From the NCBI GenBank assembly GCA_963969365.1, contig OZ017749.1, forward strand, positions 1,488,001 to 1,552,000: a DNA stretch of 64,000 bases. Direction: 5' to 3'. Source of the DNA: Asterochloris sp. CNOR1. Lineage: Eukaryota > Chlorophyta > Trebouxiophyceae > Trebouxiales > Trebouxiaceae. How positions within the stretch are numbered: position 1 is the stretch's first letter; every line of letters starts with the position of its first letter. The notes beneath the pieces are model-generated. The model had not been told where the DNA came from and did no database searches. It saw only the letters and a list, made by a program, of their open reading frames with translations. Below, piece by piece: positions 1 to 64,000 of this stretch. A program made the translations under genes and the position numbers.

Positions 1-3000
1 CAGGCAAATGGTCCACGATGCCGGGCCCAATTCCCAACGCCAGACGGGTCAGTGCTTGAGTCACCTTGCCCTGCAGGCAGCGGGAGACACATTATCTGCA
101 CATTGCTAGGCTGGCTACGAAGAGGCAATGGCAAGCAACACCAGGGCTAGCGGCCCAGAAGTGTCTTTAGAGGCCTGCCCTCTGCACTCTGCATCAGCTG
201 CTGCTCAGTCGCTGCTAGCGTCTGGTGTGAAATTGCAGTTGAGCAAGGGCGCATCCTGATCAGCGGTGCCACGATGGCAATGCAGCATGCCGCAACGGGC
301 TTTCGCGTGAAAGCTGCCTTTTGTAGTCATGACCCACATCTTGCCCCGCTTGATGTACACAGAGGTGGCACCTGACTGCTCAAACCCAACATGGCGGATA
401 GAAGGCAAGCGGGCAGCCAGCTGTCAGCACAGGCCCAGGGACTTAGCTTGTCAGCCACAGCAGCACTGCCAGGTGGAGCTGCAGCAGCACTGGCAGAAGA
501 GCAGCTGCAGCAGCACAGCCACATGCAGGCAGAGCCATGAGCAGATGCAGCAGCACAGCCGGGAGCACGCACAGCCTTGAGCAGCCACGGCAGCACCACA
601 ATGGCCCAGTGGCACAGCCGCATGGCACAGCAGCACGATAACACCAGCACACCTGCCAAAGAGACCTAACTGCTCTGCCTGGGACAAACAGGAAGGCATA
701 GCGGTCCTCACAGCTCCTGGCAGCCTCCACTCCCTCCCTGCCAGCATCTTCAACAGTGACCAGCCTTTGCCTGCAGGACCACACTGAGGCTCAGCTGCAG
801 CAGAGGCCACCTCTCGACGTATTCATGCATGGCGACAGGGGTCTGAGGGCAGTGAACGCCCTGTGCCTGCATTGCATGACAGCCAATGTCAAAAGCAGCC
901 GAACTTGCAGGGAGGGCCACAAGCAACTCAGCTGCAGCAGACCCATCTACAAGTCCCCCATTCCAGAGGCAGCTTCATTGGCCACTGAAGCAACTAAGCC
1001 ACTTGGCGAGCTGGCAGCATTGCTGCAACAAACAGTTGAGCTGCATCTCATGTCTGCAGAGTGCCCTTCAGTCACAGACACTAGATCAGGCACTCCTATA
1101 ACAGAGAAGCCTTGGGGATGCCAAGCAGGTCAGGCATGTAATAGCAGCCAACGATGCCTCAATGGGGCACTTGCATGCAGATTGAAAGGTCACAACACCC
1201 AGCTGCCCTTGACATCAGCCCAACATCTGTCTGCCTTTGTGCTGGGACACATCTTGGCAGCCATTGCAACTGCAAAGCTGACCACTCTCCTCACACCACC
1301 ACCACGCAGCATGGTCATGTTCCAAAGGACTCACCCGCTTCGTCAGCAGGGGCTGCCAAGCAAGCCAGACACATCACAAGCCTTAGTATGCTCAGCCGGT
1401 AAAGGACCTTGTACGGCGCTCAAGAGAGACACGCTAAGTTTCCAGCTGGCGCACGCGTGCTTCATTCAGCACAGTAGTGGCCTGCCAAAGTGGTTATCCA
1501 AGTGGTCCCTCCGATTCCGATGCATGCTGGGGATGGCCAAGGATGCAAGGCACATCATGCCACCATCAGACCCACCCGCCAGTGGTGTGATCGTGCGCTT
1601 TTCTGGCAGGACACCATCTCAGAGCCACCCAGCAGGCGGAACCCTTTATTGCAGTCAAGGGAACCCACCTGCCAAACGACTTGATTAGGCGCTCCCCCGG
1701 CAGGGGCCCATACTCAGGGCTGGCGGGCAGTCGTGTCACTATGTCGGATGCGTGGACAAAGTTGTACACCCTGTGGGGCAGGCGAGCTGCCAGGGCGGCG
1801 TTGAAGGCTGGGTCCCCCACAATGGGGCACCCGTAGCAGAACAGGCCGCTCAGCTGGGGCGCCACGTCCGGAGCCCTGCGGCACAGTGGAGCGAGGCTTG
1901 GGGTACATCAGCTGGTCGGCGGTGGAGAATTGGGATAGCCCGGTGTTGTGGCAGTCGAGACTGGAAGTAGTGTCAGTGTTGCAGCAATGGAGGGGTTGGG
2001 ATGTTTGTGTTGTGGTGGTGGAGGCTTGGATTCACATGACAGCCTGAGTGGCAGCCAGGCCCTACTGATGGCATGAATACAGCTATGCTTTGGGTGAGGA
2101 GTGACTTTGGCAAACAGCTGACGCAACAGTCAGGGGGGTGCAGCACAGTTATAGCTTCATCAGCTGCGCCTGGCACAAGCTGCATGCTGCGCGGCAATGT
2201 GGGCCTTCTGGACCGACACCGTGCATGCTTTATCCCTGCCGCATAATGTACGCCAGCATGACCTATGTCTTGGCCAGCACGACCATCCCCACCGAGATTG
2301 AGCAGCTGGGGCACACACACTACAGTACAGCCTGTTGCCTCAAGCAGCCCCTCAACCAGTCAACCACTTCTCAAACAAGGGCGTCAGCTGGCACAAACAG
2401 CATACGACCCCTAGACTGTGGGCAGCATAGCTCCCTTTCAGACAGCTTCTCAGCAAGCTCAGGCTGCACAGCCCACCATGCATGGACCCCCTGCAGCCCC
2501 GTGGGCGCGCCCTGTCCGCATCAGGTTGGTCAACATACTCAGGACTCTGAGCAAGGCTTCCACAAGCCAGCCTGTGGAGCATCCCTGTGGAGCATGGCTG
2601 CAGCCTGCTCTGCTGTGGAAGCACTGTTCGCAAATGACAGCCAGTGCAGCTCCCAGGCTGTGGCCTGTCAGAATCAGACAGACCTGATTGCAGAGCATGA
2701 CTCTGCCAGTGATGTCAGCTTCTCACATTTGGCTGCAGCCTGATCTGTGTCCCTCAGCACACTCTGCTGTGGCTACCTTCCCATTGCGATCCCTGCAGGG
2801 GCTGTGCGCAGCAGAACAGCTGGACGGGGCCAGCGCATACCCTGGCAGCACCCACCAGCTGTGGAGGCTCTGTGCGCAGACCACAGCCAGCGCAGATCCC
2901 AGGCTGTGGCCTGTCAAGATCAGGCTCTTGCGCCGCGCGAGGTCTGCATGCCGCAGCAGCGCCACAATGTGCTGGAACACAGTGACCCCCGGCTGATTGG

Positions 3001-6000
3001 GGATCTTCTGGAACAGGCCACGGAAGTAGGCATCACACACTTCCCCCATGCCTGCAGGGAGACGAGAGCTTTGGGGTTGTTGCACAGCAATTTGCAGCCA
3101 ATTTGGTGGCCCCGCCAGAGCCTGTGCCAGCACCTTCTGGCAGCAACCCTGCGTGGGCCTCTCCTGGCGTGCAGCAGCCTGCCATGGGCCTGCTCAACCA
3201 CCCAGACAGCCAGTGCACCTCTGCTGGCTGCCTGAGCCTCCTCCCCACTCACTGAGACAACTAGAGTGAGCTGCACAATGTCCAGAGCACAGCAACGGAA
3301 AGGTTGTTGACCAGCGGCCGCGCCTGCTGCTGTCCAGGCCCGCTCATTCAGCCGACAACCAGTGCATACCTACTGTGCGGCAGGGTGCAGTCTGCAGCAG
3401 CTGTCAAGCATCACACCAAGGTACGTGGGGCCCCACCTGGCTGGCGACAGCGCGCCATGGGCACATCAGCTTGTCGTGATATCTGGGAGAAGGGGTCGGC
3501 CCCCCGGAAGCAGAGCACCACAGAGGTGGGCGTGGACACAATGAGCAGCGATACATCAGGAACGTAGCCATTGCGGAAGGGCCACTGAGGCAGGTGGAAG
3601 GTGGAGTTGAGGATCATGTGCCACCTGCAGGCACCATATCACAACCGTGAGGTGGGGACCAGGTGCAATCTGTGGGGCCAAGGAGCTGGGGAGCCAGCTG
3701 GCATGGTCAGGCATGAGGAGGGCAGCACGCAGGCCCCTGCAGACGGTGATGTGCAGCCTGCAGGGCTGGCTGTGGCCTCAGCTTTGGGTAGCATGCTCCC
3801 ATCCAGAGTACACAATGCAAACACTCACAGCAGCAGGCCTCTCTCACCCGCGTGGCCCCACACAAGTGTTGCTCTGCTGCGCAAGCAAGGGTATCTTCAA
3901 TGCCTTGCTGCTCTACACGCACTGCTCTCAGCTCCCCATGATGGCATCCTGCTGTGACCTGCACAGCATCCCTAAGCAGCTCACTCAAGCAAAGACACCT
4001 ACCTGCCTGCCAGTCTCTTGCCAGCATGAGTACTCCTACACCAAATTGTTGCCTGCTGAGAGCAGGCACACACATGAGCCCACCTGCATGCAGCAATCGT
4101 ACTGCCTGCAGCGACCCACTGGTGCACATGCAGACAAGGCTCCCATGTGGGAGCATACAGCTGCATGGACACCTCTGCCTTTGTGACTTGATGTGCTGGG
4201 CTCACCTGCAGATAGCGTGTCCTGCATGGTGCCCATGCATCAACTGGGCCGCAAGTCCCCTGCTTGGGCGGGTCATTCATGTCCAGGCCTGTCAATGCTC
4301 ACCGGTGGGTGATGACATCCTGTATGATGCGTGCATCCTCATATGCCAGCGTGCTGAGGACTGAGAGCAGGTGGGTCATCTGGGGGCTGTCTATGCGTGC
4401 CTGCGCCGGCTGCTGTGCTGCCCAGCTCAGGCACTCCATGGGGCTGTAGGGCAGCGCAAAGGTGCCGCCACTGAGGGCAAAGAGGGAGTTAGGGATGCGC
4501 TCCCCTGAGACTGTGAGATACCATGTGCCTGCAGAGCAGCAATGAGGGCTCATGATTGCATCACGATACAACGTGCCTGTGAGGCGCCAGCTCCTAGATG
4601 AAAGCACACCAGGATAAGGCTTGTGAGGGCTCATGTCAGATAAGGGGCAACAATGCTGAGCTTCATCAAGTATGGTTTGGGCGAGCCCACCACATGGCAT
4701 GCAGTCAGCAGGAGCACAAAGTGGTGGCGGCACAAGCAAGACAATGCAGCCTCTGACTGGCCATGCTGCAGGTCGGAAGTCTGCTGTACATCGTGGGCAC
4801 TCCATCAGCAGCTTGCCACATACAAGGCAGCGTGATGCGTCACAGCTCACCCCCAGCAACTGCTGTCGCCCACTGTATGTCCTGCTTCCAGTGCCTGGCA
4901 GTTGCATCAATGCCAAAGAAGCATAGAACCTCAAGGGTCAAAAAGTAGACGGCAGACTGAATACAGAGGAAGACAGAGACGTGATAGCAGTCTACAAGAC
5001 GCCTGCAGGCACACAGGCGGTGGCATGAGTCCTCAGGAGCTGCCAGCAGGACTCGTCTTTTCACATGGCATGCTGCAAATGCATCAACTGTGCCACAGGC
5101 ATGCCACAGGCAGGACGTGTGCGCCGCAAGCAGGCAATCATCCCCAGCCAGTTGCGACTGGCCTTCAGCAGGGGACTGCAGAGCATCAGCAGCACGAGCT
5201 CAGCACACTTTGGCAGCCTAACATGAGCTCCCAGCCTGCCTGCACAGCAGCCGATGGCAGCTGTGGGTGCTATAAAGTAATACACAGCCTGCCCTCTGCA
5301 TATGCACAGCTGCTGCCAGCAGCCACTGGGTGCTGCGCTGCAGTGTATAGAACAGACTGGGTGCCGCACTGCAGTGTACAGAACAGACTGGGTGCTGCAC
5401 TGCAGCGTACAGCACAGACCTCAGCTGTTGACAACTCGTGGGATGCTGCGCGACAATGCAGGGCTTGCATGCTGCGCAGTCAGTAGCAGCTGGCAGCAGC
5501 CTCCTGTGTGCAGTGCTCATTGCACAGCCTGTGAACAGCAGCCACAGCGGCTGACACATTGTACATTGCGGACCTCAGATAGATGCGCACATTGCGGCTG
5601 GGGGTCTTCTTTCCTGAGAGCACAGCGCAGGTGCTGATTCTTGCATCTGCTACCAGGTGCAGCGTCTTCACATCGCGCACGTTTTTCTGGGAGGGCAGCG
5701 TGACGGTCATGGGTTCATGGTAGATGAGTTTTTGTGGCCAGTGGATCAAAGCCTCCCCAGGCAGAAAGACTGGTAGGCCCAGGAGCCTCAGCAGTAGGTA
5801 CAGCAGGCTGCCACGCTTGCTCTCCAGCTGCAAGGGGCGCGCAGTTAGTCAGCAGTTTGGGGCAACGCAGCCCCCAAGCAGAATGGCTCTCACCAGGGGC
5901 TCTAAGAACTCCCCGGTGATCAGATAGCGGCATCCAGACAAGAGGGTGGACATCCCTTCAGTGACCACAGCCTGGCAGGTGATTATGGTTGCTCGCGACC

Positions 6001-6013
6001 GATCTGACAAGAC
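1..6013 (-). CDS. OBL1: OBL1-type class 3 triacylglycerol lipase, 3' end off the left edge
   Basis: Lipase_3 family alpha/beta hydrolase resembling plant oil-body lipase OBL1, which hydrolyses triacylglycerol at lipid droplets. Exons on the minus strand, 5' to 3': about 6010-5892 (ends GEFLEPL), 5829-5651 (LESKRGSLLYLLLRLLG, a hydrophobic stretch as in OBL1), about 4476-4308 (LAYEDARIIQDVI), about 3600-3480 (VVLCFRGADPF, the beta strand before the oxyanion region), 3051-2856 (nucleophile elbow GHSLG), 1875-1669 (FCYGCPIVGDPAF, then HASDIVTRLP with the probable catalytic Asp), 420 to about 320 (RHVGF), and 75 to beyond base 1 (LGIGPGIVDHLP, like the OBL1 segment with the catalytic His). The 2856/1875 junction is in phase (HSW|APDV). 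The first exon and start codon were not found. A second GHSLG-coding copy lies in the intron at 2611-2679. Family assignment is firm; the OBL1 subgroup is inferred from motif order. Confidence 0.85.
2611..2679 (-). repeat. Intronic duplicate of the lipase GHSLG exon end
   Basis: This segment is roughly 80% identical by eye to the exon end at 2858-2926 and lies 247 bp downstream in transcript sense. It still encodes LILTGHSLGAALAV and sits in an open frame of about 80 codons. The donor has changed from CAGCTG|GTGGGT to CAGCAGAGC, so the donor GT is lost. A CAG acceptor-like triplet precedes it. Confidence 0.7.
5328..5420. repeat. 31-bp tandem repeat, three copies
   Basis: Three successive 31-bp units, each beginning GGGTGC and containing CTGCAGTGTA or CTGCAGCGTA, differ by a few substitutions. 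They lie inside the lipase intron between the exons at 5829-5651 and 4476-4308. I saw no match to a flanking exon edge. Confidence 0.8.
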
Positions 6014-6240
6014 CTGACAAGTGTAAGATGACAACGTGAGGACACGGCTGCACCGCGCCGGTATGCAACCTTGACATTCAAGAAGGTGGTCAACTGTGCA
6101 CCATCAGGTGCACACTCCTGGACGAGTACAGAATACCTTGTAGAAGGGCGCTCAAGTCTGTCAGGGGTCAGGCAGTGATCTCAATGCATGAACAGGAAAA
6201 GTGAAAACGATCACGCTGCACTTGGGGAGGCAGGCTTCTC

Positions 6241-9200
6241 TCAGGACTGGTAGGCAGAGACGTCTCTAGCAGGAGAGGTGGGAGGTTCGAGGCTACTGTT
6301 GGCGCCATTGCCCTCCCTTGGGGGGCACTGCTTGAAGGATAGGGAGTAGCGCCCCTTCCCTGCTGAAGTGGAGGACAGCACTATAACATCAATGGTCTGG
6401 CCCACAGACAGATGCGAACCTATATCTTCCACGTAGCCGTCCTGGACCTCAGAAATGTGCAGCAGGGCCTCCACGCCCGGCTGCACAGCCACAAACGCGC
6501 CGTAGCTCATGACTTTAGTCACGATTGCATTTCTGAAGACCGCTCCCGGCACCATGGCCTGCGTGACGTTGCCTTGTGGATGCGCTGGGCTGGCCCTGCC
6601 TACAGAGCTGGCCTGAGGCTGATCTTCACCCTGAGCTGGATCAGCAGGAGCCAGCAGGGCTTTCCTGGAGGCAGCAGCATGGGCAGCCCTCCAGAAGTGT
6701 ATTTCTTCAACATGTCACTCATCAACCAACCAGGTCACTGGCTGAGCAAAGCAGGCGAGCTAGGGGTGCTCTCCAGAGCTTCGTCTTTGACCAGACTTGC
6801 TTTGAGGCAGGCAGCTTCAGGCTTCAGCTGCTGCTTGCCTGCAACCCCGCAATTCGCATGGCTTGCAGTGCAGACTGTTTGCGTATGGTGACATTGAGGG
6901 TGCCCACAACGCATCAAAGGCTGCAACTATGAATGCACCACGTTGCAAAAGCAGGCTGATAGCAGCTTGGCCATGTTGACAGACTGCTCACCTTGAGAGC
7001 TTCAGTCTGTTGGAAGAGCCGTCGTACTCAATGACTTGGACGTCCATTGTGTCCCCAGCCTTCCACACCACAGCTACATCACAGAGGCAGACACACTGCT
7101 TGGCTCACTCTCATAGCAGGCCAGCAGCTTGTCTTGAGGGCAGCCCACACTCTGCTCCATGGGCTTGAAGACAAAAGCACTCACTTGCGTCCGCAGTGCG
7201 CGTGACATCAAGCTCTGACACATGGACCAGCCCTGTCTTCCCAGGGTATGCCTCCACCATGCAGCCAAAGGGCTTCACCTCAGCCACAGGGACGTTCCTG
7301 CAGCAGCCAGGTCGTGTGTCAGCTTGGCTGCAGGTCTGGCCAAGAGTTTTGGCATCTGCTGCAGCAACCATCCTGCAGAAGGCAGCAGCAGTGCTCTCTT
7401 CAGAGTGCATGCAGGCAGTGCATCGGCCAGTGGACCTTGACGGCATGCAGGGTGGAAGCAGCATCACGGCGGACTGGGCAGCAGCTGGGGAGGTCACGCA
7501 CACTCTGCTATTATGCCTTGTCTGAGCTGCACACAGCAGGCAAGTGGGGAATATAGCCACCTGCGAATGTCGCCAACCTCTGGCACTATGAGGCTGCCCT
7601 CAATCATGTGCCTGGCAGCTTGAGCGATCTCCCACGTCTCGCCCCGCACCTCAACGATGCCCAGCGAGTTGTTGGCAACCTGCACATGCATCAGAGGACT
7701 TTGATGGCCTGGCTGGAGCAGCGTATGACTTACAGAGTGCCGCTCACAGGGCCACGTCTTGGGAAAGGCAGCCTCAACAGCGCAGACACCCGCCTCATGG
7801 CTAATGAATCGACGCTGGAAGCCAAACAGTCAGCAGGTCGCAACACAGCCTCAACAACACTTTTTGCGGGCTCCTTGCTGTGCTAGCAGCTGCAACTCAG
7901 GGGCTCAAGGGTCAGTGTGCACGCTCACCAGCCCCTGCATCTGAGCACTGGAGATCACTTGATGAGCAAGTGCGCAAGAGTGACCGAAGGGAGGTGCAGA
8001 GTTGCATCTTCTTGAAGACCTGGGGTGCTGTGGCCTGCCTGTGAAATTGTACACTGTCCCACAAGATTGCACCAGCAGGTGCAGGCCGAATCAGTGCGAC
8101 TGCAGAAGTGCCTTCTCACCAAGACCTAGCCATCAGCGGCCTGCTCTGCACCCCAGAAGTCTGGTGAAGCCCTGCACCCGCACAGCCAGCAAGGATGCTG
8201 CAGTGTCTGCTCACCACAAATTGCTCATTAAGAGTCCCTGCGAAATCCCCTTGACTGTCCAGCCCCACCACCTGTGCAGGGCAACTCAAGTGCCCGCTCA
8301 GCATCCGGCGCCAGTGCCCTGCGCAGCTTTCTTGACGCTTTGACGTTTGCCCCAGCAGCTGTGCAGGTGGGGTGATCGAGCTCAGTACAGATGAGGCTTC
8401 AGCGGCCTGCTCAAACCCCACGATATATTGCCCAGAAGCTGTGTAGGTCAATTCAAGGCAGCTGCAGAGGTGTGAGTTCACCTCTACTTGCCACATGGAG
8501 CACTTGTTTAGCCCTTCACATGTGCTCAGCAGCTGTGCAGGCCTAGGTGCATGCTCACCACCTGTGTGCCAGCGGCCCACTCACTGCCGTTGATATTGAC
8601 CCCAGCAGCTGTGCACGTATGACCATCATGCTCAGCACAGACTGGGGCTGCAGTGGCCTGCTCAAAGCCCCTGGTATATGCCCAGCAGCTAAGCAGGTGC
8701 ATTCCAGGCAGCTGCAGGTGCATGCTCACCGCAGCTTGCCTGCCTGAAGTGCATGTTTGCAGCCCGGGCTATACATGCTCAGCAGCCGTGCAGGCTAAAT
8801 CAAGGCATGCTCACCACGACCTGGGCACCAGTGGCCTGCTCGAATCCCTTGATGTTGCGGCCCCCAGGGCCAATGACCATCCCAATCTGGTCTGGCTTGA
8901 CGGCAAACACAACAATGCGGGGAACACCCGAGCTGAGCTCCTTGTGCGGCGGTGGGGAGCATTTCTGCATCTCTCCCAGAATGTGACGCCGCCCTTGCTT
9001 GGCCTGCTCCAGGGCGGCGCGCATGACGCCCAGGGTGATGCCCTCCACCTTCAGGGCATCAACAGGGTGTTGAGGTGGGGCAGTCGAGATTGCAAAAGGT
9101 GGCTAGCAGCACCCTGCCCCGTGGAGGGATGGGGGTTGGGGAAATGTACGAGGGGGGGCAAAAGGATGCCCTGGGGTTTGGCAGTGATGGGAGGGGGCAG

Positions 9201-12200
9201 CACTGCAGGTGGCAGCACGCTCAGGAGAAGGGTATTCCCAGCCATGTGATTGTCAAAGCAGAGGCAGCAATGCAGGCAGGTTTGCTATGCTTCCTAAGGC
9301 CCCATGGTAGGCTGAAGCTAGGCAGACCAGCAGACATGACAGCGCCTCGTCCATCTCCCTGGTACCACACCGGCCTCAGTGTCCAATGATATGGGCAGTC
9401 CGCGCCCTGCCTGTGCGAGGCAGGACCGTCCCTGCCCTGGTTTTTCTTGTTGTGCAGACAGGGCTGCCCACCTGGCTTGCAGACCAAAGGATTCTGATCT
9501 CAGCAGCCAACAGCACGTGATGCAGAGGTGTCACCGCATCAAGCAAAGCCGCGAGGCGTGCGCATGGGCTATGGCCAGCAGCACTGCCACGGCAGTTTGC
9601 GAGCTGAGGCATAGTGAGGGGAGCCAGGACTCCACCAGTAGGTGCTGTTGTGGAACAGCATGTGCACCTGTTGCTGCATGGTGAGACCCAAACAATTTTG
9701 GGTCAGTAGGGGAGGTTTTGACCTCAACTGCCCCACGCCACGCTCTATCACCAGGACGTCCCACCTTTATATCCATCTGGAAGGCTGTGATACCGTCTTC
9801 ATCACCAGCCACCTTAAAATCCATGTCTCCTAGGGCATCCTCGCTGCCCAGGATATCAGTCAGAATAGCAAATTCGCCGCTGGGCTCAAGCACAAGCCCC
9901 ATGGCCACTCCAGCCACCATGCGCCGCAGGGGTACACCTGCACAGAAGGACCAGACCTGCTGTGAATGCATGTCATTACCGCTTGCTGTCCAGCATGATA
10001 CACGTCCCAGTGTCTCTGGTTGCTCGTTGTCTGGCGCATTATGCTGATAGAGGCGCAGTCTGCAGCTTCACACAGCCAGCAAGGGGCCTGCGTGCAGGGG
10101 CGGAGAGTGGGCAGCAGGCACATGACATGGTGACATGTCTCTAAAGACATGCAACAGCTCAAGTGGCCCTGGGCCATTGATGAACAAGAGCTTGTGCTGA
10201 TGTGAGCTGTTCTGTGTAACAAAGCCCGCCATAGCACAGCAAACAATCTTCTGGCGGCGAGCTTTGTGGGGTTGTACTTTTTCCTTGCGTGTTGCTGCTG
10301 ATCATCCGAGGACCACCACTCGTGACATAGCACACAACATATAATACAGGCTGCTGACTCAAACACACACAAATGGCCACACCAAGTCAGCATGAGCTTG
10401 CCTGCATCTAAGAGGGCCAGGCAGCCGCCACAGACTGATGCCATGGAGCTGCTGCCATTGCTCTCTGTGATGGTGCTCTCCAGCCGCACTGTGTAGGGAA
10501 AGTCTTCCTGCATTGCAGGAAGCATGCTTGACTACTGTGTAGTTGTCCAGGCTGCTTCAAAGCTACAGAGTTGCAACGTTCACCTGCCACGCAGAGTCTG
10601 TCACGCAGAGGGCTCACTGCCCATCAGTCAACCTCGGTTGCCGAGCTCGGGTCTCAGCTCCTCGAGTTGTGTCACTGTGGAAATGGTGATTTACAAAGGA
10701 ATGCCGGCAGAAATGCTTGCTGCCATATAGCTTTATCACACCTGAGTCGGGATGACAGGACTCAGAGCTCGTTGTGCCAGCATGCCGTGACCAATCTCTC
10801 TCCTGCAATGACGCCGTGGGCCAAGTAAGCCATGAGCCCAGTGCTGGTCTGTCATGCTTCTTTGCTGCTTGCGCATGATGCAGGGGGCCACCCCTGTCAA
10901 TGCGCCCACATGAGGCTTCTTAAGCACCATGCAGCTATCATTCAGGCTGCAAAGCAGACTCGCACCACCATGAACTGTGGCGGGTCGCAGTCCTTGTCTG
11001 CACACCCTCCCAAGCAAACAGCTTGTCCAAGTGCCAAGATATGCAACAAGCAGCCCCCTGAGTCCCCACTGCTCTCAGCCACAATCAGTGCCTGATGCTG
11101 TTTCACCTGCCAGCGCCGCCTGTGCGCCCTGTCTCCCCCACGGAGCTCGGGGGAAAGAAGTACTGCAGGTAGAAGCGGTGGTCCTCAACACCTGGGTTCA
11201 TGGCGTCCACTACCTGTGCATCACTGGAAGAGCCTGCACAGCAAATGCACTGTCACGATAATGCAAGGCTGTCAGCAGGGGTACGCGTGCACAGCGTTGC
11301 CACTGCCTGGGTCTGCCTGCAGGCGGGTGAAGGCTGGCATGCAGTCCACCCACATTGCTGAGAAAGAGGTGCATGGTGGAGGTTGCAAAGGGGTGCCATC
11401 AAGGCATGCAAGGCTCATGCAGACCAGGTAGATGCGCATGCGTGCCCTGTGCATGAGTGACCTGGGAGCCTGCACAGCACAGCATGCTGCCATGTCGGCC
11501 TGGGGGCAGGGCTGCCATCGGAGAGCTGCCAATGCCTGAGAGGGGTGAGTGTGCTGCAGTGCTCTGCACAGTGGTGCCAGCAATGAGCTTGCATTGCTGC
11601 AGAGAAGGGCCCTGGACAGCCACAGGCTCAGCTGTGCTCACAGTGTTGCCCAGCCCAGGCTGCAGTCATGGGGCCGGCCTCCTGCGCAGAAAAGGGTTGG
11701 GCCAGTCTGCAGCTCACCCAGCGTGGCAACTGCAATGGCCTGTGTCTCCCCCCGGGTGAAGAGGGCGCTGCCGTGCGTGCTGGGCAGAACGCCCGCCCTG
11801 GACCTGATGGGCCGCACTTCTGTCCTGCTGCGCCCATCAGCTCGGAAGCCCTCGTCCAGCAACAGACGCCGCATGACTGACGACTCCACGGCCTGCATGT
11901 CCAGGAGTGCTGAAGTCAGCTGTGTATGGTGGCAGGGGTTGGTCTGCCTAGAATGCAGAGTCAAACATGCCGTGAGCTGTGCAAGAATCAGACGCAGGGC
12001 TCTGCAGGTGTCCAGGCCGGGCAGAGCCAGTACAGGGGCCAACAGAGCTGCCATCTCCTTGTGCACCTGAGCACTGCTGAGCGCACAGCTGTCACACATC
12101 GACTCTTAATTTATCATGGATGTGATGAAGGCAATGCTCACACGCGGCCCCCATTGCATGCCAAGGTGCAGTGCCTCAGATTTGTCACCTTATGCGCTGT

Positions 12201-15200
12201 CTGATCCCCGTGGCCTGCTAGCTCGATATCTTTGCAGCAGCTCAGATGTTTCACCTTTGTGCGCTGTCTGATGCACCCCATGGCCTGCTATTCGCGCGTT
12301 TTCGTAGCAGCTTCTGATCGTCATTCTTGACCAAACACCAGGTCCATGGAGAATGCATTGCCCGCAAGTGGGCCACAGATGCCTCACCTTGAGTGCTACC
12401 TTGACCTCTGTATACGTGGCCTGCTGTCCAGCCCACCCTTCAGTCCATGCTGCTGGCTCGTCCGTGTCTGATTCTGAGACAGCTTCAGCTGGCACAGCAG
12501 GGACCGCACCCTCTGCGTTGGGCTCCGCCGTGCCAAAGTGCAGGTGCACGCGGGCATGCAGCGCGGCTGAGACCTGCTGGCGCTCCTGCTTGGAGCGCGC
12601 CGCTTTGGAGCTGCTACGCAGCTCGTCCCCAATCATGCTCTACAGGCGAGGCACAGGGGTGGGTCTCGAAAGGCCAGAGCAATGGTGCTGCAGAGAGGCC
12701 CTCAGGTCTGCACGATGTGCACCACTCCCCAGTCGTGCTCTGCAGGCAGGGCATCAGGTTCACAGGGTTGACTGTGCCTATCCTGGGCTTGCTGTGCGGC
12801 TCAGCATGCTCTGCAAGCCGGCAGCCAGCTTGAAGCACCAAGGCTCTCACAGCTCGTCCCCAGTGGTGCTCTGCAGGCAGGGCAGCAAGGCATCCACTGA
12901 GGCTCACCCACTGGTCACTTTCCAAACACCTCACTGCAGATCCAGCACCAGTAGCTGGTGCGGGGTGACAATCAAAGCATGATGCGCAGCGCTACAGCCA
13001 AGTTGCCAATGGTCATCATGGAGCGCTGATCTGCCATGCTGCGCAGCCACAGCTCACTATCTGCAGGCGCATTGAATGAAGGCATGCAGTGTGACTGTAG
13101 TGCTGAATCAGGCAATTCAACGTCACAAAAGAATCAGACGCTGCAGGCACGGCACCTGCACATAGTCCAGCAGCCCAGAGGCCCTGCAGATAGTTGACTC
13201 TGGGTTATCTTGGTGCATGCTTGCATCATACTAGATATGATGAAATGCCCCTCAGGCCCAGCAGGCGCACAACCCCGGGACAGGAGGTCATGACAAGGCG
13301 CCGGTCTTTTAGAGGGAATCTGGCAGCGGGGCATGCTGCAGAAGCCTTTCAAGCCTTGCAATCCCGCAGGCACACACGCCCCTGGGGCAGGGGTCGTGCC
13401 ACCTCATTGCACAAGCAGAAGGATTGCACCTGCACAGCCTCTATCAGGCCCTCAGGCCCCGCAGGCGCACTGTCTTCCAGCTTGATGACGCCCAGCTCCT
13501 GCGCCCAGGCGTCCAGGCTCTGGCAGATCTTGGAGATGGCTTCGCTCCCCACGCGCACACCCTGCACAGCCAGCAGTGTCGAGTCCATGTAATTGGGTGC
13601 TCAGGCCTGTGGAAGCAGGTAACAATCAATGCTGCTCCTGCCTTGTCCTCAAGGACTGTCTGTCAGCTGGGGTGCTTGGAATGGGCCTCCAGAGACAGCA
13701 GCAGTGCATGGGCTGCTCGAATTGCATGACCTGCTCTTTCACAAGGCGCAAAAGCCAGGATGCTGCAATCTCACAGCCACTACAGGCCTGCTGTGCCATC
13801 ATCAAAAACCCACAACCTCTCCACTGGCACAGGTGCCACCAACTGATGTGCTGGCTTCTCTGCTCCTAAACCTCACATGACAACCCTGCTCTGTTGGTAA
13901 AGCGTCTCCATTGATCCATTATCCACCAGTGCTCGGAGCAGCAAATGCCACAGAGCCAAGCACTAGCATTCAGCGCCCCTGAATCCCCGCAGACCCCACG
14001 TCCAGGACCCGCTCCTGTGCGTCAGGCAGTCGCAGCCCCTCTCAACCACGACATGCCTGCACCATCCCATGCATGTACAATACCATGACGGCACCCCCAC
14101 AGCGAGGAGCTCACATCAGACGTTTCCCTCTCAGCTGCTGAGTTGGCTCCTGGCTCGACAGCTCACCTCAAGGACCTGCTCCTCCGTCAGGAAGTCACAG
14201 TAGCCCTCAATCATGAGCACAACTGAATCTGTGCCCGCCACAATCAGGTCCATCTGGCTGTCCTCCAGCTCCTCTGTGGTGGGGTTGACCAGATACTCCC
14301 CATCATGGGTGAGGCCCACCCTCACGCCAGCCACAGGGCGGCTCAATGGGATGTCTGCAGACCAGGTGGGGTACCCACTTAGCACGGATTGGCCTCACAA
14401 CAGCCACAGGGTGGCGCAGGAGACTGGTGGGGGTTGCAAGAGTAGCTGAGAGTTGTCTGGCGTGCACCCCCCCATGCCAGCCACAAGACGGCTCTGCAGA
14501 CAAGTAAGATTGGCTCAGTGTTCCCCAGAGTGGTTGAATGTGACACCCACACCTCATATCATGCCCAGCGCTACTTATGGGAATGGAAAGAGCTGGTATA
14601 GAGCACTCGCTTGAAAGAGCTGGTCGCTTCAGCACAGTGTGGTGCAAATTGCAGGCCCTCACGGTCGCCTGTGATGCTCTGCTGTGTCCAGGTGCTGAGC
14701 AGCCACATGGGTGGAGATGTGGCTGCTCATGGACGGCTCCTGGAGGCTTGACATGAATGGTCAAAAGTCCCACAAGACAGTGCACATAGCAAGCGAGTGG
14801 CAACTACTGCAGCAGGTCCTCAGCAGTTGACAGTTCTGGATTCTATTCAGCACAGGCTGGCTTACCTTGATACAGCAGCAGGCTGCCTGGGAGGCTGGCG
14901 CTCACCTGAGAGGGCGAGCGCTGCCCCAGCTGCAGTGATGGCCAGCGGCTCGGGGGGATGATCGGGGTCAAAGCTGAGCACCCAGGTGAGAACTTGGGTT
15001 TCTTGTGCCCAGCCCTTCCTGCAGGGCACAAACCAGCACGCTCAGCTGCTGTGATCAGCATGTTGACAGCTACCCTGTTCTGCAGGCATGCATTACAGCG
15101 CATCAGCTGCTGCAGCCAGGGTTTTGTGAGACACTTGCACCAGGGCACTCAGCTGCTGCAGAGAGAATGCTGTCTGCCCATTCTTTATGCAGGCACGCGC

Positions 15201-16876
15201 CGCAGCGCAGCAGCTGCTGCAGCGAAGCAAGAGTCTGGTAATGCCCATGCGTGTCGATGCACTGACACGCAGTGCTCATGAAGGACCTCAGCTGTGATGG
15301 AATTGGTGGCTGCCAGGCATGACCTCCACAGCCACACTGGGGAGTCAGAGCGCAAGCAAATGTGGCTGATGGCCTGCCTGAAGGCGCCTCAGCTGGGGGA
15401 CTGAGCAGCCCCGCCACGATGCACACTGGCTGCTGGCAGCCATAGCCAAATGCTCCATGACACATCAACAGCTGCTGCCAGGTGAAACCAATGCAGTGCT
15501 AGAAGGGAGATGCACATGGCCTTGCAGAGCAGATGCATGATGTACCACATGCTGCAAGGCAACTTGTGATGCTTAGGGCAGGCACGGGACAGGTTGCCTG
15601 CCTGAACATAGGTCTCAGGGGCCGGTCTGTCAGTCTGGCTATCAAGACCTCGTGGTCTTTGGGGCGCCCATCCCGCTTGAAGAAGCCACCACTGTGGCAA
15701 AGGGGCAATGCAGGAGTTTGTCAGGCCACAGAGCAGCAGCATGTGAGAGGTGCCGTGTGCCATCACAGCAGCACAGGGGGCATCACAGGGATGCCACAGG
15801 GCAAAGGCAAGTGTCCTCCACACAGCCCACATGCAAGCCCGTGTGAGTAGAGATGCTTCGTGCAGCTGACAGAGTGAAGGCCCTGGTACTCAGCATCATC
15901 AAAGACACGCTCCCAGTATACTACAGCACTGGCTAAGCTGATAAGTATGTTCACAGAGAAACACAGAGCAGTGCAGACGCAGACAGCAGTCTGCCTGCAC
16001 GACACAAGACCATGCTCGTCGGCTCCTGCATGGCATGTGTGACCCACCTGGTCCTGCCTGCAGCACTGAAGCGCTCGCTGTAGGTTATGGTGAGGGGCGT
16101 GAAGCTGCCGTCTGTGGTCTTCCCAGCATTGCAGCAGGCTGTTGTGTACAGCACCTGCAGGTAGCAAGGAGCTCTGAGCAGATGGGACAACAGATCTCTG
16201 GCCTCACGCTCACGAGGTGATACCCCCAATGAAAGTGGTCCAAGGACCAGAGGGTGGTGTTGCAGGCCAGACTCCAGGGCTGATGGGGTCTCAGCAATGC
16301 TGGTGCCTGCTGTTGGGGACCGGAGAGTGATCCCAAATTTGCTGATATATTTCTGAGCTTTATAGAGCAGCCATTGTGCCCATGAGGTGTCCAGCTCAGG
16401 ATCCATTAGTGCCCGGCTCAGCATTGAAAGCTCTTCTGAAGCAAGGCTGCGTTCCACTCACTGTGTTCCCGCTTTTGACCATGACAGCCCCATTAGCCTG
16501 CCGGCCAATCTCTCCCGTCTCCAATGTGAGCTGCAGTAGTACCAAGCACGGTTGAGCGGCATGAGGAGGGCGCACAGGCTTGTTGTGGACAGGCAGAAGA
16601 ATGTGTAACATGTCTCACCAACTTGTCCCCAACATCGATAGTGAGGCTGTGGCCTTGATCAGGTGCAGCACTGGCTGCAGCTCGCAGCCTGTGGCGCCTG
16701 TGGCTTCTTACATGGCGCCTGCTGTGTGGTCTCAACAGGGGGCATGGTGCTTGATGGGATTTCTGCAGCCGGCTGGCCATCCACTGGCTCTGAGGGATAC
16801 TGTTCGAGCTGGAACGGCATGCTGGCCACACACCCCACTCGTGCAGTTGGTCCACGTGAGCTGAACATGTTCGCAT
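6241..16876 (-). CDS. PNP: Polyribonucleotide nucleotidyltransferase (PNPase), organelle-targeted
   Basis: Phosphorolytic 3'-5' exoribonuclease and RNA-tailing enzyme of chloroplast or mitochondrion. Eighteen in-phase exons give 926 aa: 16876-16619, 16530-16462, 16154-16048, 15691-15602, 15018-14906, 14354-14167, 13561-13430, 12639-12388, 11892-11718, 11191-11107, 10802-10742, 10507-10402, 9937-9765, 9048-8815, 7679-7561, 7297-7185, 7073-6992, 6664-6241. The start is ATG 16876, followed by an Arg-rich, acid-poor transit-like leader. Domains in order: RNase PH 1 ([21 protein letters not shown]), a helical linker with an acidic insert (exon 12639-12388), RNase PH 2 ([55 protein letters not shown], which carries the active-site Asp residues), KH ([14 protein letters not shown]), S1 ([21 protein letters not shown], then KLSRKALL) and a second S1 ([19 protein letters not shown]). 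Length fits plant chloroplast PNPase. Two introns have GC donors (15601 and 10401). Confidence 0.95.
8015..8690 (-). repeat. Decayed copies of the PNPase KH-exon donor edge
   Basis: The real exon ends at 8815 with a [11 protein letters not shown]-coding edge and a GTGAGC donor. Downstream in the intron lie copies near 8690-8640 (GFEQATAAP in frame), 8600-8548 (ends AGGTGGTGAGC like the real junction), 8440-8390 (GFEQAAEAS) and a weak one near 8045-8015. All have diverged and none continues the KH domain. Confidence 0.7.
12725..12890 (-). repeat. Two decoy copies of a PNPase acceptor edge
   Basis: The real acceptor at 12639 reads TGTAG followed by AGCATGATTGGGGACGAGCT. Copies upstream in the intron start near 12739 (TGCAG, AGCACGACTGGGGA) and 12870 (TGCAG, AGCACCACTGGGGACGAGCT, then an in-frame stop). 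The spacings are about 100 and 131 bp. Confidence 0.75.
13134..13290 (-). repeat. Decoy copies of the exon edge coding APAGPEG in PNPase
   Basis: Bases 13451-13470 of the exon that ends at 13430 are repeated almost perfectly at 13251-13270, exactly 200 bp downstream in transcript sense (APAGPEGL against APAGPEGH). A weaker third copy lies near 13170. Confidence 0.65.
14395..14520 (-). repeat. Two decoy copies of the [10 protein letters not shown] acceptor edge in PNPase
   Basis: The real exon starts at 14354 and encodes [14 protein letters not shown]. Copies in the upstream intron begin near 14399 (RHPVAVV) and 14478 (EPSCGWHGG, with its own CTGCAG acceptor). The spacings are about 70-80 bp. 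Confidence 0.65.
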
Positions 16877-17593
16877 GACAGGTAATCAAAACTGATGTCC
16901 TTCTGCCTAACGCCAACCTGTCTGCCAGCAGCAGATAGCGGCAGCGGAGTCAAAGTGAGCATGCAGATAGGTCAGACATTCGGAGGGATCGGAGGGATGT
17001 GAACATCTGTACTCCCTTGCACGCAACATGCATCACTGGGAGCGGTCTGTGTTTGGAGGAGACGCTGACGCGGTGGCCAAGTGCGCAAAATGCCTCACGA
17101 CGGCTGGCGGTCTTGCTTCTTGGCAACCTCCTTTGCATCCCTTCTGCTTGACTAGCACTGCTCAACGACCCGTCTAAGCAAAAGTTGGCCGCCTGCTAAG
17201 CAAGTGACAGCTGTCCAAAACATGCCAATAAGAGGGGGGTTCATCATTGAGCAGTCACATATGTGACCTGAGGACCAGCAATTCAGGCTGTCCCTTGATG
17301 TGACTGCAGGGCTCACGTTACCTACAAAGGCTTCTGGTGGAGCAATGGTCGACCATTTTTCGTCACAGGCGCTGAAGGTACGCAGTGTGCCTGCTCTGTG
17401 TGGGTCACGTGACCCTGAAACTAAGACTGCCTGTGAAACATTCAAAATTACTGACCCAATGCCTTAGCCTCACATCATACATTGATGGTTTGCGCATGCT
17501 GTCACTCAATTGTAAGGGCTCTCCTGCAGGGCAGACTAAAACATTGTGAGGTTCTTCGTCAGGCCCAGCCAGCTCCCCTTAGCCTGCCTGCCA
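16877..17593. promoter_or_regulatory. Divergent intergenic region, PNPase / membrane protein
   Basis: These 717 bp separate the PNPase ATG (minus) from the provisional ATG of the membrane-protein gene (plus). The region should hold both promoters and 5' UTRs. I see no TATA box, RNA gene or convincing ORF. Confidence 0.5.
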
Positions 17594-19713
17594 ATGCAAC
17601 ATCCACCAGCACCCTCTGCAGGCACCGACCAGTACGGGAAGCCGTTCTACTGGTCTGCCCGACGCCACAGATTTGAGCGCCACCTCAAGCACCACATTCA
17701 GGCGCAAGGCAGCAAGGTTGCCCAGGCCCACTTCCACTGGTGGAAATGGCTGCGCTTCTGGCAGTTCTGCAACAACCCCGATGCCGCCCTTGCCTACTGG
17801 AGTTCCTGGGCCTTCATTTTAGGTGGCATCGTATTTGCCATCTCAGGGCTCTCTGGCGGCATTGACTCGGTGAGTTGATCAAGGGTATCAATGTTTGCAC
17901 CGTCTGGACCATTCTACATGTTTCGCTTTTCCGGCAGCTTAGGAGAGGTGGCACAGTGTCAGGGACTCCTTGGCTGCGCTGTCTGCATGTGCAGCGGCAA
18001 CCTGGGGTGCAGATGGGAGCCATCTTGTGCCTGCAGCTTGGCACACACTGATCTGGTTGGCCTGGCTCAAGCCAGTCAATGATTCATTCCATCATGCAGT
18101 CAGTCCTTTCAGAGGTACTTGTGATGGACTGCTGCAGGTTGACGCCACTGCTACAAACGGCAGATGGAGCTCATACTCCTGGCTGGTCTGCTACACCTCC
18201 ATCGCAGGTGAGGTCCAGCTGTAAGGCACAGCTGGCGTGTCTGGCTGTGCTGGGCTATCAGACGGAGACAGGCTCACTACTAGTGCAGGCAGACCACGTG
18301 CAGTCCCACAGCCTTCACTCGGCGTCATGTGCTATCACACCCTGCTGCGCACCCTGGCATTGGCTTGAGTGGCACGTGCAGGCACTGACCTCTTCTTCTT
18401 ACCTGGCGTGCTTATGGTTCTGATTCAGACAGGTGAGCATCTACTGGGCAGGTGCCCTGCTATCTGCAACATCATTGTCAGTCACACACGCAGCCTGTTG
18501 TGAGCTGTGACCAGCACACTTTGGCAGATCGCACTCAATGAGCAGATGTCTCTGAAGGGAACTCACACTATCAGTCGAACTTGGAGGAGTGGCAGGCAAA
18601 TGGCGGCAAGGGGCCAAAGCCACGCTACAACTGGTTCCTGCCGCTTGATGTGAGCCAATGTGATGCAGCGTGCTGAAGTATCGAGCATGCACTGCTTTCT
18701 GCTGCATGAGCAGCCTGCAGAAGGTGGGCAGCCCCACCGCAGGCCTGTCACGCAACATGCACTCGTGTGCGCCAGGCTGGCTGTCCTGTGCTACCCTGCA
18801 CTTTCTTACATTCAAAGCTGTCAAGACATTGCAACCCCTTCTGTTCACCAGGATGCGCGGGCATGTCCTGGTCTGCAGGTTCACAACCTCATGTCAGTGG
18901 GCTCTTGGATAATGCTGTCAGGAAAGCTGTGCTTCAGCACAGCCTTTACGGCGTTTGGCATCTCCACCTCAGTGCCCATGAGCATCCCGCTGCAGCGCTG
19001 GCTCATCTGGGTGCCTGGGACCTATGGCAGCATGTGCTTTGCTCTCTTTGGCGCCTTCCAGGTGAACTTCTGGCCATCATTGGACCATGGTCTATGTGCT
19101 TTGTGCACGTGATAAGTCCCATCTTGTTTCTAGCATATCGTAGTTGGTTGTGGGGTTGTGTGGCAAGGTGGTCCTTTTGATGGCATGCAGAAGCCTTTGC
19201 CACTCTAGCTGACATGGCCCCTGGCCTGCCTGCAGTGCTGGGAGGCTAGCCACAGCCTCTACAAAGCCATCATGCCCTTGTTCCCAGAGACGAGAGGTGT
19301 CTTGGGTTGCTGGGCTGGCAGCACTGGCTTCTGGGGAGGCATCTGGTTTACCTTCGGTTCTGCAGGCTTTCTGGGTTAGTCGTCTCACCAGACTCATGCA
19401 TCTCAGCCACATGGTGCCGCCTGAACCTTCAAGCGGGGCGCTTTGCCTGGATTGTTGCAGTCAGAATTGCTGCTGACAACCTCAGGTGAAACCCCGCCCT
19501 TCAGGCACACAGGGCGTCGGCAAGATTCCCAGCTACCCAACAACAGCACTTTACAATGTTGTGGGGTAAGGCTGACATGTCTTGGCTGTGAGATGTTGCC
19601 TGGCACTTCTCCTGCACCACAATGCTGGCTGCAGGTTCTTTCTGGGATCTATCTTTTTTATCTTGAACGGTTGGCTAAGCCTGCTTGAAGTCAGCAACCC
19701 AGGCATTGCCTGA
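17594..19713 (+). CDS. Multi-pass membrane protein, possibly YrhK-like
   Basis: Function unknown. Exons: 17594-17869 (polar His/Arg-rich start, then a helix in AYWSSWAFILGGIVFAISG), a tentative pair 18138-18212 and 18433-18480, 18575-18649 (SNLEEWQANGGKGPKPRYNW), 18879-19061 (helices around SVGSWIMLSGK and WVPGTYGSMCFALFGAF), 19236-19374, 19505-19565 and 19635-19713 (FFLGSIFFILNGWLSLLEV, then TGA). From 18575 onward all phases agree. The tentative pair keeps phase only with a weak GTCCAG donor, so the middle is uncertain; the full model would be 311 aa. Repeated membrane helices with Trp and a GS..F...G pattern recall YrhK-domain proteins of algae, but that is a resemblance and not proof. No transit peptide is obvious. 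The start ATG at 17594 is provisional. Confidence 0.65.
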
Positions 19714-20108
19714 GGTCTGCTGACGGGCCCCAGGTCTGTGCCAGAATGTGTGTTGAACAACCTCTGCCACCTGAGGTCTGCAGCTCGAAAATTTGTCGGC
19801 TTGTTGAATTCATGGCGACCTGGTGCCAACAATGAGCCGCACCAATGCTATCCCACAGACCCCCCACCTAATGAACTCATCCATGCTTCGTTTCCCGCTC
19901 TGGTGCTGTCCACCTCTCTGCCAAACCCTCTGTGGGCTATATATATATACTTGTCAGCGGCCGCGCTGAAATACTGGCTCCAGCCCTTTTGGCCCTTGCT
20001 TGAAGTACATGGAACTGCTCAAAATGATAATTTGCTCAAAGGAGGTGGGGGGTCCGTGCTCATAGGAACGGCAATGCACATCTCAGTAGGCAGACTTGTG
20101 TGTTTCTT
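19714..20108. other. Convergent intergenic spacer
   Basis: These 395 bp lie between the stop codons of the membrane-protein gene and LHCA and should hold both 3' UTRs. They include a short TATATATATA tract near 19940. I see no gene here. Confidence 0.6.
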
Positions 20109-22591
20109 TCACTGCGTTGACCCTGAGGTCTCCTTCTGCTCCTTCTCCGCATATTTGGTAACCTCCTCCAAGATGGGCCACAGGCTGAGGAAGACTGCTG
20201 CCACCGTGAACTCAGCACCCACACTTGAGGTGTAAACTGCATAAGCAGACATTGAGGTCAGGCACTCCCAGCTTGAAGGTAAGGTGCAGGCAGGTGCAGG
20301 CCACAGTGAGCACAGGAATGTGACATGTGCAGGGGACAGGCTCCTGTCGGGGTTGGGCAGCTTTGCTTGAAAGTTGGGCAAGCCCATGCACATTGAAAAA
20401 GCAGACTCACTGTTGTTGTGGGCAGGGTCGGCCAGGTGGAATTTCAAACTCTCGATTGGGCCCATGCCCTGGACAGCAGCCTGGGAGCAGAAGCCGATGA
20501 AGGCAATCTGCAGAGGGGACCCACAGGCTACATTCAGAACAACTGGCAGGCTGTGTCTGTGAGGCCTGCCAAGACGCTCAGCACGGCCCCGTCACAGCCT
20601 ACTAATGGATTCACTGCAGGCCTTCCCAGAACTGGAGTGCATGCAGCCTCAGGTGCACCTCTGCAGCCGCAGGCCATATGCTGCACACAGTTGTGCGGCT
20701 TGTGCCAGCAGGGATTGTGAGCACAGTGAGCACTCGCGGGCGGCTCACCATGGCCAGGCGGCCATTCTTGACCTCCTTCTCCTGGGTGTCAGTGCTCCTC
20801 ATGCCCTGCACCAAGGTGGAGTGCATTGGTGACCACTGTCGGCAGACTGCACAGAAGCAAGTCACCACTAGTACCAGGGCACCAAGTGTGTGCATGTAGC
20901 ACGATGCAGCCCTGCGGTGCTGCTCTGCTGAGCTCAAGTGCATGAGCCTGAGAACAATGAAATCAGGCATCCAAGCGCCGAATGGCTGCAATCGGCTGGT
21001 GGCAGTGCGCAGCATGCTGGCAGACCTCTGTTGCGCCCCACAGCAAGACAAGCATACAAGCGTGCTGCGCATTGATGTGAACAGCGACTGCAGTAGACAT
21101 GCTCACCATGGGGTCAAAAGGAGCAGAGCCCAGCAGACCTGCAGCAGAGGTGCAAGCCTGAGTCAGAGCCAGTCAATCAAGCCCTGCAGAGCAATCCACT
21201 TGTGTGACAGCCTCAGGCAGAGTGAGCAGTACAACACCGGAGCACATCAGCTATAATCACTCGTCTGTGTGTCTGCCTGCTGACATGCAGGGAGCAGGCG
21301 CAAAGGCTTGACATAGAGCCTGGGCAGGAGTAAGAAGCGATGCAGGGCATGGTGCACCCCAGGCCACGCACCTCCCTCGCCCTTCCTCAGCCAGTTGCGG
21401 TAGCGTGCACCCTCCAAGAAGGCAAAGATGGCGATGGAGACGGGGAGCCCAACTTGGAGGGGCAGGGGGTACCGCGCCTGCACCACACAGCAGGCGAGCA
21501 CTTGAGACAAGCCTTGAAGAGTCAGGCAGATTTGAAAGGGCGGATGAAGCTGCCAGCCTACCCAGCCCTGGGGTGTGCTCCGTCCAGAGCACTGCAATGC
21601 TGGCCTTGTGATAATCTGTCCATCTTTGTGGCAAGCACTCTGTGCAAGTTTTGGGGTGGGGACCACCTCCCCAGACAAGAATGTAGACCAGATTTGTGCC
21701 TCAAAAGCCTGACTGTTCCAAGGCCTGGCACACCTGCAGGGGCTGCGTCCACCATGGCTGTCCAACGCCAATCAGCTCTGTGAAAAGGATGCCAGCCACG
21801 GCAGCCATGGCCCACCTGCACCACAGCACAGCCAGCAGTCCAGGCAGGGGCCTCTATGGCATCGACTCCAGGGAAGCATGGCAGCCATACTGCAGCACAA
21901 CGCTGTGGCAGCCTTCATGGCCGCCGTGCCCCACAAATGCCGGCAGTGCAGGCAGTCTGCCAGCTGCCATAGATGCACGCCTGCTGCAGCCATTGCAAGT
22001 GCAGGCTTCTGGACTGCAGCAATGCAGCCATCAAACACGGGAGGTCTCACCGTCCATTGGTCAGCTCAGCCTCTCTGAACCAGGAGTACCTCTCCTTACT
22101 GGCACCCAACCTGCAGCGGCAGGAGATTGTGAGAACGCCAGGGATTCTGCCCAATGTGCAGGCAGGGTGCTAAGGTGAGAGCAGTGTCCTCACCTCAGGG
22201 GGTCAAAGCCATAGTCTCCAGGCTCTGAGCCATCCAGGTGGCCGGCGGGCTGCAGCAGGGCAGCACAGAAGTGTTGACATTGCGACGGAAGTGGCATGGG
22301 CACAAGCAAGGCACACTGTGCAGCTCCAGCCCACCTCTGCACCAGGATACCTGCAGGCACGTGGTCCTGTGAAGCCTCCAGCTCATCAGAGTCTGATGGG
22401 CTACTTGCTGAAGATCAGATTTGATTTGCAAATAACGGTCCAGGTGAAGCATCCCCTCACCACTTGGGACGGTCTGGCCTGGCTGCACAGACGACACCAA
22501 CCCTGTGCTCCAGGCGCTGCTGGTGGCATGGGCGCAGAGCCCGGGGCAGCTGCTGCCCCGCAAGGTTGGACTGCAGAAGAGCGGTATTCAT
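20109..22591 (-). CDS. LHCA: Chlorophyll a/b-binding protein, photosystem I (LHCA) type
   Basis: Thylakoid antenna protein that binds chlorophylls and carotenoids. Ten exons, all in phase, give 254 aa: 22591-22461, 22350-22335 (a 16-nt microexon), 22249-22194, 22110-22051, 21815-21734, 21477-21372, 21138-21107, 20805-20749, 20507-20411, 20236-20109. The start ATG opens a transit peptide (MNTALLQSNLAGQQ, basic). The mature part has the LHC pattern: WYPGAE, LDGSEPGDYGFDPL, helix 1 with FREAELTNGRWAM (Glu/Asn/Arg chlorophyll ligands), a second helix VSIAIFAFLEG, helix 3 with KEVKNGRLAM, and GPIESLKFHLADPAHNN before the C-terminus. LHCI is favoured by WYPGAE and the C-terminal IYTSSVG, but I cannot name the LHCA number. 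The gene is divergent from ABA4. Confidence 0.95.
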
Positions 22592-22773
22592 GGTGAAGCC
22601 TCACGATCAAGTCTGGTGCGTAGGCTGCTGCAGATGCGGAGATGGCACCCAGGATTTGACCTACCACCGTGTTTAGGTTTTTGTGGCTCCAGAAACATGC
22701 ATGCTGTGCAACCCACAATGACGGCACTTAAACGGACAAGTCCGTGTGTGGGAAGACCAGGCAAGTTATTGTG
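22592..22773. promoter_or_regulatory. 182-bp bidirectional promoter, LHCA / ABA4
   Basis: Only 182 bp separate the two divergent ATGs, so promoters and 5' UTRs must overlap or be very short. At 22732-22745 is an inverted repeat, ACGGAC-AA-GTCCGT, a candidate regulatory site. A CATGCATG palindrome lies near 22696. Binding is inferred from symmetry only. Confidence 0.6.
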
Positions 22774-23732
22774 ATGCAGCAGAGCTGGATTTGCCAGCAG
22801 CACAGGGTCTGCTGCCTCCCAGCAAGGCAGAAGACTCTTCTGCGCCAGCACCAGAGATCATGGCACCCACACTCAAGACCTGAGTGGCAGGCGAGAAGGA
22901 GATGTGAGTCTTGGATAAGCTCCACAAGCTGTTGGCGTGTGGCAGGCTCACCAGAACAGACCTTCCCTGCTCCAGGTCGATCTGCAGCAGCACATGCTAG
23001 CTCTGCTTTCACACCCAACAATGTCTTCAGTCTTGTCACGATTGCCATCATGCCGCTGTATACGCTGATGGTGGGCTTTCCCAGGTGCCAGCTGGTAAGC
23101 ACTCAAAGGATTTCAGATCTGGCGAGCTCTCATTGGTTAGGTGGGTCTATCTTTTGCCACAGCTCATTGAGACAATCTACATGCAGACGCAGCAGCTTCT
23201 CATTCCCCGAACCATCTTCCTGGCAGGCGGCGCCCTCTACCTTGCCCTCCTGGCAGCTTGGGCCCCCTGGGGCATCTTGACCGACATATTTTTGGCATTC
23301 CAGAGCAGCTCTGGCTTCCCTGAGGCATGCAGTGTTGCGTAGGCATGCTTGTTGCCACCCGAGCGGCCAGACACCAAGTGCCTCCATGTTCTGTACAGGT
23401 GTCCAGGATCGCCTCGCTGTTTGCTAGGGCTGATGTGACAGCCCTCTCCTGGCTGCACCTGGCACTAATGGATGCCTTTGCAGCCCGGTGAGTGCCGCAA
23501 CTGCAATGACACTGTGCAAACACAGCAATTTGTGCGCTTCTACAACAGAGCACATCACAGGAGCCTGCCATGTTGCAGGGAGGTCTTCCTGGATGGTCTT
23601 CGGCATGATGTCTTCACCTCCCATTCTGTGCTCCTGTGTTTTATGTTTGGGCCCACTGGTCTGCTCAGCCACTGGCTCACCAAATGCATCACACAAGCCT
23701 TGAGAGGCAGTAGACTCGCAGCTCAAGTCTGA
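22774..23732 (+). CDS. ABA4: ABA4 neoxanthin-synthesis membrane protein
   Basis: Chloroplast membrane protein (DUF4281 family) needed to convert violaxanthin to neoxanthin, an antenna xanthophyll and ABA precursor in plants. Four exons in phase, 241 aa: 22774-23094, 23163-23324, 23399-23487, 23579-23732. The N-terminus from ATG 22774 is rich in Gln, Arg and Ser and poor in acids, so it is a likely transit peptide. The membrane part follows Arabidopsis ABA4 in order: NNVFSLVTIAIMPLYTLMV, LAGGALYLALLAAWAP, SWLHLALMDAFAAR, then FLDGLRHDVFTSHSVLL and FGPTGLLSHWLTKCIT. Intron 2 appears to use a GC donor (GAG|GCATGC at 23325), because only that choice keeps phase. The gene is divergent from LHCA with a 182-bp spacer. 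Confidence 0.9.
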
Positions 23733-23901
23733 AGATTGGCCCTTGCACTAAAGCCCTTACACCGAGTCGTCTTGCCATGCATGTTTCAACTTTGACCAGC
23801 GAGTTCTGTTGCCGACAGGCTCGAGGCTTTCCTTCAGCTAGGGGCAAGCAATGCTGCGATCCGTCAGCCCCTTCAGCAACCGTTGACCATCGTTTCTGGC
23901 C

Positions 23902-26900
23902 ATGCTAGGCACATTTTCTGAACTGCAGAATATCCAGCCACTGGTAGTTCCTCTGCTTCCTGGTAGCAAGCCGTACATCTCTCAGGTGTGGCAACCAGTG
24001 CAGAGGCCCTTTTGCACCTGTTTACCTGGCCGCTCATGTCAGCTGAACATGCAGGAGCTCCAGCGACCACTCCCCCAGGTTTTTGGGTACTCCCAGGGCA
24101 TCCCGACAGTGAACGACAATGTAGGCTGCCTTTCTCATCTTTCTTTGGCCTCCTCTGTGATTGGGTAGTCCTGAAGCGCTTCCCACTTGCAGGTTTTGTA
24201 TCCTGAGCAGTTATATGGAGTGCTGAAGCCCGTACAGCCGCCCAGCAAGGTGGCACTGGCCAGCCCAGCGCCAGCAGCTGGGCCAGCTGACAGCAAGGCA
24301 CAGGGAGCATACAAGCTTCATGAGCCGGCATGGAGGGCCTTTGATCGCATGGTTGGCATCCAAGAGGACATTGTCAACTGCTGTACATCAGTCAAAAAGC
24401 GCTGATGCTGCATCAGGATGCACAGCTGGCATGCGCCCGTCAGGCAGCTGGGCTGCTGCAGTGCCCTTGTGGTGTAGAAAGCTGGCGATGTTTGCTTACG
24501 CAACTTTGTGGTAAAACAGCTCTTGCAATGGTGTTGCGGCAGCACAAGCAGGTAGCCCTGCCGGGCGATGGTGCTTCAGCAGCACCAGCAAGTTGCACTG
24601 CCGGGCAATGTTGTTGCAGCAGCACCCACAGTCAGCACTGTGGGGCAAAGATGATGCTGCAGCAGATGTGATAGCACCGCCCCTGCTTCAGGTGCTGCGC
24701 TTCTGGGGCTACTTTGTGGACCCTGTGCCCGGCAGCACTGATGAGCCCTGGCGCCTGCGCAAGTGTGCGCTGTGCTTCTTCTTGGAGGTGCGCTCCTGCC
24801 TGTGGCGTTCTGCAGGCCGGGCTGGGGCCTCATCCTCAGCACACGGAATCCAGCAGCCCTGCTGAAATTGAAAACACATCAGGAAGCAGCAGCAAGCCCT
24901 GATCAGGTTCAGAGTATGGCAGGAACTCAGTCTTTGTCACAGCAAGTGTGCAGGCAGTACCCCGCAGCGAGACGAGGCGAGCTGGGCCCTCCCTTTGTGT
25001 GCTGCAGGATGGCACCCTGAGCGTCGTGGAGCCGCGACAGGAGAACAGCGGGCTGGAGCAGGGCACGCTGCTAAAGCGGCACAGGTGCGGGCCTTAGCAC
25101 TGCACTGATCGTTACGCTGATGGCTGGCCAGCAGTGCAGCTATTCAGGTGGCAGCCGTGCAAATTTCTGCTCGAAACAGCAGCAGCAGAGAAGAGACTCG
25201 CTAGCAGCCAACCCTTTAGAAGTTGGCATAGCATGGTCCTGCCAATGGCTGCAGGCACTGGTTTCACCATTGCAGGCAGTTGAATCATGCAGTGCGTCAT
25301 GCCCTGCCTGCTGCAGGGGGCCAAAGCCAGGGTGCGCAAGCTGGCTGCCATTTCAAGAAGTGTGCTGCGCCCAGCACAAAGTACACTTACTGCAACCGTG
25401 CAGGGTGGCCAAGGCAGATGGGTCAGAGCTGGGCACAGCAGACCTGCGGGTGGGGACCCCTGTCCCCCTGTATGGGCGCATGTTCCACATTGTGGGGTGT
25501 GATGCCTTCACGCGCACTTTTCTAGAGGAGCAGGGAGTGACCATGCCTGATGACCTGGAGTGGCCCTCAGAGCCTCGGGAAGTTGTGAAGCAGGTGGGTC
25601 GGCCCACAGGGTGGCTCAGCCCAGCAGGGGCTGCTCTGTGACAGCCAGAAATCAAGATGGTCAGGTACAGCCATGCCTGAGGCCACAACTGGCAACTGCA
25701 GCAGCGGGACATTGTGCAGCGAGAGTCACATTTGCAAGGGACAGTCCCCTGATAGTCGGGAAATGAGGAGGACGTAAATGAGAGGAAGGGGCAGCTAGGT
25801 GCCCGACCAAGCAGGTCAGGCCCTGGAGCCACAGGGGTGGCAAAGCAGCATGAGCATGCTCTGCAACCAGGGGTTGCTTAAGTTGCAAAGGGCCTGTTTT
25901 GTAGGGGCTTGTTTGCAGGCAGGGCCATCTCTCCCAGGGTAGACCAGCTTGCATGCTCAGCCTCAATCTTGAACAGAAGGTCTCTGCAGATGCTGGCGGC
26001 CCCATCTTCTCCACCAGCTTACACACTGGGCCCTTGACTCCAGAACGATCTCCGCAAATGCTGGCAGCTTGGCCTTCTCTCCCAGAATGCACGTTGCATT
26101 GTCGGTGTGTGCAAACGCTGGCAGCTTGGCCTTTTTCCCCACACTAAACGTTTCCCTGGTGGTCTTTGAAAATGCTTGCAGTGCTGCCATATCTGTTGGG
26201 GCAGCTGGATGGCGGCCATCGACTATCCTCAGGAGTCACCCAGCCTTGGTAGCAGGCGCGATGCAGTGACAAACTGGACATCTCAGTTGATGCCCTGACA
26301 CGTGCAGGTGCTGGCGTTGCGGCAGCCGCCCCCCGGGCAGCAGGAGCGCCTGGTGCCGGCCACCCACCCCGAGGACCGCCGACAGTTCCTGTTGTATGAC
26401 GGCCGGGTGAGCTCTCAATTGGCTGCCCATCTGCTTGCCTCAGCTTGTCACACCAATCGCAGCCAGGCCAGTGTCGTTACTGACACACTGCTGCTTTGCT
26501 GGTTCTCTTAGCTAAGACATCTGCATTGGCGTCATTTGCTGATATGTATGGCAGAGCAAGCTCTTGGCAGCGCTTGCATTCAGGGCACTCAGCTTGTGTG
26601 GGAGATTGTCGCTGGCTGCACTCTGCTGCTGTTCCAAACTGCCCATTCTGCTTCGCTGATGTGGGCAACCCTGTGATCGATCAGGATACAGCGGCCCCCC
26701 AAAATGCAGGGCAGCAGCCCCTTGGGTGATGGCCCCTTTCTGTGCTGCCACTGTGGGACCATTGGCCGTGCGCCAGGGCTCAGCACCTCAATGTCCTTGC
26801 TGAGAGGCTGCCTGCATGCACAGGTGCTGCGCTTTGAGGCCTGCTGGGACGACTCAGCGCAGGAGTTTGGAGACATGCGCAGGTTCCGGGTGCTCTACTT

Positions 26901-29900
26901 CCTGGCAGATGGCACCATGGAGGTCAGACACAGGGTGCCCAGAGAAGGACTGAACAGGGTTGCTGCAAGCAGCCTGAGGAGTGGTGTGCCAAATGTGCTG
27001 CCAACAGCCAGGAGGCATGTTTTGACTGCTGGCACATATCATTGTGTTGCCCATCTCCTGGCATGTAGCAATGTGCAGGTGAGACATCGGGATGCCAGGG
27101 GAGTGGCTGAACGGGGCTGCTGCAAGCAGCCAAAGCAGTGAGGCACGCAGACTGCTGCAGACAGCCTGTGAGCGGTGTGATGCCTGGTTTGTCAAGCAGC
27201 AGGGGCAAGTCAGGGTGGTGGCCACTGCAAGTGATGAATAGCCTGCGTTTAGACAACATCCTTCCTCTTCCTGGCAGATTGCACCACGCAGAGCGCCCGG
27301 GAGCTTTTCATGACATCTGGCAGTATGCTGCCTGGCTTGGGAGTGTTGCCCAGTCTGCTCTGGCATCCGGCAAGCTGTTGATATCTGCGGATTGGACCAT
27401 GAAAAAGGTGACACAAGCTGTCAGAGAGGCGGCCAGTAAGTGCTGCCGGCAGCCAGGACACCGGCACGGCTGCAGCAGGCAGCCCAGAGGAGGGCTGCAG
27501 TGATGCAGGGGCATGAAGCACAGCATCTGATACCACAGGGTGCAGAAGGCGCCAGTTGAGCTGGCCAGACGTGGAAAGTAGCTGGCGGGCAGCAGGAACG
27601 GGCAGCTTACCACAGCAGCAGCTTAGTGCTTGCTCACTCATCGAGGCGTGGCTGCCGCCGCTGCAGGTGTCTGAGCTGCTGCCGCGTAACTCTGGGCGTG
27701 ACACCACCTGTTTCCTGCACAGGGGCCACCTGCCCAAGCAGGCCCCACCCGTAGGTGGGCAGCTCCTGCCATAGTAGCCCAGGCATGACATAGGTGGCCA
27801 GTTGCACCACACTTCTTCTGTCGAGCAGCCGGCCCCCTGCACACAGACTTGTCACCTCATGCGCAGCTTGCAACCGCCCTGTCATCACCCTGTGGCTTCC
27901 CACAGAGTCCGGCATCTGTCACCAGCAAGACCAGTGTCTGGGGTGCCGGGTTGTGCTGCTGTGGTCTGCACTGTAGAAAGCAGCATCTGAATACGGGCTC
28001 CACACAGAGAGCGCTCTGCGTCCAGGTGTACGGCCAGTGGGCTCCATCCCCTCAACAGCCAGCACAGAGTTCTACAGCTGGCAGGATCTGCGGTTGGGCT
28101 CTGCCCTGCAGGTGTGGCATTGTGACAAACAGCACTCAAGCCTTGTGGGGCGACGGCTCCGAGACATCATCTGTCTGCCATCTTCAGCAAAGTCAGCAGT
28201 ACCACAGCGCTTCACAGAAGTGCAGCTGTGCAGCGCAGTTTGCCTCATGCTTTTGAAGGGCTGCTTACGCCTCACATGTACGGGATCTTCTGGGAAAGCG
28301 CCGCCTTGCTTCTGTAACCCACCCAGCCCCTCAATTGTCTTGTTGTCTGCAGGTGTATGGACGGGTGCTCTTGCTGTGTGATTGTGACAACTTCACACAT
28401 GAGTGGTACGAGAAACAGCTGGGCGTGCACATGCACCCTCTGCAGGTAAAGATCGGCTGCCCGGCAGCGTGGAGGACTGCGCCTAGAAACAACCCTGCCT
28501 GCTGGCAAGAAGGATATGTGAGCCTCAGTGCCTGACTCCTGGTCAGCCTGCACATGCTTGTTCTGCTGGCAGGATGAGCATGCCACACACTCAGGTTCTG
28601 TTTTCTGTTGGCTGCAGGTAGCGAGTGATGACTATCCTCAACAGGATCATGTGAACCCTCCTGGTGAGTTGCCAGCAGCTGCACAGCCCTCAGCAGACTG
28701 CCTGCCTCAGCCTGTGATGCGCCATGCATTGGCGCCACTTGTTGGCTTCAATTTGTCGCTGGCACGGCTTTGGAGTGCTGATGATGGGGAGCTGCTGCAT
28801 TGCAAAGTTCTACACATGGGCTGCCTGCAGGCAGTGCTGGCCAGGCAGCAGGGTGGCTGCCACCCTATAAAGCTTTGGCCCCACGCAGAAGAGGCATCCC
28901 AGCACAGGCCACGCACAAGGTTCTGCGCTTTAAGGCAAGGCTGCTGCCCAAAGCTGGAATGACGCTGGCGCAGCATGAGAGCATGCGCAGGTAAGCTGCT
29001 ATCAGCACCTGCTGTTGCTGTGCTGGTCGGACGCACAGCCGCATTGCACATTCCTTGCTCCAGGCCTCAGCACTTGGCAGCTATCTGTAGGCCAGCTGGT
29101 GCCAAGGGATGATGGCACCCACTGGATGTATTTTGGCACCCTAATACATGTTGTGCACCTACAACTGTGCAGCTTCCTCAGATAAAAAGCTCTCAGACAC
29201 CATCATCGCGCTGCTAGTCCATCGACGTGCACCTCGTTCAACTTGAAGGCCTGTGCTGCAGATTTGTCATCTCCTTCTTTGAGGCAGATGGCAGAGTCGC
29301 CATCTTTGAGCCGCCACAGCCCAACACCGGCCTGCCCACCGGAAAGTTTCTGGAGCGGCGGCAGCTGCTCAAGCCAGGCAGCAGCACCCAGTACGTTGCG
29401 GTGGACTTCTTTGTGGGGGCAGTGATCGCGGCGGCGGCCAGGTTGGTTGCTCAGCACATTGACTCCAGCGCCTGTTGCCTGGCACCATTGCGGCTGAGCT
29501 GCCGTGTGCTCAGCCAGGAGTGCATGTTTGAGACATCCGCAGTCCTGTCCAGATGGTAGCTGGCGGTGGCTGCATCAAAGTACCTGCAGTCATCCCCAGC
29601 TAGTAGCCGTGGGTGCCTGCCGCAAACACCCACAGTCAGGTCCGATGTGCTTGCAGCCCGGCTCTCAGGTGGGGCCACCGATGGGCAGTGAACAGCGATT
29701 CCTGCTTAACTTTTGAGTCTTGCCTAGCTGGCTCAGCCTTGCTTCCCTCATCTATTGATGTGGGAGTGAGGGACTGCATGTCAGGGCTGCGATGCTGACA
29801 GCTGATACTCATTTCAAGCTCCTTCCACACAAGCATTGAATGGGGCAAATTGCAGGACGCAACTCTCAAGAGCTTGAAGCTGTAGGCTGCTGTGGGCGGC

Positions 29901-30761
29901 AGCATGTCTATCCAGGCAACAGCATGCTTTCTGTTGTGACAGTCGCCGTGTGCCGCACTGCAGACACCTTGGACTGGTGAAGGCTGATGAGAGGGGCTCT
30001 GGGGCTGGTGGAGGCTGACTGCACCATGTGTCTCCAGTCATGATGCCCTTTCCAAAGCCCTGCAGGCACTTTGAGCTGATGGAGGCTGATGAGAGGACCT
30101 TGCGACTGATGGAGGCTGACTGTGCCAACCACCCCCTGAGCGATGCAGCTGCTGTGACTGCCCGACTGCAAGCAGCACTGGCGGCAGACCCTGCTGCGGA
30201 CCAGCTGCGGACCCAGCTTCAGCTCTTTGATTCTGAGGGCACTGGGAGGGTCGCCATCAGTGACCTGCAGGTGAGCAGGCTTATTGCATGGGCGGTGAGC
30301 GGAGGCCAGTTCCCGCCATGGCCGCACACGTGGCTACATGGACAGGGTGGGGCGGTCTGTGCAGCCAAAGCAGGATCCTGGCCGCCTGAAACCCAGACCC
30401 CACGTGGGCATGCAAGGCATCGGCCGCCCTTGCACATGCCTGCAATGCACAAGCGCCTTGGGGGGCAAAATGTGAAGTTCAGAGGGGTTCAGCAGAGGGC
30501 AGTCAGCTCTCTCTGCTCAAAATTCCTCCAAACTTCAGCAGCCGCAGCATGCATACAACAGTCTCAGCCTGCTCTTTCTTACAGCGCTCTGCATCTCTGC
30601 AGGCCGCACTGAGGGGTACTGGCATAGACGTCTCCCCACAGGAGGTCGTCACATTTGCGCGGCGCTGGCAGGCCCCTCTGTTGCCAAGCAACAGCATTGA
30701 TGTTGCTTGGGCACTGGCTGTGTTAACTCCCAGCACTAACAACTGCACAACCTCAGCCTGA
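23902..30761 (+). CDS. RIB72: RIB72/EFHC1-like axonemal protein with three DM10 domains
   Basis: Homologue of Chlamydomonas Rib72 and animal EFHC1/2, microtubule inner proteins of ciliary doublets. Seventeen in-phase exons give 612 aa: 23902-23985, 24055-24120, 24193-24351, 24692-24787, 25008-25084, 25404-25593, 26308-26406, 26824-26922, 27667-27750, 27906-27933 (28 nt), 28026-28111, 28353-28445, 28618-28663, 28903-28990, 29262-29441, 30066-30270, 30603-30761. The N-terminal VPLLPGSK matches the family LPxLPG. DM10-1 runs VLRFWGYF to GRMFHIVGCDAFTRTF. DM10-2 has VLRFEACWDD, PRNSGRD and GRVLLLCDCDNFTHEWY. DM10-3 has VLRFKARL, SFFEADGRVAIFEPPQPN and ADFF-like VDFFVGAV. A C-terminal EF-hand-like part follows (FDSEGTGRVAISDLQ). 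Length is near EFHC1 (640 aa). All introns have GT donors. The gene implies a flagellate stage. Confidence 0.92.
27045..27304 (+). repeat. Decoy copies of the RIB72 exon-8 donor edge
   Basis: The exon 8 end and following intron (26904-26990: ...CTGGCAGATGGCACCATGGAG|GTCAGACA..., then GGTTGCTGCAAGCAGCC) recur at 27057-27132 with CAG|GTGAGACA and GCTGCTGCAAGCAGCC, 156 bp on. A shorter copy starts near 27268 (TTCCTGGCAGATTGCACCA). Confidence 0.65.
29957..30030 (+). repeat. Decoy copy of the RIB72 HFELMEADE acceptor edge
   Basis: The real exon starts at 30066 (CTGCAG|GCACTTTGAGCTGATGG). About 103 bp upstream a copy has CACTGCAGACACC, then GAAGGCTGATGAGAGG and GGTGGAGGCTGACTG, matching the exon order but lacking its ORF. 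Confidence 0.65.
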
Positions 30762-31204
30762 ACCTCAGCTGTGGAACAGATTGGAATGTGAGCTCAATGG
30801 CACATACCGCCTGGCATCAAGTCAATCTGTTCCATCCCCAGGTGTGCAGGCAGTGCATTGCTCCCATATGGCCACACACACCATCATGTGTGGATATGGT
30901 ATCTCCACCCCTCAGTCGCATGACGCTCAGCAGCATAGATGACTGCGAAGAAACAAGTGAATGCCGTTTGTGCAAACAGCTGCTGGCTTGTATGAGCGCC
31001 GGCAGCTGGTCTGCAGTTTCACATCGAAAATCGACATTGAGCCCCTGAAGAAAGGACTGCACCTTCCCAAGGCTTCTCAGAGGCGCAAGAGCCAGTTGTC
31101 ACCAGGATTAGATGACAACGAAGCAATAGTTGGTTTACTGTAAGAAGCTGGCCGTAAATCTGCAGGGCTGCAGGGACTGGATAACATCATACTGCATGAT
31201 TGGC
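30762..31204. other. Convergent spacer after RIB72
   Basis: Holds the 3' UTRs of RIB72 and the treble-clef gene. An open stretch at about 31008-31143 (basic, SQRRKSQLS) could be an alternative last exon; it ends in CTGTAAG, which contains TGTAA, the usual green-algal poly(A) signal. No separate gene is supported. Confidence 0.4.
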
Positions 31205-32121
31205 TCACGACTGTTGCTTTTTCATGTGTTGCCTTCTGATGTGTCCAACAACTTCAAAAACTCTTTGGGTCCAGCGTCTGCCATCAGGCTGAGCCCAGCA
31301 CACAGACTTGGCAGACTGGACAGCCACATTGTCAGGGGTTGTGCCTCCATTTGCCTGATAGTCCCACAAAGCAGCTGCATCTGGGCATTGCACCGCCAGG
31401 GAGTTGCAAGCACAGACTGCTTTGCCAGAGGGGAATGGTGACCCCTCTTGACGCCGCACCCTGGCATGAGGTGTTTGCTGCCATTTGTGGTTCAAGCCAA
31501 GCTTGCACTCCCCCTTGCACACCCAGTGGACCCGCTTCTGCGAGCCCAATGTGACATTGTCTGGGTACCAGCTGTGATTGTTGTTGGCCTCATAGTCCCA
31601 ATCAGTCAGCAGATAAGCTGCTCCAACTGCAATGCTGGGATGCCGCTCTTTGATGCGGCGAGATCTGTCAGCACATTTAGGGCATCCGCGGCCAAGGCCT
31701 GTCCTGGTTGAGACCATGGTTCTCCATCTGTTGTCGCATGTTTTGCACCGCCAGCCAGCGCCTTTGTGGCTATTGGCTACAATGAGTCCAGGGTTTCTGA
31801 GACCATTGGCCTCCCTGTCCCACTCGGCTGCCACCTCTGGAAAGTTGTGGGCCAGGCTGTTGCAGGGGCACACGCGGCGGCCAAGGGAGTAAGGGCATCC
31901 CTGGTCCCGGGTCCTGTTGTAGACAAATGCAGGCCATCGGTGAGGTCCGCCGCTCCTGCACATGGTACCAACCCACCAGACTTTTTGGTTGCTTTGGGGG
32001 CTGATTCTGATGCTGCCCAGGTTGACATTGGCAACGTGGTCCCACTCTTGCTGTAGGCGCGGCGCCAGCCGACTGATGTCTGGGCCGTGCAGCTGTCGCT
32101 GCTGAGTAAGGCCTGAAGCCA
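31205..32121 (-). CDS. Treble-clef zinc-finger repeat protein (DUF4379-like), one exon
   Basis: An uninterrupted 305-aa frame from ATG 32121, the only intron-free gene of this length in the window. It holds about four repeats of a W-D...N......V..GS...VWW.C...HKW......R..GCP.C pattern, as in probable treble-clef zinc-finger (DUF4379) proteins of plants, algae and large DNA viruses. The best repeat is the second (WRCKTCDNRW, then GRGCPKCADRS). Repeats 1 and 3 end in VCPCNSLA and VCACNSLA. The last is degenerate and has lost the C..C pairs. Each unit is joined by a WDxxAN linker (EWDREANG, DWDYEANN, LWDYQANG). Function is unknown, with nucleic-acid binding or nuclease association often proposed. 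Upstream exons are possible: the frame opens to an acceptor-like CACAG just before 32137, and a short ORF starts at 32695. Confidence 0.8.
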
Positions 32122-32155
32122 TCCAGAGAAGGGTGAGCACCTGTGCTGATCAGAA

Positions 32156-32310
32156 AGGGTGATGTGCTGTGCAGCCGCAGGAGCCTGACCTTTCACCCTG
32201 GCAGCATCATTTCTTGCAGGAAGTGCATCCAGGCTGAGCAGGGTGCAGCATGCAAAAGGGGTGGTGTGCTGGGGAGTCGCATGAGCCTCACCTTTGGCAT
32301 GATGCACTGT
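32156..32310. repeat. Imperfect tandem duplication upstream of the treble-clef ORF
   Basis: GGTGATGTGCTGTGCAGC... GAGCCTGACCTTTC (about 32159-32200) recurs as GGTGGTGTGCTGGGGAGTC... GAGCCTCACCTTTGG (about 32260-32300), about 100 bp apart. On the minus strand the copies carry AAAGGTCAGG and AAAGGTGAGG, the latter donor-like. No exon was confirmed next to them. Confidence 0.5.
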
Positions 32311-32639
32311 CCTCCACTGCCTGCTAATGTTGCCCTCTGTGCCTACTGGGACATCAGCAGCTTGGAGAGAGCAGCTGAGGTCTGTGCCATGAGGTGGCAG
32401 CGCTGCAGGCACGCCTGCAGACCATGCAGCCAGCATAAGGACATGCTGCACGCAGAGTGGATGCTGTGCAGCAGCATGCCGGCCCTTGCAGAGCCTCACC
32501 TGCGGCCCAGCAGCGTGGTGGTCTGTGTCTCTGCTGGGATAGCATCGTTAGCTGGCAGCTAGAGGCGGCAGATGTGAATCCCAGCTGCGGCATGAGACCA
32601 ATGACAAACTCCTCGCAGGCAGGCTGGCACCTGACGTTG

Positions 32640-33607
32640 TTAAGACTTAGCTTGCGGAGCCGAGACCAGATCCTTTCTATGTAGAAAGCAAACAACTCGC
32701 CCAGGCCAAGACTCCAGGCTTGCGCTTTGTTGGCCCCTCACAACCCTGCAAGCGCCGTTTAGCACAGTCCATTGCCTGGAGAGTGCAACGCCTGCTGTGT
32801 GGCCTGGTTGTGTGCTCCTTGCGGGCAGAGTCAACGTGTGTGTTCAGCTGCCAACCAGGCTGTTGCTAGGGAGGCCTCTTCCGCTCCCCCTTTCGCAGCA
32901 TAGTTCCCATTAGCACAGCACCCTGCCAAATGTGTCTTGAGCCGCCGACTGGTAGGGCTTCCTGTTGCATGTCTGGTGCCCACTGATTCACAGCTGCCTG
33001 CTGTGTGTTCTGAGTCATGCCATGCCTTCTCATCCTTGTTGGCCAAGCACTTTGCTACCTGCAAATGTGTATGACACCTCACAACATGGTGGGACTCGCA
33101 CAGGTCGATGCATGCAGTGCAGCACCAGCTGCAGCTGCAACTCCGCTCTGATAAACAACTGTGTCGGGCACATATGACTCCGTGGGCCGCTGGACAAGGC
33201 CAGGTCTGCTAGGACAGCAACTCTCACATAGACACTGCAGCCTGCTGGCCTTACAGTGCTGAGCTCCCCAATACTATGCCATGCTGCCGGCTTTGGTGCT
33301 GGTCCCACTATCTATTCATGGTGTGTGCACGTCCACTGCTCTGCAAAACCTCTGGCATCAGCTCCAAGTTGACATGAAAAGCCTTGCGCAGTATGATGGC
33401 TTAGAGACTTTGTGGACCCAAAGCGTTTAGAACTTGAGCAAGGAAATGCACCAGTCTCAGAAGGCATGCAATATACTTTGGAATGAAGCAGCAAAAACAT
33501 GTCATGTAGTGATGACAGTACTGTCAAGCAATAAATCAGAAGTCAACGTCTGGTGATGGTGATCTACCGTGTTGGTGAGACAAGGGCAATATGGCACCTG
33601 CCAGAGC
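32640..33607. other. Intergenic stretch, no gene supported
   Basis: About 970 bp between the treble-clef gene and the 3' end of the VWA gene. A short minus-strand frame from ATG 32695 (MFAFYIERIWSRLRK) ends at a possible donor (CAG|GTGCCA) and could be a 5' exon of the treble-clef gene. The rest shows no conserved motif. Confidence 0.4.
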
Positions 33608-36600
33608 TCAGTCTTGCTCATCATAGCTGCAAGCAGACACTTGATTTATAGGCGCACAGTTCTGGACAACCAATACCTGGCATGCATTGCAGCACTGAGG
33701 ATTTCAGAGAGGTCTGACGAACAGGACCGGCACAGCAGGGCCACCCACCTAGAATCAACAGCTCCAACCATGAGCTTGACCAGCCACAGCTCGGGCGTCA
33801 GGTTCACACCCTTCCTGGCATATTCCTCAGCCTCCAGCTCCTGCAAATCATAACACAGCATGCAATGTGCGTGACACGCTTCATGTTCCTCCCCATGTTC
33901 AAGAAGGGTTGTGCATGTTCTAGAGGGGAAAGAGCCGTGGGAGTGAGATGCTGCCAGTATATCGACCAAGCTGATAAGCAGCAGACTGGCTGCCCTTGGT
34001 GTGTTGCAAGCAGTGCCAGAGCAAGCAGGATCCCTAGTGCAGTGTGCCAGTAAAGGCAGCCTGTGGCTGTGGAAGTGCAGAGCAATGCAGGAGGCACACC
34101 TGCGACCCAGCTTTCAGGTGTGGTCCGCTGACACACCAGCTGTGCACTCAGCACGCAGCAGGCAAGGCACTGAGGTTACACAGCCCCCCACAAAGCATCA
34201 CAGACACTGAGCTACCACCTGAGTGCAGTAAGCAAGCAAGCAAGGCGCTCACTGAGGAGCTTGTGCAGCCCTACGTTGCTACCTGCTTGTGCAGCTGTGC
34301 CCCTATCAAGACAGTGCAGAGCATGGCACGCAGAAGCAGACTCACATAGTAGCTGGTGCAGTCCACGTTGCTACCAATGGTGGGGTCATTGTCCAGGGTG
34401 GCCAGGAAGGCCTGTGCCTTCTGATCCTTGCCCACCTGCAGGCAGGACGAGGGCGTCATTGCTCGGTACATATGCTCTGGCATTTATACAGAGAATGGGT
34501 GCCTCCTTGGGCTTGCTTGCATTTGCACTCAGTCAACACCCAGGGGGCGGCTTGAGACCCAGATCGCCCCTCCTGCTGCATGCTGGGGAGGTGTGCAGCA
34601 GGCGCGTCCCTCAAAGCCAGCAAGGCCACAAGTGCAGGCAAACGCACAGCAAGGCCATTATGCTCCTGCCAACACAGTGATGGGGTGTTGCAGTGCGCAA
34701 GAGCCGTTGTTGCTCACAGGGTCTAGGAACCCTCCAGACCACAAGTCAACACTGCTGGGTGTCACCTGTGCAAACTGGAAGGCCACCGCATTAGGCCCAT
34801 AAGGAGAGTTGGCGCACATCTGCTGGGTCTGGCGGATGGAGTTGAGGATGGTGTTGACGGGCTCACCAGTGGGCTCGCCTACAGAGCACCGGGGGATTGT
34901 GCATCAGCGTGTACCAAGCTGGCTGCAAACAAGCATTCCAAGCATTACTTCACGGGCTGTTGCTGATCAGCACAGCAGATTGTCGCCTGCAGGCTGAGGG
35001 CAGCAGCCTCTCACAAGCTGCAAGGAAAGGCTTTGCAGCAGCATGGAAACATCTTAAGCTGATGAGCAGGAAGCCACAGGGCAGCAGTCAATACCCGAGC
35101 TCGTCCCGCACACTAGCAGGGGCACAGCAGGAGTGAGATTCCTGCACGCTGAGAGATTGCTAAGGCAACAACCTCAGCGCTAGCAGGCTGCACAGGGTGC
35201 CAGCCCGCACACCTGACTGACTCACCATCTGTAATGCAGATGACCAGGATGGGCTTGTCCAGGCTGCGGGACTGGAGGCAGCTGTGCACAATGGGAGACA
35301 GCACCTGCACAATAGAGGGCCGCTCCAGCACTGTGCATGTGTAGGCACGGGCATAGTCAAGCAGAAGGCAGCGTCAGGCCTCTGCATGCCCACCACATGC
35401 ACTTGTGAGGATTGTTGGCGAATTGCAGGTGCTGCATGCAGACCCTGAGTGCAGGTTGACATCATCAAGAATATCTGAGCAGCAGGGGCAGCTGATCTGC
35501 CTGCAGGTGGAGGGTTGTTCAAACACAGCAACAAGACAGGGATAATGGCTGCAGGGCTCTCGTCAGGCTGCAAGGCAACGGAGGCAGGACTTGGCTTGCC
35601 TTGCTGATCAGGTTGGTCCCCAGGGGCGTCAGGCCATTGAAGTTGACCTGCTGCAGCAGCTGCGCTGCAGCTGCGCTGTCTCGGATGCCATTGCCCTGCA
35701 TGCCAAGGAGCAATGGTGAGCCTTCCACTCTGTAAACCACCATGTCTACAAAGCCTGGCTAAGTGCAATTCTCACAATGCAGGGTGCAGCAAGGGCCGGC
35801 AGGTGGCAGCGTGCTTGGTGACGAGGTGACAGATATGGTGCTGCATGAGCGGTAGCGATCAGCTGCAGATGACCACAGCATGGGTGGGCACACATGGTAG
35901 GAGCAGCCAGGGCAGACTGCTGGGGGCCAGCTGTTCAATGCTGCATTGCCAACGCGAGTGCCCCACCTGCACATTGCTGTTCATGAAACGGATGACAATG
36001 CCATCATCGTCAAACATGGTGGCCACCTGCAGCCATAGCGGATGACAGCGTGGTGATGTGCAATAACAGAGGACTCAGAAGCATCACGTTTTGTGGACAC
36101 CTACAGCAGGCGCCCTCACTCAAGTTGTCATCAGCAGGTAGTGTGCAGGCGCAGCACATGCGTGCTGCCAGAGGCACTTGACCATGACAAAGCATTTTGG
36201 TAAAAGAAATGGTGCAGCACGGGTGTGCAACAGAAGTGCACCAGGTCTGCAGACACGCGGTGCCACAGCTGGGGCCTCACCTCAGAGACACGCCCCAGGA
36301 TGAGCCTCAGGTCATTGATGCGTTCCCCTGCAACACAAGCAAAGCATCATGCCCTGCGTGCAGAGGGTGCCAGGACACAAACTTTGTTGCCTGCTGCTGA
36401 GTAGTCAGAGATCAGTGGCTGCTAGGAACAGCAGCCCTCGTGTTCAGGTCAGCACCCTGCTACTGGCACTCAAAGCATGATGGACGAACGCATTTCCTCC
36501 AACCACCCTGCTACTGGGCAGGCAGCAGGCCTCAGTCCACATGTTGGGCAACGCTGAGTCATCCTTTCAGGCCAGTATATGGTGCCTCGGCACACATACA

Positions 36601-39170
36601 CAAGCTGCTGGGAGGCAGCAAGGCTCATCTGCACAGGCAACACGCACACTCCAAGAAGACCATGCTGCCTGTGCATGCCCCTGCCTGGCCCACAGTGACT
36701 GCAACAACAAGATCGTTGAACGCCCGCTCTGCACCCCATCATCAAGCCCATCTCACAGGAGGCGGCGGCATAACACGTGCTACAAACTCACCATTCTCCT
36801 CGAAGATCATGCTGCCAGAGTCGTCGCAGTAGATGACAATGTCGTACAGTGCCAGGGCAGCCAGGTCATAGGCCAGCTCACGGGGCATGTTCCAGCGCTG
36901 GGCCAAGGCGCTGCAGGGCACGGGATAAACCATCAATTGTGGGGTGAGAACAGATCAGGAGGTCAGGACTCCCACAGGGTGCAGGGTCAATTGCAGGCCA
37001 GCTTGCTGCAGGGCACTGAAGCGGGCCCAACAATAAAAAGAGCAGGCTTGCAGAGCAACTCAACCCCTGACACCTGATGGTTTGAAAAGGCCCCTAACTA
37101 GGGCTGCAGGAGGGTTGCTGGGCATGTTCTGTTGCTGGGCATGGCAGCTCAATGCCACTCGGCCACGTGACAGGCTCAGGAAGCTGCACCAGTTGCCCAG
37201 CATGCTGCAGGGCACAAAAAGCATGGCATGCCTTCAGCCTGCGTGGCCCTGACGCAAGGCATCCAGATAGCCGAGCGGCAGATCAGCTGCAGCAAAGTTG
37301 CCAGTTGCACGCTTAAGTCACGCTTAAGTCATGGAGTGAAACGTCTTGATATGTTGCTGGCAGTGCCCAGCACCTGAGCCCACATAATGACCCACACACA
37401 GAAAAGCAAAAGCAAATGACGCCTCCAGCTGCAGCTCACCTGAAATCCACCCTGGAAACACTTTGAAGTGCCTTGTTGAACTGCTGGCTGCCAGGAGGGA
37501 AGAAGCCCTGCAGCTGGTTCATCTGAATGATCTGCTGCAGCTTGGACTGCAGCATCTGAACATTGCCGCCCGCACCTGCAGGCATGCAGATTCTGTGAGA
37601 TGTTCTGCTCATGATGCTGCCTGTTTGTTGCTCTGTTGTGGCTTGGCCTGGCACATGTCTGGCCTGCAGCAACTGTTTGTTGCCGACAGAGCTTGCACGG
37701 GTGGCAGGCAGACTGCAGCATGTCACTGCACCGCAAGAGAGTCCTGCCTGCATGTTGCATGTTAAAAATTTGAGACCCCATCCCAGAAATGCGAGAGACT
37801 GAGCGAGCAGCCTCACCTGGTGCACCCATGCCCTGAGCTTGCATGCCAGCCTGCTGCGGGGCCATGCCGCCAGGCTGCCCAAATTGGCCTGGCTGCGCAC
37901 CCATGCCAGGCCTCTGTGGCTGGTTGTTGAGGCTGCCTGCAGCAGGGCTGTGGTTGGTGGAGACAGGTGGAGGGTGCGAGGGGGGCATGCAGAGCAATTG
38001 GCTGGCGCTTTAACTGCTGCCTGTGGTGCTGCCACTACTGGCTGTGGCTGTGCTGCTGCGTGCAGCTGATCCTGCTGTCTGCAGCCGCAGAAGCCAGCCC
38101 ACAGCTGAGGTCACCATCTGCTGCTGACAGGTGAGCAGGCTGAGATTCCATACAGAGCCCTGCCCCTGCATAAGCAGCAAAGCTCCAGGAAGGGGTGACA
38201 TGCAGACCTGCTTGCCCGCCAAAGCCAGGGATCTGCTGTTGCTGGCCCCACTGCGCACCGCACGGCTGCTGCAGGGGTGCACCCCCCTGGCCAGACTGGC
38301 CCCAGCCAGCGAACTGCTGGCTCGGGGGCGGGACGCCCCACTTGCCGTGCTGTGGCTGCTGCTGCTGCTCGGCCCAGGCTCCAGGCGCAGAGGGGATGCC
38401 TCCAGATGGACCTGGCCCCTGCTGCTGCTGCTGCGGCCAGGCTCCAAGCGCAGGTGGAAAGGCTCCAAACTGACCTGTCCCCTGCTGCCCGGGAAACTGC
38501 CCGCCTTGGCCCTGCTGCCCCGGGAACTGCCCACCCATTCCCATGCTGGATCCCTGCTGCTGTCCGGGAAACTGCTTGCCCTGGCCCTGCTGCCCAGGGA
38601 ACTGGCCCCCCATTCCCATGCCTGATCCCTGCTGCTGTCCAGGAAACTGCCCGCCCATGCCCTGCCCCTGCGGCCTCTGCTGCCCAGGGAATTGCCCGCC
38701 CATGGGAGACTGCCCTGGGCGCCCCTGCTGCTGGGATCCCGGCTGCTGCATCGAGGGCTGATACTGCGATTGAGGCACAGGGTGTTGTTGCATTCCAGGC
38801 TGGCCTCCTGCAGAGGGGAAACCCCCTGTAAGCTTACTGGACATGAAGGAATCGCAGAGCTTGACCGTCGTGGGAAGCAGGCTGCACAAGCCCAATGATA
38901 TCAGGCGCCCTTGATGCCCTTGCCCATCACAGAGGCTGCATGCTGTGGCCTGGCGGGCACACGGCCACAACGCACCTGAGCTGTCAGTGGCAAGCCTGAG
39001 GTGTCAGCACACAAGCCCTCCCTGTAAGACATTGCATCACAGAGTCTTCCATGCTCACCCGCATCATACTGACCCTGTCCTCCCTGGGTGAAGCCTGCTC
39101 CCTGAGCTGGAGGGGCCGAGGGTGCTGTTGTAGAACCTCCAGAGGGCTGCAGCTTGTTGGCGAGACCCAT
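33608..39170 (-). CDS. VWA-domain protein with Gln/Gly-rich N-terminus
   Basis: Thirteen in-phase exons give 560 aa: 39170-39059, 38807-38208, 37936-37817, 37575-37440, 36910-36792, 36327-36281, 36026-35967, 35695-35600, 35304-35226, 34878-34766, 34435-34346, 33840-33749, 33626-33608 (a last exon of 19 nt coding YDEQD and stop). Roughly 250 N-terminal residues are low complexity, with imperfect MGGQFPGQQ repeats. The C-terminal half is a von Willebrand factor A fold: YDIVIYCDDSGSM contains the DxSxS metal site, followed by MFDDDGIVIRFMN, NGLTPLGTN, ILVICITDGEPTGEP, VAFQFAQ and FLATLDNDPTIG. This family occurs in algae and fungi, and its function is not known to me. No signal peptide or membrane segment is visible. 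The intron after exon 8 has a GC donor (AAG|GCAAGC at 35599). Confidence 0.9.
38480..38730 (-). repeat. In-frame FPGQQ minisatellite in the VWA gene
   Basis: Seven imperfect coding repeats of (M)GGQFPGQQ, spaced 9-17 residues with Gly/Met/Gln/Ser fillers, in exon 2. The DNA units are similar (GGCAGTTTCCxGGxCAGCA) but not identical, consistent with slippage followed by drift under frame constraint. Confidence 0.85.
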
Positions 39171-39428
39171 GCTCGTCAGATGCGGTGGAGCAAGTCGCTT
39201 CAAACGAAGCTGAAATGTGACAACGTTGTTAACTTCCAACTGCTCCCAGCTTCTTGTGCAGCTTCTTTCTTTCTGCACACAATCCTGTTTACTGTGTCAT
39301 AGCTGAATTTAGCGATTGGGATCCTTTTGGGCAGTGCAAAGCATTGTTGAGAGCAAACAGACTGGCAGTGGCACAACAGCAGCAGCAGGGTAGGTGCTGC
39401 AGGCCTATCATTCTTGCTTTCACAGGGT

Positions 39429-42400
39429 TTAGCAGCTGATTGGGGAGCGGGGGGGTGTTCTGCTGGGGCTCTTAGCTGCCCTGGCCGCTGCCTTGGCAGC
39501 CTTCTGTTGCTGCACATGCTCCTTGTACCCCTCGCTGCCGCGAATAAGATTTTCCCAGCGGTCGGGGACACGCACTTCGCCGTCAATGCCTATCAGGTGG
39601 GGGGCAGCTGGCAGCCCCAGCACCTTCCAGGTCTCTCCCTTGCCCTCAGCCTCCAGCAGCGCCTGCAGCATGGAGGCAAATAGATTTGAAAGCAGGACAT
39701 CTAGGACATCCTCCCCCACCAGATCCAGCCACTGTGCATTCACAGTCTGGATGGCATAGGCTGAAACGTACAGTCTGCAGGTCAACAGATGTAGTGCCTT
39801 CCCAGCGACTCGATGCGTGCCTGCACCTTGGGAGTGGTGCAGACATGCTTCCAGCAGGCAGGCGGGTGCAAGCTTCTTGCCTGCAGGGCGGATTTAGCAG
39901 CTCTACATTTTCAGCCCGCAGCCAGAAGGCACGCCTGCCAGCTCACTGCTTTTTCGCTGCCTGACCCTGCGGCTCCTCTGCCAGGATCCCGGTACGCATC
40001 AAAGTCCACACACCTGCTGGGGTCTGTGGGGTGCGCCCGCTGCAGAAACGTCATGAGCCTCTTAACCGCCTGCATGGCATTGGTGTGGTCTGGCAGATGA
40101 TGGGCATAGCAGCACAATCAGCCTGTCATGCAGAGGGCTGTGCAGCTCCGAGCTGCTTGTTTGCGCACTTCTGCCCCACTGAGTGCAGAGCCGGCTTGCA
40201 TGCAGATGCAAGCTAGAGGCCACTCTGCAAGGCTGATCGGTGCCAGGTGCTCAGTAGCACAACAAGGACTGCAGGATCACCTGCAGATGCCTGCTGGCAC
40301 CTGCTGGTGGACTAGGTTTTAGCTGTCACAAGACGGGAGTCAGGATGACCCGCAAGACCTGCCGGTCCAGCCCTACACGTAGAAGCACTGACCTGAAGGT
40401 ATTTCCTGGTGGCCTCATCGTTCATCACATGGGCTGCCCCATTCATGACATGTGAAATCTTCTCACGGGAGGTGCGGTCATGGATGCCGATGCTGGTCAC
40501 ACCAATGGGCCAGGGGCTGTTGCCTGCAGGACAGCAGATGATAGGCTGGTGGATGATAAGGTTGCAGTGCTGCACAAGGTATAATGCCAGAAACATTCAA
40601 TGCTTGCGCCAGTCGGCCAGGGGCTGTTGCTTGAGGGCAGGAGAGCTGACAGCCCATGACTCACTATGCGGATGATCTGCAGCATGTGAGCATCTGAAGC
40701 ACATGACATGCAGGCAGGAGCGCTGGCTCCTGGAGAAGGCATGCCTCGCGGCGCTGAGGCGTCTCCACAGCCAGAGGCCTGCGCTGCAGCCGCATGCAGC
40801 ATCTGGAGTTACCCACAGCCAGTGGTGCCAAGCAGGCGGCATCCCCAGCCATGACGTCTGAGCCATTGCACTGCCAGAGAGACGCGCTGGTCAAAAGACA
40901 ACTTTGGCGAGCGTGAAGCCCATTAGCACATTTGTGAGGGGTGGCCGCGCTGTGGCTGGCAATTGGTCTGGCCGGTAACATTCGCCACCCCACCAATGAT
41001 CAGGCACATGTGGGTTGGGAGGCAGAAGCCTCCTGGTGCGCCAGGGAGTAGTGCCCTAAGCAACTCTGACTTGCCTGACCAGGGCCACACATGCCTCGCC
41101 AGCAGCTGGGCAAGCATGGGTGATGCCATGCAATGCTGAGGCGCCCTGATATGCAGTACTTGGGGTCGCCCTGTATGTCTTACAAGCCCTCACCAATGGC
41201 CAGGCGCATGTAGATGTCATATGCGTGGAGGTAATTACGTTCTCGGCAGGCCTGGCAGATCATCCACAAGCCAGCTTTCATGTCGGGAGCCACCTGCAGG
41301 AGGAATATGCATTTCAGCTCGGGCAGAGTGGACTGGTCGTTGAGCTGCTGCAGAGGATTTTGGCAGGAGACAGCCCAGCAACATGGCCTCGACTTGATCA
41401 TCTTCGCTGCCTGGCAGTTGCTGGCGCTGCCGCTGCCAGCAGTGCACAGGGGCAGTGGAGTGCAGCACATGTCTGGGACGCAGCTCAGGCCAGCCCACAT
41501 TGGTGAACAGCATTCAAGTCCCATCATGGGCCTGACAGGCCGCTGACAGCGCCGCTGATGGCAATAGGTCGCGACTCCGCCTGCACGTAAGCTAATTGAA
41601 TGCAGCTGTAGGCCCTTCTTGACAGTGTTTGGGCTGCTTGTACAGCGCACTGAGGAAGGGTGCAGCACCTTGACCAAACCACAGCATGAGCCATGGCAAA
41701 GTACTGAACACAAGAACCAGCACCCTGCCGCTCAAGAGAAACAGGTTGGGGCTGGCAGCCCCCCGAGCTGCTGCTCCTCGATCTGCCACAATGATGTTCC
41801 AGCCAGGCAGGGGCAGCAATCTGGAGAAGCAGACCTGTCTGGTGAACCTTGAGCTGCTTCTGAAGCGCACCTTGACGATGGCCATGATTCCCTCAAAATT
41901 GAGGGGTTACAGCCGCTGCTGTGCACAGTCATTAAGCACCACTGACTATGAAGCCCACCTGGCGATGCTTGAGCTGCTTGTAGAGTGATTTGAAGAAGGC
42001 CATCGTCTGCTCGAACTGGACAGTGCCCACATAGCCGCTGCTGCTGTCCTTGACCTCCTCGGAGCGGGCATCCATGTCCGCCTGCCACTCCGCTGACCAC
42101 TGCTTGAACCACTTGGCAATCTTGTCCTCGATGGGCATCTGCTCAATGTCCCGCTGCGCTTTGAGGCGCACGGCTGCGGCCTCAAAGGCAGCAGCCGTAT
42201 CACTCTTGAGGGCCTCTGCGCCGTGCTGTGCGCCCTCCTCACCCACTGCAGCAGCGGCCTGCAGGGGACACGGCGTGGCTCAGGGCCCAGTCTTGCAAGG
42301 CTGAACTGCTGGCTGTCAGCCAGATGGCTCTTGGCTATACGTGTATCGTGCACTCTGCAGCCTAAACCTGCAGCGCATGATCTCACGCCTCATGTATACA

Positions 42401-44803
42401 GCCTAACTGCGCCTTCATTGCCCTTTGCAGCTGCGGCCTGCAGGGCATGAGCCGGTGCTCAGGGGCCAACCAAAATGCCCAAGGTGATGGCTCAAAAGTG
42501 GTTTGCATGCAGGATTGTTACAAGCGCGCTTGTTGCCCTGTGCAATCTGGACCTGCAGCGCATAGGCTCGTGCCTCCTGTCTATGGCTGCAACTGCGCCC
42601 TCCCTGCAGGTGCAGTCAACAGGACACATTTGCAAAAATCACACTAGGCACGCACCATCCAAGATCTGGAGCACAGTGGCTGTCTGCAGCATGCATGAGC
42701 TGCATCTGTCCATACCAGCACAGTAACCTAATGCCCCACTCCTGCAGTTAATGCTGCAGCAGTGGCCTGCATCAGGTAGACTCAAGGCTTAGTCTGCAGA
42801 CATGATGAGAACTCTGTAGAGCTGTTCTGCAGAACAATGCCTTGCGCGGCTGTCAAATTCTTCAATGTCAGGGAGGCCATGGGCGTCAGCTGCAGCCATC
42901 ACTGCCTGCTGTGCTGAATGGCACAAATCACAAGGATGACGCACGCACTCTGGCCTGGCATTTGAGCAGCTGCATCAGCGCTTGCAGAGGCATCTTCACA
43001 CATGACGGGGCGCTGAGCAGTGCAGGGTGTCATGCCCTCAACTGCTTTCTGAGGGCAGCTAGCCCCCAGCTGTCAGCTCACATGGAGCAGATCGCTGCAT
43101 ACCTGCTGCTTGCCTGCCTTGGCTGCCTCCGCCATTGCCTTTTCAGCTGCAGCCTTGGCCTTCTTGTTCTGAGCAGGGGCCTTGCGCTTGAGAGCGCCTG
43201 ATTTGATGAGCTCCAGCAGAGAATTAGCCTGCTGCCCGCCTAGGGTCTCGTCGTCTATCTGGTAGTCGTCCTGGGCTTGACGCAGGCGCATGCCTCGTGC
43301 AGTGTCCTCCTGCAGTCAATGGCGAGGCCCCCTTCACTGAATACACAGAGCATGTAGAGGTGAGACCTGCTGGGACACATGAGCAGTGTTTGTTTCCAGA
43401 ACTAGTTTCCCGCTCGACATGTGCTCTGCACGACAAGTGTGTGATTAACATGACAGCTGGGTGGACTGAGGTGAGTAGCGCTCATGAGCAGGTGCGCAAT
43501 TCAGGCTCCTGCAGCGGTCAGGGTGCAGGTCAGTGGTACACATGAGCAGATGTGGAGTGCGCGCTCATGTAGTGTTAAAGAGGTGCTGGTGGGAGGCAGC
43601 CAGGGACAGGCTCCTGTGCGTACCAGCAGGCGTTGAGGGTGCACAAGAAACTTGCTGAGTGGACTGAGGTGCCCGGGTGCCGAGATACAGCCGCACGGCC
43701 CAAGCTGAGTCTCTCCTGCAACAGCGGCGTGCAGGGAAAGGGCTGCTGCCCTTGGAGCAGGGGAGACTGATGGCCATGTCTGGGCAGCAGGACAGCTGCT
43801 GACGCCGTGGCTGCCCTGCTGTCCAGCAGGCCAGAGAAGTCACAGCAGGCACACGAGCAGCACAGGGTGAGTCCCCTGAGGAGGAGCAATGTCCTTGACA
43901 GAGAGGGTCCTGCAGTTTGTCAAGAGACTACGCTGTCAGCCAGCACTTCAACAGAAGTGAGTAAGAAGGTCTGATGACTTTGGTGCACAACGGGGCACAG
44001 GAGCACCAAGCTGAAGGAGGTGGAGCAGCACACCTCTCCAAAGAGTGTGGCGGGTTGTCCCAGCAGCCTGAGACGGCGAACAACTTCCTCGTTGGGCAGC
44101 ATGTCCTCAGAGCCCATGCGTGCGGCTGAGTCCAGCAAGGGGAGGTCCCCACTGTCACGGGCGACAAGCTTCGCCGCCCGCCTGGACTCCTGCACAGTAT
44201 GAGGAGTGCCAGTGAGATCAGCGTAAGAGTACAGCTAGGGACAGAACTGGGTTTGACTGCCAGTCCTCCTGACCCCACCAGGGGTACTGACTGTGTCTGC
44301 TATGCTGGAGGGCACCGGATTGAGATAACAAGTTGAGGCTCCCCCCTCATGCCATCAGCCCTCGGCCTCCTGCAGGGTCATTGATTCATCGTCTTCACTG
44401 GGTTCAGCCGGGGCAAGCCTCCTTTGCCACTATCTACATTGACATGCAGAGGTGCAGCTTAGCACAGTCATGCGTCCGAGCACAAGTGGGGCAGGTCCTG
44501 TCCGAGCATGGGCCTCCTGCAGCACGGGGACGGCAGGCGGAAGGCTGTAGCAGGGGCAGCAACATACCTGAACCTCTGACCCACGCCTACCAAGGGCAGC
44601 TTGCGGCAATTAGCAGATGAAGAGTTGCACAGCCCCACATACAGAGGCATGCTTACCTGCTCAGCCCGCTCCTGATCCTCCTCCTCCCTCAGCTGTGTGA
44701 GCCTGGCATTCTCTATCTGAGAGCGCTTTGCAAACTTGCGTCCCCCAAGCTCCTCCTGCGCTTGCTTGCGCTTGGCACCTATGACAGCCTTCAGGGCATC
44801 CAT
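39429..44803 (-). CDS. PRP18: Pre-mRNA splicing factor PRP18 with long C-terminal extension
   Basis: U5-associated second-step splicing factor. Eight in-phase exons give 486 aa: 44803-44657, 44189-44034, 43309-43103, 42258-41959, 41293-41194, 40523-40393, 40069-39996, 39774-39429. The N-terminus [14 protein letters not shown] matches the family. The splicing-factor motif follows ([22 protein letters not shown], one residue per helix turn as in Prp4/Prp18). The Prp18 domain covers [42 protein letters not shown] and [20 protein letters not shown]. Most homologues stop soon after that last motif. Here a further ~115 residues follow, ending in a basic tail ([18 protein letters not shown]). The exon 7 donor (GATGC|GTACCG) is weak: if unspliced, the frame ends after 25 or so more codons, giving a near-canonical protein. 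PRP18 itself is certain; the extension depends on that donor. Confidence 0.9.
42365..42625 (-). repeat. Decoy copies of a PRP18 acceptor edge
   Basis: The real acceptor at 42258 reads CCCTGCAG|GCCGCTGCTGCAGTGGGTG, coding [10 protein letters not shown]. At 42437 a copy reads CCCTGCAG|GCCGCAGCTGCAAAGGGCA, coding [10 protein letters not shown] before a stop, 179 bp upstream. A third, weaker copy lies near 42600. Confidence 0.75.
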
Positions 44804-45227
44804 GTCCACCAATAGCCACTGTTGCCAACAGGAAGTCCTGAGACAGCAAGTGAAGCCCTGGCGGGCCTGGTCGAGAAGTGAGGTCAGCTAAGGGCCGGAC
44901 CTATTCAGATTAGTGTTGTTACAGCAAAGTGGCAGGTCACTTGCTGTCGGACTCTGACAGCAACTCGTGGTTGTGTTGACCTCAAAATCCGAGCCAAGAT
45001 ATCATGGCTCTGATATTTGAGCCAGGCATCCGACATCTAAAGAGGCAGATGGGTGTAGCAGCTGGCATAGCCTGCCTGTGTACAGTTTCCCTGGCATGTG
45101 CTGTCAGCAGGGCTGCCCTCCCCCCCCAGCAGCCCACTGCAGAACTGAGTGCACAGCGCCGCTGATCAGGGGCAATCATGCTAAAGCAGGCACAAAAGCT
45201 CTGCCGAGAGCAGGCATTCATTTGGGG
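44804..45227. promoter_or_regulatory. Divergent intergenic region, PRP18 / ENGase
   Basis: These 424 bp separate divergent start codons and should hold both promoters. I see no recognisable core element and no ORF with family motifs. Confidence 0.5.
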
Positions 45228-48200
45228 ATGGTGGAAGTGGGTCGACTGCTTGTTGCTTTTAGTGCTTTGATGCTGGTCCCTCCCACTGCAGTCTGCATTC
45301 TCGCGTGCTGCAGGCCACATGAGCCTGTACCGCAGGAGCAGAAAGCCAGTGACCCTGTGCACACGCCGCCAGAAGCCCAGCCCATCACATCTATTCATGC
45401 GCTGCTGTCCTGGGAGCCAGGTGCCTTGCCTTTTGACGAGATGCTAAGAGGCACCACACCTCTGCAGGCAAGCTGCATTGCCGACCTGTTCCATCATCCA
45501 TGCAGGCAGCTGCTTGTTGCCACATTGGACGAGGTGTACGCTCTCAGCAGTTGGAAGCATGAATGCATACAGCTGTGCATGGCTTTGTCTGCAGGCTGCA
45601 TCTTTTTCAGTCAATTTTGGGCTGCGCACAGCTGCCACAAGTGCGTGATACACCTGGCCTCGGTGCCTGTGCAAGCTGCACCTAATGAGCCTTGTGTAAT
45701 GTCTGCTTGACAGGTAGGCACATGCTGCTAGGGATGTGCAGTGTGCAGGCAGCATGCAACACAAGCCAAATCTTTGCTTGACAGGCCGGGCCAAGCTGCT
45801 TGTGCAGGCTGCACCTCTGAGGAGCTCAGATCAGAACAAACCGCGCCTGCTGGTCTGTCACGACCTTGGTGGGAACTACTCAGAAGATGGTGCGTCTCCA
45901 TGTCTGGTGTAGCTGCAGGGACTTGCCCTGCAGCAGGCTGTGCTTGACACCCCTTGCTGCTGCACTGCTCAGGTTGTCCTGGCTTTGCTCAAGTTCTTGC
46001 TGCCCTGTACGCAGCCTTCCCACAAGGCAACTGCCGCAAAGATCACTACCGCCTCAGCCACTGGAGCTGGGTCGATGTGTTTTGCTACTTTTCCCATGCC
46101 ATGGTGGCCATTCCCCCACCAGGTTGGATCAACGCTGCCCACCAGAATGGCGTTCCTGTGAGTCAACCTGCTTCTTGTTGCAGGACATTTATACCAGCAG
46201 CGGGTGCTGCACTTTCTGTGGGCTTTTGGGTACATGCTGGACAGATGTACAGTAATGGCAGCCGCATGCACTTGCTGGGTCTGCCTGGCTCTACTTCCTG
46301 CCAGCCCTGCATGCTGCAGTGGTGAGGCGCCTGCTGGTCTGAAGCATGCAGCCAACCAGGGGCTTGCATGAGGTGTTGCAGCAATGCTAGTGTGCAGGCA
46401 TTACTTGAAGCGCCTGCCACCAACTCCGTTTGCCTGCTGCAGGTGCTGGGCACCTTCATCACAGAGTGGGACGATGGTGCCTTGAGGTGCATGCAGATGT
46501 TCACCTCCCCTGAGTCTGCTGAGGAGGTGGCTCGCCAGCTGGCCAGCATTGCCCAGCACTACTGCTTTGAGGGTTGGCTGCTCAATATTGAGAACATGAT
46601 CCAGCAGCATGCTATGCCCAATCTGCTGCACTTCATCAGGCAAGTAGGACCTCTAGCACTGCCCTTCCTTGCCTCTTGTGTTGTGTCAGCCAAGCCATCA
46701 GGCAAATGAAGCCTGCAGTATTGCCACGAGCTACCTGCTGCGCTGTTTGATGCATGAACGGGTTGTAGCGCACATGCCAGATGGCACGCTGTTGCACTGC
46801 ATCAGGCAAGCTGGGTGAGCAGTCAAGGCCTTCTGACGCAAGCCCGCTTGATGTACAAAGCATCTCCCTTGTTGCACCACCACATGCTGCTGCTGACCAT
46901 CTGGTGCATCACATGGTGCAGCCCGAGATCAAAGTGCAGCCTATGCATAGCCCTCCTGCTTGCTGTTGAGTGCCTCCCGCTGTGTCGTGCAGGACCCTGC
47001 GGGCCCTGATGCATGCGGCAGTCCCTGGCTCGCAAGTTATCTGGTAAACCCTGATGTGGCCCCTGTCAGGTGCATCTCATCAATGGCTGCCCCTTGCTAC
47101 CCTCAGCCAGCCTGTCCCGAGTGCTGGCGATGGCTTTGTGGTCCTCTAGCTGCCTAATTAATGCTTGTATGACCATGCTGGCCGTCAAGTCCCATTGTCG
47201 CACATAGTGCTGGAGGGCTCTGCAGCTGCAAGCCCGGCTTCAGTGCCCTCTCATGGAGTCTCGTGCTGGGCTGAAATGCTGCTGTTGCAACCATGATCAT
47301 TTGCATGCCCTGGTGACGGTACTCGCACTGGACCAGCAGCACAGACTGTCACTGCCCTGCCCGGCCTGCAGGTACGATGCTGTCACCACGAGCGGCCATC
47401 TGCAGTGGCAGGACACTGTCAATGACCTGAACCAGCCCTTCTTTGATGCCGCAGACGGCATCTTTGTGAATTATACCTGGAAGGCTGACACGCCCAGCCA
47501 GGCTGCTGCCGCTGCAGGGCCACGCCGCAGAGATGTCTTCATGGGCAATGTGAGTTTGTGTGCCTTCTGCTGCTTGTACAGCTGCCTGGTGGGTGCAAGT
47601 TGACAAGGCAGGCTGTGTGTTACCATGTCCCTGTCAGATAAGTGCAGGTGGGATGGGTGCCCTGGCTGTAGCCTGCATGTGTGACAAGTGGTGGAGCTGT
47701 CAGTGCCTTGCATTGCTCTGAGGTATGTCCTGCTTGCTGCAGGACGTTTTTGGGCGCAACACATTTGGCGGCGGGGGCATGGCGTGCAATGTAGCCCTGC
47801 AGGCTGCACACGCTGCAGGTGGGCCCTGAAGTAGGGGGTTTAGGCTGGCTGGTTCCGTGTCCAGCAGACCAGTTGTCATGCATACACTTGCGCGCATGGT
47901 TTGCACAGGCAGATGCCAGATGCAGCCTGAGCCTCCCCTCACCTGCTCCAGGCCTGTCGGTTGCGCTGTTTGCGCCAGGATGGGTCTGGGAACAGGCGGC
48001 CAGGGGGAACTATGCGCAGCAGGACCAGCAGTTCTGGGACAGTATTGAGGCAGCCTGCGGGGAGCCTCGGCCTGCCCTGGTGCACCTGCCCTTTGTGTGC
48101 ACGTTCAACACAGGGGCTGGCCAGCGCATGTACTCAGAGGTGGGCATGCTGGTGGCTTTCAGCATAGAAACCTGCGGCGCTGCATTGCCAAGAGCGCCGT

Positions 48201-50652
48201 CAACACTGGCGCGGGCCAGCACAACCGCGCACTTCTGGCTGGCCTGCCCTGTGGCAGAGGCATGTCTTCAACAGGTGCAGGCCAGTACACCTACTCAGTG
48301 TGGGCTGTGCTGACTGGGGCACTGTGGCAGCCACTGCTGAATTTCAAGCCCTGGGGACAGCTGCCAGAGATTGCTGGCAGACCTGTGACACATGGCTTGA
48401 CAAGCTCCGCAGGCTGCCTTGCAGCTCAGTCAGGTTCTCGGCATTCCGTGTCGGGCGCGTGAGCATCAGATCGAGCTGTTTGGCTGGTCCCCAGCAATTT
48501 GGCACTGGCTTTGACAGCTGGCACATCGGCGCTGATTCGTTGACACGGGCGCTGCAACTTGGTGCCCACAGCTTCTTCAGTGCAGTTTGTCTGCGTGACA
48601 GGTTCAGACAGGCTGCCATCCTCATGTCAGCTGAGCCCGCTGCCTGTGCTGCAGAGCAGCTGAGACCACTTCTTGCACTGCAGGGCAGGCTGTTCAGCCC
48701 CCAACCCTGGTTCAACATGTCCCTGCAAGGCGTGCAGCCGCTGCGCCAGCAGGCCTCCCAGGCAGGGGCTGCTGCAGCACAGGCCTGGCAGCTGCATCAG
48801 CCAGGCAGGGCTGGCGCCCGCACAGCAGCAGGTTTGTGGCAGCCCTGGCTGCAGGCGCAAGTGTCAGATGAGACGGCCTTTGAGGGAGGGAGCTGCCTCA
48901 GGCTGCAGGGTGAGGGCGTGGCACCCAATCCCTCAATGTCCACCCTGCTGTGCTGCTGTATGGCTGGTGCCTGAATGTCATGAAACACCAGAGTGCAGCG
49001 GTCTGCAACAGCCACGTCAGCAGCAAGTCGAGCAGGTGCATGGCATGGCACCTGCAATGCTAGCTGATGGCTGCAGTTCCTGCATCAATGTGCATTTGCC
49101 ACAACAATCCATGGCGTATGCCCACTACGTCACCTGTCTGGCGCTTCAAGCCAGTCCAGGCTGCATCTTGGCAAGAGACTACTCTGTAATTTTGGCAGGA
49201 ATGCACACAAAGAGCTACAATGAATCGAAGTCATGTGCAGCTGCAACATGGGCCTGAGGCAGCCCCTGTTGTGTGCAGGAAGCATGTCCCCGCGGGAGCC
49301 TGCCATGTCAGTGGAGCTATTCACTGCTGCACTGACGATTCCCAGCCCAGGCCTCAGAGTCAGCTTCACCTGTCAGCTGGCCACCCCTGACGCCAAGCTA
49401 GAGCTGTGGGTGTGGGTGGAGCCCTCAGTTGGCAGTGACAATCAGCCACCAGCCACATCAGCGGGACCAGTCAACAATGCAGATCATGCAGCTGGGAGAG
49501 CTGCTTGGCAGAAGCTTGTTTTGCCTTTCCTGGGCCAGGCAGAGGAGGGTGCTGCAGACGACTCCAGCAGCACCAGCATGCCTGATGGCGACCACAGGTG
49601 AGCCATGCTGCTGGCCTACTCAGGTTTGTACCCAGCAGTAATGCTGGCGCCTGCTGCCTCCAGCAGTTTCAGTGCTGGCAGGGCCAGAAAGTTACCTCAG
49701 TAAGTGCCTCAGCCAATAGCCTGTCTGAAATGTTGCATACAGGTGCTGCCGGCGCTGTATGCTGCTCAGCTCATTTCTTGCAAAGAGTAAGCCACCCACT
49801 GGGGAGTGGCGGGGTGACTCCCTGGCTGCCCCATGCAGGCTGCAGGCGCAGGCATTCCAGCTGGTGGCACCTGGCTGGACACAGTGCCGCTATGCGCTCC
49901 CATCGCGCCTTCCGGACTTTGCACACCTGACTGTCCGCAGCATTGAAGTGGCTTGCAGCGTTTCAGGCAGCTCTGCTGGCACTGCGTTCCCTCTACTGGC
50001 CTACCTTGGTGAGTCTCCACAGCCACAGGCTTTACAGCTGTTGATAGGCTCAACCTGACAGAATTTGGCTGCAGGCTGCAACTGCTTCACTTTGCCATTG
50101 TCGGGCTGAACTTTTGTGTCCAGCAAGCACAGGCCGACATGCTGCTGGATCATGTTTACTATCGCTTAGTCTGTGTCCCAAGTGGGAGATTGTTGACTCA
50201 ACACTCAGCTGATTCTTGCACACAACATTGCAGGTGAGCTTGTAGTGGTGCAGCAGGGCCTGAGGCAGCCACCAGCAATTATTGCTGCACTGATCTGTGG
50301 AGACACTACCTGGAGCACCTACAAGGTTGGAGCCATGCAGCAGGACGCAGGCAATGCCTCAAACTGTGCCCAGTCAGGAGAGCTCCACCTTGTGCAACTC
50401 AGCACCACCCTGGCATGGCAAGCCAGCGACAGCGATCACTTCCGTGTGTCCTGCCGGCCCCTGCCAGCCTCCAGCCAGGCCCGCCAACCGTGGACATGGA
50501 TGGGTGATGCAGTTGCTTCCTGCTACAGAGTCACTGACCTGCCACTGCCAGCTGCAGCAGATGGCTTGGAGTTCATGGTTCAGGCTGCTGACCGGCCAGG
50601 GCGCTGGCCAACTGCCAGCACTGCTGAGACGATCCAGCTTCTGAGACCATGA
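45228..50652 (+). CDS. ENGASE: Endo-beta-N-acetylglucosaminidase (GH85, ENGase)
   Basis: Cleaves the chitobiose core of N-glycans, releasing free oligosaccharides. Twelve in-phase exons give 762 aa (human ENGase is 743): 45228-45467, 45808-45889, 46015-46157, 46443-46639, 46993-47043, 47372-47549, 47743-47818, 47952-48139, 48684-48909, 49279-49597, 49839-50008, 50234-50652. GH85 landmarks: LLVCHDLGGNY, WVDVFCYFSHAMVAIPPPGW, VLGTFITEWDDG, FEGWLLNIEN (the catalytic N-x-E pair), WYDAVTTSGHLQWQ, GIFVNYTW, DVFGRNTFGGGG and SVALFAPGWVWEQ. After PWFNMSLQGVQP come C-terminal beta domains. The N-terminus has a hydrophobic run (LLVAFSALMLVPPTAVCILA) after six residues, suggesting a signal anchor, whereas animal ENGase is cytosolic. 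Two introns have GC donors (45468 and 46640). Confidence 0.95.
46690..46815 (+). repeat. Decoy copies of an ENGase GC donor edge
   Basis: The real donor is CTTCATCAG|GCAAGT at 46640. CATCAG|GCAAAT occurs at 46702, and a longer copy (ATGGCACGCTGTTGCACTGCATCAG|GCAAGC) occurs at 46806. The non-canonical GC donor was therefore copied with the exon edge. Confidence 0.7.
48185..48305 (+). repeat. Two decoy copies of the ENGase NTGAGQ donor edge
   Basis: Exon 8 ends at 48139 with FNTGAGQRMYSE-coding sequence. Copies downstream encode VNTGAGQHN (about 48199-48225) and SSTGAGQYTYS (about 48266-48300). The latter still has CTACTCAGTGTGGGC in place of the real CTACTCAGAGGTGGGC-like junction. Confidence 0.75.
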
Positions 50653-52010
50653 CTCGTGCACTAAGCCATCCCTGATCTGTTTTGAAACAATGGCTTCAGG
50701 TGTTGTGAATTCGGTGCACTCCTGTGTCGGATGACAATGCACTCAGACACGCAACCTCCCTTGAGGGAAACCAGGCAGCAATTTGCTGTGGGTCATCTGA
50801 TGCATCTGATCAGACAGCAGCATGCTGAAGATGGCCAGGGACACCTTCTCACTTTTGCGAGTCTTACACCAACTGCAGCAGTCTGCTGGTGTACATCCAG
50901 ACTCATAGTGACTGCTACTCAGTCCAATGGACTGCAGGGAGCTGTGATGTAGTGCTGCAGGAGAGGAGGCTTAATAGCGTATAGCTGGACGCAAAACTCA
51001 AGCAGTCCAAATTCAGTACATGGGCCTAGATGCAACTAGTCTGTGCCAGCATGCTGCACCTCACATAGAGCATGTACAGCGCAACGTCTGCAGAGTACAG
51101 GGTGTTCAGCAGTGACTGCCATGCTCGAGCCGTGACAGATATGTCTTTTGCTTGCAGTCACTCTGCAGAACTGACCAACTCTGCAGCAGAAGAGGCTGCG
51201 TTGCACGTCAGTGGCTCACCTCAACCCTATCCAGTTTCTGCTAACGTGCCCCCGGCGGCGTGAAAGATGTTGAGCCTGTGACAATTGAGAATGTGGTGCA
51301 GATGGGGTATGCTGGCCCAGCCGTTGGCACCTTGAGCCACACCTCACCTCACAGAGCATCCTGATTCTGCAGTTCTTGCCTGAGTGAAGGGCATGAAATG
51401 CTGTGTGGACCGCCAGTACCAAAGCAGAGCACCAGCATGCAGTGCCTTTCTGCTGCCTCGATATGAAGATCATGGCACACTGTGTTGGCTAAGCGATGCA
51501 GCAAACCTTATGTGCGCATTGAAGGCCACCACCACCCGCAGAGCAAGCTCTCTAGCAAAGTAGCTGGCAGTCGTATTATGTGCTCTTGAAGGAGGAATCT
51601 CTCCCAGTTTTGCTGACAGCACCTTGCAGACCCATGTATTTGCTGAGGAGGCTGCTGGCTGCCAGACGAGAGCTGCCAGGCGAGAGCTGCACAGCCACAC
51701 AGGGTGGACTCACTCCTCTTCTGCGAAGCTGTATGGCTGCGATGTGACGTGCGCATGAGGACCAACATTCTCAACGTTAACCAACATTCTCAACCTTAAC
51801 CAACATATTCTCAACCAAATTCTCGATCAACCCATTCTCTCAACCAACATTGTCTCACCTGTAATTCATGCAGCCCGGTGGTTGGGGGGCAAGGAGGAGT
51901 GTCTACTCAGATTGAGCCAGATCTGAGTGGTGTCTCACTGACTGCCGTTGGCAGCAGAAGGGCAAAGCTCAAGTCCTCGTAGCCTGTTGCACTTGGCCAA
52001 CGGCAAGGAG
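50653..52010. other. Intergenic region, ENGase to GT61
   Basis: About 1.36 kb between two same-strand genes. No gene is supported. It should contain the ENGase 3' UTR, the GT61 promoter, and the short minisatellite at 51765-51860. Confidence 0.5.
51765..51860 (+). repeat. CCAACATTCTCAACnTTAA minisatellite
   Basis: About five imperfect units of (A)CCAACATTCTCAAC with variable TTAA joins. It is AT-richer than the surroundings and lies about 150 bp upstream of the GT61 ATG. Confidence 0.8.
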
Positions 52011-55000
52011 ATGCGGACCACTCTCCTGAGCAGCACTCTGCTGTTGTGGTGCCTGGGGCGCAGGCAAGCTGCAGCTGAGACTATTCTAGACTCAGGGTTC
52101 TGTGCAGAAGGCATTGGCTACAAAGTCAGGACATGCAAGGTAACAATTCTCAAATTCAGCTTCTTTCACTTTGCATCAGCAAGTCCCAGTCTGGCTTTGG
52201 TGCTTGCAGCTAACCTCCTACATCTACAAGGGCCTGGCGACAGATGCTTCAGCACATGAAGTCAATGTGACTGGTGTTACTTTGGGCAACTCCACTGTTG
52301 GGAGGATCTTTAGGCACTCCAACTTTGGCATCCACTGGTAGGCAGCTGAGCACAATCTCACCTCCAGGGCAATCCTTCCTGCAATAGGTAACTGTGGCGC
52401 ACTTGTGTTTGAGGCTGCCTGCATTGTGTTGCCACTGCAGGAACCTCTATCTGGATCAGGCCTCTTCCGAAGACAAGGCAAGCGCTCCCTCGCGTGGGAG
52501 TGTTGGGTCTGCCCATGTGCTCTCTCAGCAGCTTCCCTCTAGATGTGTGCTGAGCAACCTCTGTGCAGCAGGCCATTGGCCCTAGCTCCCTGCTGGCTTG
52601 CTGCCTGCAATGCTGTCCCTGCGCCTCTGTGCAGCTGGCGGAGTGACATTGCACTGCGCAGCTCTCAGCTTTCCCTGCTGGCGTGCTGCTTGCACAACTT
52701 GTTCATGTTTTCAAGGAGGTCGCCTGCATGCTGTGTAGGGCAGCAAGCCGTCAAGGGTCACCTGCTCGCATGCTGACTGCAGGAGCTGTGTGCCAATGCG
52801 GATGACACCCCAGTGGTCTTCACCTGGCGCAATCATTTCAACCCCTGGCACCTCTTGGTGGAGGCATTTCTCCCTATCTATATCAGCATCCTCAATGCTG
52901 GCCTGGAGGATGCCCCCAAGATACAAGTTGTCGAGATCTGTGAGCCATGGCCTGGACAAGGACGATGGCTGATAGCGGGCTGCTGTTGGGGTTTTCTCTG
53001 CGGCCTGCACAGTGACCAGCCAGTCGAAGTGTGTCATCACAGGGCAGCATCGCCCTATACTGGCTGACGGCAACTCTGCCCGGGGGGGGAAGGGGGAGGG
53101 GGAAGGCAGTTGCCCACCACCTCCACACACAGCCGCAGGTCCCCAAGAAGCTAGCCCGCAGCGGTGGCGCAGGCTTGTCGCCAAGCTCAGATGGTGCACA
53201 GCGGGTGGGGCATGGTCCTTCAAGACGAGCTGTTTGAGCAGTGGTGGCAGCTGTCGTGCTGAGCAAGCTCAGCGTTGCTTGCAGATGGCTACGAATACTG
53301 CAGATCAGCACCGGACTGTTCAGAATGGGCAACAGCATCAGCAGCTGTGCTGGGATTGCCAAGTAGCAGAGGGGACTGTTCCAAATGCAGACTGCAGCAG
53401 CAGCCAAGCTGGGAGATGCTGCTGCCAAGCATCTGCCATCAGGCTACACCCTCCTGGCTGCAATGTGGCCAGGCTGCGGTGGCATGAGCGTCAAGCCATA
53501 CTGTGAACAAATCCTGCCATGACTTACCCGCTGAGATTATTGTGCCTGCCTGCAGCGCGTCCTGGCACCACTGACATGAGTGCCAAGCTCTGCTCAAAGA
53601 CCACCCTTGCAATGAGATGCACCGGCCATGCAAAGCGTGTGCCAGGCCAGACGTGCACTGGAAAGGTCCTGCCGCTGAGCTTTGCCTGCCATCAGTCAAC
53701 TTTTCTTGCCTGCAGCGCGGCCGGGCTCCACGGGTGTGATGGCCAAGTCTCACTGGGAGGGGGCTTATGAGACCCTCTTTGGGCTGAAGCAGATGAGCAT
53801 CGAGGAGCTGGGGACTGGCACCAAGTGCTTCAAGCGCGCCATCATGGCCTTTGACCAGGGCGTCTTCATGTTTGCTAGCGAGCTAACCGCTGACCAGAAT
53901 TTTGGTGTCCACCACGTGCTGTCCAGTTTTAGGTCCTGGGCATATGAGAGGCTGCCCCTCACAAACCATGTGCGTGACAGTCACCACCTGTCTGTCATCA
54001 ACCGCGGCGGGTGGCGCAAGCTGCTGAACGGCGACAGGATTGTCTCCATGGCCAAGTCCCAGGGGTGGCAGGCTCAGGTAAGCCCTGGGGAGGCTGTGTG
54101 TCTTGGGCGGGCCTGCTTGAGAAAGGCATCCAGAGGTGCTGCACAAACATGATACTTGGTCTGTAGGATTACGCAGCGGTGGTAGGATGTTGAGCCCTAC
54201 ACCACAAAGCATCTGCTTGAGCAGCATGCTCAAGACAGCAGGGCTGCACTGTCTGGAAAGGCAATGGGCTTGCCTAAGAGGGTGCAGGTATGGGAAGCTG
54301 TAGACGCTTCAGGTGAAACGCCTGGTGCAGGCAGCACCTGGGCTGGCACTGTCTGAAGGTGATGTTGTGGTGACCAAAGTCCCAGGGTAAGGAGGCTGAG
54401 AGGGAAGGAGGGAGAAGGGGCTATCAGCTTTGTACAAACCAGCTCAATTAGTCTGCTCTACCTGCAGCAGGGCTGTTCTGCTTCCCCAGTTGAGCAGTGG
54501 CCTGCTCGTTCCGCCCATGCTGCAATTGCATAGCATGCCTTGCACCCTGAGCCTGAACCTCTCTGGCACCAATGCAGTCAGTGGCTGTCAAGTCTGGCCA
54601 CCTCTGTTGTTCCTCCTGTGTCCATAGGCAGCTTCCTTGTGCCTCAGAATTGTCCGCCTTAGCCTACACGGTCACAAGATCTGCAAGCAAAATTTGTCTG
54701 TCTGTGAGGGTCTCAGCGTGCCTCCAGCCAGTTCTTCACGGGGCATTCTTGCAGCAAGCTTTGTGTGCCTGCCTGTGTCTGCGGGCCCTGCTCAGAGCGT
54801 GGCCTTCCTTTGTTGCAGGAGGTCCTCATGGAAAATCTCTCGTTCCTCGACCAGCTGAGCGTCATCCGCAACTCTGCCATCATGATTGGACCCCATGGCG
54901 CTGCTGTGGCATTCCAGCTAATCTTTATGGTGCGAAGGGTTGTCTTGGCGCTGAGCTGAGCCTTCTGTGACTTTGGCTAGAACTTCTCTTGTGTGAATAT

Positions 55001-55850
55001 GGCTTGCAGCCTCGTGTGTGAGGAATGCCAAAAATTGTGACACCTGGGGGTATTGCTGCCTGATGCTTCCAGCTCCTTTTCATTGCGCATCAGGCTGACT
55101 TGGGCGCTGATGCCCTTCATTTTGCAAGTGTTGACGGGCAGAAAGCTGCTGATCAGTATTTCAGCTTCTCTTCTAGGTGTGCAGGGCTGCTGTGCCTTGG
55201 TGGTAGTCATGGTGAAGGAGGTCTTGAGGGGAACTTGTGGCACTCATGGGCTGTTTGCAGTCTTGTGCAGCTGCCCTGCTTGCCTGCCACCACAGCACCA
55301 AACTGGGAGGGGCCAAGAAGCTGTGAGCACATTGTTTCACTCCTGCAGCACCCAAATGCCGTTGCTGTGGAGGTGAAGGCTTATCTCTACAGGCCAGGAG
55401 ACACTGACGGTCGGAATAACTTCTACAAAGGTGAATGGCTATTTTTGCCGTCCTTCTGAACACTGATATGGTTTTGATAAGCTGTTGTTGATTTCCTGTG
55501 CCTTGACGTGCAGGGTACTTCAACTTTGCACAGCTTTGCAGCAGAACGCTCTTAGTATGGCACAACCGTCATGAAAACATGACTGTGGTGCGGCCCAACC
55601 AGTCTGAAAGCTACAGGTGAGGGCAAGGCACCCTGCGGCATCTTCTCCAACACTTCGCTGCTGCTCCCAGAGTGCCGCCCATGGTTGCTGCAGCTACAAG
55701 CATCACGACACCCGCCTCAGCGATGAGTCTATACAGTACCTTCTTGATGAGGCTTCACAGGTGAACAAGCTCCAGTTGTCAGCCCGGGAGCCAGACTTTG
55801 GGGTGAGGGATCTCAATGCCCCATGCATGTCCCCTGAGGAATGCCCATGA
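52011..55850 (+). CDS. Glycosyltransferase family 61 (DUF563)
   Basis: Golgi-type GT61 enzyme; plant relatives add xylose or arabinose to N-glycans or polysaccharides, and the substrate here is unknown. Nine in-phase exons give 421 aa: 52011-52139, 52210-52337, 52441-52477, 52783-52939, 53716-54077, 54819-54929, 55349-55430, 55514-55616, 55694-55850. ATG 52011 opens a leader with a hydrophobic run (MRTTLLSSTLLLWCLG) that could be a signal anchor. The GT61 core follows: VVFTWRNHFNPWH, CFKRAIMAFDQGVF, then LSFLDQLSVIRNSAIMIGPH, matching the family's helix and GxHGA motif (GPHGAAV). The C-terminal YFNFAQLCSRTLLVWHNRH also fits. Intron 3 has a GC donor (AAG|GCAAGC at 52478). The last exon could instead splice at GGG|GTGAGG and continue. 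It follows ENGase on the same strand. Confidence 0.88.
53540..53595 (+). repeat. Decoy copy of a GT61 acceptor edge
   Basis: The real exon starts at 53716 (GCCTGCAG|CGCGGCCGGGCTCCAC). At 53556, 160 bp upstream, the intron reads GCCTGCAG|CGCGTCCTGGCACCAC, followed by ATGAGTGCCAAGCTC where the exon has GTGATGGCCAAGTCT. Confidence 0.75.
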
Positions 55851-58222
55851 CGCCCAGCAGGGCTTGAAGATTTGCAAATGCTACACACTGGCGCAAACCT
55901 CACACCTCTTTTCAGCAGGGCTCCAAGTGCTCAGGTCGCAGGTGTGTACAACAAAGTGTGCATCATTGGTTCGCCAGCATCAGTGCATGCAAGACATGAA
56001 AGCTGCGTTTCAGGTCTTTAAGCTGCAAGTCGTTGCTGCCTTGATGCTCTACATGCACCAGTCCAGTGCTTGGAGCTGAAAAGTGCCACAAATGCTGACT
56101 ACAGTCCTCATGTGGCTGAGCAGCTCGCAGATGGTCTGCTCCAGCTGCCTGCCTGAAGCAGGGAGGCCTCTCAAGGTTTCAAAAGGATTGCTGACCTGTA
56201 CACTCTCAAAAGGTTCAGACATGTCGCGCACTACTACCTCTCCAGTATGCTTGCATTGGAAAAGGATTGCTGTCCATCAGGTAGGCCATCAACTGCCCTC
56301 ACAAGCATATGTTGCATGGCATTGAGACCCTCAGGGTGCTACTCTATCACAGCAGCTATCTGGTCTGAGTTGCCCTCATCCCCAGCTGGGCGCTATCAGC
56401 CAGCTCCCCCAGGGCGTAGAGGGCATGATGTGCATGGCCACCTTGCCCTCTCGGGAGTTGCGCCGGCACTAATGCTTCCCCATAGGACTCTGCTGAGCCT
56501 CTGCATCCCTCCTAGCTACGCCACATGCGCTCTGCAAGCAACTGGGGCACCAAAGTGAGCGGCCAGGTGCATCAGGTGCTGCCCATCGGCAGACAGGAAG
56601 TGCACAGGGATGGCACCTGTTGCTGATAAAGGCTGCCACTGCCTGCATCTAGCATGTGCATGCCAAAAGCTGGGTTTGTCAGATGAATTCCATGCAAAGT
56701 GATGTGGCTTCCTGCCAGGCTGCTTGCTTTCATGATCAAGAGCTCCGTCTGTATGTCAGAGTCTTCATCAACAGGTAGGTGCTCTCCAGAAGCCCAGCGG
56801 GGCCCCTCACTGGACTCCTAAAGAATGTGGAGGTGTACAGGTATGTCATGACACTGCTGTGCGTCAGTAGGTGCATTTTGTGCTGCTGTTGAGCCCACCT
56901 GCTGATAACGACTCCGCAGGTGGCGGGGCCAGCTGCTGGCATTGTTCATGTCTGCTCTGCAGGGGCCAGGCTCTTCTGCTGAGCAGTCTGCTACAAAACA
57001 TGAGAGAGGCGGCCCCCCACGGAGCCATCTGAGGCTAGAGGTGAACGTGGGACGTCAGCAGTTGGTCTGCAGCCATGGACAGCGAATTGTTTGCTGTTCC
57101 TCCAACTTCCAGCACTTTGGGCCTTCATGTCCATTGCTGCCAGCTCAGAGCAAGCCTTGCACTGGCAGCTGTCAGGCTGCAAGGGTTTTGGGGCCATGCT
57201 TGCAGCGCACGCTTGCTCCTCTAGATGCATGCCAGCTGCCGTTGATACTCTGAGAGCAGAGGCCGTGGGCTGCCAACGGGGGTCCTTGACTTGCCCTCAG
57301 TCCTTGCGCAAGCTGGTTGGAGCTGTAGCTGGGGGACAGGCAAGCTGAGCATGCCTGCTGCACATTCAGCACTGCTGCAGAGCTGTCCACACCTGCTGAA
57401 CTTCCTGTGTGCTGTAGCAGGGTGCCATCGAAGGCTGCATGATGGGACCACGTGCCTGGGCGCAGGAACTGCAGTCTGCGCACAGGTGAGCTGGTTCCAG
57501 CAAGTTGCCACTTGACCACACTCACTTTGCTCGCAGCATTTACAGAACCTTGACCAGGCCTCTGATGGGTGAGCAGCCTCTGCAGGGTGAGCAGCTGATG
57601 ACATGGAGTCTGGGGACTAAGTGTGGCCTGGATTTGCTTTTTTATGGCAAACGGCTCCTGAGAGATGTACTGGACTTGGCTGCTGCATCACTAAGTCTGC
57701 TGGTCATACTTGAATGCCAACTCAGGCACCACGGGCATACTGGACTGCTGCATCTCTGCATGCTGCATGCCCTGGTCCCACCCTCATGCTGCGCTCGCTG
57801 CAGAACCCTTTTGTACAGCTGCAGTCGCAGATCGGCTGCCCTCAATGTGGGTCGCAATCGTGAGCAGCTAGTGGCAGCAATTGGAAGCGATCCGATGAGG
57901 TTGGCAACTTGGCTGTCGTTCAGTAAGCATGACCTATGCAACTCGTCTGACCCCATAAGGAGAAACAGACTCAGGATAGCCATCTATGTCGCCGAGAACA
58001 GACCTCAGATGAAGAGACGTTGAGCAATTTTAGCGAGTAGCCACCAATGCTGGATATAGGAGCATGTGGATGGTCCCAAGACACAGGCCTGCTCCTGGCC
58101 CAAAGGCTAGCTTGTCTCTAGGGCAGTGCATGTCCACAGGCTGGCATGCTCTGCTCCAACTCTTCACCAAACAGAGCGTGTTTGCCCTGTCCTTTGAGGC
58201 CAAAAGAGCCGCACAGAAGCTC
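55851..58222. other. Unassigned stretch with exon-like pieces
   Basis: About 2.4 kb between GT61 and spastin. Plus-strand pieces bounded by AG and GT read like exons: about 56711-56775 (FHDQELRLYVRVFIN), 57421-57486 (GAIEGCMMGPRAWAQELQ), 57538-57568 (IYRTLTRPLM) and about 57803-57862 (NPFVQLQSQIGCPQCGS, then stop). On the minus strand 56185-56100 reads NPFETLRGLPASGRQLEQ. I could not join these in phase or recognise a family. This could be one small unidentified gene or downstream alternative exons of GT61. Confidence 0.3.
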
Positions 58223-61200
58223 ATGAACCTACTGCCAGCTTCCTGGAACTCATCCAGCAGTAGCAATCAGCCCCAGCAGCAGAAGGCACCCTCCGTCAGC
58301 CAGGGACCAGCCAGCAGGGGAGATGATCGACAGAAGCTTGTGGACCTGCACCAGCTTGCTAAGGTCCAGACCTCCAGATAGATGGCCAGAGCTGTCTGTG
58401 CACACAGGAAGAGCGGGGCTGGCTTGTGGACCGGCTACTGCCCTGCCTGTTCTTAGCAAACTGCTTCTGGGCGCTGGGCACACTTGTGCTCTGTCCTCAG
58501 CTGCTGCTCTCAGCTGCAAAGGCACAGCCAGCACATGACCTGCTCATTGTCCACCCTCGTTGTGCCAAACATGTGGTTTAACAATGTATCAGTGCTGCGG
58601 TCTGCTGTGCAGAAGCCTATGATGGGCTCCTCATGATGCTTTGACATACATATGCCAACCAGCAGTGTGCCTCTGACCCTATAGATGTGGTTCATGCTCT
58701 GCAGGATGCTCTGGCCAGAGCCTACCAGCAGCACATGTCAGGGCAGCCTGGCGCCCTGCAATCTTACAAGATAGCTTTGGAGGCCATTGATACAGGGCTG
58801 CAGCTGAACGTGCCTGATGCCTGGCTGGAGGTCACCAGGAGCCACAAGCTGAGGAGCGACTTGCTGAAGTGGAGGCAAGACGCAGCCAACAGGTGGGCCC
58901 CTGGGTGTGGGGAAGAAGACAGGCTGCTGACTGGCGCAGCTTCTGGCCAAGCTGGCATTCACTGCGACTCGAGGCTGCCCAATGACTGGTGTAGCCCGCA
59001 GCTGCCCAGCGTTGTAAGCACTCCTCAGTGGTCTGTGATGATTGCACTGTACTGCCTGACAGCTCACATCCACTTAACCTGTCCAGCGCCTGAGCCTGAA
59101 AGCAAACACTCTGTGGGACTTGGCTGCTGTGCGGTGCTGGCATGTTCACGACCACTGTTGCTTCTGTCCAGGACACGGCTGCTGGAGTCTGGCACTGCCA
59201 CTGTCTCCCTGTCCCCTCGTGGGTCCCAGATGCCTGGCAGTGGGGCCAGCGCTTACAGGCAAGCAATACACATGCGCCCCAAGGCTGCACCAACATTATC
59301 ATAGATGGTGCAACAAAGACGCTTGTCCTGCTGCTGGCCCAGCTGCATGTCCACATTCCCTGCATAAGGGCCATTCCCTGTCTCACAAAGCTGCATAGGT
59401 GCTGCAAGTCAGGCATGGCAATGCCTCCTCACTCCCCACAGCATATAGCTTGTTGGGACCAGCTGGAGGGCAGGCGGTCAGAGGCTGCAGCCCCAGACCT
59501 GCTGGTCTGTGTCCTGCCTGACTGCACCCTTGAAACAAGCTGCTGACAAAAGGTTTGTGCTGAGAAAGCCTGGTTGGATATGCCCTGCCTGTGATGGGCG
59601 CTGAACATCCCTGGAGCCCTGTCGAGGTGTCATGGTAGCATTGCCACTATTGACTGGCGCCCAGGATGAGGAAGCCCTTCTGATCCTGCCCTGCAGGCGC
59701 ACACTGACCACCCATTCCATCCTCCCCAAGTTGATGGGGCTGCGGGTGCTGAGTGGCGCCTGGGACAAGGAAGCCCTTAGGAGCCTACCCTGCAGCTGCA
59801 CACTGACCAACCCCTGGTTCAGGCAACAAAGCATGGCAGCATTGCTGCTTCTGACTGGCCGCCGCTGGTGTGTCAACCTGGCCAAGGATGGCTGACCCTG
59901 CAGGCGCATGACGCATACCTTCGGAGTCCCTGCAAGCCCCTCATGCCAGCATGGCCTTCGCTGGCAGGCATGTCTGAGGCAGCCTTGCTGCCCTGCAGGC
60001 GCGGTGTGACCACACCCCTGGCCCGCCAAGGCCAGGGCGCACTACAGCAGCAGGCAGCAGAGGGACGACAACGGCCTGGCACAGCTTCGCCGGCAGCTGG
60101 CTCCTCCAGGTAAGATTGCACACAGCAAGCAGCCTTGCTCAATGGGGTCTGTGGCCCCCGCAACAGTCTGTTGCAGCAATATGCTCCAAAGACCTGTCTG
60201 CCACAGGATGGCAATGAGACCCTGTAAGACAGGGAAGTCCGCTGTTGAGCTGGGTGGTGCCAGCCACCTCATCACGTGGCTGCTACCTAGCACTGTCGTG
60301 CAGGCCACGCTCATCCCTGCCACAGCAAATACTTAGTCCTGCAATGAGCGGTGCTTAGGGCACTGGGACCAACTGAGTTGTAATTGATGTTCTGTCATGC
60401 CTCAACTGAGGTGAACACCAGCTCCACAGGCGATATTGAAAGTCATAGGCTCATGGGAAAGTTGGCCTGACCAGCCTTGCACCTGCTCTGCCTGCAGGCT
60501 TCAACATGACGGGCAATCATTCCTTTCGTCACAGAGCACACACCACGGCAAAACCTGCGTCTGGCCTGCCTGCAGGAAGGATGCTATGCTAAGAAGAGGG
60601 CAATCTCTGTTGCCAACGCGCACAAGGGACTTGTGCAGCCTGTAAGCTGGCTTTGTGTCCCCCCCAAGCTGTTGCACAGAGCTCATTCCGGCAGTGTCCA
60701 GAAGCAAACTGTGACCGACTTAGCTATGCACTGCCTGCAGGGAAGATACCAAATTGAGGGAGGTCATCCTGGCAGAGGTACTGGACACGCGACCGGCAGA
60801 CACCTGGCAGGACATTGCAGGGTTGCAGGGGGCCAAGCAGGCAAGCAAACATGCACACACTGAACTGTTCAGGATAGGGGGCAGCGACCCGCCAACCGAG
60901 CCAGCAAGTCTGCCAAAGGGTCGTAGGCTGTGGGCATTCTAGTGTACTGTGACTGCATCACCCTGGTGGCCCTTCTGACCTGGCAGCCGTACACTGCAAT
61001 GCACACAGCTGCATCTCACGTACGTGTGAGCCTTGTCCAATTGCTGGCCGTATAGGAGCGGGTTCTGGCGCAACGGCCCCCTCCCTGACCAACTTCTCCC
61101 AACTTGCAGGCTAGGCAGACAGGCCGTGCACAGTCTTCTACAGCTGCCTGCAGGCAGATTGGCCTCTGGACAGACAGCTGTCTGCATGCAGGCCCTGCAA

Positions 61201-63967
61201 GAGATGGTCATTCTGCCCGCATCGCGGCCAGACCTCTTTCGCGGCCTCAGGTCGCCCGCGCGGGGACTGCTGCTGTATGGTCCTCCTGGAAACGGCAAGA
61301 CTATGCTGGCCAAGGTAAATTTGGTCGTGAGAGTGCTGCAAGGCAAACAGCATACCTGCAGGCTTTTTCAGGGCCCGCCCCAAGACGTGGCGGAGGTGTA
61401 CAGGATCTGCCTCTCACTTCTTGGAGAGCCTGCACAGTAATCTAATGTTTGCTCTCACTCTCTGCAAGCTGATGCATGTGGTACAGGGCAGAAAGGCTGG
61501 ATGCCTGCAGGGCATGGACGCCATGAATGGCCTACCTAATGTAAGATTGTCCTCAGACATAACAGCAGCTAAGCAGGCCCTGACCTCTTTGCTTTTGCCA
61601 AGCAAGCAGGCACCAAATTGTGGCTGCTCCCATGCAGGTCCTCATACAGCCAGCAGTACAGACCCCACCTCAAGCAAGGGAGCTCATTTGAAAGTTCCAA
61701 TGAGTGGCGCTGCCCTGCAGGCCCTGGCCCATGAGGCGTGTGCAACCTTCTTCAACATCTCAGCTGCCACGCTCACCTCCAAATGGCATGGGGAGGCCGA
61801 GAAGTTAGTGCGCATGCTGTTCAGGGTGGCTGCCGAGAACCAGCCCTCCATCATCTTCATAGGTGAGGGGTGCTGCACCTTGGCCCTGCAGTGCTGCCCA
61901 TCTTTGATCTGGTGCGGACTCAATTTCCAGCAGGTTCTGGAGATTCATCTCGGTGAAATCCCTGGCACGAGACACAATTTGCTGCTCATCTGCTCAGGGC
62001 AACCTCTGAGAGCCAGCCCTGCATCCTCGTCATGGGTCCGGCTCTAATGCACCCGCATCAGCACACTGCTGTTTTTCATTTAGGGCTTGGTGCAGTTCTG
62101 GGCATCCTGCATGCGCACAACCCCCACCAGGCAGCATTGATTGCTCACATCCAGCACACCTGCTTGGGCAGTGGCAGGATGGCTGAGTTGCTGCATTCTG
62201 CGTGTTGAGGGCTGATGCCAGCTTGGGCTACATGCATCCCTGCTGTATACTTTGCTGCCAATGTCACGGCCTGCTGCCACCAGTGCTGCTGCTGCTCTTG
62301 TGTGCATGCTGCCCCTGCTGCCCCTGCAGATGAGATCGACAGCATCTTATCTGAGCGCTCTGCTTGCGAACACGAAGCCAGCCGCCGTCTCAAGACAGAG
62401 TTTCTGCTCCAATTTGACGGTGTGGCCACCAGCAGCAACAGCATTGTGGTCATTGGGGCCACCAACAGACCTCAAGAGCTGGACGATGCCATCAGGCAAG
62501 CCCCTGTCTACAAGTGCAAATATTCATGGGGTTCTGCTGGGTTGCTGTATGGACTTTGGGGGGAGCCAGGGGCCGGGGGACAAGCAACTCACAGCAAGCC
62601 CTAATCAGGTTGGGACCGCAGAGGTCGCTCGCTGAGTCTGTGTCTGGCAACTGCTCAAGCCAAAGCAGCGCTGCTGTGATATTGCTGAAGCCAAAGCATT
62701 TCTGCTGATGATGACTGGCATGAGGTCCTCCTGATGGACCTAAGGGCTGCACAGCACTATTGAGCGGGTTTGGCTGATGTTAGCAGCTCCACCCAGGTGT
62801 GAATCCCTGTGTCGCTGGATGTACTTAAATGCCTGTCAACCCACTTCTGATTGCCAGTTCAGCACTACAATATATGGTGAGGTGACTGCATCTTGTCAGA
62901 CTGTCAGCTTTAATCGCCCTCTTGACCTGGCCTGCTTCAGTTCCTTCTGTTGGAAGCACTTTATGTTGGGGCCAGCAGCTGCCATAGTGCTCTTATTGCT
63001 GCTTGCAGGCTGTGCCTGCTGAAGCACATCTACCGGACCAGTTTGAGGCCAGACCTTGCTCTGCTGACACAACTGCTTGCAAGCGGCGCCTGCTGGCAGC
63101 ACGCTACATAGAGCTGCCTGACTTTGCTGCTCAGCAGGGCCTGCTTGGCGATGTTTGTTCACCAGAGCCTGCTCAGCACATGGCCCACAACTGCACTGGA
63201 GCAACTCAGATGGTGGCATTGCTGCCTGCAGATGTATGGTGAAGCGCATCTACTCCTCTGCTAAAAACAGCTGAGCCTGCCCAGCAGAGCCTGTTCAGTC
63301 CACTGCAACACATATAGGCCTCTGCACTCCAACCTGCCATCACTGTTGTCTGCAGGCGACGCCTAGTAAAACGCATCTACATTCCTCTGCCCGACAAGGC
63401 TGCCCGCCAGTGCCTGCTCGCAAACATACTGGAGGGGCAGGCCTGCTGCCTGACAGGCCAACAGCTGCAGCAGCTGGTTCAAATGACTGAGGGCTACTCT
63501 GGCAGTGACATCAGCGCACTCTGTCGGGAGGCGGCAATGATCCCCATCAGGTGTGCTGAGGGAGTCCAACTGCTCTGGTGTGGTAAATAGTAGTATGCTA
63601 GGTGTATGTGGACTCAGAGCTGCTGGCTGTCTCTGTAGAGGCTCCAAACCTGCAGGACACTACGGGGCTGTGCTGTCTGTCACACAGCTGGCTGCAGTAC
63701 AAGTGCTATGTAAGGCTCTTGCAGGCACTGAGCTGGATCTGGCTGATGCTTGACCAGCCTGCTTTTCTGTCCCGCGGCTCATGTGTGACATGGGTTTTGC
63801 ACTGCAGGGAGCTTGGTCCTGCAGTCGCCACAGTCTCAGCTGAAAGAATTCGCCCAATACAGGCAAGCGATTTCCAGGCTGCCCTGCTGGCCATCAAGCC
63901 CAGTGTGAACCAAAGCCAGCTGGCTTTGTTTGAGCAGTGGACAGAGGCTTTTGGGACCGCGTCGTGA
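58223..63967 (+). CDS. SPAST: Spastin, microtubule-severing AAA ATPase with MIT domain
   Basis: Meiotic-clade AAA ATPase that severs microtubules. Ten in-phase exons give 470 aa: 58223-58363, 58705-58892, 59172-59258, 59999-60109, 60741-60840, 61192-61314, 61721-61862, 62330-62495, 63356-63550, 63808-63967. The start is ATG 58223, with a Ser/Gln-rich leader ([16 protein letters not shown]). The MIT domain is exon 2 ([19 protein letters not shown]). A linker follows, then the AAA core: [20 protein letters not shown], Walker [29 protein letters not shown], Walker B IIFIDEID (split by an intron), [47 protein letters not shown] and a C-terminal helix ([10 protein letters not shown]). The order and wording fit spastin rather than katanin or VPS4. 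Three of nine introns have GC donors (59259, 60841, 62496). Confidence 0.95.
59640..59930 (+). repeat. Three decoy copies of the spastin exon-4 acceptor edge
   Basis: The real exon starts at 59999 (CCCTGCAG|GCGCGGTGTGACCACACC). CCCTGCAG followed by GCGCACACTGACCACCC, CTGCACACTGACCAACC and GCGCATGACGCATACC occurs at 59697, 59796 and 59904. Spacings are 99, 108 and 95 bp. The sequence between copies is also repeated (GACTGGCGCCCAGGATGAGG against GAGTGGCGCCTGGGACAAGG). Confidence 0.85.
63000..63300 (+). repeat. Three decoy copies of the spastin exon-9 acceptor edge
   Basis: Exon 9 starts at 63356 with GCGACGCCTAGTAAAACGCA and continues TCTACATTCCTCTGCCCGAC. Upstream copies: 63009 (TGTGCCTGCTGAAGCACATC), about 63082 (CGGCGCCTGCTGGCAGCACG, with the acceptor changed to GCAAG) and 63232 (ATGTATGGTGAAGCGCATCT). 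Copies at 63082 and 63232 also keep the later GCCTGCT segment of the exon. Confidence 0.85.
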
Positions 63968-64000
63968 CGCAATGTCAGTGTTGTCACCACTGTGCTTGTG

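Follow-up and report, generated by a model that had tools for sequence, protein, structure and literature searches.

Decayed Copies of Exon Edges in the Introns of the Green Alga Asterochloris and Their Probable Origin in Local Tandem Duplication

Exon edges of Asterochloris sp. CNOR1 recur as decayed copies in the introns that adjoin them; these copies are local, lie in direct orientation and on one side of the exon, run across the splice junction and exceed the numbers given by four controls. They are real and are not limited to the 64,000-nucleotide stretch of DNA for which they had been predicted (the window, C4:1488001-1552000), since they recur elsewhere on contig C4 and on two other contigs. 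The account that we consider probable is ordinary local tandem duplication, the products of which are visible at exon edges through selection on the exon copy. In the open-licence literature, which is a part of the whole, we found no published account of introns that widely contain decayed copies of their junctions.

Exon edges and their copies

The sequence surveyed comprised 340 kb from three contigs (C1, C4, C8), the window included, of an assembly of 56,383,464 bases in 21 contigs. Exon edges were the ab initio calls of a small self-trained hidden-Markov gene finder, trained on 310 kb and rerun on the 340 kb. Its training was damped; an undamped version drifted to tiny exons at CTGCAG, and a codon self-training on the longest open reading frames was dropped when it collapsed onto glutamine-rich sequence. 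The models were checked against PDB sequences in four genes only (PNPase, RIB72, an AAA protein and PRP18), and in these the conserved parts align well to solved relatives. The remaining predicted edges are less certain, genes are often merged and some models contain in-frame stops; errors of this kind are expected to dilute an excess of copies at edges and not to create it, with the exception of a young copy that is itself called an exon. In the edge test, the 40 bp of exon next to the junction were aligned locally to the adjoining intron, of which at most 400 bp were used, and a score of 16 or more was taken as a pass.

By this test a copy in its own intron was found for 32 of 391 edges in the 340 kb, compared with a local copy for 37 of 1358 segments from intron interiors, an excess of about 3-fold (3.0 observed). 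The reverse-complement control passed at only 1/391 edges, and the copies are thus in direct orientation and at short distance. In the 310-kb set, 21/242 edges passed versus 7/242 of the intron-side flanks; random noncoding 40-mers had a local copy in 37 of 1500 trials, and edges tested at score 16 on the introns of other genes passed in 2 of 687. The excess is found in each part of the survey: edge copies and interior copies numbered 8/78 and 6/214 in the window, 13/193 and 9/489 on C4 outside the window, 3/60 and 1/115 on C1, and 8/60 and 3/139 on C8. With a 52-nt window laid across the junction, in a set that takes in five hand-added window edges, at least one copy was found for 65/391 edges versus 5/388 swaps, and 25 edges had two or more. 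Stop- and start-codon edges gave no copies (0/15 and 0/18), counts that are too small and edges that are too poorly placed to weigh.

Along the profile from exon to intron the copy rate is highest at the junction. Inside the exon it rises from 3/256 at +80 to 4/342 at +40, 17/372 at +20 and 32/391 at the edge; junction-centred segments are copied in 26/383 cases and successive intron segments in 9/373, 11/355, 10/337 and 7/293. Whole-exon tandem duplication was rejected on the steep fall from the edge to 40 and 80 bp within the exon.

The copies are also one-sided. Among 172 internal exons, at score 16, donor edges are copied downstream in 16/172 and upstream in none, and acceptor edges upstream in 15/172 and downstream in none (pooled, 31/344 on the adjoining side and 0/344 on the other). 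At score 14 the corresponding figures are 22 versus 3 for donor edges and 20 versus 1 for acceptor edges, a total of 42 versus 4. Such one-sidedness fits duplications that cross the junction and not a dispersed copying of exon pieces. Among 39 copies found by their exon side only, 23 belong to donors and 16 to acceptors, in agreement with the original prediction of arrays on both sides of introns.

A survey of local repeats made on the window points in the same direction. It contains 67 ungapped repeats with a score of 17 or more (+1/-1) at lags of 20-600, while four far-lag ranges contained 2, 0, 0 and 1 such repeats and two third-order Markov simulations produced 0 and 1; local repeats in the window therefore exceed chance. 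Many of them coincide with the ends of independently found coding segments. The possibility set against the original prediction was that repeats are equally common away from junctions, and in a rotation test, at score 16 or more, 29 of 242 edges were covered by repeats versus a mean of 13.4 +/- 3.6 (2000 rotations, the largest value being 28). Coverage at score 18 extended to 21 edges versus 10.2 (p 0.0025), and at score 20 to 16 versus 8.2 (p 0.013).

Among the best copies the quartiles of the lag are 104, 170 and 255, so that the predicted spacings "often near 100" describe only part of the distribution. In the 39 exon-side copies (391 edges examined), identity is 84% in the exon core, 74% from +1 to +6, 61% from +7 to +10 and about 57% from +11 to +40, where unrelated introns give about 56%. 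From about +10 onward, most of these copies are no more alike on the intron side than unrelated introns, and the full tandem unit is visible in few; in simulation, the age of the copies can explain why the likeness ends near +10. Some arrays are plainly head-to-tail: at the PNPase KH exon the lags lie close to multiples of 86; at C4:1,554,120 they are 79 and 158, with a repeat longer than one unit; and at C4:1,639,079 the spacing is about 92 bp. A nearby full tandem pair extends over 140 bp at lag 139 and is 96% identical. Other cases are of a different form, for example C4:1,444,895, where a 42-bp block around the junction is 88% identical at lag 175 with unlike spacers. When the best copy per edge is taken and the six of 65 without a placeable junction are omitted, the splice dinucleotide is kept in most of the remaining 59 (GT or GC in 21/29 donor copies, AG in 19/30 acceptor copies), and no purge of decoy sites is thus visible. 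The 65 best lags, taken modulo 3, are divided into 28 multiples of three and 19 and 18 others, a distribution that is not significant and not flat.

Cases within the window

The cases named in the original prediction were tested at 25 edges hand-set around its genes, which are therefore not an unbiased sample. Fifteen of them pass, in that the copy in their own intron is equalled or beaten by none (14 edges) or one (1 edge) of about 200 foreign introns: 2/3 in the lipase, 5/6 in PNPase, 1/3 in RIB72, 3/4 in PRP18, 1/3 in ENGase, 1/2 in GT61 and 2/4 in spastin. A second copied intron in RIB72 and in ENGase was not reproduced at the edges tested. The passing RIB72 edge (26925) and the failing ENGase edge 48172 have no donor consensus and are accordingly mis-placed. 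The names lipase, ENGase and GT61 are labels of the original prediction, whereas PNPase, RIB72, PRP18 and the AAA protein were compared with solved structures. The best solved match of the window's RIB72 is the RIB72 of entry 6u42, and that of the gene called spastin (61700-63550) is fidgetin-like 1 (E 7.8e-67), followed by spastin (7.8e-63). The flagellar RIB72, the abundance of introns in the genes and the LHC-like exon noted below would point to a green alga.

On the minus strand, the lipase exon end at donor edge 2856 (2858-2923) has a copy at 2612-2677 in the adjoining intron, with a lag of 246 and 85% identity over 66 bp, and a copy of donor edge 3437 lies at 3155-3189 (source 3428-3462, lag 273). 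In the PNPase gene, also on the minus strand, the stretch 8340-8857 holds the KH exon end (donor edge about 8815) and about five decayed copies arranged in an array; the lags lie close to multiples of about 86 bp, a unit length that was read by eye. An exon start with its acceptor (12619-12653, edge 12639) has decayed copies at 12726-12756 (lag 100) and 12850-12887 (lag 231). Exon ends are copied near donor 13430, at 13249-13270 (source 13449-13470, lag 200), and near donor 14167, at 14020-14051 (source 14185-14216, lag 165), and the exon start at acceptor edge 14354 (source 14314-14345) has two copies within 14393-14494, at 14393-14418 and 14464-14494 (lags 73 and 150).

In PRP18, again on the minus strand, acceptor edge 40523 is copied at 40609-40633 (source 40502-40526, lag 107) and acceptor edge 42258 at 42408-42468 (source 42229-42289, lag 179), where CTGCAG is kept; donor edge 41959 is copied at 41626-41659 (source 41966-41999, lag 340), with a weaker copy at lag 118-120. 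The remaining cases are on the plus strand. Copies of a RIB72 exon end lie within 27056-27291 (27056-27103 and 27267-27291; source about 26898-26947), the junction position being approximate. An ENGase exon end with a GC donor (source 46623-46644) is copied at 46789-46810, lag 166. GT61 acceptor edge 53716 (source 53704-53758) has copies within 53452-53588, at 53452-53506 and 53545-53588, with lags of 252 and 160. The spastin-like gene has a copy of an exon end with GT at 61990-62037 (source 61817-61864, donor edge 61862, lag 173), and repeats related to its acceptor edge 63356 at 62988-63145 (source 63334-63418, lags 273 and 347); the best copy of that edge itself is at a lag of about 124-129.

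Duplication, decay and the alternatives

On the account that we favor, short tandem duplications with units of about 45-115 bp would arise throughout the noncoding DNA of the genome, and some of these would run over an exon-intron junction. Splicing would use one of the two junctions, with the mRNA unchanged, and such a duplication would for that reason have done little harm. The other exon edge, together with its splice site, would turn into intron sequence and then decay. As coding selection preserves the exon copy, edge pairs should diverge about half as fast as intron-only pairs, and it is due to this slower decay that exon edges would show the clearest remains. We infer a tandem origin also where the unit is not fully visible, as well as neutrality, the unequal decay and disuse of the decoy sites.

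The tandem-duplication reading of the original prediction is favored by copies that are local, direct, one-sided and junction-crossing, on both donor and acceptor sides; its corollary, that introns grow outward from exon edges, is not supported. Likeness to the exon does not clearly increase with nearness to it (the nearer copy has the higher score in 30 pairs and the lower in 22). Nor is growth specific to edges supported: random noncoding 40-mers are copied too (the 37/1500 above), and simulated unequal decay can give an excess of about 3-fold.

The simulations bear on the rate of duplication. A constant rate of neutral duplication was rejected: it gave an edge-to-interior ratio of only about 1.3 and too many near-perfect copies, with 92/189 above a score of 25 of 40, versus 0/39 observed in the 391-edge set and 1/21 in the 242-edge set. 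A rate that fell in the past raised the edge excess, to 2.7-3.7 under several settings and further under others. With units of 45-115 bp, a falling rate and settings chosen after the data had been seen, the ratios were 2.16-3.33 for edge to interior (3.0 observed), 1.63-2.07 for junction to interior (2.5 observed), 1.31-2.05 for +20 to interior (1.7 observed), 0.29-0.33 for +40 to edge (0.14 observed) and 0-0.01 for +80 to edge (0.14 observed, from three hits). In runs in which duplication ceased 0.2-0.4 substitutions per site before the present, identity from +11 to +40 is 0.58-0.61 (about 0.57 observed). A 60-bp limit on the exonic part was no help, and was rejected when the edge excess fell to 1.4-2.2. 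The neutral model thus reproduces most of the edge excess; it misfits in that observed junction segments are commoner, exon reach is shorter and young copies are scarce. The falling duplication rate is the weakest part of this account. Young copies may be under-counted, as the gene model can turn a young copy into an exon; their scarcity is then partly an artefact. One high-scoring case (31 of 40, C4:1,639,079) was lost from the later set in this manner, the model having called its first copy an exon.

The short exon reach (4/342 at +40), the copying of junction-centred segments as often as exon edges (26/383 and 32/391) and the several copies that are blocks of 40-80 bp with unlike spacers would all suit a mutational process that targets the junctions themselves, through breaks, template switching or motif microhomology, and copies junction-centred blocks of 30-80 bp some 70-350 bp into the intron. 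We consider such a process unlikely, given that neutral tandem simulations produce most of the pattern and that some arrays are plainly tandem. Nor does a motif come to its aid: CTGCAG was rejected as a repeat anchor, as pairs anchored on it have flanks alike in 22/1555 cases, no more often than pairs on other palindromes (9/746 for CAGCTG, 3/243 for GCATGC). It is doubtful, in the same vein, that junctions are hot spots which copy blocks of 30-80 bp into the adjoining intron above the rate of other noncoding DNA, seeding intact decoy sites that are ignored or used alternatively.

That the copies are kept for a function, as alternative or decoy splice sites or as small alternative exons, appears quite improbable. 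In keeping with function would be the retention of GT or GC in 21/29 donors and of AG in 19/30 acceptors, the 28/65 lags that are multiples of three and the arrays in which the farther copy is nearer to the exon sequence. The retention, on the other hand, is near the expectation from an identity of about 80% per base, the multiples of three do not form a significant excess, and splice-like sites in introns hardly differ in number between sense and antisense. At the median threshold, donors number 531 in sense versus 493 in antisense and acceptors 555 versus 519, so that decoy edges account for little of the intron sequence.

A still less probable reading is that the repeats are traces of intron gain of the Rogers type, in which an exonic AGGT segment is tandemly duplicated and the donor and acceptor flanks of the intron are consequently alike. 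This is the same kind of mutation, and a junction-crossing case is described in potato (PMC4974935). Here, the two flanks of one intron, donor and acceptor, are alike in 8, 1 and 0 of 247 introns at scores of 14, 15 and 16, about the same as in shuffled flank pairs (1.6, 0.9 and 0.4%); an older origin of this type with complete decay is possible. An artefact of low complexity, of shared splice consensus or of wrong gene models is scarcely credible, for while the edges are ab initio calls, some with in-frame stops or in merged genes, the swapped, reverse-complement, rotation and opposite-intron controls, the lack of intron consensus in exon-side segments and the alignment of four genes to solved relatives all speak against it.

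Related systems and other observations

If the neutral account is true, exon edges serve as a constant standard against which earlier duplications in introns can be read, and a single genome could give both the mode of intron lengthening and the ages of its events, which are usually sought by comparing species. Such introns also offer natural tests of splice-site choice, in which an intact second donor or acceptor, next to as much as about 50 bp that resemble exon, lies at a known distance and is apparently passed over by the spliceosome. Gao and Lynch are said to have described, in 2009, how introns can draw sequence from internal duplications.

Four published systems are akin to this one. 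In an RdRp gene of potato, a tandem duplication that includes an intron's 3' end and the 5' part of the exon after it led to a new intron (Ma et al. 2016, PMC4974935). There as here the duplication crosses a junction and carries a splice site with it; the potato report concerns one case and a new intron, whereas here many edges are involved, donors as well as acceptors, and the copy lies in an existing intron. For Drosophila, Lehmann et al. (2010, PMC2891723) inferred that introns were gained when proto-splice sites were tandemly duplicated, and the two systems are alike in that a regional exon duplication is tolerated via splicing and then intronized. The Drosophila introns took new positions from duplicated coding sequence, while here the donor and acceptor of the same intron show no likeness. 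For the stwintrons of Lipomyces, donor duplications of 4-7 nt have been proposed, with both donors used in consecutive splicing (PMC7138796); common to both is a donor element duplicated within an intron already present, but in our case the similarity extends over 30-80 bp and the copies are probably unused. Introners consist of sequence copied between genes (PMC9860276). They share with the edge copies the presence of repeated sequence in introns and differ from them, as had been predicted, in that edge copies stay within their gene (2/687 swaps at score 16 and 5/388 with the 52-nt window, in 340 kb of 56.4 Mb).

Several minor features were recorded in the course of this work. GC donors are common, accounting for 16 of 140 well-scoring ab initio donor sites in the 340 kb, for example those at 46640 and 62496 in the window. 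The palindrome CTGCAG is the core of the acceptor consensus and occurs 255 times window-wide versus 136 +/- 10 in dinucleotide shuffles; in introns it numbers 881 versus 819 in a third-order Markov simulation, and its surplus there is mostly one of local composition. Four ctgcag-anchored repeats about 100 bp apart lie at 59640-60010, a part of which is modelled as an exon, perhaps wrongly. A satellite-like stretch outside the window, at about C4:1,587,000-1,593,000 (L006-L007), has lags of about 415-590 bp and one pair of 614 bp at 98% identity, and was excluded from the lag statistics. The window also contains a 31-bp minisatellite of about three copies at 5325-5419, with CTGCAG in each, tandem repeats of 30-75 bp in an apparent Gln/Gly/Pro-rich coding stretch on the minus strand at 38356-38719 and, by our own reading, an LHC-like exon.
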